DNA from: Cheilinus undulatus
Taxonomy: Eukaryota; Chordata; Actinopteri; Labriformes; Labridae
Length of the DNA stretch: 64,000 nt
NCBI RefSeq assembly: GCF_018320785.1
Contig: NC_054878.1
Coordinates: 42,445,023 to 42,509,022, forward strand
Direction: 5' to 3'
Made by a program: the position numbers and the translations under genes. Below are positions 1-64,000 of the stretch, piece after piece. The notes beneath the pieces are model-generated. The model ran no database searches. It was not told the origin of the DNA and was given only the letters and a program-made list of their open reading frames with translations. Each line of letters starts with the position of its first letter. Position 1 is the stretch's first letter.

Positions 1-130
1 TTGTCAATAAAATTTGGCTTTTTGGACAAAAAAAATCTTTTGAGTGTAAAAGTGAAAACATATTTCTGCAAAATAATGCCAGTTAAATAAAAGTGTGTAA
101 TGCTAAAATACTGCAAAAGTATTCACCCTC
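1..130. mobile_element. possible Tc1-like terminal remnant
   Basis: The stretch ends in a 'gcaaaagtattcaccctctt' type motif, which resembles the terminal repeats of several teleost Tc1-like transposons. No transposase sequence and no second terminus are visible in the window, so this is at best a truncated end running off the left edge. Confidence 0.3.
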
Positions 131-138
131 TTCAAGCC

Positions 139-500
139 AGTATTTAGTAGGGCCGGGCGATTACGGCACAAATCAAAATTGAAATTAATGGAACTTTTTA
201 CTTTGACTATCCATTTGCTCAACAGTTTAGATAAATAATAAATTTAAAAAATGTACACTGACTTGGATTTTTGACCATAATTTACACTCCAACAAAAAGT
301 CACAGGCAGACTGTAAACACCAAACAACACAAAGCGTAATAATTTTACAGGACCTGCAGAATTAAGAACCACTATACAGACATTATGGAGGGATTAACAA
401 GCGATACACGCTAGGCTGGGGGTCCAGGACCCCCTGTTCTGTAGCCACTTGGGACTCTTTTGCCCCCCCCAAGTGGCTCTCTACATCTGTGCCAGAAATT
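139..500. repeat. dispersed repeat, copy 1 of 2 (gggccgggcgattacgg type)
   Basis: This segment is closely matched by 20466-21265, starting at 'tagggcYgggYgattacggc' and continuing past the shared 'gggggtccaggaccccctgt' stretch. The start resembles ends of short hAT-like elements common in fish. It is shorter than the second copy, which carries about 430 extra bases after its 'ggatttttggccat'. No coding potential is seen. Confidence 0.6.
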
Positions 501-1280
501 TGAAATAACAATATGATAAATATTTTTTCTAATGCTATATTGAGATAGTTTTTATATTTTATCCATAACACGTGTAGCTTTTTCTTTCACTAGTAACTAT
601 ATGGAGGCCTATTTTATCAACATAAATATGCGTCATATCATGCATCTACGGCACATACTGGTGATTTCATGTCTTGGGAACAAAGGTCAGGATGAGGTCT
701 TGTCACAAAAGACACCTGAAGCAGGAGTTGTGCTCATTACGCCAGTTAAGTTTTGAAAATCTGAGAGAAACGGTACCATCTGTTACGCTCCCTGTTAGCT
801 TCCTGGTAAACCCATCGAGTCCTCCTCAAAGGAGCAATGCTTACTAAAATCACTTGCAATTACTATTACTATGTATCTCATTCAACTCATCTTCAAAAAT
901 ACTGGAACATCCCTTTAACTCAGCTTTCCAATAAAACATAAATAATAAAAGTTAATCCATGAAGTAACAAGTGGGTGCAATTACCTTTACGTAGTGCCAG
1001 CCCCAAGCCCCACCATTTCTTCACAACAAGCAAATTATACAGGTAGCTCTATAGAAATATCAGCATAGATAATGATGAAATAGTGGACCACTGTTTGGTA
1101 AAATGGCATCAAATAATAAAAAATGACTTTTAACATAAGAAGAGCTGATATTACAACTGTAATGCACATACATTGTGTGTTTAGTCAACACACTCCTTCT
1201 TGAGACATGTTAGACTATTCAGACTTTCAGTCCTGCTGTTATTTAAGTATGTACGCCCAGTCACAGCTGCTTATATCCTG
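501..1280. other. no recognisable feature
   Basis: AT-rich sequence with stops in all frames. I see no splice-bounded exon, inverted repeat or tandem array here. Confidence 0.5.
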
Positions 1281-1284
1281 TATT

Positions 1285-1400
1285 TATAATGATAATAACT
1301 TTATTTGTATAGCACCTTTTAAAAACAGAGGTTTACAAAGTGCTTGAACATTAAACAGAGTTACAATTAAGACAAAGCAGCAAAACACAAGGAAAGAACA
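1285..1400 (+). repeat. dispersed retroposon-like tail (tttatttgtatagcacc motif)
   Basis: The motif 'aactttatttgtatagcacc' followed by 'acaaagtgctt' is one of the commonest dispersed sequences in teleost introns and usually marks a retroposon 3' region. No reverse transcriptase or tRNA-like head is visible nearby, so only this tail is called. Confidence 0.4.
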
Positions 1401-2191
1401 CAACAGGAAGGACAAAACTCCAACAACAGAAGAACCCATGAACACATAACCCCAACATCATAATCATTGTAGTTGACACATTACAAACCCAAAAAACATG
1501 TCAAGTTAAAAAGACATCATAATACCTAGGTATGCAAAATTTCAGAATAAAAGTAATGACCAGTAATAAACACATAAAAACCCAGGATAACCTAGACCAA
1601 TCCAGGCCACACAGGAACCCAGCTACATGAAAAGAGACCTAAGGAACAACACAGGTAAAATTTGTGAAAGAAGATCATTTAAGGGAGAACACTGATGGGA
1701 GGAGGGTAGACAGTAAAAGACAGACAGAAGATGACATCACATAAAAGTGATTTAAAGGATGTCACTGATTCTGCACGCCTTATTTATGGTATTTTATTGA
1801 TTGAAAATGAAGATGAGCTGTGGCCTGATAATGCTCTTTGGCTGGGGCCCTAAAATGACTAAAACCGCCCCTGTTTAATAGGACTTAATATGATAGTCAT
1901 CACATTCTGTTACTTTGAAAATTATCCATGCAGATTGATCAGATTCTTGAAGAACAGGAAGTGAGAGCCAAATTCAGTGAAGGATCTCTGACGCCCCCTT
2001 CTGGTGACAGATAGGAGCATGCAACACAACAGGTGTGCATCCCTTTGTCCTCTTTAAGTGTATTTACCACAAACGTTTTTATTCTGTATTTATTTATGCT
2101 ATGCATCAGTTTGTAGGAGCCTTTTAAAGCAATCCTCCATAGTAAGACATGCTGATTCTCATATTTGCCTTTTAAATGGATGCTGTAAAGC

Positions 2192-3071
2192 AGGGGTGTC
2201 AAACTCAATCACAGCAGGGGCCGGATTCTGGATTCAGGTCTAACCTGAGGGCCTAACAAGTCACCTTTTTATGTAACCTTAAACTGTCAACCTCATTACA
2301 CCAGTAATAAAATATATGTAAAAATCTTTGCACTGATGATAAACGATTTTGAGGTTAAAAAAGAAAAAAGATACATTTAAAGGGTTACAGTTTGAGCAAA
2401 GTGATTTTGACCTTTCAAAAAGGTCAAAACATGAAATTTGAACTGAGAAATTATGTTTTTAAAGGCAAATATATTAGAAAAAAAGTAAAAAACATTCTGA
2501 GCTTTAAAGGTCAAAATATGAAATAAAACTTGTAATCATGAAATTAAAATTCAAAATATGATTCAAAATTTTAAATGGAGTCTAAAAGGTCAAACTATGG
2601 AATTATGAAGTCAAAGTAAAGAGTCGAAAATATAAGGTAAAATACAAAGTAGTTAAAAGGTCAAAATATCACTTGAAAATTTAAACTATTAATCTTAAAG
2701 CTCAAAATATTATGTGAGAGGTCAAAACTATGAGTTAAAATGCTCAAAGTACAAGATAAAAAGGCAAAAATCCCAATTTTGAATCCTTATTGTGAGATGC
2801 AAAATTGAAAATATGAAATTAAAACACAAATCAATTCATTTTCCCCCATTTCTGACTTTTTATTTAATTATTTTTAATCCTTACTTTTTCAGATTTTATG
2901 ACTTAACATGGGTTTCTTAAATCATCAAGTATTAGTTGGCATTTTTATACTAGAGGATATCTGCAGATCTCATACTGATGGGCCAGTTATAACAGAAATA
3001 TCATATGATCATATGATTTAACTGTTCCATGTGGCGGATTTGGCCCCCGGGCCTTCAGTTTGACCCCCCTG
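2192..3071. mobile_element. non-autonomous hAT-like element, complete by its ends
   Basis: The left end 'caggggtgtcaaact' and right end 'agtttgacccccctg' form a terminal inverted repeat of about 15 bp, the end type of hAT-like elements in fish. The interior is AT-rich, with repeated 'ggtcaaaatatgaaatta'-like words and no transposase. The expected 8-bp target duplication is not clear at the flanks, although 'taaag' and 'caaag' abut the two ends. Related, truncated copies lie at 17700-18278 and 46222-46520. Confidence 0.7.
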
Positions 3072-3614
3072 CAAAGAAAAAATTCTACATTCTAAGATTT
3101 TGTCAACCCAGGGCATGAAAACAGTGACACTTGCATGTGTTGGTATTTGAGGGGAAATAACCATTTCAACTGAGCTAAAAGCTACAAAAGGCTCACAGGC
3201 TGAGATAAATGTTAAAATAGTTTATTCAACAAAAGAGTCAAAGCTATAGCTGCAAAAAGGTGAATACAAACAGCAGAACAAGTCTGAGTCCTTTTCTTCA
3301 GCAGACTGTGAATAAGTCGTCCTCCATATCGGCAACCCTGAACATGAATCAGAACTTCAGCGATGTATTATGTTCTTACGTGCAGCAGTTTTGTAATTAA
3401 TCATGATAATGAGGTAAAACACTAACAGCCTGAGCGTGGGCCTTCAGACCTCAAACAAGTTTAAATGTTGACGTGAACTTCCTTTGACTTCACAGAATTT
3501 ACTGATAAACCACTATAGATGTTAACAGATTACCAGTAAAGGAAGTTCTATTTTTAACTGTGCCCAGCCCTGCTGTTAATATAAAATATGTGAGACATAG
3601 CTTTACTTCATATC

Positions 3615-6600
3615 TTAGCTCTGTGATCTGTTAACAGTGGTGTAGACGGTGCTGGGATCAGCTGACGCTGTAACACCAGCAGAAGAAGAAGGAGTCATTT
3701 TCACGGTGGCGTACGTCACTGTTCCATCATCATCATCATCTTTACCCTGAGCCTGGACAAAGACATAAGAATTACAGACAGACAACTGAATTACATTCAG
3801 CATTAACAAGAAGATAACAAACATACTGGATCAGTTCATCAGACTCTAAAGAAAATGGTGTAATAAGGATTCATGGCGCTGAATTTTGGCTCAAACTGGA
3901 CTCCTTTATATGGTACATAAAATGTAAAATAAGCATGCAGTCCTACCTAATGTCAAGATAAGAGTAAGATTTAAAGTGAAGTATAAAGTCATCATGGTGG
4001 GAGTTACAGCTTCATAGTGAGCATGAAATCAGACTGAAGAATAAATATGTTCAAGAGAGCATCAACGCCAAACTAACTTCAAAATACAGTTATAATGCTG
4101 GGAGTAAGGACCTAATGCTAGGAATTAAGTCAGATCATCAAGGATGAAGCCAGAACTCTCTGGATGAAGCTGAGCCATCAAAACTGTTTTAACACTTCAG
4201 AAACAACACAGTCCAAGGCTGGCCACACACTAGACGATTTTTAAATCTGAAACAATCTTAAAACAGTGTGAGACCACAGATATGAGGACAACTTCAAAAG
4301 ATTTATCATCTTTAATCCTCTGAATGCACACACGAAACGACTCAGCCAGACTGTCAGATCACTGAAGACCACACACCTGCCGACCTGCCTTTGACCTTGG
4401 TGATCATGTGACTTCAGAAAACAAACATGGATGTCTGTTGATACCGTCTTGCTGTCTCTCCACAACAGGCTGTATTGGCGTGTGTTACAGGTGCAGCAAA
4501 AATTAAAAAAAACAGGGAAAGACTTGGGATGAAATCCTGGCTGGAACTAAGTTAAAGCTGTGTTCATAGTTGTGAGCGTTGAAAGTACGCACGATCTGGC
4601 TGTGACACTACCCCGTCTGCTCACTCTCATTGGTTGTTGTGGATACTCTATCAGAGGCACTACGATCTAGAATCGATATTTATGATTCGGGATTTTGGAG
4701 GCTACCCCATGATCTTCAGGGGAGGCAAATCTTGCCCCAAATCAGGTTTAAAATCCTGTCGTGTGTGTTGTATTTGGCCTCTGCCTTTTACATGAAAAAT
4801 GTTAACACTCTGTCGCCGCCATGAACCATCTTCTTTATTTAGCATCAGGTTTCCATAGTGACACTGTAACTCTCGCGAGATGTGAACATGTCTCTGACTA
4901 CAGTGTCTCGTAATGCACAAACTGTGCATGCTGTGCACATAAGGATATTACAGTGTGTGGCCGGCTTAAGGCTGAATCCTAATTCTCCCCTTAACCCTCA
5001 ATCTTAACCCTCAGTCTCAAAATAAGCAGTCCCGTGAAGTGCAAGGGCTGTCCCAATTCTCCCGAGAAATGATTTGAGGGGCAAAATTGAGGGCATTATC
5101 TCCCTTAATTTTGAGATGTTCCTGGAGCTCCCTTGGTATTGAGGGTTATCACTCCAAGAAAGATGGCGGCGAATGCAGGGAAGAAATCGAGCAACAAATG
5201 TAAGTATTTCTTTGTTAATAGAGATCTAAAAATTACAGAACCACCATTAATCTTAGTTTAATGTTATTTTATGGATTATTTGCCTTTTTGTAGCGTAAAA
5301 TTTACTTTTATTTTTACGATCGTAAGCCGGTAATCGTGCAGTCTTGTTCTTCTTCCTCTGAATCGACAGACTACGCAGTTTTGGCACATTACTGCCCTCT
5401 ACAGTCTGAAATCTTAACTGCTATTATGGGGGGGTCCCATTTCTAAGTCAAGAGATGGCCCTTACACTTGGTTTTGAGGGGTGAGTTAAGACTGAGGGTT
5501 GAGCTTGAGGGTAAGATTGAGGGTTAAGGGGAGAATTGGGATTCAGCCTTGATGGTCACCAAGTCTGAGATTTTCCCTAAATTTGTTCTTAAAGGCGACA
5601 TATTTTACTCTTTTAAGACAAGTCTATATTGGTCTCAGAGGTCCCCAAAATATGCCCATGAAGCTTGTTGCTTAAAAACACTCCTGTATTGGATTTTTGC
5701 ATGTCTAAAAACCCCTCTGTTTCAGCCCAGCTCAGAACGAGCTGTATCTGTGTCTATGGCTTTAAATGTTACTGAGCTGTCTGACTCCACACCTCTCAGG
5801 AAATGGATGTGGCTCTCCTGATCCTCCTCTCAGCTGGCACCTCAGAGAAAGATCAGGAGAGGAGGGCAGAACTTTCTGCCAAGCGGGAAGGGCCAACCGA
5901 ACCTGGGGGAGGGGCTAACACCCCACATGACATCATGAGGGGAGCTCACATTTTCTGAAAGATGGAGAAAGAGAGGCTGGGAGGGAATGGATTTTTCTGG
6001 TTCTTGGCAGAGTTGTGGACAGGCCCAAAAATATATGGGCTGATATTTTTGTTAGAAAAGCCTGAAAAAGTGTATTTTGCATAATATGTGACCTTTTAAG
6101 AAAGTCTCAGAGAACATGGGATTCATGGCTCGTTCTTAAACTGATGAACTGTTTGCACCTGTGCTCGTTAACTGACGAATACCAGATGCTCTTAAGCTGT
6201 AAACAGGCACGTTTCTCCTGATTACCATTGGTAAATGACACTTTTATGTCCATATGAGGGCATGAGACTGCAGGGCAGTGTGGAAACACAGAAAGAACAC
6301 AGGAGGGAGAGGAGAAAAAGGAAGACATCAGTGACGAAATCTAAATTTGAATAAACCATAAAAACATTCACAATACTTAGAAATACTTTAATAGATCTGA
6401 AATGGATGTAGTGCCACTCCAAACAACCTCAAAAGAGAAGATTAGATTTTAAGCACCAGAAGTAGTGGATATGGAATATTGTTTTTTCGCAGTCTCAAAT
6501 ATCCATTGGGGGTCAGGGAGTTAGGGTCAGCGAATTAGGAATGACTGGGAATGGAGGAAAGATAGTTCTTTACAGCTCTAAATGGACCTCTACGCTGCAG

Positions 6601-9600
6601 TTATCAGAACATTTCTATTGCTACTACTAAAAAAGTGATTTTTACCACAGTTTAACAGATTTACTTGGTGTGATGGAGGTCAATATCACAAATAATGAGT
6701 TCTGCAGACCTCCTAGCGTCGGGTGTCGTCTTGCAGATGAAAGGAAACGAGTCTTGAGAAGTCTAGTTCTGGCCTAAGAGGTTAGCTAGCTGAGCCTCTT
6801 TAACATAAAAATAATTTAAAGGGTGATGTACTATTAAATCTTTGTGAGGTGAGGGAGGTGCCATTCACAAACCAGCATGTGCTGCTAAACATAGCATATG
6901 CTTGTTTACTAAACAGCTCATTTTATGCCAGTCATAGTAGCTAGCCGCTGTTTGAGTGCCAGTTTCCTTTACTCCATGCTTTGTCATTGTTTAATCACCA
7001 CACTTGGTACCAAATGAAGAGCCGTTTGGGAACCAAACAATCAGCTCTACTGAGCTGGACCAAATGATGGATTTTCCATCCCAAGAGAGACTGGAGGTTG
7101 GTGAGAGAGACCTTGGCTGAGGAATGACAGTGACATCAAAGTTTAATGAACTAAACCATGACAAAACTGGACTGAACCAAACAGGACCACTTCGTGGAAA
7201 CACATCATACATGAGAGGGGTGACACTGCTCATCCAGGCTTTTTAGACAAACCCCTTTTTTTCAATTCCTCCTTGCTGCCATTTCTCAATTTAGAAAGTT
7301 ATTTAGATTTTATTGCTTGAATAATTCACTTCTTTTGGGACACAAAAGGGGCATTTTTTGGTTCATTGGGAGCAGCACTAGCCACTTTAGAACGATCAAA
7401 ACATGTCTTATATTTCCAGTGTGCGATGTTTATAAGGTTATTCTACTTTAAACATCAATGGCATCTCATCACTTCTCTTCTTACCCATGGTTCCTCTGTG
7501 TTTGCACACTGCCCTGCAGTCTCACCCCCTCACATGGATTTAAAAGGGGTATTTTCTTTGGTAATAAAGAAAAACATTCAAAAACTTACAGCTTTCAAGG
7601 ATGTGGCATCCATCAATTTGAGAACCTAGTGGAAAAATAAAATCAGCAGTTTAACCCTCAAGGGTCCCCCTAGAAAAACTCATATTTAGGACCCTTGGGA
7701 CCCAAACAGGTCCCTTCAGAAAAAAGTGCTATAAAAATCATATAGATGAATATTTTTTTCCATTTTCAAAGCTTAGATATTCTAATCAGTTCCAGCCCTA
7801 ATCAGAAGTATATGTATTTGTTTTATTTTGTTTAATATTTTCTACATTTTATGCCATTTTTGTCATAGTAGAGCCCCATATTTTAACAAGCATAAAGCAA
7901 AACATACATTACAAATTACACAGTGGAATGCACAGTGAAGTTATTAGAGCCTGTATATATCAATCAATTCTAACAACATGGATTTTGTTGCATTATTTTT
8001 TAGCAGCACAGGTTTATATGAAAAACTCACACTTAGGACTTTTGGGACCCAAACGGGTCCCATCAGAAATAGTGCGTGATTGTTAAACTGTGAAGGTTCG
8101 ATGAAAAGTGGGGTTGCAACTTTTAACTTTGATCAAAACAATTAACTTTTGAAAAAGCTCATGCCATCAGCATCAACACAGAATAAAAAGACTATTAAAA
8201 AAATGAAAAAGTGGCTTAATGGGCCCTGCTGGGTCCAGGGGTCCCAGGAGGGTTCAGAACCCATCAGGACTCTGACTGTGGTCTCTCTAAAAGACTTTCT
8301 TCAGAACAGATTAAAGAAACTCTTAAGAGGATGATGGTGAATGAGGCCCTTTGAGAATAGAGCCATTAAGTAAAGAAACAAGCAGGAATGTTGAAAAACT
8401 TGAACCACAGTCCTTACTGCTGTAATTCAAGGGTTTTTAGTTATCATATTTGTTTAAATTAGTATTTGACCAATCAGAGAGCTTACCTCATTTTTATTTT
8501 TCTTCTTCCTGGTGTAGCTGATGGAGGCATAGGTGATACCATCTTCAGGATCAGCCTGCACAAAAAAGATAACAGCATGTCAACACAGTGACATTTATAC
8601 AGAATTATTTTGACTTCTCTGCTCCAGGATGCTACAGCTATGAATAAGTCTGAGTGAGCTTTCATCAATTTCTGCACAATTTGGACCATTTTACCTTTTT
8701 TTTGACCCACTTTTTCCACTTTACACCAATTTTGCCAATTTTAACACATTTTTGCAACTCCAAAGGCTTTTTTTCAATTTCAATCCTTTCCACCAGTTTT
8801 TTTTCTGCCTGTTTTTGCCAATTCTAAACCAATTCTTGCCACTTTCTGCTTATTGTTGCCTCTATTGATCCATTACTGGCACTATTAACCCCTTTTTTTA
8901 CCAATTTCTGTTCATTTCTGTCTATTTTTCTGCCTTAGTAACCCATTTTTGCCAGTTTAAACTTATTCCAACTTTTAAATACCATTTCATGAAATCTTCC
9001 ACACATTTTTACCACTTTTACCCTATTTCTGCCACTTTTAAATCCTCTTTTACCACTTTTTGTACCCTTTTTTTTGACACTTTTACCCTATTTCTGTCAC
9101 TTTTTAATCCTCTTTTCTCTTTTTGTGCCCTTTTTTTCACTTTTACCTAATTTCTGCCACATTTTAATTCTCTTTAACCACTTTTTGTACCTGTTTTTGT
9201 CACTTTTAGCCTATTTCTGCCGCTTTAACCACATTTTGTGCTTGTTTTTGTCACTTTTTCTCTATTTCTGCCACTTTTTTCTGCCACCTTGTCTGCACAT
9301 GACCATTCTTGATTGTGCATGGCTGTGTTCAACCACCTTCAAGTACGTCGGGGATCCTTGGTCTCTGGCACCTTTATTTTGGGGGTCATGGGCTGAAAAG
9401 GTTGGGAACCTCTGACTTAAGCTACAACTTAATCTCACACCATGAGACAGACCTAACACACCACTGGTGCAACAGGCCACTAAATTTACACCTCATTACC
9501 TCCCTTTATTGCCTGTCTCACACTCTGAAGGCTGTAGGATTCTGTAATCTACCACATCTCTCGGAGGATATGCTGACTCTCGGTAAAGTCACTGATAAAT

Positions 9601-12600
9601 ATCTCTGTTTGACACTGTGGTTTATGAAAAGAACATCTGAGCTGCTTGTTATTTCCTGAACCTCCCCCAGTAGATAAATGAAATAAATGTCATTTACTCT
9701 ACATCATGTAAACAATCACATCTGCTTTAAGTGCTTTATCAATGAAGTCTGACTCTGGTTGTCATGGATAGTTTTGATGCTATTTTTAGCCACTGGTTTA
9801 AACACAACACAGACTGACCCATCGTCCTTCAGCTCTAAAAACTAAATGTAAAGTGAATTTTTCAACTCACAGCATTGTCGGTCATCTCTGCTCTGTTCCC
9901 TGAAAAACAGAATTAAGGTCCTTGAATTTCTGATCCTTTCTCTTGTTTATCAGGATGTTGGTTGTGCTCTCACCTTCAGTTCTTTTCCATCTGATGGTTT
10001 TCACAACAACAATGAGAAGTGTGATTAAAGCCACACCAGCCAGGATGATGACCAACCACAGCCAAAGTGGAAGAGCTGTGGAGACATTTAAAACATTCTG
10101 TGAGTTTTACATCATATTCAGACAGAATTTGGAGGGAATGATTGTAGGGGGGAGAAAACACTTTGAGTCTGTACCATCTCCTGTTGTTGAAGATTTCTCA
10201 TTTCCAGATGCTGGTGTCGTCGTTGTCCCTGGTGTCGTGTTTTTCTCCGTTGACTGTGTAGTTGATGTTTGTGTTGTTGATTTTTTGCTTCCATTGCCTA
10301 AAATAACAATAAATATCAAAACAATAGAGTAATTCATGTCAGTTAAGGCAGAATTACAAACCCTGATTCCATCTAGTACCTGCCCACTTTTACTGTGAAG
10401 CCATGCTGTTGTGACTCATACTGAAGTTTTTGGAACCTGTTACAGCCACGGCATTTAAAATGTGTGCATATTTCAAGAAAAAATAAAGTTTCTGTTTAAA
10501 TACTAAATATCTTGTCTTCGTGCCAGTGCTGTATAATTTGGTAAAAATGTGTGATTGCCATCATACTGGACAATATTGCAATGTGCAGTTTCAATTATCA
10601 TATAATCCATAATAGTATCGTGAGTCTATTTGCTTTGTTATCAAGGAAAAAAGAGAGCATTATGATAGTTTTGAAGTGTGTATTTATCAACGTGAAATAT
10701 AAAAATATTAACCCTCTGAGCCATAAGCTACTATTTTTTCAACCATTTTATCTCTCCTGGACTTTTTATCTTACAAAGGTTTAAAACATCAACCCTGTGG
10801 TGCACAGTCAAGCTCTAAACATCCTTTTTTTTCAGGACAACCTGGGCTTTCAAGAATGTGTACTGCAGTAACGTCACAGGAATTTGAAAAGAGTTTTGGG
10901 ACTATAGAGACAAAAGAAAAAAACACTAAACAGAAATTTAAACTCAAAGATTTCATATGAGACACAAGTAAACAATAATGACTAAGACTTTTTTGCATGA
11001 ACTTGTTCTCCAATGTCTTGGGGATCAAGAAAGTGAACAAAAAAAAAAACAGTCATTCTGTGACAGAGAAAGTCATTATATTCAAAAATTTACAAAAAAT
11101 AAACATCTTGCACTTTCTTAGATTGGCTGATTGTGAGTCATTATTACAGAATTGGGAGGGAATGATTGTAGGGGGGAGAAAACACTTTGAGTCTGTACCA
11201 TGTCCTGTTGTTGAAGACTCATCATTTCCAGATGCTGGTGTTGTTTTTGTTCCTGGTGTCGCGTTTTTCTCTGTTGGTTTTGCAGTTCGTCCTTTTTTTG
11301 CTGTTGATTTTGTATTTCCATTGCCATTGTCTAATGTAACAATAAATAAGAAAACAAAAGAAATAATTTGTTTGTTAAGGCAGAAATACAAACCCTGATT
11401 CCATCTAGTACCCGCCCACTTCTATTATGAAGCCATGCTGTTGTGACTCATACTGAATGTGACTTGGTATTGTCTTGCTGAATAAACCAGGGACATCTCT
11501 GAAAATAGACTTTTGGATGGAGGAATATGTTGCTCTGAAACCTGTATGTACCTCTCAGTGTTAAAGGCGCCCTCACAGATGTATAAGTGGACACTAATAC
11601 ACCCCCACACCATCACAGATACTGGTTTTTGAACTTTGTGTTGATTACGATCTGGATGGTTCTGATCCTCTTTAGCCCAGAGGACTCAGCGTCAAACCAC
11701 AGCACACTTTCTCACTTTAGGTCGGTCCATCTCAGGACTTTTTGTCTTACAAAGGTTTTAAACATCAACCCTGTGGTGCACAGTCAAGCTCTAAACATCC
11801 TTTTTTTCAGGACAACCTGGGCTTTTAAGAATGTGTGCTGCAGTCATGTCACAGGAATTTGAAAAGAGTTTTGGGACTATAGAGAAAAAAGAAAAAACTG
11901 AAATTTTATCTCAAAGATTCTCATATGAGACACAAGTAAACAGTAGTGACTAAGACTCTTTTTTGTTACCCAAACTTGTTCTCCTACGTTTTTATGTGGA
12001 CCAAAAGTCAAAGAAAACAATCATTCTGTGACAGAAAAGGTCAAAATATTCACAAATTTACAAAAAAAAAAAAAAAACAATCATTGCACTTTTTTTTTTT
12101 GATTGGCTGATTATGAGCCATTATTGTCAAAGCTATGCAGGGACTCAAAGGGACATGTCCTGGGATCTCTGTCTCTTTTTCTCTTCATTATGAGCCACTC
12201 AGGCTTTCTCCTCCAAGTGTTTACGTACATGCTATTTGGCAAAGATTGACGTGATAACGGAACAGCCTTCTATTGGCTATCACAGCCAATGTGACAACTG
12301 TTTTGGGAACTGGATATAGCGACTAATGCTAAGCTAGTGGAAAAATCGATCGAAAAATGGATGAAAAGACTTTTAGCATTGTTGTTGGCTTGGATTTAAG
12401 ACCCTAGAAAGTCCCCCAAGTTCCAGGCTCACTAGGAAAGCCTTCATATGAGCTCAGATTGATAGCTTCAACCCATCTGGGTACTTTACCCAAACAATAC
12501 TGGTCCCGCTCCTTACTGGGTGAAAATGCCCCATTATATTGAATGGAGGTAAATGGAAGAGTTTAGGTGATTTAGGATTAAAGAGTGTAAAATATGAAAA

Positions 12601-15600
12601 CACATTTATGGTCATTGAGAGCCCAAATCCAGTATTTAGTGGGTTATGGATAAAAAAAATCTGACATTTTTGAGTAATGACTGACATCTTAGAATTATAA
12701 AAGGGCACAGAGTTTTAGGTGTACGTATGCGATGTCATTTACACACTGGTGAATGTGTGAAAAATCAGTTTCTTGTTACAGAGGGATCACTATCTTAAAG
12801 TCATTAGAGACACATTAACAGTCTGACATTTGGCCTCTATAATACTCTCTAGTTACAACTTAAAGACATAGTGCTCTTTCTTCGTCATTTAAAGTCCCTG
12901 TATAGAGACAAAAAAATCTTTATTTTACTTTTGTTGTATGATAGGCCATTGTGTTATGAACCATCAGGCCAAATTTCAGACATGAAAAACATCTCTAAGT
13001 TTTCAAATTGAGCTCAAAAATTATAAAAAATGAGGCCGTAATGTCTGCTCTAGGATGATGTGGGTGTGTCTGTTGAATAAGCGGAAGCCACGCCCACTCA
13101 GGAGAAATATGGTCCTCTCAGAATTTAAAAAAAAAATGCTTCTGATAAGATCGCAGCTGTCTGGCTAAGACAAAAGTTGGGGATTAAATTTACTGTTTTC
13201 TGGCACAAATCTCTCTGTTATGGTGCTTTTTACGACCTGGGCCTGATTATCCAATGGGTATAATAAGCACAGGTCTAGGGGCCTATGTCTTTGAGAGAAA
13301 AAAAAAGTTTTCTGCTTCCTCGTTAACACAGTGCTGAACGAACGTTGAGTTTGTGCCCTGTTTGGGACTGCTAACGCCTTACCCAGTCCTCCTGAATTTC
13401 TCACCATTACCACCTGCTTGTGCAGTGTGTGTCATCCCCTCCCATCCGCACCCGCACCTGCAACATGTGTACAGCATGGAATGACAGACACTGCGTTTAG
13501 AATAAGAAATTTTAATACTGCATTCACTTAAGCACTTCCCTTGAAAAATCAGGTTTTTCACTGTTCTAATCAAAGTGTTCTCACTGAATGGAGCACGAAA
13601 GAAACACATCCTTGTCAGCTGTAACGTTCCAAAAAACATCAGCTATAACAGCTTGCAGCCGGACCAATTACAGCCCTGGTTACATTGATAATAGTAACGT
13701 CAGAGTCAAATATACAGACTTTATGTACACATTTTACATTTTAAAGTTGTAGGCGGAATTATTTTCTTGATCATTGTTTGCGAGTGCAAAAAGGTGCAGT
13801 GCACTCTGTTAGTTATCAAAGACAGAAAGTTTTTACTCTGTTTGCCCCTTTCTGTCCTTGTGCATCAATACACTTGATGTAAAAAGGCCATCTTTCATGA
13901 AAGAGACATTTTCCCTCTTGAATAACAATGTTATGGCTAAATATCACTAATCCAGTGTCTCTGCCTGTACGTCACGATGCGCATCAGTGCAGTAGGGATG
14001 CTCAAAAGTCTGCAGCATTTAAATTTCTGTGCATTTAATTTCTAATTACGCAGAGTCTTGACAAACTTAAATGTGAAAGTGCGAGAAAAACTTGCTGAAG
14101 GTGTCAGGTAGGAGAGGCAGTGGGACACAAACACAGACAATGGCTTTCTAAAAGTTATCCTGGAAGGATAACCACTAAATCACAAACAATGGTAGAAGGA
14201 GGAAAACACAAACTCAAGATAATCAGCCCCAAACCAAAAAAAAAAACCCTGTTCTTGATAATATGGAGAAAAGGGGGAAACTAAACCTCTGCTGCCCTGC
14301 AGCTGAAAAGGAACACAAACTTCAAAAGGGGAAACAAAAAGGCTGGTTCATGGGGTAAATAGTTATTCTTGTTCCTAAACAAAACCTTTACTTTGAAAAG
14401 CTTAAGCACATACTGCAGAAAAAAATAGAAAACCTTAATATTAATATTTCTGCATATTCAGAAATATGCATCTGTGACCTCACATTTGGCTGTTTTTCTT
14501 TTAGGAACTGTTCCCATGGCAGAGTTTTACACAAAACTCTTACTTTACCCGTGTTATATAGCATTAAAGATAAACATCAGACATTTCTGACTGTTTATAG
14601 GAAGCATAAATAAAACGTTTACATCTTCAAAATGTTGAAAGAGGACATAGATTTATTGGCTTTTTAAAATCAATTTTTTATTGAAGTTGTCTTGTGAACA
14701 GTGCATGAAAGAGCTGGTTATGCAAAAATAAATGATACTAAACTCAGGGGATGGATGCTTCACATGGACCCTCCTTAGTCTGGGCTAAGCCCAGTACATT
14801 TGACACATCTGGCTCCGCCCCCTGCTATAGGTGTTCCCTGTTGATGCTCTTTGACAGAGGTGATTATATCTGTAGTCGGTTTGTGTAGATCCGCTTTAAG
14901 CTACAGGTATTTTCAACAAATACAAGCTGAATATTCAAAACCTTCATTGCATGCATGTGGTTTTTGTCATGTAAAAAACAGGCTGTCGACAAACATTTTT
15001 AGTCATAGTTTTAGTCGATGAAATGAACACTGAAGCCGTCTGACATTGTGATTGCAATTAGAGTAAGAGTGCTGCACTACTTTGTCCAGTATTTGGTTTT
15101 TCATAGGTTAAAGGGATCACTGCATTCAGTTTTCATTCAGATTTTATACCGTGTCCTAAATTTTTTGGAATTAGGCTCTGTAAAAATAAAGACATTCTTA
15201 CCTGGTTTGTCCCCTGAAGACGGAGGTCTGAAGGGGAACAGCTGACGGTTGTTATCACCAGTCACTTCACACTGCAGTGAGTCGATGTTATGATGAGGCT
15301 CAAGGGTTAAATCAGTGAAGCAGTGAGTCTGTGTTGTCATCTGTTTCACATCCGTATGCTTATAAAGCCACTTCACCTTGTGTATGCATTGGTTAGATAT
15401 CACATGGCAGCGTAATTGCTTTGGCTTTTTGCTAATTTCAGTCACTGGTAGAGATGGAGACATTAGGAGAAAAAGACAACAGTCACTGAAATCAGAGTTC
15501 TTCTAATGATTCAGGATGTTGTAGGAATAAAACAGTCTGAGCTGAAAACAGGATTTAAATACTCACTGGTCAGAACAGACAGGTCAACCTGAGCGTCGTC

Positions 15601-16110
15601 GCCATGTTTCCCTCCTGATGTGTACTGCTGACAGCTGTAACGACCAACATCTTCATGTGTGACCTTCTTTATAACCAGAGAGCAGTCCTCTCTAACAGCC
15701 AGTCTGTCTGATTTAGATCCAGGCCTCTTGATCTGCCCGTGTTTAACCAGCTCTTCTGCTGGATTTTTAAAGCTGTCTGTCCATGTAGTACTGCTACAGT
15801 TAGGCTGGTCTCTAAGGACGTTTTCACAAGTCAAAGTGGCGTCATCTCCAACTCTGGCTGTGATGTAAAGATCTTTAATTCCATCTGCTCTGGCTGAGAA
15901 AAAAAAACAAGAAAGTTAAACTGAAATGAAAACATATCAAACTTGTTATAAGAGTCTGAGAATTATTCCTACATAGTGGTTTGCTTAAGTTAAAAGGTTA
16001 CAAAGCTCCTCCATAAGTTATCTTTACTTTATCTTATGAATATTCCTACCAGCGAATTGAAGCAGAACTGTAAGAAAACCAAAAATGTAAATCCATTTAT
16101 TCCCCTCCAT
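3615..16110 (-). CDS. gene 1: two-Ig-domain transmembrane receptor with two ITIMs and an ITSM
   Basis: Putative inhibitory immune receptor, 407 aa. Exons on the minus strand: 16110-16050 (leader MEGNKWIYIFGFLTVLLQFA), 15893-15567 (V-like), 15444-15202 (second Ig-like), 11330-11199 and 10297-10175 (two Thr/Ser/Pro-rich stalk exons), 10075-9974 (membrane segment, about residues 298-320), 9899-9871 (29 nt), 8555-8487 and 3752-3615 (tail). All joins are GT/AG and keep frame; the Ig, stalk and membrane exons are phase 1/1, as is usual for IgSF genes. The V domain keeps the B-strand Cys, Trp, the D-x-G-x-Y-x-C motif and an extra Cys pair (NC before TTW; DCSL). The tail has ITYASI (Tyr348), VTYATV (Tyr376) and TVYTTV (Tyr399), matching ITIM, ITIM and ITSM consensus. 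By analogy such motifs recruit SHP-1/SHP-2. A likely poly(A) signal lies near 3211-3216. The exact family and ligand are unknown; NITR-, CD300- or NILT-like receptors are alternatives that a search would settle. Confidence 0.8.
4215..4967. mobile_element. non-autonomous DNA transposon (GGCCACACACT ends)
   Basis: The left end 'aaggctggccacacact' is answered at the right by 'agtgtgtggccggctt', a terminal inverted repeat of about 17 bp with two mismatches. The interior has no transposase-like frame. It sits in the last intron of gene 1 and directly abuts another inverted-repeat element starting at 4968. Confidence 0.65.
4968..5550. mobile_element. DNA transposon derivative with long inverted repeats and a captured or retained first exon
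   Basis: The ends form a near-perfect inverted repeat of about 38 bp beginning 'aaggctgaatcc' and rich in 'ttaaccctcaatctta'. Inside, at 5163-5199 on the plus strand, a short frame MAANAGKKSSNK opens after 'agatggcgg' and runs into a consensus splice donor (gtaagt). That looks like the first coding exon of a parental autonomous element or of a host gene. The rest of the interior is non-coding. The superfamily is not established. Confidence 0.6.
5589..6099. mobile_element. TTAA-flanked short inverted-repeat element, copy 1
   Basis: Terminal repeats 'aggcgacatatttt' and 'cataatatgtgacct' face each other and are bounded by TTAA at 5589-5592 and 6096-6099. A second copy in the opposite orientation is at 27559-28051 and is also bounded by TTAA. 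TTAA target sites are typical of piggyBac-like elements, but the ends are not a classic piggyBac terminus, so the superfamily is tentative. No transposase is encoded. Confidence 0.6.
6100..7640. other. intronic sequence, nothing recognised
   Basis: This part of the last intron of gene 1 shows no exon-like segment, no clear terminal repeats and no tandem array. The segments near 6236-6290 and 7500-7560 share words such as 'cactgccctgcagtctca', so a small diverged repeat is possible. Confidence 0.4.
7650..8085. repeat. internal direct repeat with 'ggacccaaacRGGTCCC' motifs
   Basis: Two stretches, at about 7674-7735 and 8020-8075, share 'aaaaactca', then 'ttaggac', 'gggacccaaac' and 'ggtccc', in the same orientation. 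The segment opens with TTAACCCTC at about 7650, a terminus type also present at 32260 and 63348. It may be a decayed TTAA-targeting element, but the opposite terminus is not clear. Confidence 0.35.
8690..9300 (+). repeat. degenerate minisatellite of 'ttttgccacttttaaccc' type
   Basis: Imperfect tandem repetition of words such as 'ccacttttaccctatttctg' over roughly 600 bp. Open frames here are low-complexity artefacts. Arrays of the same motif recur at 24545-24945, 37790-38600 (reverse complement), 47780-48160, 55940-57460, 59220-60300 and 60600-60850. This one runs into a hAT-like end at 9330-9415. Confidence 0.75.
9330..9415. mobile_element. hAT-like element terminus next to the minisatellite
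   Basis: The segment ending 'gaaaaggttgggaacctctg' is the reverse complement of a 'cagaggttcccaaccttttc' end, typical of hAT-type short elements in vertebrates. The minisatellite at 8690-9300 lies immediately inside it. The opposite terminus was not found. Confidence 0.5.
10120..12110 (-). repeat. tandem duplication of about 1 kb carrying the gene 1 stalk exon
   Basis: Two adjacent units match over most of their length: 10120-10440 with 11140-11450 (stalk exon and flanks), 10770-10900 with 11740-11890 ('caaccctgtggtgcacagtc'), and 11060-11150 with 12035-12125 ('gattggctgatt'). The offset is about 0.96-1.02 kb. It gives gene 1 two homologous stalk exons (10297-10175 and 11330-11199), both phase 1/1, so exon number can change without breaking the frame. 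The second unit also contains a Tc1 relic. Confidence 0.8.
11391..11740 (-). mobile_element. Tc1-like transposase fragment
   Basis: The minus strand reads MMVWGCISVHLYICEGAFN followed by TERYIQVSEQHIPPSK, matching the Tc1 transposase core between the first and second catalytic Asp ('VMVWGCIS...', 'RYIQVLEQHMLPSK'). The second catalytic segment and the C-terminus are lost. The fragment starts next to an 'aaaccctgattcca' end, which also flanks the first stalk unit at about 10360. Confidence 0.65.
12110..15120. other. intron of gene 1, nothing recognised
   Basis: About 3 kb between the duplicated stalk unit and the second Ig exon. I see no exon with Ig residues, no clear terminal repeats and only short A-runs. 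The last bases (15130-15180, 'gtcctaaattttttggaatt') resemble the right end of the element found in the same intron of genes 2 and 3. Confidence 0.4.
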
Positions 16111-16186
16111 CGTGGTTCTCTGTCTCTTCTTCTGCTCTGAAACTGTTGGAGTCTCTAAATGTGTCCTCATGAAGAGAGATGCTGAA

Positions 16187-16203
16187 GCCACTTCCTTTTC
16201 TGA
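16187..16203 (-). promoter_or_regulatory. ETS/PU.1-like site upstream of gene 1
   Basis: On the minus strand the bases read 'agaaaaggaagtgg', an ETS core with the A-rich left flank favoured by PU.1. It lies about 85 nt upstream of the leader ATG. The same element occurs at nearly the same distance in genes 2 and 3. No TATA box is evident, which fits PU.1-type TATA-less promoters of blood cells. This is inferred from the motif only. Confidence 0.45.
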
Positions 16204-16619
16204 GAATCGTGACACTTCCTCAACTCTGGTTCAACCCTTCCTTTCAGAGTCTTAAAAAAAAGCAAAGTAAACTCTTCTTTTATCACAAGTTTTAAATGTA
16301 GTTTATTCTCATTACAGTGATGATCTTAAGGAAGTTTCAGCTGACACTGGGATTTATATACAGCAGTCAAAGATGAACAGTTAACCTTTTAGCTTGTGGC
16401 TAATCTTCCCCGTTCAGCTTCACTGCAAACCAGTGTTAGAGTGTTAGTTTCAACAGCAATTTCAAAGCCAGTCAATTCTGAGTCTTTGATTAAAATGTTC
16501 ATTAGTTTTAGTCATGTTAATCTCAGTGTTCACCACAGCTAGAAGTTTCATTACTTTTGCGTTACTTCTGGTCACCTGACATCTTCTGTAACTTGACTGC
16601 TAATGAATAATAAACCCGC

Positions 16620-17690
16620 TCTGTGGGGGTGAGCGTTGTCATCTTGGAGGATAAAGTTCGGTCTCAGACTGTTAAGAGATGGGATCGCCGCTGGTTGCAG
16701 AATCTCATCTCGATATCTCAGCATTGAGACTGCTTACAGTGATGAAAAGCCTCCGTTCTCCGGCTTCCTCCCACCACCAAAAACATGCTTGTTAGGTTAA
16801 TTGGTCACTCTAAAATCAGCCGTAGGTGTGAGTGTGCCTAGTTGTCTGTCCCTGTCTTTTAACAGAGACTCTGTCTCTGTCTCCTGCCCAGGGACGACAG
16901 ATATGAATTAGCTAATAGCTAACTCTGGTACAGCTAAGTAGCTGTACATTGTCCCTGTGTCGATAGAGGGGTATGGGAAGATAGTTCTCCCCTTCAATGC
17001 AGATGTCTGGTTACCGCTGGTACAAGGCCTGCGTGTACTCCTCAAACACCTGCTTGTACCCTCAGGAAATGCAAATTTGAAACTTGAGCAGGGGTCCCGT
17101 GGCAAACTGCAATTGCCGTGCAATTGACTGCCGACCAGTCCAGGGTAAACCTTGCCTCTCGCCCAATAACAGCTGGGATAGGCTCCACTCCCCCCAATGG
17201 GATATGAGGTATAGCAAATGGATGGATGCAGCAATCAGGATCGCGTCTTCTCCACACTTTGACTGTATAATACAGCTGCCATAGGCAGAATCTGGACTCA
17301 TCGCTGAACATTATGTTCCTCCACATGTTCAGGTGCCAGTGCACGTGTTCCTGTACCAGCGCAAACGGGACTCATGGTGGCAGGTCTCCTGGCAGCCCTA
17401 TGAGACCGGAGATTGGCTGCTACAGTCAGTCCTGGTTTATCTGGGCAGAGAGCCGTCAGCCATATCGCCCTGCAAACCTTGACTGCAAATCTGTAGAAGA
17501 CAGCCTATGGTTCCTAGTGCTGACCGGGTGAGGGGAGGTCTTTTTGAGGTGTTGTCTTTTTGGAACGCACACTTCGCAGCCAGTCTCTGACATCCCCCAT
17601 CATATGGAACTTGGCCTCAGTTTGGAGATGGTACGAGAGTTTTCCTAATAACGCTGCAACTAGGTTTTGCAGAAAAATCACCCTACAGCA
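16620..17690 (-). pseudogene. Tc1-like transposase relic interrupted by a retroposon tail
   Basis: On the minus strand at 17344-17250 the translation gives HLNMWRNIMFSDESRFCL, the Tc1 signature around the first catalytic Asp, followed by VWRRRD. Upstream (17360-17690) further degraded transposase sequence can be read with stops and shifts. The fragment is broken at 17100-17230 by 'gggataggctccactccccc' and a terminal 'aatggatggatgc', the 3' tail of a common teleost retroposon. A second piece of that retroposon family is at 16760-16860 ('ggcttcctcccaccaccaaa'). Confidence 0.65.
17095..17230 (+). mobile_element. retroposon 3' tail ('gggataggctcc...atggatgga')
   Basis: Contains 'tgccgaccagtccagggta', 'cgcccaataacagctgggat' and a terminal 'aaatggatggatg', the hallmark tail of a very abundant teleost LINE/SINE family. 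The same family is present in reverse orientation at 48195-48400. No coding region is attached. Confidence 0.6.
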
Positions 17691-17699
17691 TGGGCCCCG

Positions 17700-18278
17700 A
17701 TCCAGATCAGTTAAATGTGGCATGCTGATTAAAACGTCAAAATACACGATAAAATTCAAAATCACAAGTTTTAAAAGTCAGAAAGGTCAAAATTTTGGAT
17801 TAAAAGTCAAAGTGAGGAGTTGAAAAGGTAAAAACGTGACATAAAATTTGAAATCATTAATTTAAAAGGTCAAAAGATGACTTACAATGTAAAATTGTGA
17901 ATCTTAAAGGTTGAAACATGAGATTAAAAAGTCAAAATTAAGAATTGAAAATGTCAAAAAATGAAATAAAGGGTCCAACTATAACTTTAGGTCATAATTG
18001 TGAGATGCAAAATGAAAATATAAAATAAAAACACACATTTGTTTTCCCATGCTCCTGACTATCAGATTATTTCTATTCTTTACTGTACCCGATGTTATGA
18101 CTTAACGAGACTATTTGAAACCGTCAGGGATAAGTTTACATTTTTAGAATGGAGTAAATCTGCAGACCTCATGCTGGTGGGCCAGTTATGGTAAGAATAT
18201 GATATGACCTTCGGGGACAGGTATAACTGAACCATGGGCCAGATTTGCCTGCCAGACCTTGAGTTTGACACCCCTGAC
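17700..18278. mobile_element. truncated copy of the 2192-3071 hAT-like element
   Basis: The right part matches 2750-3071: 'ctgcagacctcatgctggtgg', 'gggccagttat', and the terminus 'ttgagtttgacacccctg' ending at 18278. The left terminus is missing; sequence from about 17740 onwards is the same 'aaaggtcaaaa' type AT-rich interior. It abuts the Tc1 relic on its left. Confidence 0.6.
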
Positions 18279-18407
18279 CTACATGTACAACAGGAGCATG
18301 GAGTAAACAAATCCCTAACTGATCCAGGAGACAGACATGAGCTGGAGTCCATGGAGGAGGGAGAGATACAGCAGAGTGGTTCAGATGAGGATATCTGAGT
18401 GGAGTGG

Positions 18408-18566
18408 AGATTTGAACACTTCTTTGAATTTGTAATGCAAAAGGATGAGAATGTGACACTGAAGTTTAAACTGTGTCCAGACCAGAAAGAGTTATCCACT
18501 GCTGTGAACTCCACAACAAATCTTGACAAACATTTTCAAAGGCAGCAACACAAAGCTAGAGGCTAA
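18408..18566 (+). pseudogene. BED zinc-finger fragment of a hAT/ZBED-type transposase
   Basis: The plus-strand frame reads RFEHFFEFV, then a KLC motif, then ELSTAVNSTTNLDKHFQRQQH and a stop (TAA at 18564). This matches the BED finger at the N-terminus of hAT transposases and ZBED proteins (aromatic 'FFEF', the C-x-x-C region, 'STSNLxKHLxRxH'). The first zinc-binding Cys is replaced by Phe (KFKLC). The preceding frame also ends in a stop, so it is a decayed remnant. Confidence 0.6.
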
Positions 18567-18569
18567 AGA

Positions 18570-19180
18570 CCCCCAGAGCCTGAGTGAGGCTGAAGATAAC
18601 TGCATGATGCTGAAACCTACCAGGCAGACAAAGCTGGATTTTCAACATCAGTAACAGGTAAGCACTTAAGGTAAGCAATTAAGAGCAGAGATCTTGTGTA
18701 AGTCCTTAGTAGGAGGAGGATTAGTTCTGATTATGGTGTGTAGAATAATCAGGAGACAGTGACGTCTGTGTTGACTTTACAAACACGACTTGACTCAACA
18801 TATCACATGACAGTGTGTTTTTCTTTATTATGCAATCATATATTTATTACTTTAATTATGATTAGAATTTATCCGTCTTTTACACTGTTTTCTAGTCCGG
18901 CGGTGCATTTGTGACAGTTTCCAAAGAAAGACGAAGAAGCACAGAGGAAGTCAAATGTGTGAAAACTGTTGGTTATGATAAGCACTTGCAAATGTCACTT
19001 CTCCTATGAAGGTGATGTTTCGTTGTAAACTGAGAGGTTTCATAGCAAACATTAACAAACAGGTGCAGTCAGACTCCTCAAAGTCCTGAAGTTCCATGGT
19101 TTCACAAGAACCACAGATAAGATCTTTCATTAGTCTGAGATCTGTGGGTTCCTCACGACTGCCTTTTCTGAGAGCTGAAG
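18570..19180. other. no recognisable feature
   Basis: Non-coding sequence with no exon signature or terminal repeats that I can recognise. Confidence 0.4.
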
Positions 19181-19189
19181 GGGAAGTTA

Positions 19190-19275
19190 AGTTAAGTCAG
19201 TTAAGTCATACTTTATTAATCCCTGAAGGGACATTCACAGTTTACACTCTAGTGTTAAGTACTTTAGTGAGAACT
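19190..19275 (+). repeat. dispersed retroposon fragment ('actttattaatccctgaagg')
   Basis: Short copy of the same sequence seen more fully at 20050-20365: 'aagtcatactttattaatcc', 'gaaggga' and 'cattcacagtttacactct'. It is truncated after about 85 bp. Confidence 0.55.
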
Positions 19276-20049
19276 AGTGGACAACATTAGCAGAGCTCTG
19301 TTGACACAATTTTAGCAACTCTGAAGTTTTTTGTCAGTCAGACTTGTAGCAGCAGAAATGTGAACATTAGTAAAGAGAATCACATTTGATTTTTTTTTTT
19401 GCAAGTTCTTCACGTCCTCAGTGAGATCGTTTTCCCCTGAAAAGAACTGATAACCTGGGGCAGTGATAGTCCAGCACAGGCCGATTCAATAAGTGGCCTG
19501 GAGGCCACATGTGCAAGTGCAAGTGGCCCAGCTGGTGTTCATGCCAGAGATGCAGAGGGCAACCTGTCTCCCAAGTTTTCATAAATTCCCACAGTACTTC
19601 AGACCGTAAATGCAACAGTCTACCTACAATGCACTGCGTTGTTTTAAAGTGTGGCTAGCAATGCTGACAGAAGTAGCCCCAAGATACTGAACATAAAACA
19701 TTTCCTTTGCAACTGTAGCTACAACTGTACAAATTTAGTTTTCATGCACATGAAGATATGCCTGGGCAAGATGTGACCAAAATCATTATTTACAGAATTT
19801 TATTTCATTGTTTCATTCTATCTATTTGTTTTTATTCACGTGAAAAAAAAACATTTCTACTACCTGGCGTTATGTTCAAATACAGCTCTGGTGTTGTGTT
19901 TTTATGCACTTTTGATGTCCTTTTGCCATGTTGCCACATTTAAAAGGGAGACTATAAATAAAAAGTGCATATTCTTCATTTCAATTTGACATTACCAGCT
20001 GCTTACTGGGCGCTGAACATGTCTGGTCCGGCTACATTTCTTGATTTTA

Positions 20050-20365
20050 AAATTTAAGTTAAGTCATACTTTATTAATCCCCGAAGGGAAATTCACAGTT
20101 TACACTCTAATGTTATACATTCTACACACACATAGGCTGAATTACATGCAAATACATGATCCCCATGGACATGCACTGATAGAGAGATGTTAGAGTGATG
20201 GCACTGCTGGTCTTGTTGAAGCGCTGCCATAAGCTGTTTGGGGTTCAGTACCTTTCTCAAGGGCGCTTCAACAGTGCTCAGGAAGTGACCTGGCAACTCT
20301 CCAGACTTGAACAGGCGACCCTCCAATCCCCAGCCCAAGTCCTTCCAGACTGAGCTACTGCCTCC
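20050..20365 (+). repeat. dispersed retroposon fragment, longer copy
   Basis: Begins 'aagtcatactttattaatcc' and continues through 'tttctcaagggcgcttcaac', 'caggaagtgacctggcaact', 'gcgaccctccaatccccagc' and 'ctgagctactgcctcctcc', a widely dispersed teleost retroposon 3' region. The matching open frame on the minus strand is not a host gene. Confidence 0.6.
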
Positions 20366-20465
20366 TCCATTTTGCCCAAATTTGGCCTGTTTGGAAGGTA
20401 AACAGGAAGTGCAAAGGACAGAAGCTTTGACTTCATGAGGAGTCTGCCTGTATGTGAGCCCATGC

Positions 20466-21265
20466 AAGTCAGTATTCAGTAGGGCTGGGTGATTACGGCA
20501 CAAATCAAAATCATGATAATTGGAACTTTTTACTTTGATTATCCATCTGCTTAACAGTTTAGATAAATAACAAATTTAAAAAATTTACGTAGACTTGGAT
20601 TTTTGGCCATCTGGGGCCACCGCCTCATATAGGCGAGGGTGGAGCTTCAAAGGATGGGGCTGTGGGAGTCCACCAAAAGAATGGGTTGCTGACCAGGCTC
20701 TGAGCAGCTGATGCATCATCTAGTCAAATCCTGTCCAGAGCTGCACACAGTGTTGCCATCAACAAACAGGCCCCTTCCCCTGGCTCAGTGCTGAGAGGAC
20801 TTCCCTGGGAAGTCTCCAGGGAACCATCCATGGCCTCCACACTTACTGGTTCCTCCTCCTGGAACTGATTAAGTGAGGGGTCCTTCTTGGGGCAGAACAC
20901 AGTCTTATGCCCACCCTGAAACTGAGTTTGAGGCCACAGTTCGTGTAGCTGTTGAGTGACCCAGTGCAAAACAAGGATGCTCAAAAAACTCAAGACAGGA
21001 AAGGAATGATAGCTACGCAGCCCCCGCATTAGAGGGCGATAATTTACACTCCAACAAAAAGTTACAGGCAGACTGTAAACACCAAACAACACAAAGCATG
21101 CTTACCTTTCCCTGAGCTGCAGAATTAAGAACCACAATACGGACATTATGGAGCGATTAACCAGCAATATATGCTAGGTTGGGGGTCCAGGACCCCCTGT
21201 TCCGTAACCACTTGGGACTCTTTTGCCCCTCCCAAGTGGCTCTCTGCATCTGTGCCAGAAATTCG
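20466..21265. repeat. dispersed repeat, copy 2 of 2, with an extra ~430 bp
   Basis: The flanking parts (20466-20609 and 21040-21265) are colinear with 139-500. Between them lies about 430 bp absent from copy 1, from 'ctggggccaccgcctc' to 'cattagagggcg'. The extra block has an open minus-strand frame that I do not recognise. Either copy 2 gained an insertion or copy 1 suffered a deletion; no clear target-site duplication distinguishes these. Confidence 0.6.
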
Positions 21266-21269
21266 AAAT

Positions 21270-22870
21270 CTGAATTCTGGTTTAGCACAGCAAGAGGAAA
21301 GGAGGAATGTGGAAATGATCATCTTTGATAACTTTCATACTAAACCAGTGTGTCCCTCAGGCCCTACGAGGACGTTAATGGTGAGAACGTTAAAAACAGC
21401 TTGAAAGACATTTAACAGCATCAGTCAGGTGAAGAAAGAGAGAAGGACGCAGGTAAGCTCTCGTTTTATTTTGATTCCCTACTCTGCTGCTGTGAAGTCG
21501 TGATTATCATTCAGAAGATTGATAAATTTGATGTTGATTTGAATATTTCTGGTGTGAAATGAATGTAAGGTATAGTGTACGAGTGTGCTTGTGTTGTAAA
21601 AGATGAGATTGTTGATGTTTGAGCTGAAAATGTCATGTGTGTTAATGCGGCGCTGTCCATGGTGCTGACATGTCACCCAGAGAGAAGGAAAAAAGCTGTA
21701 AACAGCTGATTCTACTCTCTCTATTGCTCCAGTTTGTCCTTCTGATTGTATTGTTGATGCAGTCTGTAAGCAACCCCTTGCTGAAAGATGGTCTGGCTCT
21801 CAAACTGATGTTTCAGTCAATTTTTATTTCTTACGCCTTTCCTTCCATTTTGAGCTGAAAATACCGTAAGAGCTAAAAGAAAACAAAACAAAATATTACT
21901 ATACATGTACAGTAAACATATATCATTTTAGCTCTAGTAAATATTTCACATTTGTAAAAAAGGACTTTTAATGTTATGTCATTTTATCCTTTAATAGTTA
22001 ATATGACATTAGCTTATTTATTTCAAAATGAATTGTATCTTTCCCTTTTTGTACGTAACAATTTCACATTAGAATGCACCAAGCGAACATAAACAACTCA
22101 AACAAAATATTAGATCAGTCCCTTTTAAGTCTCAATCAATATGAAATGCTTTTGACCTTATTTATGCACATTTTCACTTGTATTTCGCACATACAACACA
22201 AACACACACATTAACCGGACTGCGTTATAGTAATGAGAAATGCAGAAACTTGCTAGCTCATGTGCTAAAGTTAAACAAAACTACTATTCAGCACCTAAAA
22301 GTAGCTCTATAATGTTGAAAATGTAGTACAATAAAGCACAAACCTTGTTCCCCAAACAGCAGGGTGCTTAACCAGAAAAATCGCTATTGTTTATGTCTTA
22401 ATGATTCATATTTTACGCAGCATTCTCCGTTTTCAGATCGTCTCTTACTTTACTTCCTGTTTGTTACTTTTCAGAATAAAAGCCTCATGTTACAGACATA
22501 ATAAAAGGCAGTGATCAGAAACCTACGAAAATCACCTTCAAAATAAAAGCATTTGTAAGTAAGAAATGGGTCATTTACACAGTCTGTGACCCAGTCACCA
22601 TGGATGCTGTTGTTTATTGATCAGGCCAAACGTGTCTGTCCTACTGTGTTCCTGTATGTGACGTTGACAGACAGCAGCATAGAGAGGTGGTGACCGTCTG
22701 ACAAAATAAAACACAATAGCACTTGTAGATAAAATAAAAAATATGTATACAGTTGATTCTATTGTAGCTCTACTGTAAATTCATAAATGCATCAAAATGA
22801 AAATTATGATCAAAATGCCAAGTAAGAATGAAATAAGACAAAATGGAAAGTTATCAGTGTGATCAAACAT
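21270..22870. other. no recognisable feature, downstream flank of gene 2
   Basis: About 1.6 kb of AT-rich sequence beyond the end of gene 2. A tttatt at about 22614 would serve as a minus-strand poly(A) signal for gene 2. No exon matching the tail exons of genes 1, 4 or 6 was found here. Confidence 0.45.
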
Positions 22871-22871
22871 A

Positions 22872-25622
22872 TCAGTGGATGGTCACATACCTTGTGACCT
22901 TGTGAGTGAGCACAGAGACCATCAGGAGTTCAGCCACACGCAGAGCAAACATGGCCACATCCAGAGCAGAACATCCTGAACAATCTGTGGAGACAGAGCT
23001 GTTAAAGGAAGTGATTGGCACATCAAGCAACCCACATACTCAGCTCTGCTGCTCATCCCACAAATGAATGCTCCTTACTCATGTGGCTCCATTTCAAAGG
23101 GAAATAAACAGGCATTATAACAGTCTAAGATTCATACCAAAGACACATTTTTACAACAAAGAAATACTCAAGCAAACACAGACTTCCTTACTTTTTGTGC
23201 TAAGTTTATCTAAAGTGGATGTTGAGTCTGTACCGTGTGGTTTGGAAGAATCCTCATGTTCAGACGCCGTCTGTGTTGTCCCTGGTGGCGTGTTCTCCTT
23301 TGGTGTTGTAGTTGGTCTTGTTGAGAGTCTGTTGTCTTTGTCTGAAAATAAACAACAAAAAAGTCAATGTGAATTGATCAACCTTGATTCCAAAAAAGTT
23401 AGTACACTGTGAAATGACTAAATAAAAAATACAGTGATATGCAAATCTCTCTTACCTCACATCTAACCCAGCAAGAGAAAATATATTTACAGTTCCAACT
23501 GGTTAAATTTGTTGCATATTGGAAATATAAACACATTCTGAATTTGATGCAAAATAAGATAACAAAAGTGTGCAAGAGGTCCCTCACAGACTTCAACATT
23601 TGACAGTGGGACAGTCCTAAGCCTTCACAGATTTAGCAGGAACACGCCTCAAAGTCAGTGAGTGTAGACATTGGGCCACAACAGCTACAACAGCATGGCT
23701 TCACAGAAAAACAGGGCAGAGCCTAGACTGGCCTGTATGTTGTCCAGACTCATTGAAAGTCTGCAGAGTATTATGAAGCACAAATGCTAGAAAGCAAAAG
23801 AATTGCACTTTCAGTACTTCACCCCTCAGTCCACAGTGACTTCGGTGTTGGTAGAGGAAAAGGTGATGAAGCAGAGTTGTGAACAGGCTCCTGTCCCAAC
23901 TTTTATGGAACATGTTGCAGACTTAAATTTCATTCCGATTTTATACAGTGTCCCAACTTTTTGGAAGTAGGCTCTGTAAAAATAGGTAAAGTAATTCTCA
24001 CCTGGTTTGTCCTCTGAAGATGGAGGTCTGAAGGGGAACAGCTGATGGTTGTCATCAGCAGTCACTTCACACTGCAGTGAGTCGATGTTATGATGAGGCT
24101 GAAGGGTTAAATCAGTGTAGCAGTGAGTCTGTGATGTCCTCTTATCCACATCTCTACCCTCATAAAGCCACTTCACAGTGTTTATGTGTTGTTTAGATAT
24201 CACATAGCAGCGTAATCTCTTTGGCTTTTTGCTAATTTCAGTAACTGGTAGAGATGGAGACATAAGGAGAAAAAGACAACAGATTAGACCGTGAGAATTT
24301 GTACCATACGTTATTACTACAACTTTAAGGCAAGTACTGTAACCAGTCCTGCCCACAGATCTGGCTGTACCCCTGAAAAAAATCCAGAGAATGAGTTTGT
24401 GATTTAGTGATGATATCAGTGTCTGTTGGATCAGTAGCATTGGTGCTAGCATCCTGGCTAACAGTTGCCTTATTAAGAGCTGAAAAGCATGACAAGCTAT
24501 CATTGGGTTGATATTGGTGTTGAAATTATTATTTCATGCTATTTTTAACCAAGTTAACCATTCTATTGATTTTTGCCACTTCTTTTCACAGCTTAAACCA
24601 TTTTGCTACTTTATTTAGCATTTTTGCCACTTCTTATAAGTACTTTTGACCCATTTTTGCCATGTTTAACCCATTGTTGCTACCTTTTTGCCCAATTTTG
24701 CTATTGTTTGGCCATTTCATCTCATCACTTTAAACCCCTTTTACCTCCTTTTAGCAACTTTGACCCTTTTGCCACTTTTCCGCCACTTGTGATCGATTTT
24801 GCCATCTTTTGCCAATTTTCACCTACTTTTGCCTTTGTTTGATGACTTTAGTGCCAAATTATGCCCTTATTTATCACTTTTAACCCATTTTACCATCTTT
24901 TTACAACATGTAATCCTTTTAGGCCACTTGTAACCCATTTTGGCTTAACCTTAGGTGTGCCTTAGGCAAAAAAGTTTGAAAACCACAAGATTAGACAACA
25001 GTCACTGAAATCAGAGTTCTTCTAATGATTCAGGATGTTGTAGAAATAAAACAGTCTGAGCTGAGAACAGGATTTAAATACTCACTGGTCAGAACAGACA
25101 GATAAACACGAGTGTCGTCGCCACGTTTCCCTCCTGATGTGTACTGCTGACAGCTGTAACGACCAACATCCTCATACATGACCCTCTTTATGACCAGAGA
25201 GCAGTCCTCTCTAACAGCCAGTCTGTCTGATTTAGATCCAGACCTCTGAATCTGCCCCCGTGTAACCAGCTCTTCTGCTGGGTCATCAAGGCTGTGAATC
25301 CATGTAGTACCTCTACAGTTAGGCTGATCTTTAAGGACGTTTTCACAAGTCAAAGCAACATCATCTCCAACTCCTACTGTGATGTGCAGATCTTTAATTC
25401 CATCTGCTCTTGCTGAGAAAAAAAAACATGAAAATTAAACTTTAATTAAAATAAATCAGTCTTGTTATAAGAGTGTAAGGATTATTCCTTTTTTTTTAAA
25501 TTTCTGCCAAAGGCAGTGCTGCTCTATATATACTTCTATGTTATGTTATGAATATTCTTACCAGTGAATTGAAGCAGCACTGCAAGAAAACCAAAAACGT
25601 GAATCCATTTGAGCTCCTCCAT
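22872..25622 (-). CDS. gene 2: two-Ig-domain receptor with charged membrane segment and aberrant short tail
   Basis: Exons (minus strand): 25622-25562 (leader MEELKWIHVFGFLAVLLQFT; another in-frame ATG lies at 25625), 25412-25086 (V-like), 24244-24002 (second Ig-like), 23341-23234 (Thr/Pro stalk), 22984-22872 (membrane segment and tail); 283 aa as drawn. V and second domains are close relatives of gene 1, with all Cys kept. The membrane exon matches that of gene 4 through DVAMFALRVAELLMVSVLT, including an Arg and a Glu three residues apart. It then diverges abruptly into HKVTRYVTIH and a stop (TGA at 22874-22872). No ITIM exon follows. A donor-like GTATGT inside this tail (about 22890) leaves open splicing to an unseen exon. 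Intact reading frames suggest it is expressible, but it may be a decaying copy. Confidence 0.65.
23385..23972. mobile_element. non-autonomous DNA element in the stalk/second-Ig intron of gene 2
   Basis: The ends 'gattccaaaaaagttagtac' and 'gtgtcccaactttttggaag' form an imperfect inverted repeat. The equivalent intron of gene 3 carries the same element (29190-29838) and gene 1 keeps a right-end trace at 15130-15180, so it inserted before these genes duplicated. The ends resemble the 'gattccaaaaaagttgggac' family found at 45145-45345. Confidence 0.65.
24290..24988. mobile_element. hAT-type insertion with internal minisatellite and 8-bp target duplication
   Basis: The 699-bp insert between the V and second Ig exons of gene 2 is flanked by the direct repeat 'gattagac' (24282-24289 and 24989-24996). 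Gene 3 has the uninterrupted site ('cagattagacaatag'). An 8-bp duplication is the hAT signature, and the right end '...agtttgaaaaccacaa' resembles a hAT terminus. Its interior at 24545-24945 is the same 'ttttgccacttttaaccc' minisatellite as at 8690-9300. Confidence 0.65.
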
Positions 25623-25698
25623 CATGGCTCTCTGCCTCCTCTTCTGCTCTTTAACTGTCTGAGTCTCTAAAACAGTCCTTTTTAAGGGGGATGCTGAG

Positions 25699-25714
25699 GC
25701 GACTTCCTTTTACT
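25699..25714 (-). promoter_or_regulatory. ETS/PU.1-like site upstream of gene 2
   Basis: The minus strand reads 'agtaaaaggaagtcgc' about 83 nt before the leader ATG, at the position equivalent to the site in genes 1 and 3. The surrounding 110 bp are also conserved among the three genes, so part of this may simply be recent duplication. Confidence 0.4.
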
Positions 25715-26219
25715 GAGAATCGTGCCACTTCCTCAACCCTGGTTTTAATCTTCATTATGAACTTCTCGTAGTTTTAACAACTGACAAGCAGTGTAAACTC
25801 TCTTTTATGTAATCCCTGTTTTTAAAGGTAGTTTTCTCTCATTAAAGAGACTCAGAATGATCATAGAGTGATGATTATTGGGACATTTCTGCAGACTCAC
25901 AAAGGTGCTCTGACTCTGCATTCAAAGAGGAGAAATGTGTCACATTTAGACCATGCATTAGCAGTAGTATGTGCAGAACAACCTTCATGCAGAGTGGGGA
26001 GAGAAATTTATTCTTACTTTGGTGAGACTCAAGTGTGTATGCATGCTGTGCAGGCAAAGAACCTCACTAACAGAGCAACAACGCCTTAAACCACCAATGT
26101 GGTTTGTGTCTTTAGAGTGTTGCATGAAGCAGCATTGACCTGTAGTCCACTCTGGTGTCTGAATTTATCAACATAGTGGGAGAGCAACTATGTGGGACCT
26201 TTCACCACCTCCTCATCAG

Positions 26220-27330
26220 AAACTGTGACCCAAATTTAAAGAAAATTTAAACCACACATATGTACTTATTTCGGGAATGTTGCAGTTCGGACCTTAGATG
26301 GAACAAAACATGATTAAATAAGGAAACTGCACAAATCACATCTATTTTTATTTTACAAAAAAGAGCTATAAGAATTGTCAGTGGAAGTCATTATAGGAAT
26401 CCATCAAACCCATTATTTATTCAGTTAAAACTGTAAAAATTTCATGAACTAGTTAGTTACAGTATCCTGCACATTATGTACAAAGCTCATAAGAAACTAG
26501 AATGGCCGTCTGAGGCGGCAGACCCCTGCCTAAGCAGTGCCACCGAGGAACTCACGCTCCCATTGATTACTATGGTGTTCAAAATTTTGAAGTCCAGGAA
26601 AAACCGAACGGGTGTGCGGATTATCACCAAAATCTAATCGATTCTTCCCTGTCACTATCCCAACATTCCCTGAAAGTTTGGTGAAGATCCAACTTTCTGT
26701 TCTGGAATTATCTTGTACACATACAAAGAAAGAAAGAAAGAAAGATAGAAAGATACAGAACCCTTTACATAACCCCCTGCCGATTTCATCGTGGGTAATA
26801 ATTATTGCCATCCTAAAATCGGCAAAGATTTGAAAAAAGAGAAAGTCGCTATGATTTAAAAGGAACAAAGATCTTTAAAAAAAACGCAAGATTAGAACCA
26901 AATTGATGGAACGTTGTGTTCCTGTGAAAGGAATCAGTTTATGGAATAATCTCGACAGAGAAACCAAAGAGTCTAAGTCAATAATTCTGTTTAAAAGAAA
27001 TATTAAGGCTAGTATGATGAGAAAGTTTGAAGAAAAAAGGTAAATTGTATTAGGGGCCAGGGTGCCATAATATTCATTTTCTGATTGGTATTCTTACTTA
27101 TTAAAGGTACCAGGATATAAGCTGCTGCTTTGACCTGCAGCTTGTGTTTTATTTTGATTTCTTACTATGCATGTAATGATTTGTTGATCATTTTTTTGTG
27201 AAAACAGGGCAGATAGTATAAGACTATTCTTCATTCTGCTCCTTTTCATTCAATGTGGAAGATTTTTACTTTGGATGTGAATTGGTTTTTGTTTTACTGA
27301 ATGAAATAAATAAATTAAAAAACTAAATAC
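26220..27330 (+). pseudogene. LINE reverse-transcriptase C-terminal relic, split by an insertion
   Basis: Two stretches read as the C-terminal part of a LINE polyprotein on the plus strand: 26345-26505 (FYKKRAIRIVSGS, then ILHIMYKAHKKL) and 26845-27050 (SRYDLKGTKIFKK, then a WN/YGI-like segment). Between them lies an unrelated block (about 26505-26835) with a (gaaa)n run. The 3' end is an 'aaataaataaat' tail at 27300-27340. Several stops and the missing catalytic region make it dead. The clade is not assigned. Confidence 0.55.
26505..26835. mobile_element. ~330-bp insertion inside the LINE relic
   Basis: Begins 'aatggccgtctgaggcggca', includes 'tttggtgaagatccaacttt' and a (gaaa)n microsatellite at 26718-26750, and ends near 'cctaaaatcggcaaagattt'. 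Text of this kind ('...ccctgaaagtttggtgaaga...') is typical of a retroposon 3' region. It interrupts the LINE frame exactly where that frame resumes at 26845. Confidence 0.4.
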
Positions 27331-27558
27331 ATAAATAAAGTAAGTCCTCTGGTGTCAGGCCAGCCTTAGGTGCGAGTCCCCCTCTCTGGATAAAGCTACA
27401 GTCATTCTGATACTTGGAGAAGAAACTCCCATGTCTTTGCTTCAAGAACTGTCCAAGTTTAGTCTGTAGTCATGGTGGTTCATGAACAGTATGTGGTTTA
27501 ATTTGGGTGTGTCATTCAGTTTTCTCAAAATAAAGGGGTGCTGTGGAAAGGGTGGAAG

Positions 27559-28051
27559 TTAAAGGTCAAATAATATGCAAAATACACTTTTTCAGGCTTT
27601 ACTAGCAAAATTATGTGCCCTTGGCCTGTCCACAATCCCCCCGAGAATCAGACCCCCCTCCCCCATCTTTCAGAAAATGTTTGCTGAAACTAGTTTTTCT
27701 CAGATTTTCTCCTCATGATGTCATGTGGGTAGCCCCGCCCCCAGGTTCAGTTGGCCCTCCCCACTTGGAGAAAGTTCCACCCTCTTCCCCTGATCCTCCT
27801 CTCAGCTGGCAGCTAAGACGAGGATTAGGAGAGCCACATCCATTAAGCCACTTCCATTTCCTGAAAGGGGTGGAGTCAGGGGAGGACACAGAAACGGCTC
27901 GTTCTGAGCAGGGCTGAAACAGAGGGGTTTTTAGACGTGCAAAAATCCTATACCAGAGTGTTCTGTCAGCAACAAACTTCACAGGCATGTTTTTGGGACC
28001 TCTGAGACCAATATAAACTTGTCTTACAGGAGTCAAATATGTGACCTTTAA
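27559..28051. mobile_element. TTAA-flanked short inverted-repeat element, copy 2
   Basis: In the opposite orientation to copy 1 at 5589-6099: the left end 'aggtcaaataatatgcaaaa' and right end 'caaatatgtgacct' are bounded by TTAA on both sides (27559-27562, 28048-28051). Internal blocks are shared with copy 1, including 'aaacccctctgtttcagccc' seen here in reverse complement. Open frames inside are shadows. Confidence 0.65.
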
Positions 28052-28479
28052 GCTTGTATTTTTCTTTTCTCCAGTTGATCCTGTCATTATTCTTCTGAAA
28101 AGAAAGAGGCAAGAGGAGAGGAGGAAGTTTAAAGTGACTGTTAAAGGCACAGTCTATCTTTTTTTGTTTGTTTGTTTTTTTTTGTAGTTTTTTTAACACA
28201 GTCCAAGACATTCTTACATCATTGCTGAAAGAAGTTAGAAGTTTATCTTTCTTTGTTCTACAAAAAACTAAAGAGGAAGAAAAGAATGGACGTGGTGGGC
28301 CCCACACGTGTGCTCGCCCAGGGGCCCAGAGCTGCTAAGTCTGCCTCTGCACATCTGTTATTAGGGTTTGTTGGGCACCACTATGTAGTTTGTCATGAAT
28401 TTATGGCCTTGTGATGACCTGATCTGACACAATGTCCATCATAACATAAAGTAAGACAGTCTGACCTCTAAAAGAGTAA

Positions 28480-28810
28480 ATCACGTGTTGAAGACACAAA
28501 TGAATGAATACAAGTTTATTTAGAATAGGTAAGTCTAGAGGTATTACAGTAAGGTCTACACAAAAAGTTTTCATAAAACCACCCAGAACTGGTAAAAAAG
28601 AAATTTTGTTTTTTTTCGTATGATTACAAAAAGACAACACTTCCTCTATTTCTTACAACAAGCTCATTATATACTGATATTTCTGACATTGCTTGATTAA
28701 TCAATTCTCACTCAAGGCCTACAAATAGTAGGATTCTGATTCATATTTTCGCACAACAAAAATAACTTGAAGTGGTTTGAGATGATGTGTGGATGTTGTT
28801 GATCAGTGGA
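28480..28810 (-). pseudogene. 3'UTR and last codons of a gene 4-type terminal exon, fused to gene 3
   Basis: This block matches the gene 4 terminal exon and 3'UTR (36810-37026): shared 'acccagaactggtaaaaaag', 'gaacaaatgaatgaa'-like and 'tgttgttgatcagtggagt' stretches in the same order. Going upstream, the match stops at CTCCAC before the stop codon and switches to sequence that precedes the gene 2 membrane exon. The exons that should lie between are missing. Confidence 0.7.
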
Positions 28811-29045
28811 GTGGAGACAGAGCTGTTACAGGAAGTGATCGGCACATCAAACAACCCACATACTCAGCTCTGCTGCTCATCCCACAAAGGCATGCTCCTT
28901 ACTAACGTGACTCCATTTCAAAGGGAAATAAACAGGCATTATAACAGTCTAAGATTCACACCAAGATGTATTATTCCAACAAAGAAATACTCCATCAAAC
29001 ACAGACTTCCTTACTTTTTGTGCTAAGTTTATCTAAAGTGAATGT

Positions 29046-32000
29046 TTAGTCTGTACCGTGTGGTTTGGAAGAATCCTCATGTTCAGACGCCGTCTGTGTT
29101 GTCCCTGGTGGCGTGTTCTCCTTTGGTGTTGTAGTCGGTCTTGTTGAGTTTCTGTTGTCATTGTCTAAAAAATAACCAACAAAACAGTCCAAAGTACAAA
29201 AAAGTTAGTACACTGTGAAATGACTAAATAAAAATAAAGTGATATGCAAATCTCTTTTACCTTACATTTAATCTAACCCAGCAAGACAAAATATATGTAC
29301 TGTTTTAACTGGTAAAATGTGTTGCCAATTGGAACACATTCTGAATTTGATGCAAAATAAGATAGCAAAAGTGTGCAATAGATCCCTCACAGACTTTACC
29401 ATTTGACATTGGGACAGCCCTTAGCCTTCATGGATTTAGCAGGAATGCGCCTCAAAGTCAGTGAATGTAGACATTGGGCCACAACAGCTACAACAGCATG
29501 GCTTCACAGTAAAAGAAGGCAGGGCCTAGACTGGCCTGTATGTAGTCCAGACTCATTGAAAATCTACAGAGCATTATGAAGCACAAACGCTTGAAAGCAA
29601 AAGAACTGCACTTTCAGTACTTCACCCCTCAGTCCACAGTGACTTCAGTATTGGTAGAGGAAAAGGTGATGTAGCAGAGTTGTAAACAGGCTCCTGTCCC
29701 AACTTTTATGGAACATGTTGCAGTCATAAAACTCTGAATGTGTGTTATTTCCAACCAATACATCCTACCAGATACAACATTAAATATCGTGTTGTTGTCT
29801 CTACACAGTGTCCCAGCTTTTCTGGAATTGAGCTTTATAAAAATAGGTAAAGTAATTCTCACCAGGTTTGTCCCCTGAAGTTGGAGGTCTGAAGGGGAAC
29901 AGCTGACGGTTGCCATCAGCAGTCACTTCACACTGCAGTGAGTCGATGTTATGATGAGGCTGAAGGGTTAAATCAGTGAAGCAGGGAAGCTCTGACGACC
30001 TCTCAGCGTTTTCAACAACATCTCTACCTTCATAAAGCCACTTCACTGTGTGTACGCAGAGACTCGATAACACATAGCAGCGTAATCTCTTTGGATTATT
30101 GCTAATTTCGGTCACTGGCAGAGATGGAGACATTAGGAGAAAAAGACAACAGTCAGATTAGACAATAGTCGCTGAAATAAGAGTTCTTCTAATGATTCAG
30201 GATGTAGAAATAAAACAGTCTGAGCTGAAAACAGGATTTTACAGGCTGCAGACCGTTCATCTCTCAAGGCCACTCACACAGTTCATCTGAGATGGCATAC
30301 ATCTCAGAATGGAAATACATGCTTTAACTCGCAAAATAAATGAATTAGGATTAAACTTGAATTTAGGCTTAGGGTATGGGAAAAGGAAAGAGTAGAGGTT
30401 AAAAGTAAAAAAAAAACTGACGTGAAAAACCCATTTACGAGTCATTTAATAAAACAAACATTCAAATGCATAAAGTGTAGCTTACATAGCTCCGTTAGCT
30501 GCAAAGCTAAGTAGATAACAATGCTACCTAGCAAATGTAGCTGATGCAACTAAAGCTAAGCTCACAAAGCAGCTATGTAAGCTACATATCTACTTTATCT
30601 GCATAACTAGTTTAACTTTAGCTGCACTTGTTAAAGCTCAAGGTTGCTAAAGCTAACTTAGCTATAAATAAAGGAGCTCCATGGCTAACATGGCTACATA
30701 GCCAACATAGCTAAAGCTAAGCTCACGAAACAGCTATGTAAGCTACACATCTACATTATCTGCATAGCTAGGTTAACTTAAGCTACACTTTTCTAAGCTC
30801 ATGGTTGCTAAAGATAACTTAACAATAGATAATGGGGCCTTATAGCTAACACAGCCAGCATAGCTAACATTGCTAAAGCTAAGCCCACAAAGCAGCTGTG
30901 TAAGCTATGCAGGTACATAGCTACATAGCCTACATAGCCAGCTACATAGCCAACACAGCTAAAGCTAAGCTCACAAAGCAGCTATGTAAGCTACATATCT
31001 ACTTAATCTACATAACAAGGTTAACTTAAGCTACACTTGCTAAAGCTCAAGGTTGCTAAAGCTAACTTAGCTATAAATAAAGGAGCTTCATGGCTAAAAT
31101 GGCTACATAGCCAATATAGCTAAAGCTAAGCTCACAAAACAGCTATGTAAGCTACACATCTACATTATCTGCATAGCTAGGTTAACTTAAGCTACACTTT
31201 TCGAAGCTTATGGTTGCTAAAGATAACTTAGCTATAGATATAGGTGCCCTGTAGCTAACACAGCCAGCATAGCTAGCATAACTAAAGCTAAGCCCACAAA
31301 GTAGATGTATAAGGTATGCAGGCACATATTTATATAGCCAACAAAGCTAAAGCTAAGCTCACGATACAGCTATGTAAGCTACATATCTACGTTATCTGTA
31401 TAACTAGGTTAACTTAAGCTACACTTGCTAAAGCTCAAGGTTGCTAAAGATAACTTTAAGTAAAAGTGTTCTATAGCTAACACAGGTAACATAGCTAACA
31501 TTGCTAAAGCTAAGCCCACAAAGCAGCTGTGTAAGCCATGCAGTTACATAGCTACATAGCAAACATAGCCGGCTGAAAACAGGATTTAAATGCTCACTGG
31601 TCAGGACAGACAGATGAACATGAGTGTCGTCGCCCTGTTTCCTCCCTGATGTGTACTGCTGACAGCTGTAATGACTAATGGCCTCATACGTGACCTTCTT
31701 TATAACCAGAGAGCAGTCCTCTCTAACAGCCAGTCTGTCTGATTTAGATCCAGGCTTCTCAACAATCTTCCCGTTCTTGATCAGCTCCACTGAGTTTCTC
31801 TTAAAGCTGCCCATCCATGTAGTACTGCTACAGTTAGGCTGATCTTTAAGGACGTTTTCACAAGCCAATGTGGCGTCATCTCCAAATTTAGCTGTGATGA
31901 AAAGATCTTTTACTCCATCTGCTTTTGCTGAGGAGAAAAAGAACATGAATATTAAACTAAAATAAAAATATATCAGTTTTGTTACAAGAGAGTCTGAAGC

Positions 32001-34476
32001 TTATTCTTTTACATTGGTTTGCACAGGTGGACAAAACAGTTGGTACCCTTACATTAAAGAAAGAAAAACCCAGGATGGTCACTGAATTAACTTGAAACTG
32101 ACAATGATAATAATAAATTAAAATATATTGAAAATTAACTGATAAAAGTCATGCATTGCTTTTGAACTGTGGTTGGAGAGAATCATGATAAAACAAACTA
32201 GCCTGGATTGGACTGATGGCACCCCTAGAAAAAATAAAATCTGACCTTAGGGACATGTTAACCCTCATGTGTCCCTTTGTACTATTTTGGGACAATTTCT
32301 TATGCCTTTCAACACCATTTTAGTTTGAGTTTTCAAGCCTCAGGCTTGAGCTTTGGCAATCTTCTGTATTTTTATGGCATTTTGAAACATTCTGTCTTAA
32401 CTCATACCCTATGTCTAAAATGCACTGTGTAGAAAAATCCTGACATTTGTGTCCCTAGTGTCCATTTTGGTTCCATCTACTTCCATTATAATTTTAATTC
32501 TTTTAATTCTTTTAATCATTTTAATCGTTTAATCCTGGAGCCATAAGAATACAAAAACATGCATTTAATAAATGCTTGGGATTTTTCTTTTTTTTTTTTC
32601 TTTTTAAGTTGTAATTTTTTCTGTTTTCCACCAGATGGCACCATTTCCCTATTCTGGTCTATGGGGAAAAACATTGCATTTTTAGAATGTCTTATTCTTT
32701 GACCTCACCATACACACCCACACACACAATTGTTTATACCTTGCACTTTTGATAGCATGAAAAATAACAATGCATAAAAAACAATGCTGCTGAAAATCAG
32801 TGGCATATACCAGAAAATCTTTTTTTTTTGCCTCTGCATGCAGAATGTTGAAAACAGTTAGATTTTCATTGTATTCCCTATCTTAAACACCAGGGATTTC
32901 CATGACAGGCTCTAATAAAAAAGAGATTAAAATTTTTCAACGTAATTTTGTACATTTATTATTATGAGAGGGGTTGGTTAAATAAAGTTTGAAAATTGTA
33001 TAAAATTTGAATAGCCTAACTTATGAAACGAGCCCTTTTAGTTCAAAAAGACACAAACAGGTGTAAAACTAAACAGATGCATGAAGCTTAAAGGGACTAT
33101 TGGCAAGTTTTCTGCTCTCACACTTCCCATTTTTGAGTATGTATTGGTGTGCACTTTATCCTGATGTGAAAAACGAGGTTCTTTATTTCTTCCATGCTTG
33201 CCTGTATAAGCCTGTTGAGTCATTCATCTGTAAAGAACTCAACGGATGTCACGTGGGGTGCTACGTACGCGCACCCCCCTGCTCTGTTTGTCCCTGGCTA
33301 CGGTGTGTAGAATGGAAAGAAACGGCGATGGAGAAGGCTGCCTCCGTGAGTAAATGAGCGGCTAGCGCAACCTTACCATCCACACAAACTCAGAATTAAC
33401 ATTAAAAATCAAACAAACAAACAAACAAAAAAAAACCCAGATAGTTTTATCTGCTGAAGCCCGTCAAGATAAATGAGAGCTTGACCGACGCAGGGGGAAA
33501 TCAAGGGTAAATATCGGTGGAGCATTTGAGAAACAGAGGGAGCTTTGCTCTGTGCTTGGGATAAATACTGATCCAGAGATGGCCGACTTTCTGTAGAAAA
33601 AGTAGGGCATGACGTCGGGCCATGAAATACAATGTAGTGTTTTATGTTCTATAAAACCTATGCTAAATTACGTTAGCTTGCTTATGAAGATGCTATCCAA
33701 ACAACGCTAACGTCACATTGCTCATTTAGTGTTTAATTTTGTTACTTCACTTACCTCCTCTGTATTCATGGTGCCAGTAAATCACCTTGGTCTGCGTGGG
33801 TATCAGCTGATAAACCGGAGGCTCATTCATGTGCAAGGAGTGCGCTGTCGTGGACAAGCAACACAAATCCGTAGTAGTTTGCCTAATGGCTGGCGGTGAC
33901 TGATTTTTTTTCTGAAAGTTACATATAGCCTCTTTAAACTAAGGTGTTTCCTGTAATTAGCATCACAGGTTAGTCTGCCTTTTTTAAAGGGTGAAAAGTA
34001 GCAACTGTGCTGTTAAGTACCACACTGAACATGTAGAACAGAAAGCTAAGGAGAGAGTTGTCCTAGGAGATTAGAAAGTCAATGATAGACAAGCATGTTA
34101 AAGGTAAAGGCAATAAGACCATCTCTAAGCAGCTCCATGTTCCTATGACTACAGTTGACCATACATTAGTTTGTTTTTTTAAAACACAATTCAAAAGCAA
34201 TGTCTGATTCTCATTAGCTAATTTTCAGTACATTTTTATTTATAATTACTTTTGTCAGTTTTAAGTCATTTCAGTGACCATTATGGAATTTTTCTTTCTT
34301 TAACAGAGGAGTACCAACAATTTTGTCCATGTGTACGTGAGTAAAAAGGCCATGAAGTAGCTTTATAGAATACTTCTGCCAAAGCAAAAACGGTTATAAA
34401 TGTTGTGAATATTCTTACCAGTGAATTGAGGCAGCGCTGTAAGAAAACCAAATAAGTGAATCCATTTGAGCCCCAT
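29046..34476 (-). CDS. gene 3: two-Ig-domain receptor gene that has lost its membrane and tail exons
   Basis: Exons (minus strand): 34476-34419 (leader MGLKWIHLFGFLTALPQFT), 31927-31598 (V-like), 30114-29863 (second Ig-like), 29164-29057 (stalk). No membrane exon follows: its place is taken by a deletion junction at 28804-28818. If the stalk donor (a weak GTACAG) is not used, reading continues GTD and stops (TAA at 29048-29046), giving a 252-aa soluble protein. The V domain keeps the canonical Cys and the extra Cys pair, but the usual E-D-x-G-x-Y-x-C has become EAISHYSC, losing the Asp that normally forms a salt bridge. The second domain is 84 residues and keeps C...W...C. Either a secreted decoy or a pseudogene; splicing into gene 2 exons downstream is also possible. 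Confidence 0.6.
29190..29838. mobile_element. non-autonomous DNA element in the stalk/second-Ig intron of gene 3
   Basis: Same element, position and orientation as 23385-23972 in gene 2 ('aaaaaagttagtacactgtg' at one end, 'cagtgtcccagcttttctgg' at the other). Gene 3 carries about 80 bp near the right end that gene 2 lacks (about 29725-29805). Confidence 0.6.
30480..31565. repeat. higher-order GCTA-rich satellite in the V/second-Ig intron of gene 3
   Basis: Tandem units begin with 'agctaagcYcac' at 30554, 30715, 30877, 30963, 31124, 31286, 31351 and 31508. The spacings are 161, 162, 86, 161, 162, 65 and 157 bp, i.e. an A-B-C super-unit of about 390-410 bp repeated nearly three times. The array is dominated by AGCTA/TAGCT words. 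It ends about 30 bp from the V-exon donor at 31597. The same intron is 122 bp in gene 1. Confidence 0.85.
32022..34333. mobile_element. eroded Tc1-like element in the leader intron of gene 3
   Basis: The left end 'cacaggtggacaaaacagtt' with 'aaagaaagaaaaaccc' is matched at the right by 'accaacaattttgtccatgt' and 'tttctttctttaac'. Inverted similarity continues for about 200 bp inwards ('gcattgcttttgaactgtg' against 'cacaattcaaaagcaatgtc'). A TA follows the right end (34334). No transposase is left; the interior holds other repeats. Confidence 0.65.
33088..33940. mobile_element. nested non-autonomous element with 'ttaaagggactat' ends
   Basis: The left end 'cttaaagggactattggcaa' is answered by 'agttacatatagcctcttta' at the right, an imperfect inverted repeat. 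It lies inside the Tc1 element, so it arrived later. No coding potential is recognised; an '(aaac)n' run is at 33410-33430. Confidence 0.45.
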
Positions 34477-34552
34477 CGTGTTTCTCTGTCGCTTCCTCTG
34501 CTCTAAAACTATCTGAGTCTCTACAGCGGTCCTCTTCATGAGAGATGCCGAA

Positions 34553-34568
34553 GCTATTTCCTTTTCTG
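34553..34568 (-). promoter_or_regulatory. ETS/PU.1-like site upstream of gene 3, weakened
   Basis: The minus strand reads 'agaaaaggaaatagc' about 84 nt before the ATG, aligned with the sites in genes 1 and 2. Here the core is GGAAA instead of GGAAGT, a change expected to lower ETS binding, in keeping with decay of this gene. Confidence 0.4.
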
Positions 34569-34599
34569 AGAACTGTGACGCCTCCTCTAACTGATGTTG

Positions 34600-35400
34600 G
34601 GCCTGGGTTTAACTCTGTAATGCCTGAACCATCAAATAATTGACAGAACATTCCAATTTTTGAAACTGGAGCCTTTTTTGGTCCCTTTGAACAAACCAAT
34701 TTGTTTTTTGTTTTTCAAATATCAGTCTGCATATATGACTTTCACTTTGTATCAGATTTGATACAACTGGCAACAATGCCCAAAGTTTCGTTTTTCTCAA
34801 CTAACGAAAATATAGTAAAAAACAGAAATAACTGGCAATTTGGTCATTCTTATTCCAAATAATAACATCATTTCCATTATCTATTATTATTCTATCATGC
34901 AGCAATGACAATTCCACCAATGCAGCTGGCAGAGTGGAAGAGGAACCTTTCAGTTATTTTGGCAGATTTTGCAGACAACCACAGCTTTTATTTTGCTTGG
35001 TGGTAGGCCTGAAAACAGTTTTTGTCTTTGTTCAGGCAAGGATGCACTCTGCATTTCTCTCAGTGGACATGGCAAAGTGACCTGTGCAGTGCTTGCATCT
35101 CTGTCAGATTTTCCAAGTAAGAAATTACCAAGGCCATCCTTTCTCACACCAACCCCCACCAAACAGCTGGGGTGCCCCCAGTGAGAAGTGTGTCTGTGCC
35201 TCGCACAGAGTCTCTCCGTGACTCTCAGTTGTGGTGAGGTAAAATAACTCATAGCACGGATGAGTTTGCTTGAAGGTTCAACATTATGTTGTCCCGCGTG
35301 CAGCTGCTTTGACATGCTGTTATTGTTTAGGAGGGGGCGGGCCGCAGGATGTTTGTTACGTGAGGCACAGATTGTGCCACGCTTTAGTGTACCCCCGGAT
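34600..35400. other. no recognisable feature
   Basis: Upstream flank of gene 3. Open frames on both strands lack any domain signature and overlap each other; no terminal repeats were found. Confidence 0.4.
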
Positions 35401-35412
35401 CATATTCCTCAG

Positions 35413-36150
35413 GGTGCTTTTACATTAGGCCCAGTTGTTTTGAGCCGTGACGCTGTGCGATTCCTCCCCTTCCCCCTCCCCCCCGGCTCGCTTTCACACT
35501 AGCAACATCGAACTGTGCCCGGGCGCACTTGCGTATTTACTCGGTCTGAAACAGCAGGTGGCGGTATGCACATAGCTGGTTTACAACCCTGTAAAGGAGG
35601 AGAAAGGAGAAGAAGCTATCATGGCAACCACTGGGGTCATGACCTGAGCGAAGATTATTTTTGTTTTGCCCCCTGCAAAAAGGCCATCCTGCAGCCATGG
35701 ATGATCAAAACCACTTTTAAGATGCCATCAACTTCGCTCTTCATATCTGCACATCTACTACAGTTCATAGGAAAAAGTGGTTTTTGGGGTGACAGGAGAC
35801 TTTTATTGCCTTTGCACGTCCTCTCACCGACTCCAACTTGTGTTCATCTGTAAGGTGAGTCACAACAGACCGTTTATTGACTGGATTCTGATGATTTCCA
35901 CTTATTATTGAGGAAAAATGTGAACAAACTGCTGCGCTGTGGAAAGAAGTTTAGCTTTTACGATGTCATAAAGTTGATAAGACGTTCGGTCCGTATGTAA
36001 CCGAGCGTGGTTGCATTCACATCTCATCCGAACACTGCCAACAGAATCCACCTCCCCAAGTGGGCCTGGTGCATTCACACTACCCAAATGAACCGGACTT
36101 TGGGCTCAAGTGCACTCGGACCTGGGACCGGGCCCCTAGTATGAAAGCCA
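35413..36150. mobile_element. non-autonomous DNA element ('gggtgctttYacactag' ends)
   Basis: The left end 'agggtgcttttacattaggc' and right end 'ccctagtatgaaagccacct' are imperfectly inverted and carry the 'tttcacactag' words typical of a common teleost short element. GC-rich internal parts (e.g. 35460-35530) and 'ccggactttgggctcaagtg' near the right end belong to it. No transposase. Confidence 0.45.
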
Positions 36151-36334
36151 CCTCTGATATTCATTCCTCTTTTGTGTTGTATGAAGCTGCAGTGACCTAT
36201 TTAGACACTCTGGGGTCTTTTGGGTTGTTGTCATGAACACACATTTGCATAAGGAAAGCGTTTTAGTCCACTTGTGTCGAAAGGGGTATTTAAATCTGGA
36301 AAAATATTCCTGTATGGTACATTTAGACCTTAAA

Positions 36335-36485
36335 AAAAGGAGTGATTCATTTGTGATGAATCGTGAGTTAACAATGGAATTTGTGCGATTAATTGCAATA
36401 AAAATATTAATCCTTCGACAGCCTTAGCTAAAACAAAACAAAATTAAGAAAAAGTGAAGGGGGTCTGAATACTTCCTGAATGTTT
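36335..36485. mobile_element. two abutting element ends
   Basis: At 36385-36427 'gattaattgcaataaaaata...ccttcgacagcctta' is the right end of the same family as 38693-39178. It is followed at 36445-36485 by 'agtgaagggggtctgaatac', the terminal sequence of a Tc1-like family. Both are fragments. Confidence 0.45.
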
Positions 36486-37019
36486 GTGTGTATGTGTCGG
36501 CCTGTCCTGTCTGGGCTGCAGCCCTGATGCTACTGATCCGTCATGCTAGCACTGATATGAACAAATCACATCTAGAGACGGTCAGACCTTGCTGTGTCAC
36601 TGGCTGCTGCTGAAAGGATGTGATGAAATTTGCAGAAACTTAAGCAGCTATAGTACACTATGCTGTACCTCTGCTGCTACAGCTAGCTACGCCCCTTTTC
36701 CTTCTCGTGTCATCACATCTGTTGGTGATTGGTCAGGTACCACTCTGTTGTCTGTCCTGAATGTATGGGTCAGTGATCAGCTGCTCTAACAGTCTCTATC
36801 CTAGCAGGCAATAAAACACAAGTTGAAGGAACAAATGAATGAACATTTATTTAAAAAGTCTTCACATAGAGGGATTACAGTGAGGTCTAAACAATCATAT
36901 CTTCCTGAAAACACCCAGAACTGGTAAAAAAGGAAAGATTTTTCTAAATGATTACTAAAAGACAACATTAAATTAACATTGAAATGGTTTGAGTTGATGT
37001 TTTTTATGAGTGTTGTTGA

Positions 37020-40000
37020 TCAGTGGAGTCTGACAGAAGAAGAAGGTTCTCCATCCTTTTCATAGCTCACTCTATCACAATACACCTGTGAAATAAAATA
37101 AAGTATATGAGATAAAATAGAGGGAAAGCATGTTTATTTGAATCCAATCACATCAGGTTTTATTTCTGACTCACAGTGTTGACATCAGGCGGTCTCTTGT
37201 TTCCTGAAAACAAACCACAGAGGAGAACTTCAGTTCTGAACCTTCAGTAAATGTTTTATAGATGTTGTTCTGAGTTTTCTCACCTCGAGTTCTGAAGAGA
37301 AGGACAGTGAGCACAGAGACCATCAGGAGTTCAGCCACACGCAGAGCAAACATGGCCACATCCAGAACAGAGCAGCCTGTGGTAAAAGAGCTGTTACAGG
37401 AAGTGGCAACAGAAAAAGAAAATGGGACATGACCAGCCATGACGGTGAGGCTGTGGGCCCCCTCTGTAGCCCTGTCAGTGCTTCGCTGTCTGAAATGATC
37501 ATGGTATAACCCTCTACAGGGCACTCGCTTAAGTACTTGGAAGTTCAAAATTTAAACCCTAGAGTATAATTGGTGGATACAAGATTGTCCGTAAAGGGGC
37601 CCTGCCAAAGTGGTGGAACATATAGGTCTGAAAAATCTTTTTAATCATTTTAAAGCAAAGTTTTGATAACCCTATTCTATTCTAATTTTCCTCAACAATA
37701 AGCTATCTTATCAAAGCAGCATTAACTTGTGCTGTGGTACATAGCTTTATAACAAATGTAAACCTCCTTGCTTAAAACAGAATTAAAATGGGTTAAAAAC
37801 ACAAAAATGGGAAGTAATGGGATTTTAATCGTAGCAGATATTAGCTAAAGAAGGCAAAACTGGGTATAAATGGGTAAAAATGAGTAAAAAGTGGCAAGTA
37901 TCATCAGCAAAAATGGTGGCATGTGTTTCAAGTAGCAACAATGGCTTTAATTGGCAAAACTGGGCATAACAAACATTGGAATAAAGTTAAAGTCGTGTTA
38001 GTATGGGTTAAAAAGTGATAAAAGGGATTAAAATGTGTCAACAGAGGTCAAGAGTGGGTCAAAAGTAACAGAAATTGGCAGATAATTAGGTAAAGGGGAA
38101 AAAAGAGTGGTAAAAATGGGCTACAAGTGGCAAAAACTGGTGCCAAATGGCAAAAATTAGCGAAAGAGTGAGGAAATGGGATTTGAAAATGTGCAAAAAT
38201 GGGATAAAAGATACAAAAACTGGTGCAAAGTGTCAAAAATGGCCAAGAAGGTGGGTAAATGGGAATTGAAAAAGTGCAAAAATGGGTTGAAAGAGACAAA
38301 AACTGGTGCAAAGTGTCAAAAACGGCCAAGAAGGTATGTAAATGGGATTTGAAAATGTGCAAAAATGGGATAAAAGAGACAAAAACTGGTGCAAAGTGTC
38401 AAAATGGCTAAAAAGGTGGGGAAATGGGAATTGAAAAAGTGCAAAAATGGGTTAAATGTAGCCAAAATATGTTTAAAGTGGGTGGCAAAAAAAAAAAAAA
38501 AAAAAAAAGAAAAGGGTAAAATGTGTCGAAGTTGGCCCAAAGTGGCTAAAAATAGTGAAAATGACACAAAATTGATGAAAGGGCCAAATAATGATAGAAA
38601 CAGAAACATTTATCAGATGCTTAGTGCTGTCAGTCTAATTGTTGTGCTTGTAGGCTTAGTGTCAATCAATGTAAATGAGAAGTGTAAAGACTAGGGCTAT
38701 CAAGATCAATCAGTGCACTAATTTTTTTTAATCCTGACTAATCGCATGTTTGTCATCCCTTTCAACACGCTATGGTTCAGCCATGTGAGCGTCTCCCTGC
38801 AGCATCATTGATGTAGAATAAGTCCACCACTGCTCCTTAACGTCTCATTTTACTTTAAAAATCACAGAAAGCTTGTGGGAGAAGTCAGAAAAAAATCTGA
38901 ACTTTGTGTTATCAAATATTTACCTCTTTACTGTCTCCTTAAATCCTTCTAAATCCTTATTCTGTGATAAAGTTTGAATCATTATCACTCTACCAGTGAA
39001 AGCAGGTCTGTATCCAAACAGGAAGTCAATTTTTTCCAGTTTAAGACAGCAGAGGAATCCAAAATGACACAAAAACAGTTTGAAATGCAAAAAAGGCATT
39101 TTAAAATGCCTCTATAGGGGTGCGATTAATCACAATTAACAACAGAAATGAGAAACTATAATCTTTTGACGGCCTGATTAAAAACACTCACCTTGTCTGA
39201 GTTCTGTTGAGTCTTCAGAGAGTGTAGACGGGTCTGTGGCGTTTCCTGTTTTTGAGCTTTTCTCAGTTTTCTCGAAGTGAGTGTCTTGAGTTTCTTCACC
39301 TAGCACAGATGAAAACAAGTCAGTTTCTGACAAAAATTAATATTATTACTTTTTTGCCTCAGTCAGCTTTCATGATGCCGGCCACCTCTGGTAAATCAAT
39401 GACATCCTTAGTTGAACTGATCATGTGATCCCACCTCTTCAGTATAATCAGCTAAGAGAGTGACTTTGGCAATTTTTTAAGCTTTTCAAGATGGCAGCCA
39501 CTGCAAAAGAAAGAAATTCTACCTTGCTAGAGGTCACTGCCATGGTGCAAGACTCATTTCCTATTGGTAAGTGATAAGTCTTACTGTTATATGCTTGGCT
39601 ATAAATGTAGCATAGTTATTTAGTCAGCAAATAGCTCCATGAAGTTAATGATGCAAAGAGTAGAGAGGCTCCAGAATCTGTGGCTGCAATGAATTCTGAA
39701 GTATCACGCATTTACGGCTATACTAGTGTTCATAAAAATGCTGATAATTTGTGAATTACCCCCTGACATCAGTGTTTGGTGTGGTGCATTCACACAGGAT
39801 AAGCAAATGTACTAAAATATAAAGACTTGTACCATAGGAAAGAAGCATTGTTACAACAAAGAAATAATATACCAACCACAAATTCACTGAAATCAATCTC
39901 AGACGCCTGTGATGATTAGTTTGCCAGGTGAGCCCAATTATAGGAAAACTACTTAAGAAGGACGTTCCACATTATTAAACAGGCCACAGCTTTCAGCAAT

Positions 40001-41899
40001 ATGGGAAAGAAAAAGGATCGCTGCAAAAAGCTTGGAATAGTGCAATGCCTTGGAAAAAGTTTGAAAACATTAGATATTTTAAGTAAACTCAAGGATCCTC
40101 CAGAGGCTTGCAGTCGTGTATAAACCTACTATCAGCCACCCCTAACCAATGCTCACAAGCAGAAACGGTTGCAGTGGGCCCAGAAATACATGAAGACTCA
40201 TTTTCAGTCTTGTTTACTGATGAGTGCCGTGCAACCCTGGATGGTCCAGATGGAGGAGTAGTGGATGATTGGTGGATGGCACTATGTCCAGACAAGGCTG
40301 TGACGTCAGCAAGGAGGGGGCGGAGTCATGTTTTGGTCCAGAATCATGTGGAGAGAGCTGGTAGGCCCCTTTAGGGTCCCTGAAGGTGTGAAAAATGACC
40401 TCGACAAAGTATATAGAGTTTCTGACTGACCACTTTCTTCCATGGTACAAAAAGAAGAACCGTGCCTTCCGTAGCAAAATTTTCTTCATGCATGACAATG
40501 AACCATCTCATGCTGCAAAGAATAGCTCTGTGTCATTGGCTGCTATGGGCATAAAAGGAGAGAAACTCATGGTGTGGCCCCCATCCTTCCCTGACCTCAA
40601 CCCTATTGAGAACCTTTAGAGCATCCTCAAGCTAAAGATCTATGAGGGTGGGAGGCAGTTCACATCAAAACAGCAGCTCTGGGAGGATGTTCTGACATCC
40701 TGCAAAGAAATTCAAGCAGAAACTCCCCAAAAACTCACAAGTTTAATGGATACAAGAATTGTGAAGGTGATATCAAAGAAGGGCTCCTATGTTAACATGG
40801 AACTTGGCCTGTTAAGATGTTTTTGATTGAAGTAGCTTTTGATTTCAGTAAATATGACCTCCTAATGCTGCAAATTCAACAAATTACCATTTTCAGTTCT
40901 TTACAACCTATAAAATTTTTTGAAACACTGTAGTGCATGATAACATGGAACAGTGCATTTTGAGATTTTTTTTTTTTAAGAAAAAAGTTATCATTGGGAG
41001 GTTTGTTAAACAAAATTGAGTTATGCTGATGACTTGAAAAATATTTTGACTGCATTATGATTTGGAATGTGGTGCACATGTATAAATGGCACTGTTTGAA
41101 GCCCTTCTGAAAACTACTTCCTGTTTAATGGCGGGCTATCAAGCCAATTTACAATGATCATGTCTAGGACCAACAGGATATCAGAATTTTTCACCAGGCC
41201 TGATGTGCCAGCCTAGTTTGTCGAGTTTTTAAGCTTGCTTAGGCAAGTTAGATCAATATAAAATCAGAAAAAAGTCAATAAAACCCTCGGAAAATACACA
41301 TTTCAAAAGCTTTGCTGTGGGTAAAATATTTCAGTAAAAGTCAATCTGAGGTGGAACCATGATGATATAAAAACTCACCTGATATAACAGTCAGATTTAA
41401 GACAACATCAGAATCTTGCTTTCCTTTGCCAGTGTACTGTACACATTCATAAAGACCAGCGTCCTCCTCTGTGACAGTCCTTATACGCAGAGAGCAGTCC
41501 TTTGTGACATTCAGTCTGGCTAATTTGCTTTCTGCTGCGAATTCACCAAACTGCCCGAATGTCACCAGCCGTACTGGTTTGTTATTTAAACCAGTGAAGA
41601 CCCAGGCGGTGTATTTGCACTCTTGCTTTTCTTTTCTGGCATTATCACAAGGCAGAGAGATATCATCTCCAACTCTGGCAGTGAGATTCTTTTTGTAAGC
41701 TGCTGCTGTGAAGAAAATGAGAGAAAAACAATCAAAAACTTAAAAGAAATTTTACGTGTTAATATTAGTTTAATAGACTCATTTTTATCCACTCAAGCTT
41801 ATTCTCCAATTTCTTAAATAAAAGTGTGATATAAATATTCTTACCAGCAAACTGAAACAGCACTAAAATAAATAAAGAAATCCATTTTTGCTCAGCCAT
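37020..41899 (-). CDS. gene 4: single-V-domain receptor with Arg/Glu in the membrane segment
   Basis: 225 aa from exons 41899-41845 (leader MAEQKWISLFILVLFQFA), 41705-41379 (V-like), 39299-39192 (stalk), 37376-37284 (membrane), 37203-37175 (29 nt), 37085-37020 (terminal, stop TGA). All joins are GT/AG and in frame with the scheme of gene 1. The V domain has PCDN, ECKYTAW, KDCSL and EEDAGLYEC, so both Cys pairs are kept. No second Ig exon is found between V and stalk; that intron holds a Tc1 relic. The membrane segment (DVAMFALRVAELLMVSVLTVLLF) contains Arg and Glu, which in other receptors pair with signalling adaptors such as FcR-gamma or DAP12-like chains. The tail (VYCDRVSYEKD) has Tyr residues but no ITIM, so an activating or neutral role is inferred. 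The poly(A) signal is probably AATAAA at about 36846-36851. Confidence 0.75.
37790..38600 (-). repeat. degenerate minisatellite, reverse-complement orientation
   Basis: Words such as 'aaaaatgggttaaaagtggc' repeat imperfectly. From 38160 to 38440 a longer unit of about 70-90 bp ('ggatttgaaaatgtgcaaaa...actggtgcaaagtgtcaaaa') repeats at least four times. A pure A run is at 38487-38508. It lies in the stalk/membrane intron of gene 4. Confidence 0.75.
38693..39178. mobile_element. non-autonomous DNA element ('tagggctatcaagat' ends)
   Basis: The left end 'agggctatcaagatcaatca' and right end 'taatcttttgacggcct' form an imperfect inverted repeat. Internal 'gactaatcgcatgtttgtca' and 'tgcgattaatcacaattaac' are typical of an abundant teleost short hAT-like family. 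It sits in the stalk/membrane intron of gene 4, about 15 bp downstream of the stalk donor. Confidence 0.55.
39900..41074 (+). pseudogene. Tc1/mariner-like element copy A, defective
   Basis: The plus strand carries transposase blocks: MGKKKDR at 40000, LFTDECRATLDGPDGGVVDDWWMALC at 40210-40290 (split here for length: first catalytic Asp in TDECRA), FMHDNEPSHAAKN at 40485-40525 (second Asp) and PSFPDLNPIENL at 40580-40617 (acidic third residue). Frameshifts and a large deletion after the start remove function. The right end '...tttggaatgtggtg' at 41074 matches copy B; the left end is truncated or diverged. It lies in the V/stalk intron of gene 4. Confidence 0.65.
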
Positions 41900-42021
41900 C
41901 TTGCTTCTGTTTCTGAGTCAAACTCCTGATGTGTGGTGTTTGAAAGAATGCAGATTATGTCGATTTTAGCAGTCTAAAGTGTGCAGGTACAGAGCTACCT
42001 CCTGTCTGCCCTTTTCTAAGA

Positions 42022-42034
42022 AATGAAGAGGAAG
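42022..42034 (+). promoter_or_regulatory. possible ETS site upstream of gene 4
   Basis: 'gaagaggaagtat' on the plus strand about 125 nt upstream of the gene 4 ATG contains a GAGGAAGT core resembling PU.1 sites. It is on the opposite strand and further away than in genes 1-3, so positional conservation does not support it. Confidence 0.25.
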
Positions 42035-42889
42035 TATACCAATGACAATGTGTGAACCACAGCAGCTGACACAGACGAAACACATAGAGGCTGGTGGTCA
42101 GTGACATGTGCTGCAAACGGAGAGTCAAGCACATCATACACAGCTGGAAATCTGACATTAAACATCAACAGGCGAAAGTATCTAGAAGCATTGCAGTTTT
42201 AAACAAAGCAAAACAGGTTGTAGATCAAAAAATCCCAACACATTCTTTAAATCCCAACAGGAAGTCCACCAGCTTCATCTCAATTTCAAAATACGGCATG
42301 TTTAATTGTGCCAAATGAGTTTAATCTGTTGTAACTCTTGAATACATTATCCTACTGTCTTCAAAATTCTCTGGCAACACAACAGAATGGCACTGAACAT
42401 GCTGACAAGGATCTCATCAAAGCTTACTGTGAGGATAGTAAGTTCACAGGCACATAAGAAGGCACCCCCCCTTTACACATTACTATTGTTATTACTGTCA
42501 AAGAAGGGTAATCCTTTCCATTTTATGTGTTCTCTAGAGACTACTTTCCATGTGTTTTTTTTTTGTTATGAGTAGTTATTGTGCTCCAAAGAGGAAACCG
42601 CAGGCAGAAAGCACTATTACACAGATTAGGTGTAGTTACCCACTTTTGCCACAAGATGGAGTATGCTATTGAGTGAGCCCTTCTGCTGTGCCCTGCTCAG
42701 TATCAACACACTGTTGCTCTGAGCTGTAGTAGGAAGTTGAGCAGAAGCTTGATCACAACAATGTGCTCTTCTGTTATATTTTCAGCTCATGAACCCTTCA
42801 TTAAATTGCTAAAAGTCACACTGAGAGTCCTTCTTTAAGTGTGCAACATTACCCTACTGGCAACAGGAAGTGACATTTCTTTGCAATCT

Positions 42890-43440
42890 GAACCAAGAGG
42901 CAACCTCCGGTCCTAAAAAATGAAGCCAATGCGGAAGTGCAAAAAATTGCTATGCCGCGAGTGTCCACTTGAGGCTGGCTGCAGGAAAATTGGAAGTTCC
43001 ATCTGCACACATGTTAAACAGCCGGTTTCGACACACAAAATAAACTGGTTTACAGCCTGGTTCAAAACACCAAACGTGTCTGATTAGCTGGTGTCCTATT
43101 GTGCTCCCACTGTACGGGGGGTGAATTTTTTGCACCACGATCGTTTGGATTATATTTAGGATAAATCTCACTTCACAGTGATTGGTGCGTCTCATTTCAT
43201 TGACAGATAGCTCGGCAGGCAGAGGCTCCGTTTCTGTCAACCGGAATGCTAGCTAGCAGGCTGACAGGAAGTCGCGCTTAGTGGGCGGGCCGTTAGGTTG
43301 ATCTAAAGTTCGGTTGAGGCTGCGATTTCAATATGGAGGCATCCACGAATGGGCTTCAAAGGCCGTCTGAGTCCGCCTATTGTAAGCAGACGACTGATGT
43401 CACACGGGGTATGTCCGATTCTTTCTACAGGCTATGGTCT
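42890..43440. mobile_element. dispersed repeat replacing part of a V exon
   Basis: Contains 'atgaagccaatgcggaagtg', 'ccacttgaggctggctgcag' and at the far side 'atgggcttcaaaggccgtct', words of a common teleost repeat. Its right part runs to about 43450, where V-exon sequence begins in mid-domain. A precise terminus was not determined. Confidence 0.4.
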
Positions 43441-43454
43441 GAACGCTAAAGCTC

Positions 43455-43622
43455 CAGCGTTCCTAGAGAACCATCCATGGGTAACTACCTCTGCTTCTAT
43501 GCCCTCTAAATCATTGAAGACCCAGGTAGTATCTCCACACTCATGCTGATCTCTTGAGACATATTCACACGGCAAAGTGATGTCTTCTCCAGCCTCGGCA
43601 AGAAGGATTTCCTGAGTTGCTT
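43455..43622 (-). pseudogene. truncated V-like exon
   Basis: From an acceptor (cag at 43625-43623) the minus strand reads EATQEILLAEAGEDITLPCE, then ECGDTTWVFNDL and VVTHG. This is the first half of a V domain like those of genes 4 and 5, with the B-strand Cys, extra Cys and Trp all in place. The match ends near 43480-43455, and the second half, including DCSL and the YxC motif, is absent; repeat sequence follows. No leader exon was identified upstream. Confidence 0.65.
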
Positions 43623-43679
43623 CTGTTGAGAAATTTAGAGAAAATTAGAAAAGGTGAGCTTGAGATGTTAACGTCAAGT

Positions 43680-45100
43680 TTGAGAAAAGTTCTCTTTTTT
43701 TTTTATAGTTCTATCAGTCAAACAAAACATTTGCTGTGTCATTTTAAATTTTCTTTTGTCTTAAACTAAGGGTAACTCCTTTTTAGATAGGCTACACAAC
43801 AACTTTTATAGGTAAAAGATTTTAACATGAACTTAACCACAGAAAAGAAACTGCAACAACCAAATAACTATACCGGACACACTTTAGAATAAAAGTACCG
43901 AAAACGCAGGTGAGCTTACCAGAGAAACTATGTGATCAGGCTTTTATTTAAGAAGACTCAGTGAAAGTTTCCTGTATCTGTCATGTCAGACTGGAATTTA
44001 TTGAAACTTGAGTTAAACAAGTTATTCAAGCAAATTTCAAAGAATTTAAGCAAATAAACTTCCTATATTATCAGTTTAGTTATGTGCGAATAGGCGATTG
44101 TTCATGTCTAGTGTGAACATAGCATTTGAGGTTGTTTGGGCTGTTTTTTGGCTTTTGTGGTCAAAATTTTTTTTTTTTTTTTTGACAATTTTGATCTTTT
44201 CGACTATTTTGACCTTGTTAATGCCGAAAGCGCTACTTTTGGTGGGTACGTGATTTTTCGATAGAATTTGGAAATTTTAATATCAGAACTTGTAACTAGT
44301 CAATAATAAAGTGTTCACTTTTTGTGCACAATCAGAGTATTGGTGTCTAAAAATGTCCCATTGAAACCCATTGTAAATGCAGTTTTTGATCCTCCAGCCA
44401 TCACAATAAAAATAACATGCATTTTATGATATTAGGCTTTCATTCTGGAGTCATTGCTTCAAATTTGCAGTTTTTCCAGTTCATCATAAAATGTCAGCGG
44501 TATTCCCATATTTGGCTTGTGGGGAAATTGCATGTTTTTCCCTGGTTTCCTATAGGGGCACTACTATAACAACTGATTAAAATCTAAATATTAAAAAAAA
44601 GCTTAAAATTAAAAGTTGTTTCTTAACATTAACACATTCAAGGCTGTGTTAATCCACCTCAATGAAATCCACTTTGCATGTATATGAAAGATAGCTAATT
44701 TTTGTGTATGTTGCATTGCAAACATCAGGTGTTTGCACTTAAACTGGCATTAAAAGGGTTAATTCCCTAAAATCAATCAACATTTGCTATCTATTATCAG
44801 GTCTGATTGTGATGAAAAAGAATTCAAAAAAGTTGGGGAAAATGTGTACTATCTTGATCATTTATGTGACACCATCTGAGGGTTAAAGAAGCAGCACTCA
44901 GACTAGCAGTCTGAGATCTGCTGGTTCCTCAGGACCAGCTCTGGTGAGAACTGAAGGGGAAGTATTCTGGTGAGAATGTGGGGCACAAGAGCTTTCATGA
45001 AAACCAGTAAAACCACTTCAAGGTGTTTGGGTCGGTGAAACAAAGTCTCTTAAACATTTAAACGCTGATGAGATGTTTCACTGTGCTTTGCTGCTTTACA
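43680..45100. other. no gene; AT-rich intergenic sequence
   Basis: Long T run at 44168-44184. A 'ctgagggttaaag' at about 44875 resembles the TTAA-type terminus seen at 7650 and 32260, but no matching left end was found. No exon-like stretch. Confidence 0.4.
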
Positions 45101-45144
45101 GAGATAGCAGTATAGGACTGTGAAGCATAAAGACACACAACCAT

Positions 45145-45345
45145 GATTCCAAAAAAGTTGGGACACGGTGTAAAATGTGCATAAAACAGAATGCAATCAT
45201 TTGTAAATCTCATAAAGCCATACTTTATTCACAATAGAACATAAACACATGACAGATGTTGAAACTGAGACATTTCATGAATAATATTAGTTCATTTTGA
45301 ATTTGATGGCAGTGACAAATCTCAAAAAAGTAGGGACAGGGCCTT
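45145..45345 (+). mobile_element. short DNA element ('gattccaaaaaagttgggac')
   Basis: The end 'gattccaaaaaagttgggac' and internal 'ttgaaactgagacatttcat' and 'tttgatggcagtgacaaatc' belong to a very common fish short repeat. It is truncated at the right near 'aaagtagggacagggc'. Confidence 0.6.
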
Positions 45346-45679
45346 GTTTACTGGTGTGAACTGGTCTACTGGACGTTACCTAACTGGTTCTACTGACTAT
45401 TAATGCTACTGGTTTCCCTGAGTGATGTTAGTTATTTTAAATTATAGTAATATCTTTATTATTTCTACTAATAACTGTAATTGTACCATTTTTATTCTGT
45501 AACCCAACATCATTGTAAATGAGAGAAACCCCAGTGATCCTGGAGATTCGAATAAAGGTTGATGATGTCTGATCGTTGACTCAGCAAAAGTAGTGTGGAA
45601 ACCAGGATTGATAATGATTGATTGGTGATTGGTCTGGTCTGGTCAAACTTCTGCAGAAGACCTATCGTCATCATGATCA

Positions 45680-48600
45680 TCACCCACCTGTAGAAAACAA
45701 ACACAACACAGCGAGTTAGACAAATGAGAACTTGTGGTACATAACATGCTCATTTTTAAAAATCTCACCTTGAGTTCTTGCCCAAATGTTGACCACCACA
45801 ACAGAAATTATGAGAGCTGATAAACCTGCAGAGACAATGATGAACCTCCACTGAGCTGCAAAGAGAGCAAAAACATCAACACCTGTGTCCTGATTAAACT
45901 CATAAAGAAAAGAGATCAGGATTTATTTAGTACAGTATTCAAACAGGATTAGTATTACTACAGGAAGACCTCTAATGATTCATGATAGTGAGGATTTCTG
46001 TGTTTTTATACCATAGGAATCGACCATGTCTGTGATTTGGACTATTAAAATTCCAAGGGAAATTACCGACCTCATTTTAGCCAACAACGAGGCCCTCTGG
46101 TCTTAGATCATTATTACATTAGGTACGACTGCTCTGTATTGTGCCCGGTGTGATTGAATGGGCCAATGCTGTATGGATTCTACAGTTTTTGAAGAGATGG
46201 GAGATGTTTGATATTGCTTTAAAGCAGGAGTGTCAAACTCAAGGCCCCAGGGTCAATGGTGCACTTATACCTGGCCCAGCAGATAATGATATTTTTATTA
46301 TAACTGGCCCACCAGTATGAGGTCCGCAGATTTCCTCTAGTATAAAAATGTAAACTTAACCTTGATGATTTATGTCCTTGTTGAGTCATGAAAATTAGAA
46401 AAAGGAAACAGTAAAAATAATTTGATAAAAAGTCAGAAACGTGGGAAAGAAATTCGTTTTATCTATATTTTCAATTTTGCATCTCACAGTTACTGTCATT
46501 TGTGGACGGCACGGCCACGGTGATTTCAGAATCCTGTTTTTGATGCAGTGCCATCTGAGGGCCTGAAGACTAAGAGCATCCCAAAAAGTTTCCCTGAACA
46601 ACATCAAATGCTTACTGGTTGCACAATGGCAGGAAGTACACATGCATCTTTTATCAACATGAAACTTTGCATCAATAATTTTTCTGACCCACAGACATTT
46701 GGCATTTGTTATGAATCAGTGCTGTATAAATAAAAATTGATTGATTAATGATCCCGAGTAATTAGATCCTTACTTGCATGCATAGTGAATGCAGATCTAT
46801 GCTGAACAAGCCTAACTTTGTCTTTAAAAAAGTACAGCAGAGAGAGAGAAAGATTGATCTTGTAAAAACAGGAATCCCATTACCTGCTCTTATATCTCTC
46901 TCTGTTGTTCCCTCTGGTTCCTTCGTTGCTGTTGTTGTTATGGGTGATGTTTCTACAGCTGTGGAAGTATTTGGGGGTGTTGTAGCCTCCTTATCTGTAA
47001 TGATGAACACAGCCAGTTAAATATCAGAATGACGTTGTTTTCAAATATTCATACTTTAGATCCATTGAAGATTAAACAACATTTACTTGACTGGTTAGAC
47101 CAGGAACACGTTACAATAAGATAGAGAATAACTGGTGTCACGATGTTCTCAGATAGGGAAATGGAGATCACCTGAGCACAGTGAATGGGTTTCAAGTGAT
47201 TTTATAAAGAAACCTGTGTATGGAAGGTCCAGTCACTGGTTAATCAGTATTCCTGGCAACCATTACACCATGAAGACAAAAGAACACCCAAAGCAACTCA
47301 GAGAAAAGCTTATTGAAAAGTATAAGTCTGGGGATGGATATAAAAACATTTCCAAGGAACTGAACATCTTTCAGAGTTCAGTTAAATCTATTATGAAGAA
47401 ATGAAAGGAATATGGCCCATGTGTAAATCTGTCTAGATCAGGCCGTCCTCACAAACTGAGTGGTCGTGCAAAGAGGAGACTAGTGAGAGAGGCCACCAAG
47501 ACACCCATGACTATTCTGTATTCTGAAGGAGTTACAAGCTTCAGCAGCTGAGATGGGAGAGACTCTGCAGACAACTGTTTATAAGCAGTCAAAGCTTTAT
47601 AGGAGAGTGGCAAAGAGAAAGCCACTGTTGAAGAAAACACAGATTAAATCTGGACTAGAGTGGGAGACTTCATGGTCAAGTGGAAGAATGTTCTTTCGTC
47701 TGATGAGACCAAAATGGTGCTTTTTGGCCATCAGACAAGATGCCAAACACTACACATCACCAAAACACACCTATTTAAACACATTTTTTTTCTTTTTCAA
47801 CCGCATTTTCTGCAGATTTGTTCTACTTTAAACCAATTTTTGCTACTTTTGACCCATTTTTTGCCACTTCTAAACCAATCCCATCACTTTTCCTGCAGAT
47901 CTTTGCCACTTTCAACCCATTTTTTCCATTTAAAACCCATTTTTACTACTTTGTACTGATTTTTTGCCACTTTCAACCCATTTTCAGTACATTTAAGCTT
48001 TTTGATGCCAATCTTAACTGCATTTCACTCTTTGTTAATGTGCAGCCAATTTTAAACTCTTTTTTATCCTTTTCCATCACTTTTCATATAGTTTTCCTTC
48101 CACTTTCTGCCTTTATTTGCCTCTGTTAACCAATTTTTCCCCATTATTAACCCCTTTCATACTACTTTTTATGTCTATTTTTGCCTGTTTAGATCTCATT
48201 TCACTTTTCCTATCCCAGCTGTCATTGGGCAAAAGGTGGGGTACACCCTGGACTGGTCGCCAGTCAATCGCAGGGCTGACATACGGAGACAGACAACTAG
48301 ACATGCTCACATTCACACCCATGGCAAATTCAGAGCCACCAATTAACCTAACAAGCATGTTTTTGGTGGTGGGAGGAAGTAGGCAGAGGTACAGACACAG
48401 ACCATTTCATGAGAGCAACAGTAAACAAGGGAAAGACAACACTGAAGCACGGTCCTACTGAGAAACTGATTGCTGTTGTACTTACAAAACCAGCAACCAA
48501 ATTCAGGCTCTTTAGGTTTGAACAGGACATGTTTGGTACTTAGAAGTGCAAAGAGTGTATTCATATTGTTCAAAAGGGAAACAGGAAACCCCTTTTAGTG

Positions 48601-51600
48601 TTGTTTTGTCTTCTAAGTAACACTGAACAAAGGTCAAGTGGGGGTGTGAAATGGTATCTGTTTATGCTTTTACTGTCTGAGGCTGTATGGTGCATTCAGG
48701 GGTGTGACGGCAACACGTACTCTGTACTGTATCCACCGGAGAAATGATTGAGATGTACACCACACTCCAAATTATTATGCAAATTGGATTTAAGTGACAT
48801 AAACATTCAATTTCTTGTTTTTCAATGAAACTCATGGATGGTATTGTGTCTCAGGGCTCTTTGGATTTTTGATAATTATTTTGCTGAGTGAGCCCAATTA
48901 AAGGAAACCTACTTAAGAAGGACTTTCCACATTATTAAGCAGGCCACAGGTTTCAGCAATATGGGAAAGAAAAAGGATCTCTCTGCTGCTGAAAAGCCTC
49001 CAATAGTGGAATGCCTTGGACAAGGAATGAAAACATTAGATATTTCATGAAAAATTAAGCGTGATCATTGTACTGTGAAGAAATGTGTGTCTGATTCAGA
49101 GCACAGACAGGTTATGCAGATAAAGGCATAATGAGGAAGGTTTCTGGCAGACAAATTCAAGGGATTAAGAGAGCAGCTGCTAAAATGCCATTACAAAGCA
49201 GCAAACAGGTATTTGAAGCTGCTGGTGCCTCTGGAGTCCCACCAACCTCAAGGTGTAGGATCCTCCAGAGGCTTGCAGTCGTGCATAAACCTACTATTCG
49301 GCCACCCCTAACCAATGCTCACAAGCAGAAACGGTTGCAGTGGGCCCAGAAATACATGAAGACTCATTTTCAAACTGTCTTGTTGACTGATGAGTGCTGT
49401 GCAACCCTGGATGGTCCAGATGGAGGAGTAGTGGATGGTTGGTGGATGGCCACCATGTCCCAACAAGGCTGTGACATTGGCAAGGAGGGGGCTGAGTCAT
49501 GTTTTGGGCCATAATCATGGGGAGAGAGCTTTAGGGCCCTTTAGGGTCCCTGAAGGTGTGAAAATGACCTTGGCAAAGTATATAGAGTTTCTGACTGCCT
49601 TCCATGGTACAAAAAGAAGAACTGTGCCTTCCGTAGCAAAATGATCATGCATGACAATGAACCATCTCATGCTGCAAAGAATACATAAAAGGAGAGAAAC
49701 TCATGGTGTGGCCTCCATCCTTCCCTGACCTCAACCCTATTTAGAACCTTTGGAGCATCCTCAAGCTAAAGATCTATGAGGATGGGAGGCAGTTCACATC
49801 AAAACAGCAGCTCTGGGAGGATGTTCTGACATCCTGCAAAGAATTTCAAGCAGAAACTCTCCAAAAACTCACAAGTTTAATGGATACAAGAATTGTGAAG
49901 GTGATGTCAAAGAAGGGCTCCTATGTTAACATGGAACTTGGCCTGTTAAGAAGAAGTAGCTTTTGATTTCAGTAAATATGACCTCCTAATGCTGTAAATT
50001 CAACAAATGACCATTTTCTGTTGAAACTCTGTTGTGCATAATAATATGGAACAGCGCTTTTTCAGTTTTTTATTTTTGAAAAGAAAAGGTTATCACTGGG
50101 AAGTTCAGTAAAATCTGAATCATACTCTTCTTGAAAACTTGAAAATTATGCTGACATTTGCATCAACTATTTAGAAAAGTCAGAGAAAAATATCATTTGC
50201 ATAATAATCTGGAACGTGATGTAGTTGATTTTAAGCAGCTCTTACCTGATGGGAGTCTAAAGAGAAACAGCTTCACTGAGCCTGTGTCTCTGTCCATGAC
50301 TTCACACTGCAGTGATGTGTATCTTGATTTGTACATGAAATGATCAGGCTCAAACGTGACGAAGGCATAGCAGTGAAAGCTCAACACTGACGGACCCTCT
50401 GGATCTTTGTTCACACCTTTACCCTGGTAGAACCACTGCACTCTGTGTTTGCAGCGCTCGACTGATGACACCGCGCAGCGTAGCGTCACACCGTTGCTTT
50501 TACTCACTTCAGTCACTGTTAAGGAAGGAGAGGTTGTGTCATAAATGTCGATTTTTACTACATGTGTTAAAATGATATCTCCAGATGAAAGCTTGTGAAT
50601 GTAAATACTCACTGTAAACAACAGAGACATCAACCACAGTACCCTGAGCTTGGCTGACCTCTGACGTGGACTGTTGGCAGATGTAATGACCAGCATCGGC
50701 ATATATGACCTTCTTTAAAACCAGAGAACAGTTTTCTGTTACACTCAGCCTGTCTGATTTAAATCTGGTGTTTTCAACAGTCTGCCCATGTTTAACAAGC
50801 TCAACTGTTTCTGTGTTTGTCAGACTACGAAAGATCCACATAGCGCTGTCACAGTTCTGCTGACTGGGGTTCAGATCTTCACAAGGTAGCGTGACCTTAT
50901 CTCCTTCTCTGACGAGCATGGAGACGGTTCGATTTCCACCTGCTGACAAAACACGAGAAAAATCACACAAAATTGATATCAGCAGATTCAATGCAGTCTG
51001 TAGATTCATTTGTTATCTTGAGTGTAGCGCTAATGTTAAAACAGTCCACTGCAACTGTAGAAACACCATGTTTATGGCATGCTAGGTCATTCTTTTAAAT
51101 GTTAAAAGACGGAAAGACAAGAGCGGCACAACTGGGCTGAGGTGACTTGGATCTAAAGTTACGAAGTGTAATTTTAGATCCATTGTGAGTAAGATGCTCT
51201 TCAGTGTTGGAGTAATTTTACAGTCTTGATCCACCAGTGTCAGTTCAGCTTGGTAAAGACTCAGCTGATCTAACTTCTGCCCACTAACTTTTGTAATCTG
51301 GGTGGTGTGTGGGCAGAGTTTCCCATCGTGCCCTTGGGCAGAGTGCTGAGCTGTGTTTGTATGTTGCCTGTTATACAGCGATCCCTGCTGCGGTTCATTA
51401 GCTCATATTTCTGGTGGATTGTTGTTGATTTTTATATAAAGCATGTTTGCACCATGAGTGAAGTTATCCACTGAGTTAGAGTTACTGCCTATGACTGTAG
51501 TCGCCCCTAAAGCTGTAGCTTTCAACTGGTTTAGCATCAGGACCCACCCCTACCTCTTATCTTTAATGGAAAAAGGGCAGGTTGACATGAAGTTGAACAG

Positions 51601-54600
51601 AGAAATGTAACAGAACAAAGATGAAGATATTTTCAAGTCTTTTTGCCACATCTTTGTTTCCAGACACACATCTGCGACCTACTTTTGGGTCCCGAGCCAC
51701 CAGTTGAGAACCATGGTCTTAAAGGACACATAGAGCATGTTCTTCATCAGTATGCATCAGCTTACTGTGAGGATGACTCTCTGCTTTGTTCTTCCTCAGA
51801 CCCAACCTGCCACAGAGTTTCAAGAGTTACCACAGCTCTGACCAGGCCTGCCCACAGTTGGCGGAGCCCTGAAAGCCCCTGCTGTGATTTGTTTATGTTA
51901 ACTTGTATGTTTTTTTTATCCTAGCAGCATTGGTGCCAGCGCTTTGGCTAACTGTTCCCTCATTTTACAATGTTACAATGTTACAATGTCATTTAGCAGA
52001 CGCTTTTCTCCAAAGCGACGTACATTTGAGAGCAAGAACAACACAAGCAATGATCAAGACAAGAAGAAACAACATTAGTAAGTGCCATCAAGTGCTTCAG
52101 GTCCAATTGGACGCAAGTGCTGCCATGTAGAGTTTAAGGCAGAGTACCTAAAATATACGGTGTTTATGGAGTTTTTTTTTTGTTTTGTTTTGTTTTGTTT
52201 TGTTTTGTTTTGTTGTTTGTTTTTGTTTTTTGTTTTTTTTGTTTTTTTTTTTGTTATTAGACAGCAACAATGAATCAAGGAAAATGTGGGATCACTAATC
52301 GCCATTCATTAGACTTCACAACAACTATTTACCAAGTACCAAGTGCTGGATCATTCCCAAAGAGCTGGGCAAAGAAATCCCAGAAGTAGAGCAGGACAGT
52401 GCGAGCTAACTATAGTTGGGAAACTCATTCAACCACTGGGGGCAGCAGTGGAGAATAGTCTGGCTGAGACTCAATCTACTACTGGGGACAACAGTAGAGA
52501 ATTGCCTAGCTAAGTGCAAAGTGTTCTCTGAAGAGCTGGGTCTTTAGCCTTCTCTTGAAAGTAGAGAGGGAGTCTGTAGATCGAATGGAGTTGGGTAATT
52601 CATTCCACCATTTAGGGACAACAGAGGAGAAGAGTTAGTGACTTAGGAGCATGATGTGCTGGAAGTACCAGGCGCCTTTCGCTGGCTGAGCGTAGTGGGC
52701 GAGAAGGGGTGTAGACCTGGATGAGGGACTCCAGGTAAACAGGAGTAGTTTTAGTTACTGCTTTGTAAGCAATGATTAGAGTTTTGAATTTAATGCGAGC
52801 TGCAACTGGAAGCCAGTGTAGAGAGATTATAAGAGGCGTGACATGAGCTCTCTTGGGTTGGTTGAAGACCAGACGTGCTGCTGCGTTCTGGATCAACTGC
52901 AGAGGTATAACTGTGCATGCAGGTAGGCCTGCCAGTAATGAGTTACAGTAGTCAATACGTGATATTATAAGAGCCTGTACCAGGAGTTGTGTAGCATGCT
53001 CTGTCAAGTAGGGTCTGATCCTCTTGATGTTGTAGAGGGCGAAACGGCAGGACCGAGCAATCGAGGCCACATGGAGCTTGAAGGTTAGCTGGTCATCAAT
53101 CATGACACCCAGATTCCGGGCTGACTTAGTGGGCAAGAGATTATTTGATCCAAGCTGGATACTGATCTGCGGTTCCATAGTGGGACTGGCTGGGATGATA
53201 ATGAGCTCCGTTTTGGGCAGGTTGAGCTGAAGGTGACGTTCCCTCATCCATTTAGAAATATCAGCAAGGCAGGATGAGATCCGAGCTGAGACAGTTGTGT
53301 CACCTGGTGGAAAGGACAGGAATAGCTGTGTGTCGTCTGCATAGCAGTGATAAGAAAAGCCATGGGAGTGGATGATTGCACCAAGTGAGGTGGTGTATAT
53401 TGAGAAAAGTAGGGGACTAAGCACAGACCCTTGAGGCACCCCTGTTGATAAGCCATGCAGTTTAGACACTCCCTTCCACGATACTCTAAAAGATCTCCCT
53501 GTGAGGTAGGACTTAAACCACTGTAGGGCAGATCCTGACATACCAAGTGAAGAGAGTGTGGAGAGGAGGATTTGGTGGTTTACTGTGTCAAAGGCAGCGG
53601 ACAGATCCAGCAGTAAGAGAACTGAAGACTGACCAGCTGCTCTGGCCAAGCGAAGTGATTCCTTTACCGACAAAAGTGCAGTTTCAGTAGAGTGGCCCCG
53701 TCTAAAGCCAGACTGATTCTGATCAAGTAGATCATTGTTCTGCAAGTGTTCTGAGAGCTGGTTGAAGACTGTGCGCTCCAGTATTTTTGATAGGAATGGG
53801 AGAAGTGAGACCGGCCTGTAATTTTCAACCAGGGCTGGGTTGAGAGTGGGTTTTTTGAGCAGTGGTGTAACCCGCGCTTACTTGAAAGCAGCTGGGAAAA
53901 CACCTGTGGACAGAGAGGAGTTAATGATACAACTCACAGCAGGGCTGATTGTGGGCTCAATCGCCTGCAAGAGATGTGATGGTATCGGATCGAGGGGACA
54001 GGTTGTGGGCTTAGAGTCAAGCAGAAGCCTGGTGACCTCGCTCTCACTTAGTGGAGAGAATGAGCTAAGTGATGCATCACTAGCTGGTGGCAGAAAACTG
54101 AGTTGGACAGGCTCAGAGAATTGGTTGCTGATGGTAGAAACCTTGTCAGTGAAGTAGGAGGCGAACATGTCTGGAGTCAACATACTGGAGGGTTGTGGGT
54201 TTGAAGGAGAGAGGAGCGAGTTAAAAGCAGAGAAGAGTTTGCATGCATCAGTGGCAGCACAGCTCTTTGATTGATAGAACGCCTTCTTAGCAGATTTTAG
54301 AGCAGAGGTAAAACAGGACAGTTTTTGCTGATAAGCACTCAAGTCAGTGGTTTGTTTGGATTTACGCCATTTTCTCTCTGCCGCCCTGAGCCCTGCCCTT
54401 TGGGTTCTGATGACCTCAGTGAGCCAGGGACAAGGTGGAGTATTTCGAATAGGCTTAGACACCAGAGGGCAGAGTTTGTCCAGAGAGGAGGTCAGTGAGG
54501 AGCAGAATGTGTCTGTGGCCTCGTTAACAGTGAGTGTGAAGGACTCGTTACATGAGGCTAGTGCAGCTGAGACCTCGTCAGACAGCTGTGTTGGGTCAAG

Positions 54601-57600
54601 TGACTGAAGGTTTCTGCGGTATGATCTTAATTGAGTAGTAGATTGTTGAAGTTCAGGTAAGCCAAGTGAGAACTGAATGAAGTAGTGGTCAGAGAGGTGA
54701 AGTGGTGTTACACTCAAATTAGCCGTGGAGCAATTGCGAGTTAGAATCAAATCCAGTGTATTACCAGCCTTGTGTGTAGGAGGCGTTTGAACCAGTTTCA
54801 AGTCAAAGGAGGACAGTAGTGAAATAAAATCAGTAGCCTGGGCTCTATCCAAGTGGATGTTCATGTCACCCATGACAACCAATGGTGTGCCATCATCAGG
54901 GATGTCTGAGAGTAACATGTCCAGTTCCACAATAAAGTTGTCCAGGTGACCCCCAGGTGGGCGGTATACCACAACCATGTAAGCCTTTATTGGGGCAGTG
55001 ACCTGTACTGCATGATATTCAAATGAGGTGTTATTGTCCAAGGGTTTGAACTGGCTGAAGTTCCAGCTATGAGAAAGAATAATGCCTGTGCCACCTCCTC
55101 GGCCAGAAGAGCGAGGTGTATGAGAGAACACTGCATCAACTGATAGAGCAGTTGGTGTTACAGTGTTCTCAGGACGGACCCAAGTTTCTGTCAGGGCTAG
55201 GACCTGAACGTTAGGCAGTTTAGTGAGGGAATTGATGAATTCTGCTTTGTTAACTGCAGACTGGCAGTTCCAGAGGCCAACTGTGATAAAAGGTTGTGGA
55301 AAAGAGGCATTCTGCAAAGTGGATAGATTATGCAGGTTTCGTTTTCTGTAACTATTGTGCTTCTTTCTGTTCCCATATATGACTTGTATTTTTTGGTTGC
55401 ACATGTTGCGTTAGACTGCTGAGGTGCGTTAGACTGTTATGAGGCAGTGCTGCCTGTCGGTGGCCTTGCTCGGTGGACTCGCACAGGTAGACTCGCTGGT
55501 CTTTACCCAATGTGGTCTTTACACAATTGGGCTTCCACAAGGGCTGACACTTACGCTGACGCTTCAGCGCAGTCTGTGTACTTATATAGAGAGATATGCC
55601 ACAGATGTGCACAATTGAGTTGATTGTGCACAGCCGCTAACCGCCCCAGCTGGCAAATTTAGATTCAAACTCTCTTAAAGCTTGGACTACAGTGAAACTC
55701 CGCCCCGGCTGTTTTCACTTTAGCAATCAATAGAGGGAGCCACACGCGTCAACTGCCTCACCTATTGTTGCAGAGAGAGTGAAACTAACATGTTCAGCCT
55801 AAGCAAAACTGCCAACAACCTACTTCCAACTGAAACAACCAAAAGCAGATTCCTCTTACCAAGTAGCTTCTCCCTTCCTATCTCAAAGATCAGAGCTTGT
55901 CACCTTATATTTGTGTGTCACCTTATATTTGGGTCAGATGTTAGAATTGTTTAGTTGTGCCACTTTTAGAATCTCTTCATCACTTTTTCTACCCATTTTA
56001 GCAACATTTTCGTCTTTTTTGCCACTTTCAAGTTGTTTCAGTCACATTTTGCCACTGTTGATCCATATTTGCCATTTTTTGCCACTAAAAGCAATTTCAC
56101 CACTTTTTTGTCACTTTTGTCCCATTATTGCCAATTTTTGCCACTATAATCCACTTTTGTTCATTCTTTGCCACTTTTGACCAATTTTTGCCACTTTTAA
56201 CCCATTTTCACCACTTTTTGCCCCTTTTAGCGCCCTATTGCCCCTTTTATCACCTTACTGTCAATTATTGACATTTTTACACTTATGCTGCTTCTAGTTT
56301 GTTTCAGCCACTTTTTGCCGCTTTAAACTCATTTTTGGCACATTTTTTCCCCTTTCAAACCAATTTTCACCACTATTTGTCACTTTTATTAGCCAATTTT
56401 CCACTGTTAGCCCATTTTTGCTAATTATTTTCACTTAAAAACAACCTGTTTACTTCTTTTTGCTTATTCTAACCTATTTTGACAATTTTTCTTGTCACTC
56501 TTCACCCAATTTTGCCACTTTATCTGTAATTTTTAATGCCACTTTTAGTCCATTTTTGCCGCTTTTAACCCATTTCACCACTTTTTGCCCCTTTTAACAC
56601 CCTTTTCCACTTTTATACCTTTACTGCCAACTATTGACATTTTTACGCTTTTTTCCAGTTGTTTATCACTTTTTGCTGTTTTCAACCCATGTATAATACT
56701 TCTTAGATTTTTCAGCCACTTTTAACTCATTTTGGACACCTTTCTTGCCCCTTTAAACCAATTTTACTGCTTTTGTCATTATTTATTGCCCCTTTTCCAC
56801 TTTTAGCCCATTTTTGCCAATTAGTTTTACTTAAAAACCACCTCTTTACAACTTTTTGCTTATTTTAACCTATATCCACCACTTTTTTGTCACTTTCTAC
56901 CCAATTTGGCCACTTTTACCCCCCTTTCTCCACTTTATCCACAACTTTTAGTGCCAATTTTAGTCAATTTTTGCCACTTTTAACCCTTGTTCACCACTTT
57001 TCTCCCCTTTTAACACCCTTTTCCACTTTTATACCTTTACTGCCAATTATTGACATTTACGCTTTTTTCAGTTGTTTTTCACTTCTTGCTGCTTTCAACC
57101 AATGTATGCTGCCTGTTATTTGTTTCAGCCACTTTTTGCCACTTTAAACTCATTTTTACACATTTTTCCACTTTCAAATCAATTTTCACTGCAGCATGTC
57201 ACTTTTAATAGCACCTTTTCCACTTTTAGCCCATTTTTGCCAATTAGTTTCACTTAAAAACCACGTTTTCTACTTTTTGCTTATTTTAACCTACTTCTAC
57301 TGCTTTTCTTGTTACTTTCTACCCAATTTTGCCACTTTTAACCCATTTTCCCAACATTTTTTTGTTAATCTTAATCAATATTGCAACTTTTTACCACTTT
57401 CAAACCATTCTGTCTCTTGTTGCCAATTTTTGCATGATTTTTCTATTATTTAAATACGTTCTGCTAAAGTTGTTACAGTTTCTTCTTTTTTTCTAGCCTC
57501 CTGTCTTCTGACATTAATTTCAGTTGGTTTAGTTCAACATTTTTATCATTACCTTAAAAAGAAAACCTTTGTCCTCCTTTACTCACCTTTATATAAACAC

Positions 57601-58025
57601 AGTGACTAACTGTGGTGAATGGGGGTTGTACACCGAAAACAATGACAGCCACAGAAAATAAGGAACTTGCCATGGTTGGAAAAGTAAAAAAATAGCTGCG
57701 GTAAATGTTTGATTCCACAAGGTACAGATAAATTTTCACTTGTCCACTGAAATGACGGTCAAAAACTGTGATTCCAGTGTGTTAATTCTCACCTTGATGG
57801 AACTATAAAATACACACTTAGGTTGTACACCCTGGTATTAACCGCCTTGTCCTTTTCAGCCTGCTTGTTTATCTCATATCTAACCTCCAAAAGTTCACTA
57901 AAGTCAAAGTTTTAAAATGTTCAAAATGGCGGTGGGTTTTTATCAGTGATATTGAAAGTCTTACCTGTTAATTTAAGCAGCGTTGTGAGAAGTAATGCAG
58001 TTTGAATCCACCTAGGCTCGCTCAT
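45680..58025 (-). CDS. gene 5: two-Ig-domain receptor with deleted cytoplasmic ITIM
   Basis: 288 aa as drawn from exons 58025-57965 (leader MSEPRWIQTALLLTTLLKLT), 50942-50613 (V-like), 50515-50246 (second Ig-like, 90 codons), 46994-46884 (stalk rich in Thr), 45855-45769 (membrane segment, uncharged) and 45687-45680. V keeps PCED, NCDSAMW, ENCSL and DAGHYIC. The second domain has LRCAV, VQWFY and SLQCEV. The 29-nt exon that shifts phase in genes 1, 4 and 6 is absent from the 81-bp intron after the membrane exon. The direct join therefore hits TGA after GG, giving an essentially tailless receptor. Read in the ancestral frame, the last exon is VGDDHDDDRSSAEV, which lacks exactly the TVSYENI segment present in gene 6. 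The 7-kb leader intron is filled by an L2-like LINE and a minisatellite. Poly(A) signals are possible near 45456-45490. Confidence 0.65.
46222..46520. mobile_element. hAT-like element fragment, left end
   Basis: Begins 'caggagtgtcaaactcaagg' and shares 'actggcccaccagtatgagg' and 'cctctagtataaaaatgtaa' (reverse complement) with 2192-3071 and 17700-18278. The right terminus is missing. It lies in the membrane/stalk intron of gene 5. Confidence 0.55.
47250..47770 (+). pseudogene. Tc1-like transposase relic
   Basis: From 47271 the plus strand reads MKTKEHPKQLREKLIEKYKS, continuing with NISKELN and SVKSIMKK, the N-terminal helix-turn-helix of a Tc1 family. After a stop comes SGRPHKLSGRAKRRLVREA in the same frame. 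At 47660-47760 another block (VKWKNVLSSDETKMVLFGH) supplies the first catalytic Asp. Stops and an internal deletion are present, and the C-terminal half is replaced by the minisatellite at 47780. Confidence 0.65.
47780..48160 (+). repeat. degenerate minisatellite of 'tttttgccacttttaaccca' type
   Basis: Imperfect repeats of 'ccatttttgctacttttgac' and similar, starting directly at the break of the Tc1 relic and ending where a retroposon tail begins at about 48195. Confidence 0.7.
48195..48400 (-). mobile_element. retroposon 3' tail, reverse orientation
   Basis: Includes 'tatcccagctgtcattgggc', 'tggtcgccagtcaatcgcag', 'caccaattaacctaacaagc' and 'gtggtgggaggaag', which in reverse complement match the tail at 16760-16860 and 17095-17230. 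Confidence 0.6.
48758..50221 (+). pseudogene. Tc1/mariner-like element copy B, full length but defective
   Basis: Bounded by TA on both sides (48756-48757, 50222-50223) with inverted ends 'caccacactccaaattatta' and 'ataataatctggaacgtgat'. Transposase on the plus strand from 48961: MGKKKDLSAAEKPPIVECLG, a stop after LDIS, then a long block 49131-49510 with LLTDECCATLDGPDGG (first Asp), MHDNEPSHAAKN at about 49650 (second Asp), and NPI followed by a stop where copy A has NPIENL. At least one stop, frameshifts and a small deletion inactivate it. The right end lies only about 24 bp from the donor of the second Ig exon of gene 5. Confidence 0.75.
51050..51960. other. leader intron of gene 5; hAT-like remnant around 51500-51720
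   Basis: 'agctttcaactggtttagca' and 'ccaccagttgagaaccatgg' are facing hAT-like ends about 200 bp apart (51518-51715). The rest shows nothing recognisable. Confidence 0.35.
52168..52258. repeat. (TTTTG)n microsatellite
   Basis: At least seven perfect ttttg units followed by variant T/G runs, within the LINE 3' region. On the coding strand of the LINE it reads (aaaac)n, suggesting expansion of an A-rich stretch. Confidence 0.85.
52612..55404 (-). pseudogene. LINE ORF2 (endonuclease-reverse transcriptase) with one stop and a 3' frameshift
   Basis: 931 codons in one frame. Endonuclease occupies about residues 40-260 and reverse transcriptase about 500-780, with the catalytic YADD in YHCYADDTQLF. 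The C-terminal part includes NLGVMIDDQLTF and RIDYCNSLLAGLP. The only in-frame stop falls between the two domains (after FPAAFK), where CAA to TAA is a plausible single change. The frameshift near 52640 affects only the last ~40 residues. The number of disabling changes is low, so insertion was probably recent. Confidence 0.8.
55940..57460 (+). repeat. large degenerate minisatellite (~1.5 kb)
   Basis: The longest block of the 'ttttgccacttttaacccat' type. A super-unit of about 500 bp is visible: 'ccactttttgccccttttaacaccc...ttattgacatttttacgctt...cagttgttt' recurs near 56205-56300, 56580-56670 and 56995-57090. Open frames are low-complexity artefacts. It lies in the gene 5 leader intron, upstream of the LINE. 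Confidence 0.8.
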
Positions 58026-58108
58026 TGTGGTTCTTTCTCTCCCTCTGTTCTCGATCTCTTAACTGTCTGAGCTCTCAAAGGTGTGGTTTTGTTTTTTAGA
58101 GACGATGT

Positions 58109-58127
58109 GTTTACTTCCTGTGGTTAG
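58109..58127 (-). promoter_or_regulatory. RUNX-ETS composite site upstream of gene 5
   Basis: The minus strand reads 'taaccacaggaagtaaaca': a RUNX core (aaccaca) overlapping an ETS core (ggaagt), about 92 nt before the leader ATG. Such composites are known in leukocyte promoters and enhancers. The distance to the ATG agrees with the ETS sites of genes 1-3 although the flanks differ, which favours conservation of function. Confidence 0.45.
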
Positions 58128-58199
58128 TTTAATGCCACCTCTTATGCTGAGTTTGAGTCCAGTTACTTAAATCATGTCGGTGGATTTCTCAACAAAAAA

Positions 58200-59100
58200 C
58201 AAACTATGACCTTCAGATTCACTAGTTTTAGATTTATTTTTCTCTCATTAGTGACCAGAAAGGACCTGGAAAAGCTCAGAAATAGTCTGGAGTGTCCGGA
58301 CCAATTTCAGTCCCGTTATAAATATCCGACTCATATGAAGAAGACAAAGAGGAGGTGAGACATATTGTGGTTTGCAGTGATCTTAAGTTGGATGAAGGTT
58401 CTCTGTTATACAGTTTAGCCCGCTTTGACAGGATTCATGATGTTTGACAGCAAACATGAAGAGTCAAACTCATCGATCACCACGGTAGGTCTGAAATCTG
58501 TGGGTTTCTTCATGTCCGCTCTTTCTGAGAACCAGACAGGAAGTTTTTTTTTGTGTGGTTTTAAAGTAGCAGAGTCTTTTGAACCTTGTGAAGTGTTTTT
58601 AGGTCAGTTGGTCTCATAGCAACAAAGGAAATGGTTTAATTCAGTACATTTCTGCTCTTTGTCCTTTAACTGGACAACAAAGAGAGCGCAAGCTACGTTT
58701 GACGTCACTTTGGTTTTCAGGTTTTCCATTACGTACAGGCGAGATTAGCTGGCCTTCTAATGTGCATCATAAACGCTTCCTGATGCAGTGAAATACCAAC
58801 AAGCGCGTATTTGAGGTATTTTTAAAGGAGGAAAATGATTGAAACACCAGCCATCAAGCTTTTTTGATTTAAAGAATATATATCTGACATTTATTCAACA
58901 AACTTTCACTCATACTTTTGTTTCATGAGAAAGGAAGGAAATAACACACATGACCACCACCCACACATTTCTGCAGAGCACAAACACCACAGATGCTCAG
59001 AAAAAAGACGAAATTATCAAACACTTAAAAGCTGAAAAAAACTGGGCCGAAGCTTTTTTTTTTCTTTTTTTAATATTACTCTGCCTCCAGTACAAATGCT
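58200..59100. other. upstream flank of gene 5, nothing recognised
   Basis: No exon, terminal repeat or tandem array was recognised in this flank. Confidence 0.4.
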
Positions 59101-59111
59101 GTTTGTCCATT

Positions 59112-59142
59112 TATTTATTTATTTATTTATTTATTTATCGCC
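59112..59142. repeat. (TTTA)n microsatellite
   Basis: Seven to eight perfect ttta/atta units. Confidence 0.9.
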
Positions 59143-59186
59143 ATGGCAGTTCTCAGGATGTCAATTTATTTGCTGTTCTTTAACAT

Positions 59187-60350
59187 GGTCATACAGGACT
59201 GTGCTGATATTTTAGGCATTTTGGTCACTTTTAACTTTTTTTTGTTTGTTTGGGTTTTTTTTTTTTTAAATACTTTTTAAGCAACGTTTGTCACTTTCTG
59301 GTTGTTTCATCCACTTTATGACACTTTTAACCTTTTTTTGGCCACTTTTTATTAATTTTCCTTTTTTTGGCCACTTTTTATTAATTTCCAAACATTCATT
59401 TTGCCACTTTAAAGCCGTTTTAACACTTTCTCTGCCACTTTTAACACCCTGTTGCCATTTTTGACATGGTCACACAGTACTGTGCAGAAATTTTAGGCAT
59501 TTTTGTCACTTTTAACTTTTTTTTTTTTTTTGTCTTTTGTTTACCAATTTTCCCAGTTTTAAGTTGTTTCAGCCACTTTTAAACCAAATTCACCACTTTT
59601 TTTTGGCACTTTTGACACCCTTTGTCCACTTTTTCCCCCAATTTTGCCTATTGTTGGCATACCTAACCCACTTGTTTACTACTGTTGCTACTTTAAACCA
59701 ATTTTCAGCTTTTTTTGGCCAATATTTACCCAATTTTACTATTTTTGTGCTACTTTAAACCCATTTCCACCATTTTTTTAATATTTCTTCCTATTTTTTA
59801 CAATTTTTGTCAATTTCAAACCCTTTTCTACCATTTTTTTGTTCACTTTTAACCAATTTTGCCACATTAAACTAAATTTTGCCCTCTTTGCCAATTTTCA
59901 CCACTTTTTGTCACTTTTGACATCCTTTTGCCACTTGTGTCCCAATTTTGCCAATATTGACATACTTAACCCACTTGTTTACCACTTCTTGCTACTTTAA
60001 ACCAATTTTAGGCACTTTTTTGCCAATATGTACCTAATTTTCATATTTTTGTGTCCCTATAAAATCATTTCCCACAACATTTTTTTTTCATTTTTCTTTC
60101 CATTTTTAACCAAATTTTACAACCTTTTTGTCTCTTTTAACAACTTTCGCCACTTTCAAGTTGTTTCAGCAACTTTATGTTACTATTAATGATTTTTTGC
60201 CACTTTCAATTTGTTTCAGCCATTTTTTGCTACTTTTTACCCATTTTTGCCACTTTAAATGATTTTTAACACTTTCTCTTACACTTTTAACACCCTATCG
60301 TCTTTTTTGTTAAATGGTCATACAGTTCAGTGCAGAACGCTTAGGCATGT
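59187..60350 (+). repeat. degenerate minisatellite with three embedded Tc1-like end motifs
   Basis: 'ccacttttaacc...tttttggccactttt' repeats over about 1.1 kb. At 59187-59220, 59467-59500 and 60312-60350 the motif 'acagtactgtgcagaaattt' followed by 'taggcat' recurs in imperfect form. That motif resembles the terminus of a Tc1-like family and marks the boundaries of larger repeat units. Confidence 0.65.
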
Positions 60351-60556
60351 TTGGGCCAATAAAAAAGGCTGAGATAGAGATCGTAGATGTGGTGAACAAG
60401 CCCGCCTGAGGGCAACATCTGAAAGAAAGGAGGATTGACACAACCCCGGTCATGCTCTGGGTGTCTTTGCATGTTACCATAGGGCATGGGAAAATAATCA
60501 GTTAATAAAAGATAAAAGTCCACCATGAAAGGAGTGGATAAGGTGACAAAGCATGG

Positions 60557-60850
60557 CCTAGGGCAGTGGTTCTCAACGCTGGGATCGGGACCCCCATGGG
60601 GGTCTCCAGATGCCCACTTCTAAACCAATTCTTGCCAATTTACATCAACATTGCCTCTGTTGACCCATTATGGCCATTATTAACCACATTTTTTCATGCC
60701 AGTTTTTACCCATTTTAAACCACATTTCACTCTTTGATAGCTTTGATATTTTTATGTCTCAATTTACCCTTCAGTTTGTAACAATTTTTCATCTCATTTA
60801 AACAAATTTCCCACTCATTTTTGCCAATTTAAAGCCATTTCAACCACTTT
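60557..60850 (+). mobile_element. hAT-like end leading into minisatellite
   Basis: 'cagtggttctcaacgctggg' with 'gggacccccatgggggtctc' is a classical hAT-type terminus. The minisatellite words 'cccacttctaaaccaattct' and 'tgccaatttaaagccatttc' follow immediately. The opposite terminus was not found; similarity fades near 60850. Confidence 0.55.
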
Positions 60851-60879
60851 TTGATGTTCTTGATTGGTTACTGTCTTCA

Positions 60880-62390
60880 GACACACAGGAATGTCAGTGG
60901 CAACCAGAAATAAACTTGTTTTATTTGAAAAGCATGAACAGCAAAAAAAAAAAGAAAGAGAGGAGTTATGAAACTAGATATTATTAGATATTATTTACCA
61001 CATTTATATTTTACTAAATGCATTAATGGATATGTTTTCCAACATCTTTTCCGTGAACTCACCCCAACGTATTTCAAATACCAACTCATAAACTCACTTA
61101 GCCTGTTATCAGAAGACCTCCTGAAGACCCAGGCTTTTCTAAGGAAAAGAGAGTGAGCCAGATTATAGGTCCTGATAAATGCTCTACAACTAATAATAAA
61201 ATGAATTAATTAAGCATTTTAAGGTGTGGATAAAAAAATTTGGTGCATGCTATATGCCAAGCATTACCTGCAACCCTTGGGGCTAAGCCCCCCCGTCTTG
61301 CGATCCTAGTGACGGCCCTGCTCCACATAAAGTCAAGTGGGCTTTCATGCACCGAGAAGAGCTTTCAGGTTATTTGTTCTGTAATCAGCGACTGAGCACT
61401 GACCTCTGTGTGAGGACCACATTGAAACTGTAGACTTTTTGATTTTATGGGCAGATGGATTGCTAAATTGGGGGCTTAAACAAACTCATAAATTCCCCAA
61501 ATGTGGCACAAAATTGTCCCCCATTGGAAATTTGCATGTGGTGGTGTAAGTGTGTAATTATAAAACATCTGTCAGAGGACTGGGTAAGAGCTACATGCAT
61601 GAAAGCAGCGCAAATATGTATCAGACAAAAAAAAAATTAACCATCTTCAAAAAAGGAGGGGAAGCACATTAGTAACAGCAAGAGGTCAAATTTTAAATGT
61701 TTTCATCAATGAACAGGTTTCAAATTTCAACAAACTCGTCCAAGGTATTTAATCGGATTGACTCCACAAGTTTTGTGCTCATTCTAGACTAAACAGAGAT
61801 CCAACGTTGTACTAGCTGTGAGTTTTCACCATAGGGTGGGGCTGTAATCATGGGCCAAAGGTGGACTATGTTTTACTGGTATTTTACGGTCTACCAACAT
61901 CTATAATACCCTACAGCTCCTCAATGCTTATGTCAGCTGTCCTCAAACTTCACAGGGATTACACACATTAAGCCTTGTAGCGCCACATTATGTAATAACG
62001 CCACATTTTGTAAGCCACCATACCCTGGAGCCCACCTTAAGTTCTAGGTTAAGGTTAGGTGTTTAGTCTAGAGCCCTGAAGGGGGGTTAGGTTGAGGCTT
62101 AAGAAAGTTTCTTCCTCTAAATTACAAACCATTCAGCCAGGGCGTATGATTTAAGGTGTGCATATGCTTCATCATGAAAGCTACAAAAACTCTCTTGGAC
62201 CCCTACACAAATCCCTAGAGGAAGTCCACCTGCTTCATTTCAGCTTCAAAATAAGGCTTTGTTGGCTGTTTTGGTTGCAGGAAAAGCACTAGGCTTGAAA
62301 AGAGGATCGGTCAAAATACATTTATGGTTGTTAAAAATGTCTAACTTCTGATATAAAGCATCACGACTTCCCATTGTTGATCTGAGGCAG
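60880..62390. other. no gene recognised
   Basis: Downstream flank of gene 6. Short repeat-like words occur at 61275-61325 ('ggctaagcccccccgtcttg', 'agtgacggccctg') and near 62220. No exon, complete element or array was recognised. Confidence 0.4.
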
Positions 62391-62399
62391 ACGTGTCGG

Positions 62400-63309
62400 T
62401 CAGTCCTCTGCAGGAGATCTGATGTTTTCATAGCTCACTGTGTCATCTTCATCGCCGTCCTCCACCTGTGGAAATCAACAACACAAACAAATGACTGATT
62501 AGAGAAGCAAATGAATGAATGTTTTGTTTGGATTCAGAGTTAAAAACTAATGATATTTGAATAGAAAATTTAAACATAGAAAAAGTTGCATTAAAATTCA
62601 TGGTTGTAGCCTCTATACCCTGTCAAGATGTGAATGAACAGGCCTTTTCCCTCTCTGTCCTCCAGTTATTTTAAATTCTGAATAGAAAATTAAACATTTC
62701 AAGCTGCTGTTCATCTGTTTTCAACCACACAAAATAAATCTTGTATTTCAACACAAATGTCAAACAGGTGGTAGTCTCACAGCCTGATATTCAATGATCA
62801 AAAGCTTTCAGGCTTCATTAATAAACACTTTTAATCAAAAACATTACTGACAAAATAAGTCTGATGGAGATTTTTCTACATTTTTCATAATTTCTTTTAA
62901 TCAATGCCATTCTAAAGGCCTATATAGACCATATTTTGATGGTCTTTCTCACATTTGCCCAGATTTCTTTTAGCCAGTCCTCCTCTTTTGTCTAAAACCC
63001 TTCAACACATGAATTCAGACTTCTTTTCTCTCTGTGTTCATACTTTTGTGATTCAATAACTCTAAATCTCACAAACTCTGGTTATGAAAACTCACCACGC
63101 TTTCCCTCCTCTGAGTTTGTTTCCCTAAAAGAAGAGAGAAAAAGTTGACTTTTGTCTTCTTAGAGAATATGCACGTTTATTAAATCTTCTTACATGGAAG
63201 TCTGATGTGTGAATGCTCTCACCTTTAGCTCTTGTCCATATGCTTCCTGCCACAGCAGTTAGAATGAGAACTGATAAAGCTGGAGCGACTACAACATACC
63301 TCCCCCAGG
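62400..63309 (-). CDS. gene 6 (partial): membrane and tail exons of an ITIM receptor
   Basis: Only the last three exons lie in the window: 63309-63223 (membrane, from AWGRYVVVAPALSVLILTAV), 63124-63096 (29 nt, GKQTQRRESV) and 62465-62400 (VEDGDEDDTVSYENIRSPAE, Asp, stop). Sizes and phases match gene 4 (29 and 66 nt) and the joins are GT/AG. The membrane segment resembles that of gene 5 and has no charged residue in its core. VSYENI fits the ITIM consensus, so an inhibitory receptor is inferred. The Ig, stalk and leader exons must lie beyond 64000, because none is seen between 63310 and the end. Confidence 0.7.
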
Positions 63310-63319
63310 CTGCAAAGAC

Positions 63320-64000
63320 ATAAAAAAGTCAAATGTTTATGTTCCTTAACCCCTGGGCATCCCTCTAAATGACTACACACGTGTCCCTATGGGACATTTT
63401 CTGCGCCTACTTTAACTGCTAATATTTATCATTTCTATACATATTTTTTAAATGTTTCGTTTTGTTTTTGTTATCACTTCCAGCTCTGATCATGACATAG
63501 TAAATTTTTGGCCTTTTTTTTTGAATTTATGTGTTTTTAACCCTTTAAATGCCAGTTTATTTAATTTTCAATTCAGCAGAATGAGATATTTTCATATAAA
63601 AAAATGCTAGATTTTTTTTTTAAATTATGATCAAAAATAGTCACAAGTCATCCATTACCACCAACATCAAGTTTTATGCATATTTACTTTATGTGCAGTG
63701 TCCAGAAATTGGTGGAAATTATGCAAAAGATGGACCACTAGGAAACATTTTGACCCCATCTTTATATGGTTATATTCGTAATTCGTTTTTGTTTTTTTAA
63801 TTAATTGTTTTATTTTCTTTTTTGTAATCACCTCCACCATTTTCAGTATTTTGATAAATAATCAATAATTTAATAAATTTTCTGATCAACAGGTATTTAT
63901 GTGCTGAATACACTGAACATAGACCTGCAGAGTATCCCCAACAAAACGCATTGAAGTGGTGCTTCAGAGATGCAATTTCTCAAATCTAACATGCAAAACC
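63320..64000. other. intron of gene 6, no exon seen
   Basis: Opens with 'ttaacccctgggcatccctc', a TTAA-type terminus like those at 7650 and 32260. The rest is AT-rich without Ig-like coding sequence. Confidence 0.4.

Follow-up and report, generated by a model that had tools for sequence, protein, structure and literature searches.

Do the immunoglobulin superfamily (IgSF) genes arrayed on one strand of a stretch of the Cheilinus undulatus genome encode paired receptors, and to what family do they belong? The window, by which we mean the whole 64,000 nucleotides analyzed (C14:42445023-42509022), was read together with 50 kb on either side. Six tandem IgSF units were found on the minus strand within positions 3615 to 63309. 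They are lettered A to F from high to low coordinate, A being gene 6 and F gene 1 of the original prediction, and four further units (G, H, I and J) sit below the window. That the six share one exon plan was confirmed by tblastn, by Pfam V-set matches, by exon joins and by the NCBI models of F and C, and the predicted bounds fit features of the genes, with 3615 as the final base of the F stop codon and the membrane (TM) exon of A starting at 63309. In the profile search B, C, E and F passed the Pfam cut-off for V-set; D (E=9e-4) fell under it and was nonetheless a clear copy by tblastn. The best explanation, to which we give a probability of roughly 0.75, is that the window lies at the edge of a large cluster, and that the clustered genes form an unnamed acanthomorph IgSF family whose members would work as paired inhibitory and activating receptors.

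Three kinds of signaling end were distinguished. Type T1 has an uncharged TM core and an ITIM-ITIM-ITSM-like tail, type T2 an uncharged TM and a single YEN motif, and type T3 an R-x-x-E in the TM and a short tail with YEN. Gene F, of type T1, is complete and corresponds to LOC121521166, whose predicted C. undulatus product P0001 (407 aa) is reproduced by the following exons:

16050..16110, minus strand, gene F leader exon
15567..15893, minus strand, gene F V domain, four Cys
15202..15444, minus strand, gene F second Ig domain (D2), four Cys
11199..11330, minus strand, gene F stalk exon 1, Thr-rich
10175..10297, minus strand, gene F stalk exon 2, Thr-rich
9974..10075, minus strand, gene F TM exon, T1, uncharged core with a single Lys at the inner end
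9871..9899, minus strand, gene F 29-nt exon, GNRAEMTDNA
8487..8555, minus strand, gene F exon carrying ITYASI (ITIM), phase 0
3615..3752, minus strand, gene F last exon with VTYATV (ITIM), TVYTTV (ITSM-like) and the stop codon, the C-terminus of P0001

The tail of F contains three motifs, ITYASI, VTYATV and TVYTTV, and both ITIM exons (8555-8487 and 3752-3615) are in phase 0. The other intact gene, C, is of type T3 and corresponds to LOC121521728; its joined exons are open throughout, and its predicted product P0202 consists of the join below plus a stalk of about 36 residues encoded by one extra stalk exon:

41845..41899, minus strand, gene C leader exon
41379..41705, minus strand, gene C V domain
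37284..37376, minus strand, gene C TM exon, T3, ALRVAEL
37175..37203, minus strand, gene C 29-nt exon, GNKRPPDVNT
37020..37085, minus strand, gene C last exon, VSYEKD without ITIM, stop codon

No D2 was found in gene C, which has one Ig domain only and for this reason is not a close pair of F. Its tail reads VYCDRVSYEKD...RLH. Gene A, of type T2, has its V at 67.59-67.25 kb and its D2 at 67.17-66.91 kb, both beyond the window, which therefore truncates the gene to three exons:

63223..63309, minus strand, gene A TM exon, uncharged, T2
63096..63124, minus strand, gene A 29-nt exon, GKQTQRRESV
62400..62465, minus strand, gene A last exon with VSYENI

The 29-nt exon of the original prediction is exact in F (9899-9871), C (37203-37175) and A (63124-63096). 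Genes 1 and 6 (F and A) had both been credited with ITIMs and an uncharged membrane segment; the latter was borne out, but the tails differ, F having three motifs and A a single YEN motif. In all nine of the units examined D2 is followed by a GT donor. The NCBI gene models of F, C and, beyond the window, H are the sole transcript-level hints for these genes.

The remaining three genes of the window, B (gene 5), D (gene 3) and E (gene 2), are damaged, and a partial V relic is present in addition to the six genes:

52612..55410, minus strand, LINE-type element adjoining gene B, with endonuclease and RT open frames (assigned from reading of the frames)
51983-52036, UnaL2 3' element beside gene B
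50613..50942, minus strand, gene B V domain
50246..50515, minus strand, gene B D2
45769..45855, minus strand, gene B TM exon, uncharged, T2
43435..43644, minus strand, partial V relic
31557..31949, minus strand, gene D V domain, ends approximate
29863..30157, minus strand, gene D D2, 5' end approximate
25562..25622, minus strand, gene E leader exon
25033..25434, minus strand, gene E V domain open frame
24002..24281, minus strand, gene E D2, 5' end approximate, one extra Cys lost
22905..22976, minus strand, gene E TM exon, T3 (Arg, Glu), broken off before the donor

A search for a family-like leader, 29-nt exon and tail in gene B found none; a weak leader candidate at 52075-52024, which overlaps the UnaL2 element, was left uncounted, and the only 29-nt candidates in B and E were unlike those of the family. 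The UnaL2 element was the one match in an RNA family search of the window. In gene D no TM was found after D2, and its homology to E stops at 28811, just short of the place of the E TM exon. Of genes 3 and 5, both predicted to have lost their signaling parts, D has lost its TM, and B retains an uncharged TM together with its V and D2. Genes 2 and 4 (E and C) do both have Arg and Glu in the TM, as had been proposed; C is intact and without ITIM, while the E TM breaks off after MVSVLT. Below the window the V exons of G and I, both T3, are broken and the tail of H contains a stop. One of the four T3 units of this wrasse is therefore intact (C), with E broken in the TM and G and I in V, and loss appears heavier on the activating side. 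Activating copies are often broken in other paired-receptor families as well.

The matches behind these assignments were compared with a chance control, in which the best E-value was 0.008 (20 order-1 Markov versions of the window, 11 queries, default word size). In the real window (word size 2) the V exons of B to F were matched at 4e-27 to 4e-36 and the relic V at 5e-7 by a V consensus composed mainly from relatives. Most of the TM queries used on the window were its own, and their hits there are self-matches; with consensus sequences built from relatives, the gene B TM matched T2 at E 8e-12 and the gene C TM matched T3 at E 2e-4 genome-wide. TM types were located by tblastn, regular-expression scans being too strict.

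The cluster spans about 1 Mb, and the window forms its low edge. All genome-wide counts given here are lower bounds. The D2 consensus had at least 55 matches at E<=0.01 in the whole 1.17-Gb genome, 54 of them at C14:42.396-43.474 Mb and one on C5, and the V consensus at least 92 at E<=0.001, 89 of them on C14, reaching 43.886 Mb, and a single one on each of C5, C12 and C2. The V matches in the C14 block above 43.5 Mb have 33-44% identity, and this block has the look of a V family that is related but distinct. At E<=1 the T2 TM had at least 39 matches (38 on C14), the T1 last exon at least six (all on C14) and the gene C T3 TM at least four, all at C14:42.403-42.482 Mb; the 11 matches to a general T3 TM were likewise all on C14, seven weak ones (E 0.6) lying in the neighboring V block. 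Linkage of the cluster to the MHC was considered and rejected, as none of 43 MHC class I matches was on C14.

Relatives were collected from a protein search (120 listed of 256), from a search with the T3 stalk, TM and tail (90) and from another search (11). The first of these gave gene F and a close copy of it as predicted C. undulatus proteins. Those among the matches listed were all from fishes, including the beryciform Centroberyx; the other species we take to be percomorphs. By these matches the family occurs in many spiny-rayed (acanthomorph) fishes. When 201 relatives were typed, 69 were T1, 18 T2 and 79 T3, and 35 were left unassigned (four doubtful T1, 11 unknown and 20 without a clear TM). 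T1 was partly defined by tail motifs and T3 by the TM Arg, so that the occurrence of the motif in 69 of 69 T1 proteins is not an independent result. The hydrophobic core as cut contained a charged residue in 14 of the 69 T1 proteins, in 11 of these a Lys at the inner end. Aligned T3 matches kept the Arg in 86/90 and the Glu in 89/90 cases (there was no filter on these residues, and the query has both); one exception, P0189, had been aligned on its second TM, and its first reads RVAEL. Among the 41 groups of typed relatives (40 genera plus pooled cichlids), T1 was found in 24, T3 in 23 and both in 12.

For ectodomain comparisons 123 of the 166 proteins typed T1 to T3 were used, the others having failed the two-domain cut. 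Eight Cys columns, four per Ig domain, are kept at 97.5-100% over these 123 ectodomains, the CSL Cys being required by the cut. Both domains contain an extra Cys pair, one before the C-strand Trp and one in the E strand, which we infer to form a disulfide. In NG86 comparisons dN/dS exceeded 1 for D2 in 14 of 21 pairs (22 nonsynonymous and two synonymous changes between F and E) and for V in none of 15 (0.43-0.94). Positive selection on D2 was considered and is taken as a hint only, given few changes, non-independent pairs and two units that are pseudogenes.

These features suggest how the receptors might work. A V plus C-like ectodomain on a Thr-rich stalk would be joined to one of three signaling ends, presumably on leukocytes, and the roles proposed for these ends are based on the motifs of known IgSF receptors as described in an excerpt of PMC3022915. 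SH2-domain phosphatases would bind to the phosphorylated ITIM, ITIM and ITSM-like motifs of T1 receptors such as F and so dampen the activation of leukocytes. In T3 receptors (C and the damaged E), where Arg and Glu are spaced by about one helix turn in the TM, an ITAM adaptor, e.g. DAP12 or FcR-gamma, would contribute an Asp as the partner of the Arg, leading to activation, and the YEN of the tail could bind Grb2-type adaptors or serve as a weak ITIM. T2 receptors (A and B), with an uncharged TM and one YEN motif, are probably inhibitory or modulatory. Opposite receptors with similar ectodomains would be expected to see the same ligand, and duplicated T3-T1 dyads, along with at least occasional exchange of ectodomain exons, may keep some opposite genes alike on the outside.

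T3 and T1 genes alternate on one strand as three such dyads, E-F, G-H and I-J. The T1 TM and ITIM exons of J were placed by genome search alone (42384766 and 42382773), and that search gave no V or D2 match between J and these exons. Between G (T3) and H (T1) the identity is 98.1% over a stretch of 1384 nt that begins at the end of V, takes in D2 and runs on into the following intron, stopping before the TM exons. Exchange or conversion of ectodomains between genes of opposite type would leave such a trace. With similar outer domains joined to different, motif-wise opposite ends, as in G and H, the genes are best read, as originally proposed, as tandemly arrayed paired receptors belonging to a two-domain IgSF type of teleosts. 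Same-type copies are 90.5% identical over 920 nt (E/G, T3) and 90.3% over 1441 nt (F/H, T1). Excess likeness had been expected within all three dyads and was found in one, G-H; E/F (81.9% over 873 nt and 88.5% over 356 nt) and I/J (84.0% over 1316 nt) are no closer than same-type copies. A quick tree of the 123 ectodomains needed 34 changes of type, compared with 43-58 (mean 51) in 200 label shuffles, so that on this tree type is clustered in part but changes often. Two cross-type pairs were 100% identical over the ectodomain compared, P0021/P0027 from Scomber and P0090/P0100 from Thunnus thynnus; the former are isoforms X1 (T1) and X3 (T3) of LOC133997317 (Scomber scombrus), with four residues differing at the D2/stalk junction.

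It is tempting to speculate that a dyad, made up of a T3 gene with a T1 gene downstream of it, acts as one switchable locus, a reading that we hold tentatively and at less than even odds. Phase 1 joins the Ig, stalk and TM exons of the intact genes, and therefore the upstream ectodomain could splice onto either end, the near T3 end or, by skipping, the T1 end of the neighbor. One recognition domain might then be made activating or inhibitory, per cell or per state. Three cases are consistent with such a switch, all of them automatic gene models in which merged tandem genes could mimic it: isoforms X1 and X3 of the Scomber gene put a T1 and a T3 end on one ectodomain, while its isoform X2 has a second ectodomain with the same T1 end as X1, two predictions from Thunnus thynnus share one sequence as far as the stalk and continue into one T1 and one T3 end, and an Epinephelus lanceolatus prediction has a T3 unit and then a T1 unit in a single chain, in the order of the wrasse dyads. 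Two of the three (Scomber and Thunnus) come from what we take to be one family, Scombridae.

The mammalian KIR, LILR, CD300 and SIRP receptors are encoded by tandem genes with like ectodomains, ITIM and charged-TM forms and fast turnover. The wrasse genes resemble them in tandem arrangement, like ectodomains, ITIM versus charged TM and broken activating copies, but differ in the Arg-x-x-Glu pair of the TM and in a third type with a YEN tail. Among the matches listed in sequence searches of solved structures no kinship to mammalian paired receptors beyond the Ig fold was seen; antibody light chains made up most of these matches, along with titin, Robo and CEACAM (60 listed of 1042 and 60 of 251). 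The teleost NITRs have a V plus a second Ig domain, inhibitory and activating forms and a clustered arrangement, all of which the wrasse family shares, and are marked by a J-like FGxG after V, which was found in none of the 123 ectodomains. CD300 is marked, according to an excerpt of PMC3031540, by an extra Cys in strand C directly after the Trp (WCR motif), and WC[RK], as in CD300 and TREM, was present in two of the 123. The NILTs of salmonids and cyprinids have phase-1 Ig exons and phase-0 ITIM exons, as an excerpt of PMC3022915 describes. Gene F has both as well, and we take the phase-0 trait as not unique to NILT. Over the 123 ectodomains NILT-type Cys spacing was CX3C in two, CX6C in six and CX7C in 106, the consensus CX7C running in D2 from the B-strand Cys to the pre-Trp Cys, which may differ from the NILT pair; the extra Cys of V in the wrasse family, which precede the C-strand Trp and lie in the E strand, may set it apart from NILT. 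Kinship to CD4 was rejected: model 1 matched the CD4 D1-D2 fold and orientation, but there was no CD4 among the matches listed for model 2 (P0044), and the matches listed in the sequence searches were mostly antibody light chains. The CD4 tail motif CxC (Lck) occurs in none of the 166 typed proteins. CD4 and LAG-3 have an intron within the D1 coding sequence (excerpt of PMC10768021), in contrast to the V of B, C and F, which lies in one exon.

DICPs, with one or two Ig domains, inhibitory and activating forms and clusters, have the properties that would be expected if the wrasse genes were the percomorph branch of a described teleost family under other names. We consider this unlikely, since no DICP, NITR or NILT name occurs among the relatives listed (120 of 256, 90 and 11), and the marks of NITR, CD300 and CD4 are absent or rare. 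Labels there were "uncharacterized", "hypothetical", "Ig-like domain-containing" or stray automatic names (HAVCR1 homolog, mucin-22-like, dyrk2, thrombin receptor, IGSF8), and the original statement that no named family could be matched holds, as far as seen, by these labels. A search of open-licence papers, which is weak evidence, found none on the family. The family seems unnamed so far and, by the names of the matches listed, is probably distinct from DICP.

A different question is whether T3 is activating at all. The almost invariant Arg and Glu, three residues apart, might pair mutually or with some partner receptor, or T3 might be bifunctional, and its tails are suggestive in this respect: a YEN-like motif occurs in 64 of 79 and a fit to an ITIM consensus in 30 of 79 (11/18 and 8/18 for T2). 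An excerpt of PMC3601082 calls chicken CHIR-AB bifunctional; although apparently a separate family, it likewise combines a charged TM and a tyrosine motif in one receptor. Such a role for T3 is, in our judgment, unlikely: the T3 tail of gene C (VSYEKD) is without an ITIM, and ITAM adaptors are the usual partners of charged-TM IgSF receptors in an excerpt of PMC3022915. More radically, the units could be mostly decaying copies, the pairing being a functionless by-product of tandem duplication. Damage to B, D, E, G and I, the stop in the H tail and the missing excess likeness in two of three dyads point in that direction, but F and C have annotated models and uninterrupted frames, T1 and T3 recur in 24 and 23 of the 41 groups, and the RxxE TM is almost invariant, which makes decay a very improbable account.

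A family of paired inhibitory and activating receptors, as we prefer to read this locus, would be of interest beyond the wrasse. The NK-like and myeloid receptor repertoires of the spiny-rayed fishes, among them many farmed marine species, have been poorly named so far. A family that packs dozens of Ig exons into one locus, with both stop- and go-like forms, would be a direct candidate for such receptors, and it accounts for many "uncharacterized LOC" genes. Its dyads offer a compact setting for following the retention or loss of a common outer face between activating and inhibitory receptors, and splicing that swaps the sign of a receptor, if true, would be a mechanism worth direct testing.

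The second, membrane-near Ig domain (D2) was compared among units D to J of the tandem IgSF genes, using these exons:

window 29.8-30.2, 24.0-24.3 and 15.2-15.4 kb, plus the left flank: D2 exons

The dN/dS ratio exceeded 1 in 14 of the 21 D2 pairs, which share units, contain few changes and involve two pseudogenes, and in none of the 15 pairs for the first Ig domain (V). This hints that the diversifying domain may be the membrane-near D2, rather than V.

Three repetitive features lie within or beside the genes.

window 38112-38525: tandem array of 83-bp units, intron of gene C
window 30550-31301: tandem array of 161-bp units, intron of gene D
window 51983-55410, minus strand: adjoining gene B, LINE-type element that carries a UnaL2 3' element

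A family-like leader was looked for in gene B and not found; this gene may have been split by the LINE-type insertion. In Epinephelus lanceolatus, one predicted chain (P0189, 542 aa) joins a unit of the type with Arg and Glu in the membrane and a short YEN tail to a following unit of the type with an ITIM-ITIM-ITSM-like tail, and represents either a read-through transcript or a merged gene model.

Related sequences, and one other V-set cluster, were also located elsewhere in the genome.

C14:43.52-43.89 Mb: related, neighbouring V-set block (loci L028-L032)
C5:45.8170-45.8190 Mb: single V-D2-transmembrane copy (L033), outside the cluster
C12:43.8422-43.8441 Mb: single V-D2-transmembrane copy (L034), outside the cluster

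The V-set block has extra cysteines patterned like those of the family and an Arg-containing transmembrane segment (LSSIMLVLRISAL...), and since von Willebrand A exons are interspersed among the V exons of L028, a vWA-Ig receptor is possible there. The V-set cluster on another chromosome (C21:38.20-38.41 Mb) carries in-frame stop codons within several exons. The single copies on C5 and C12 are possibly old or founder members.
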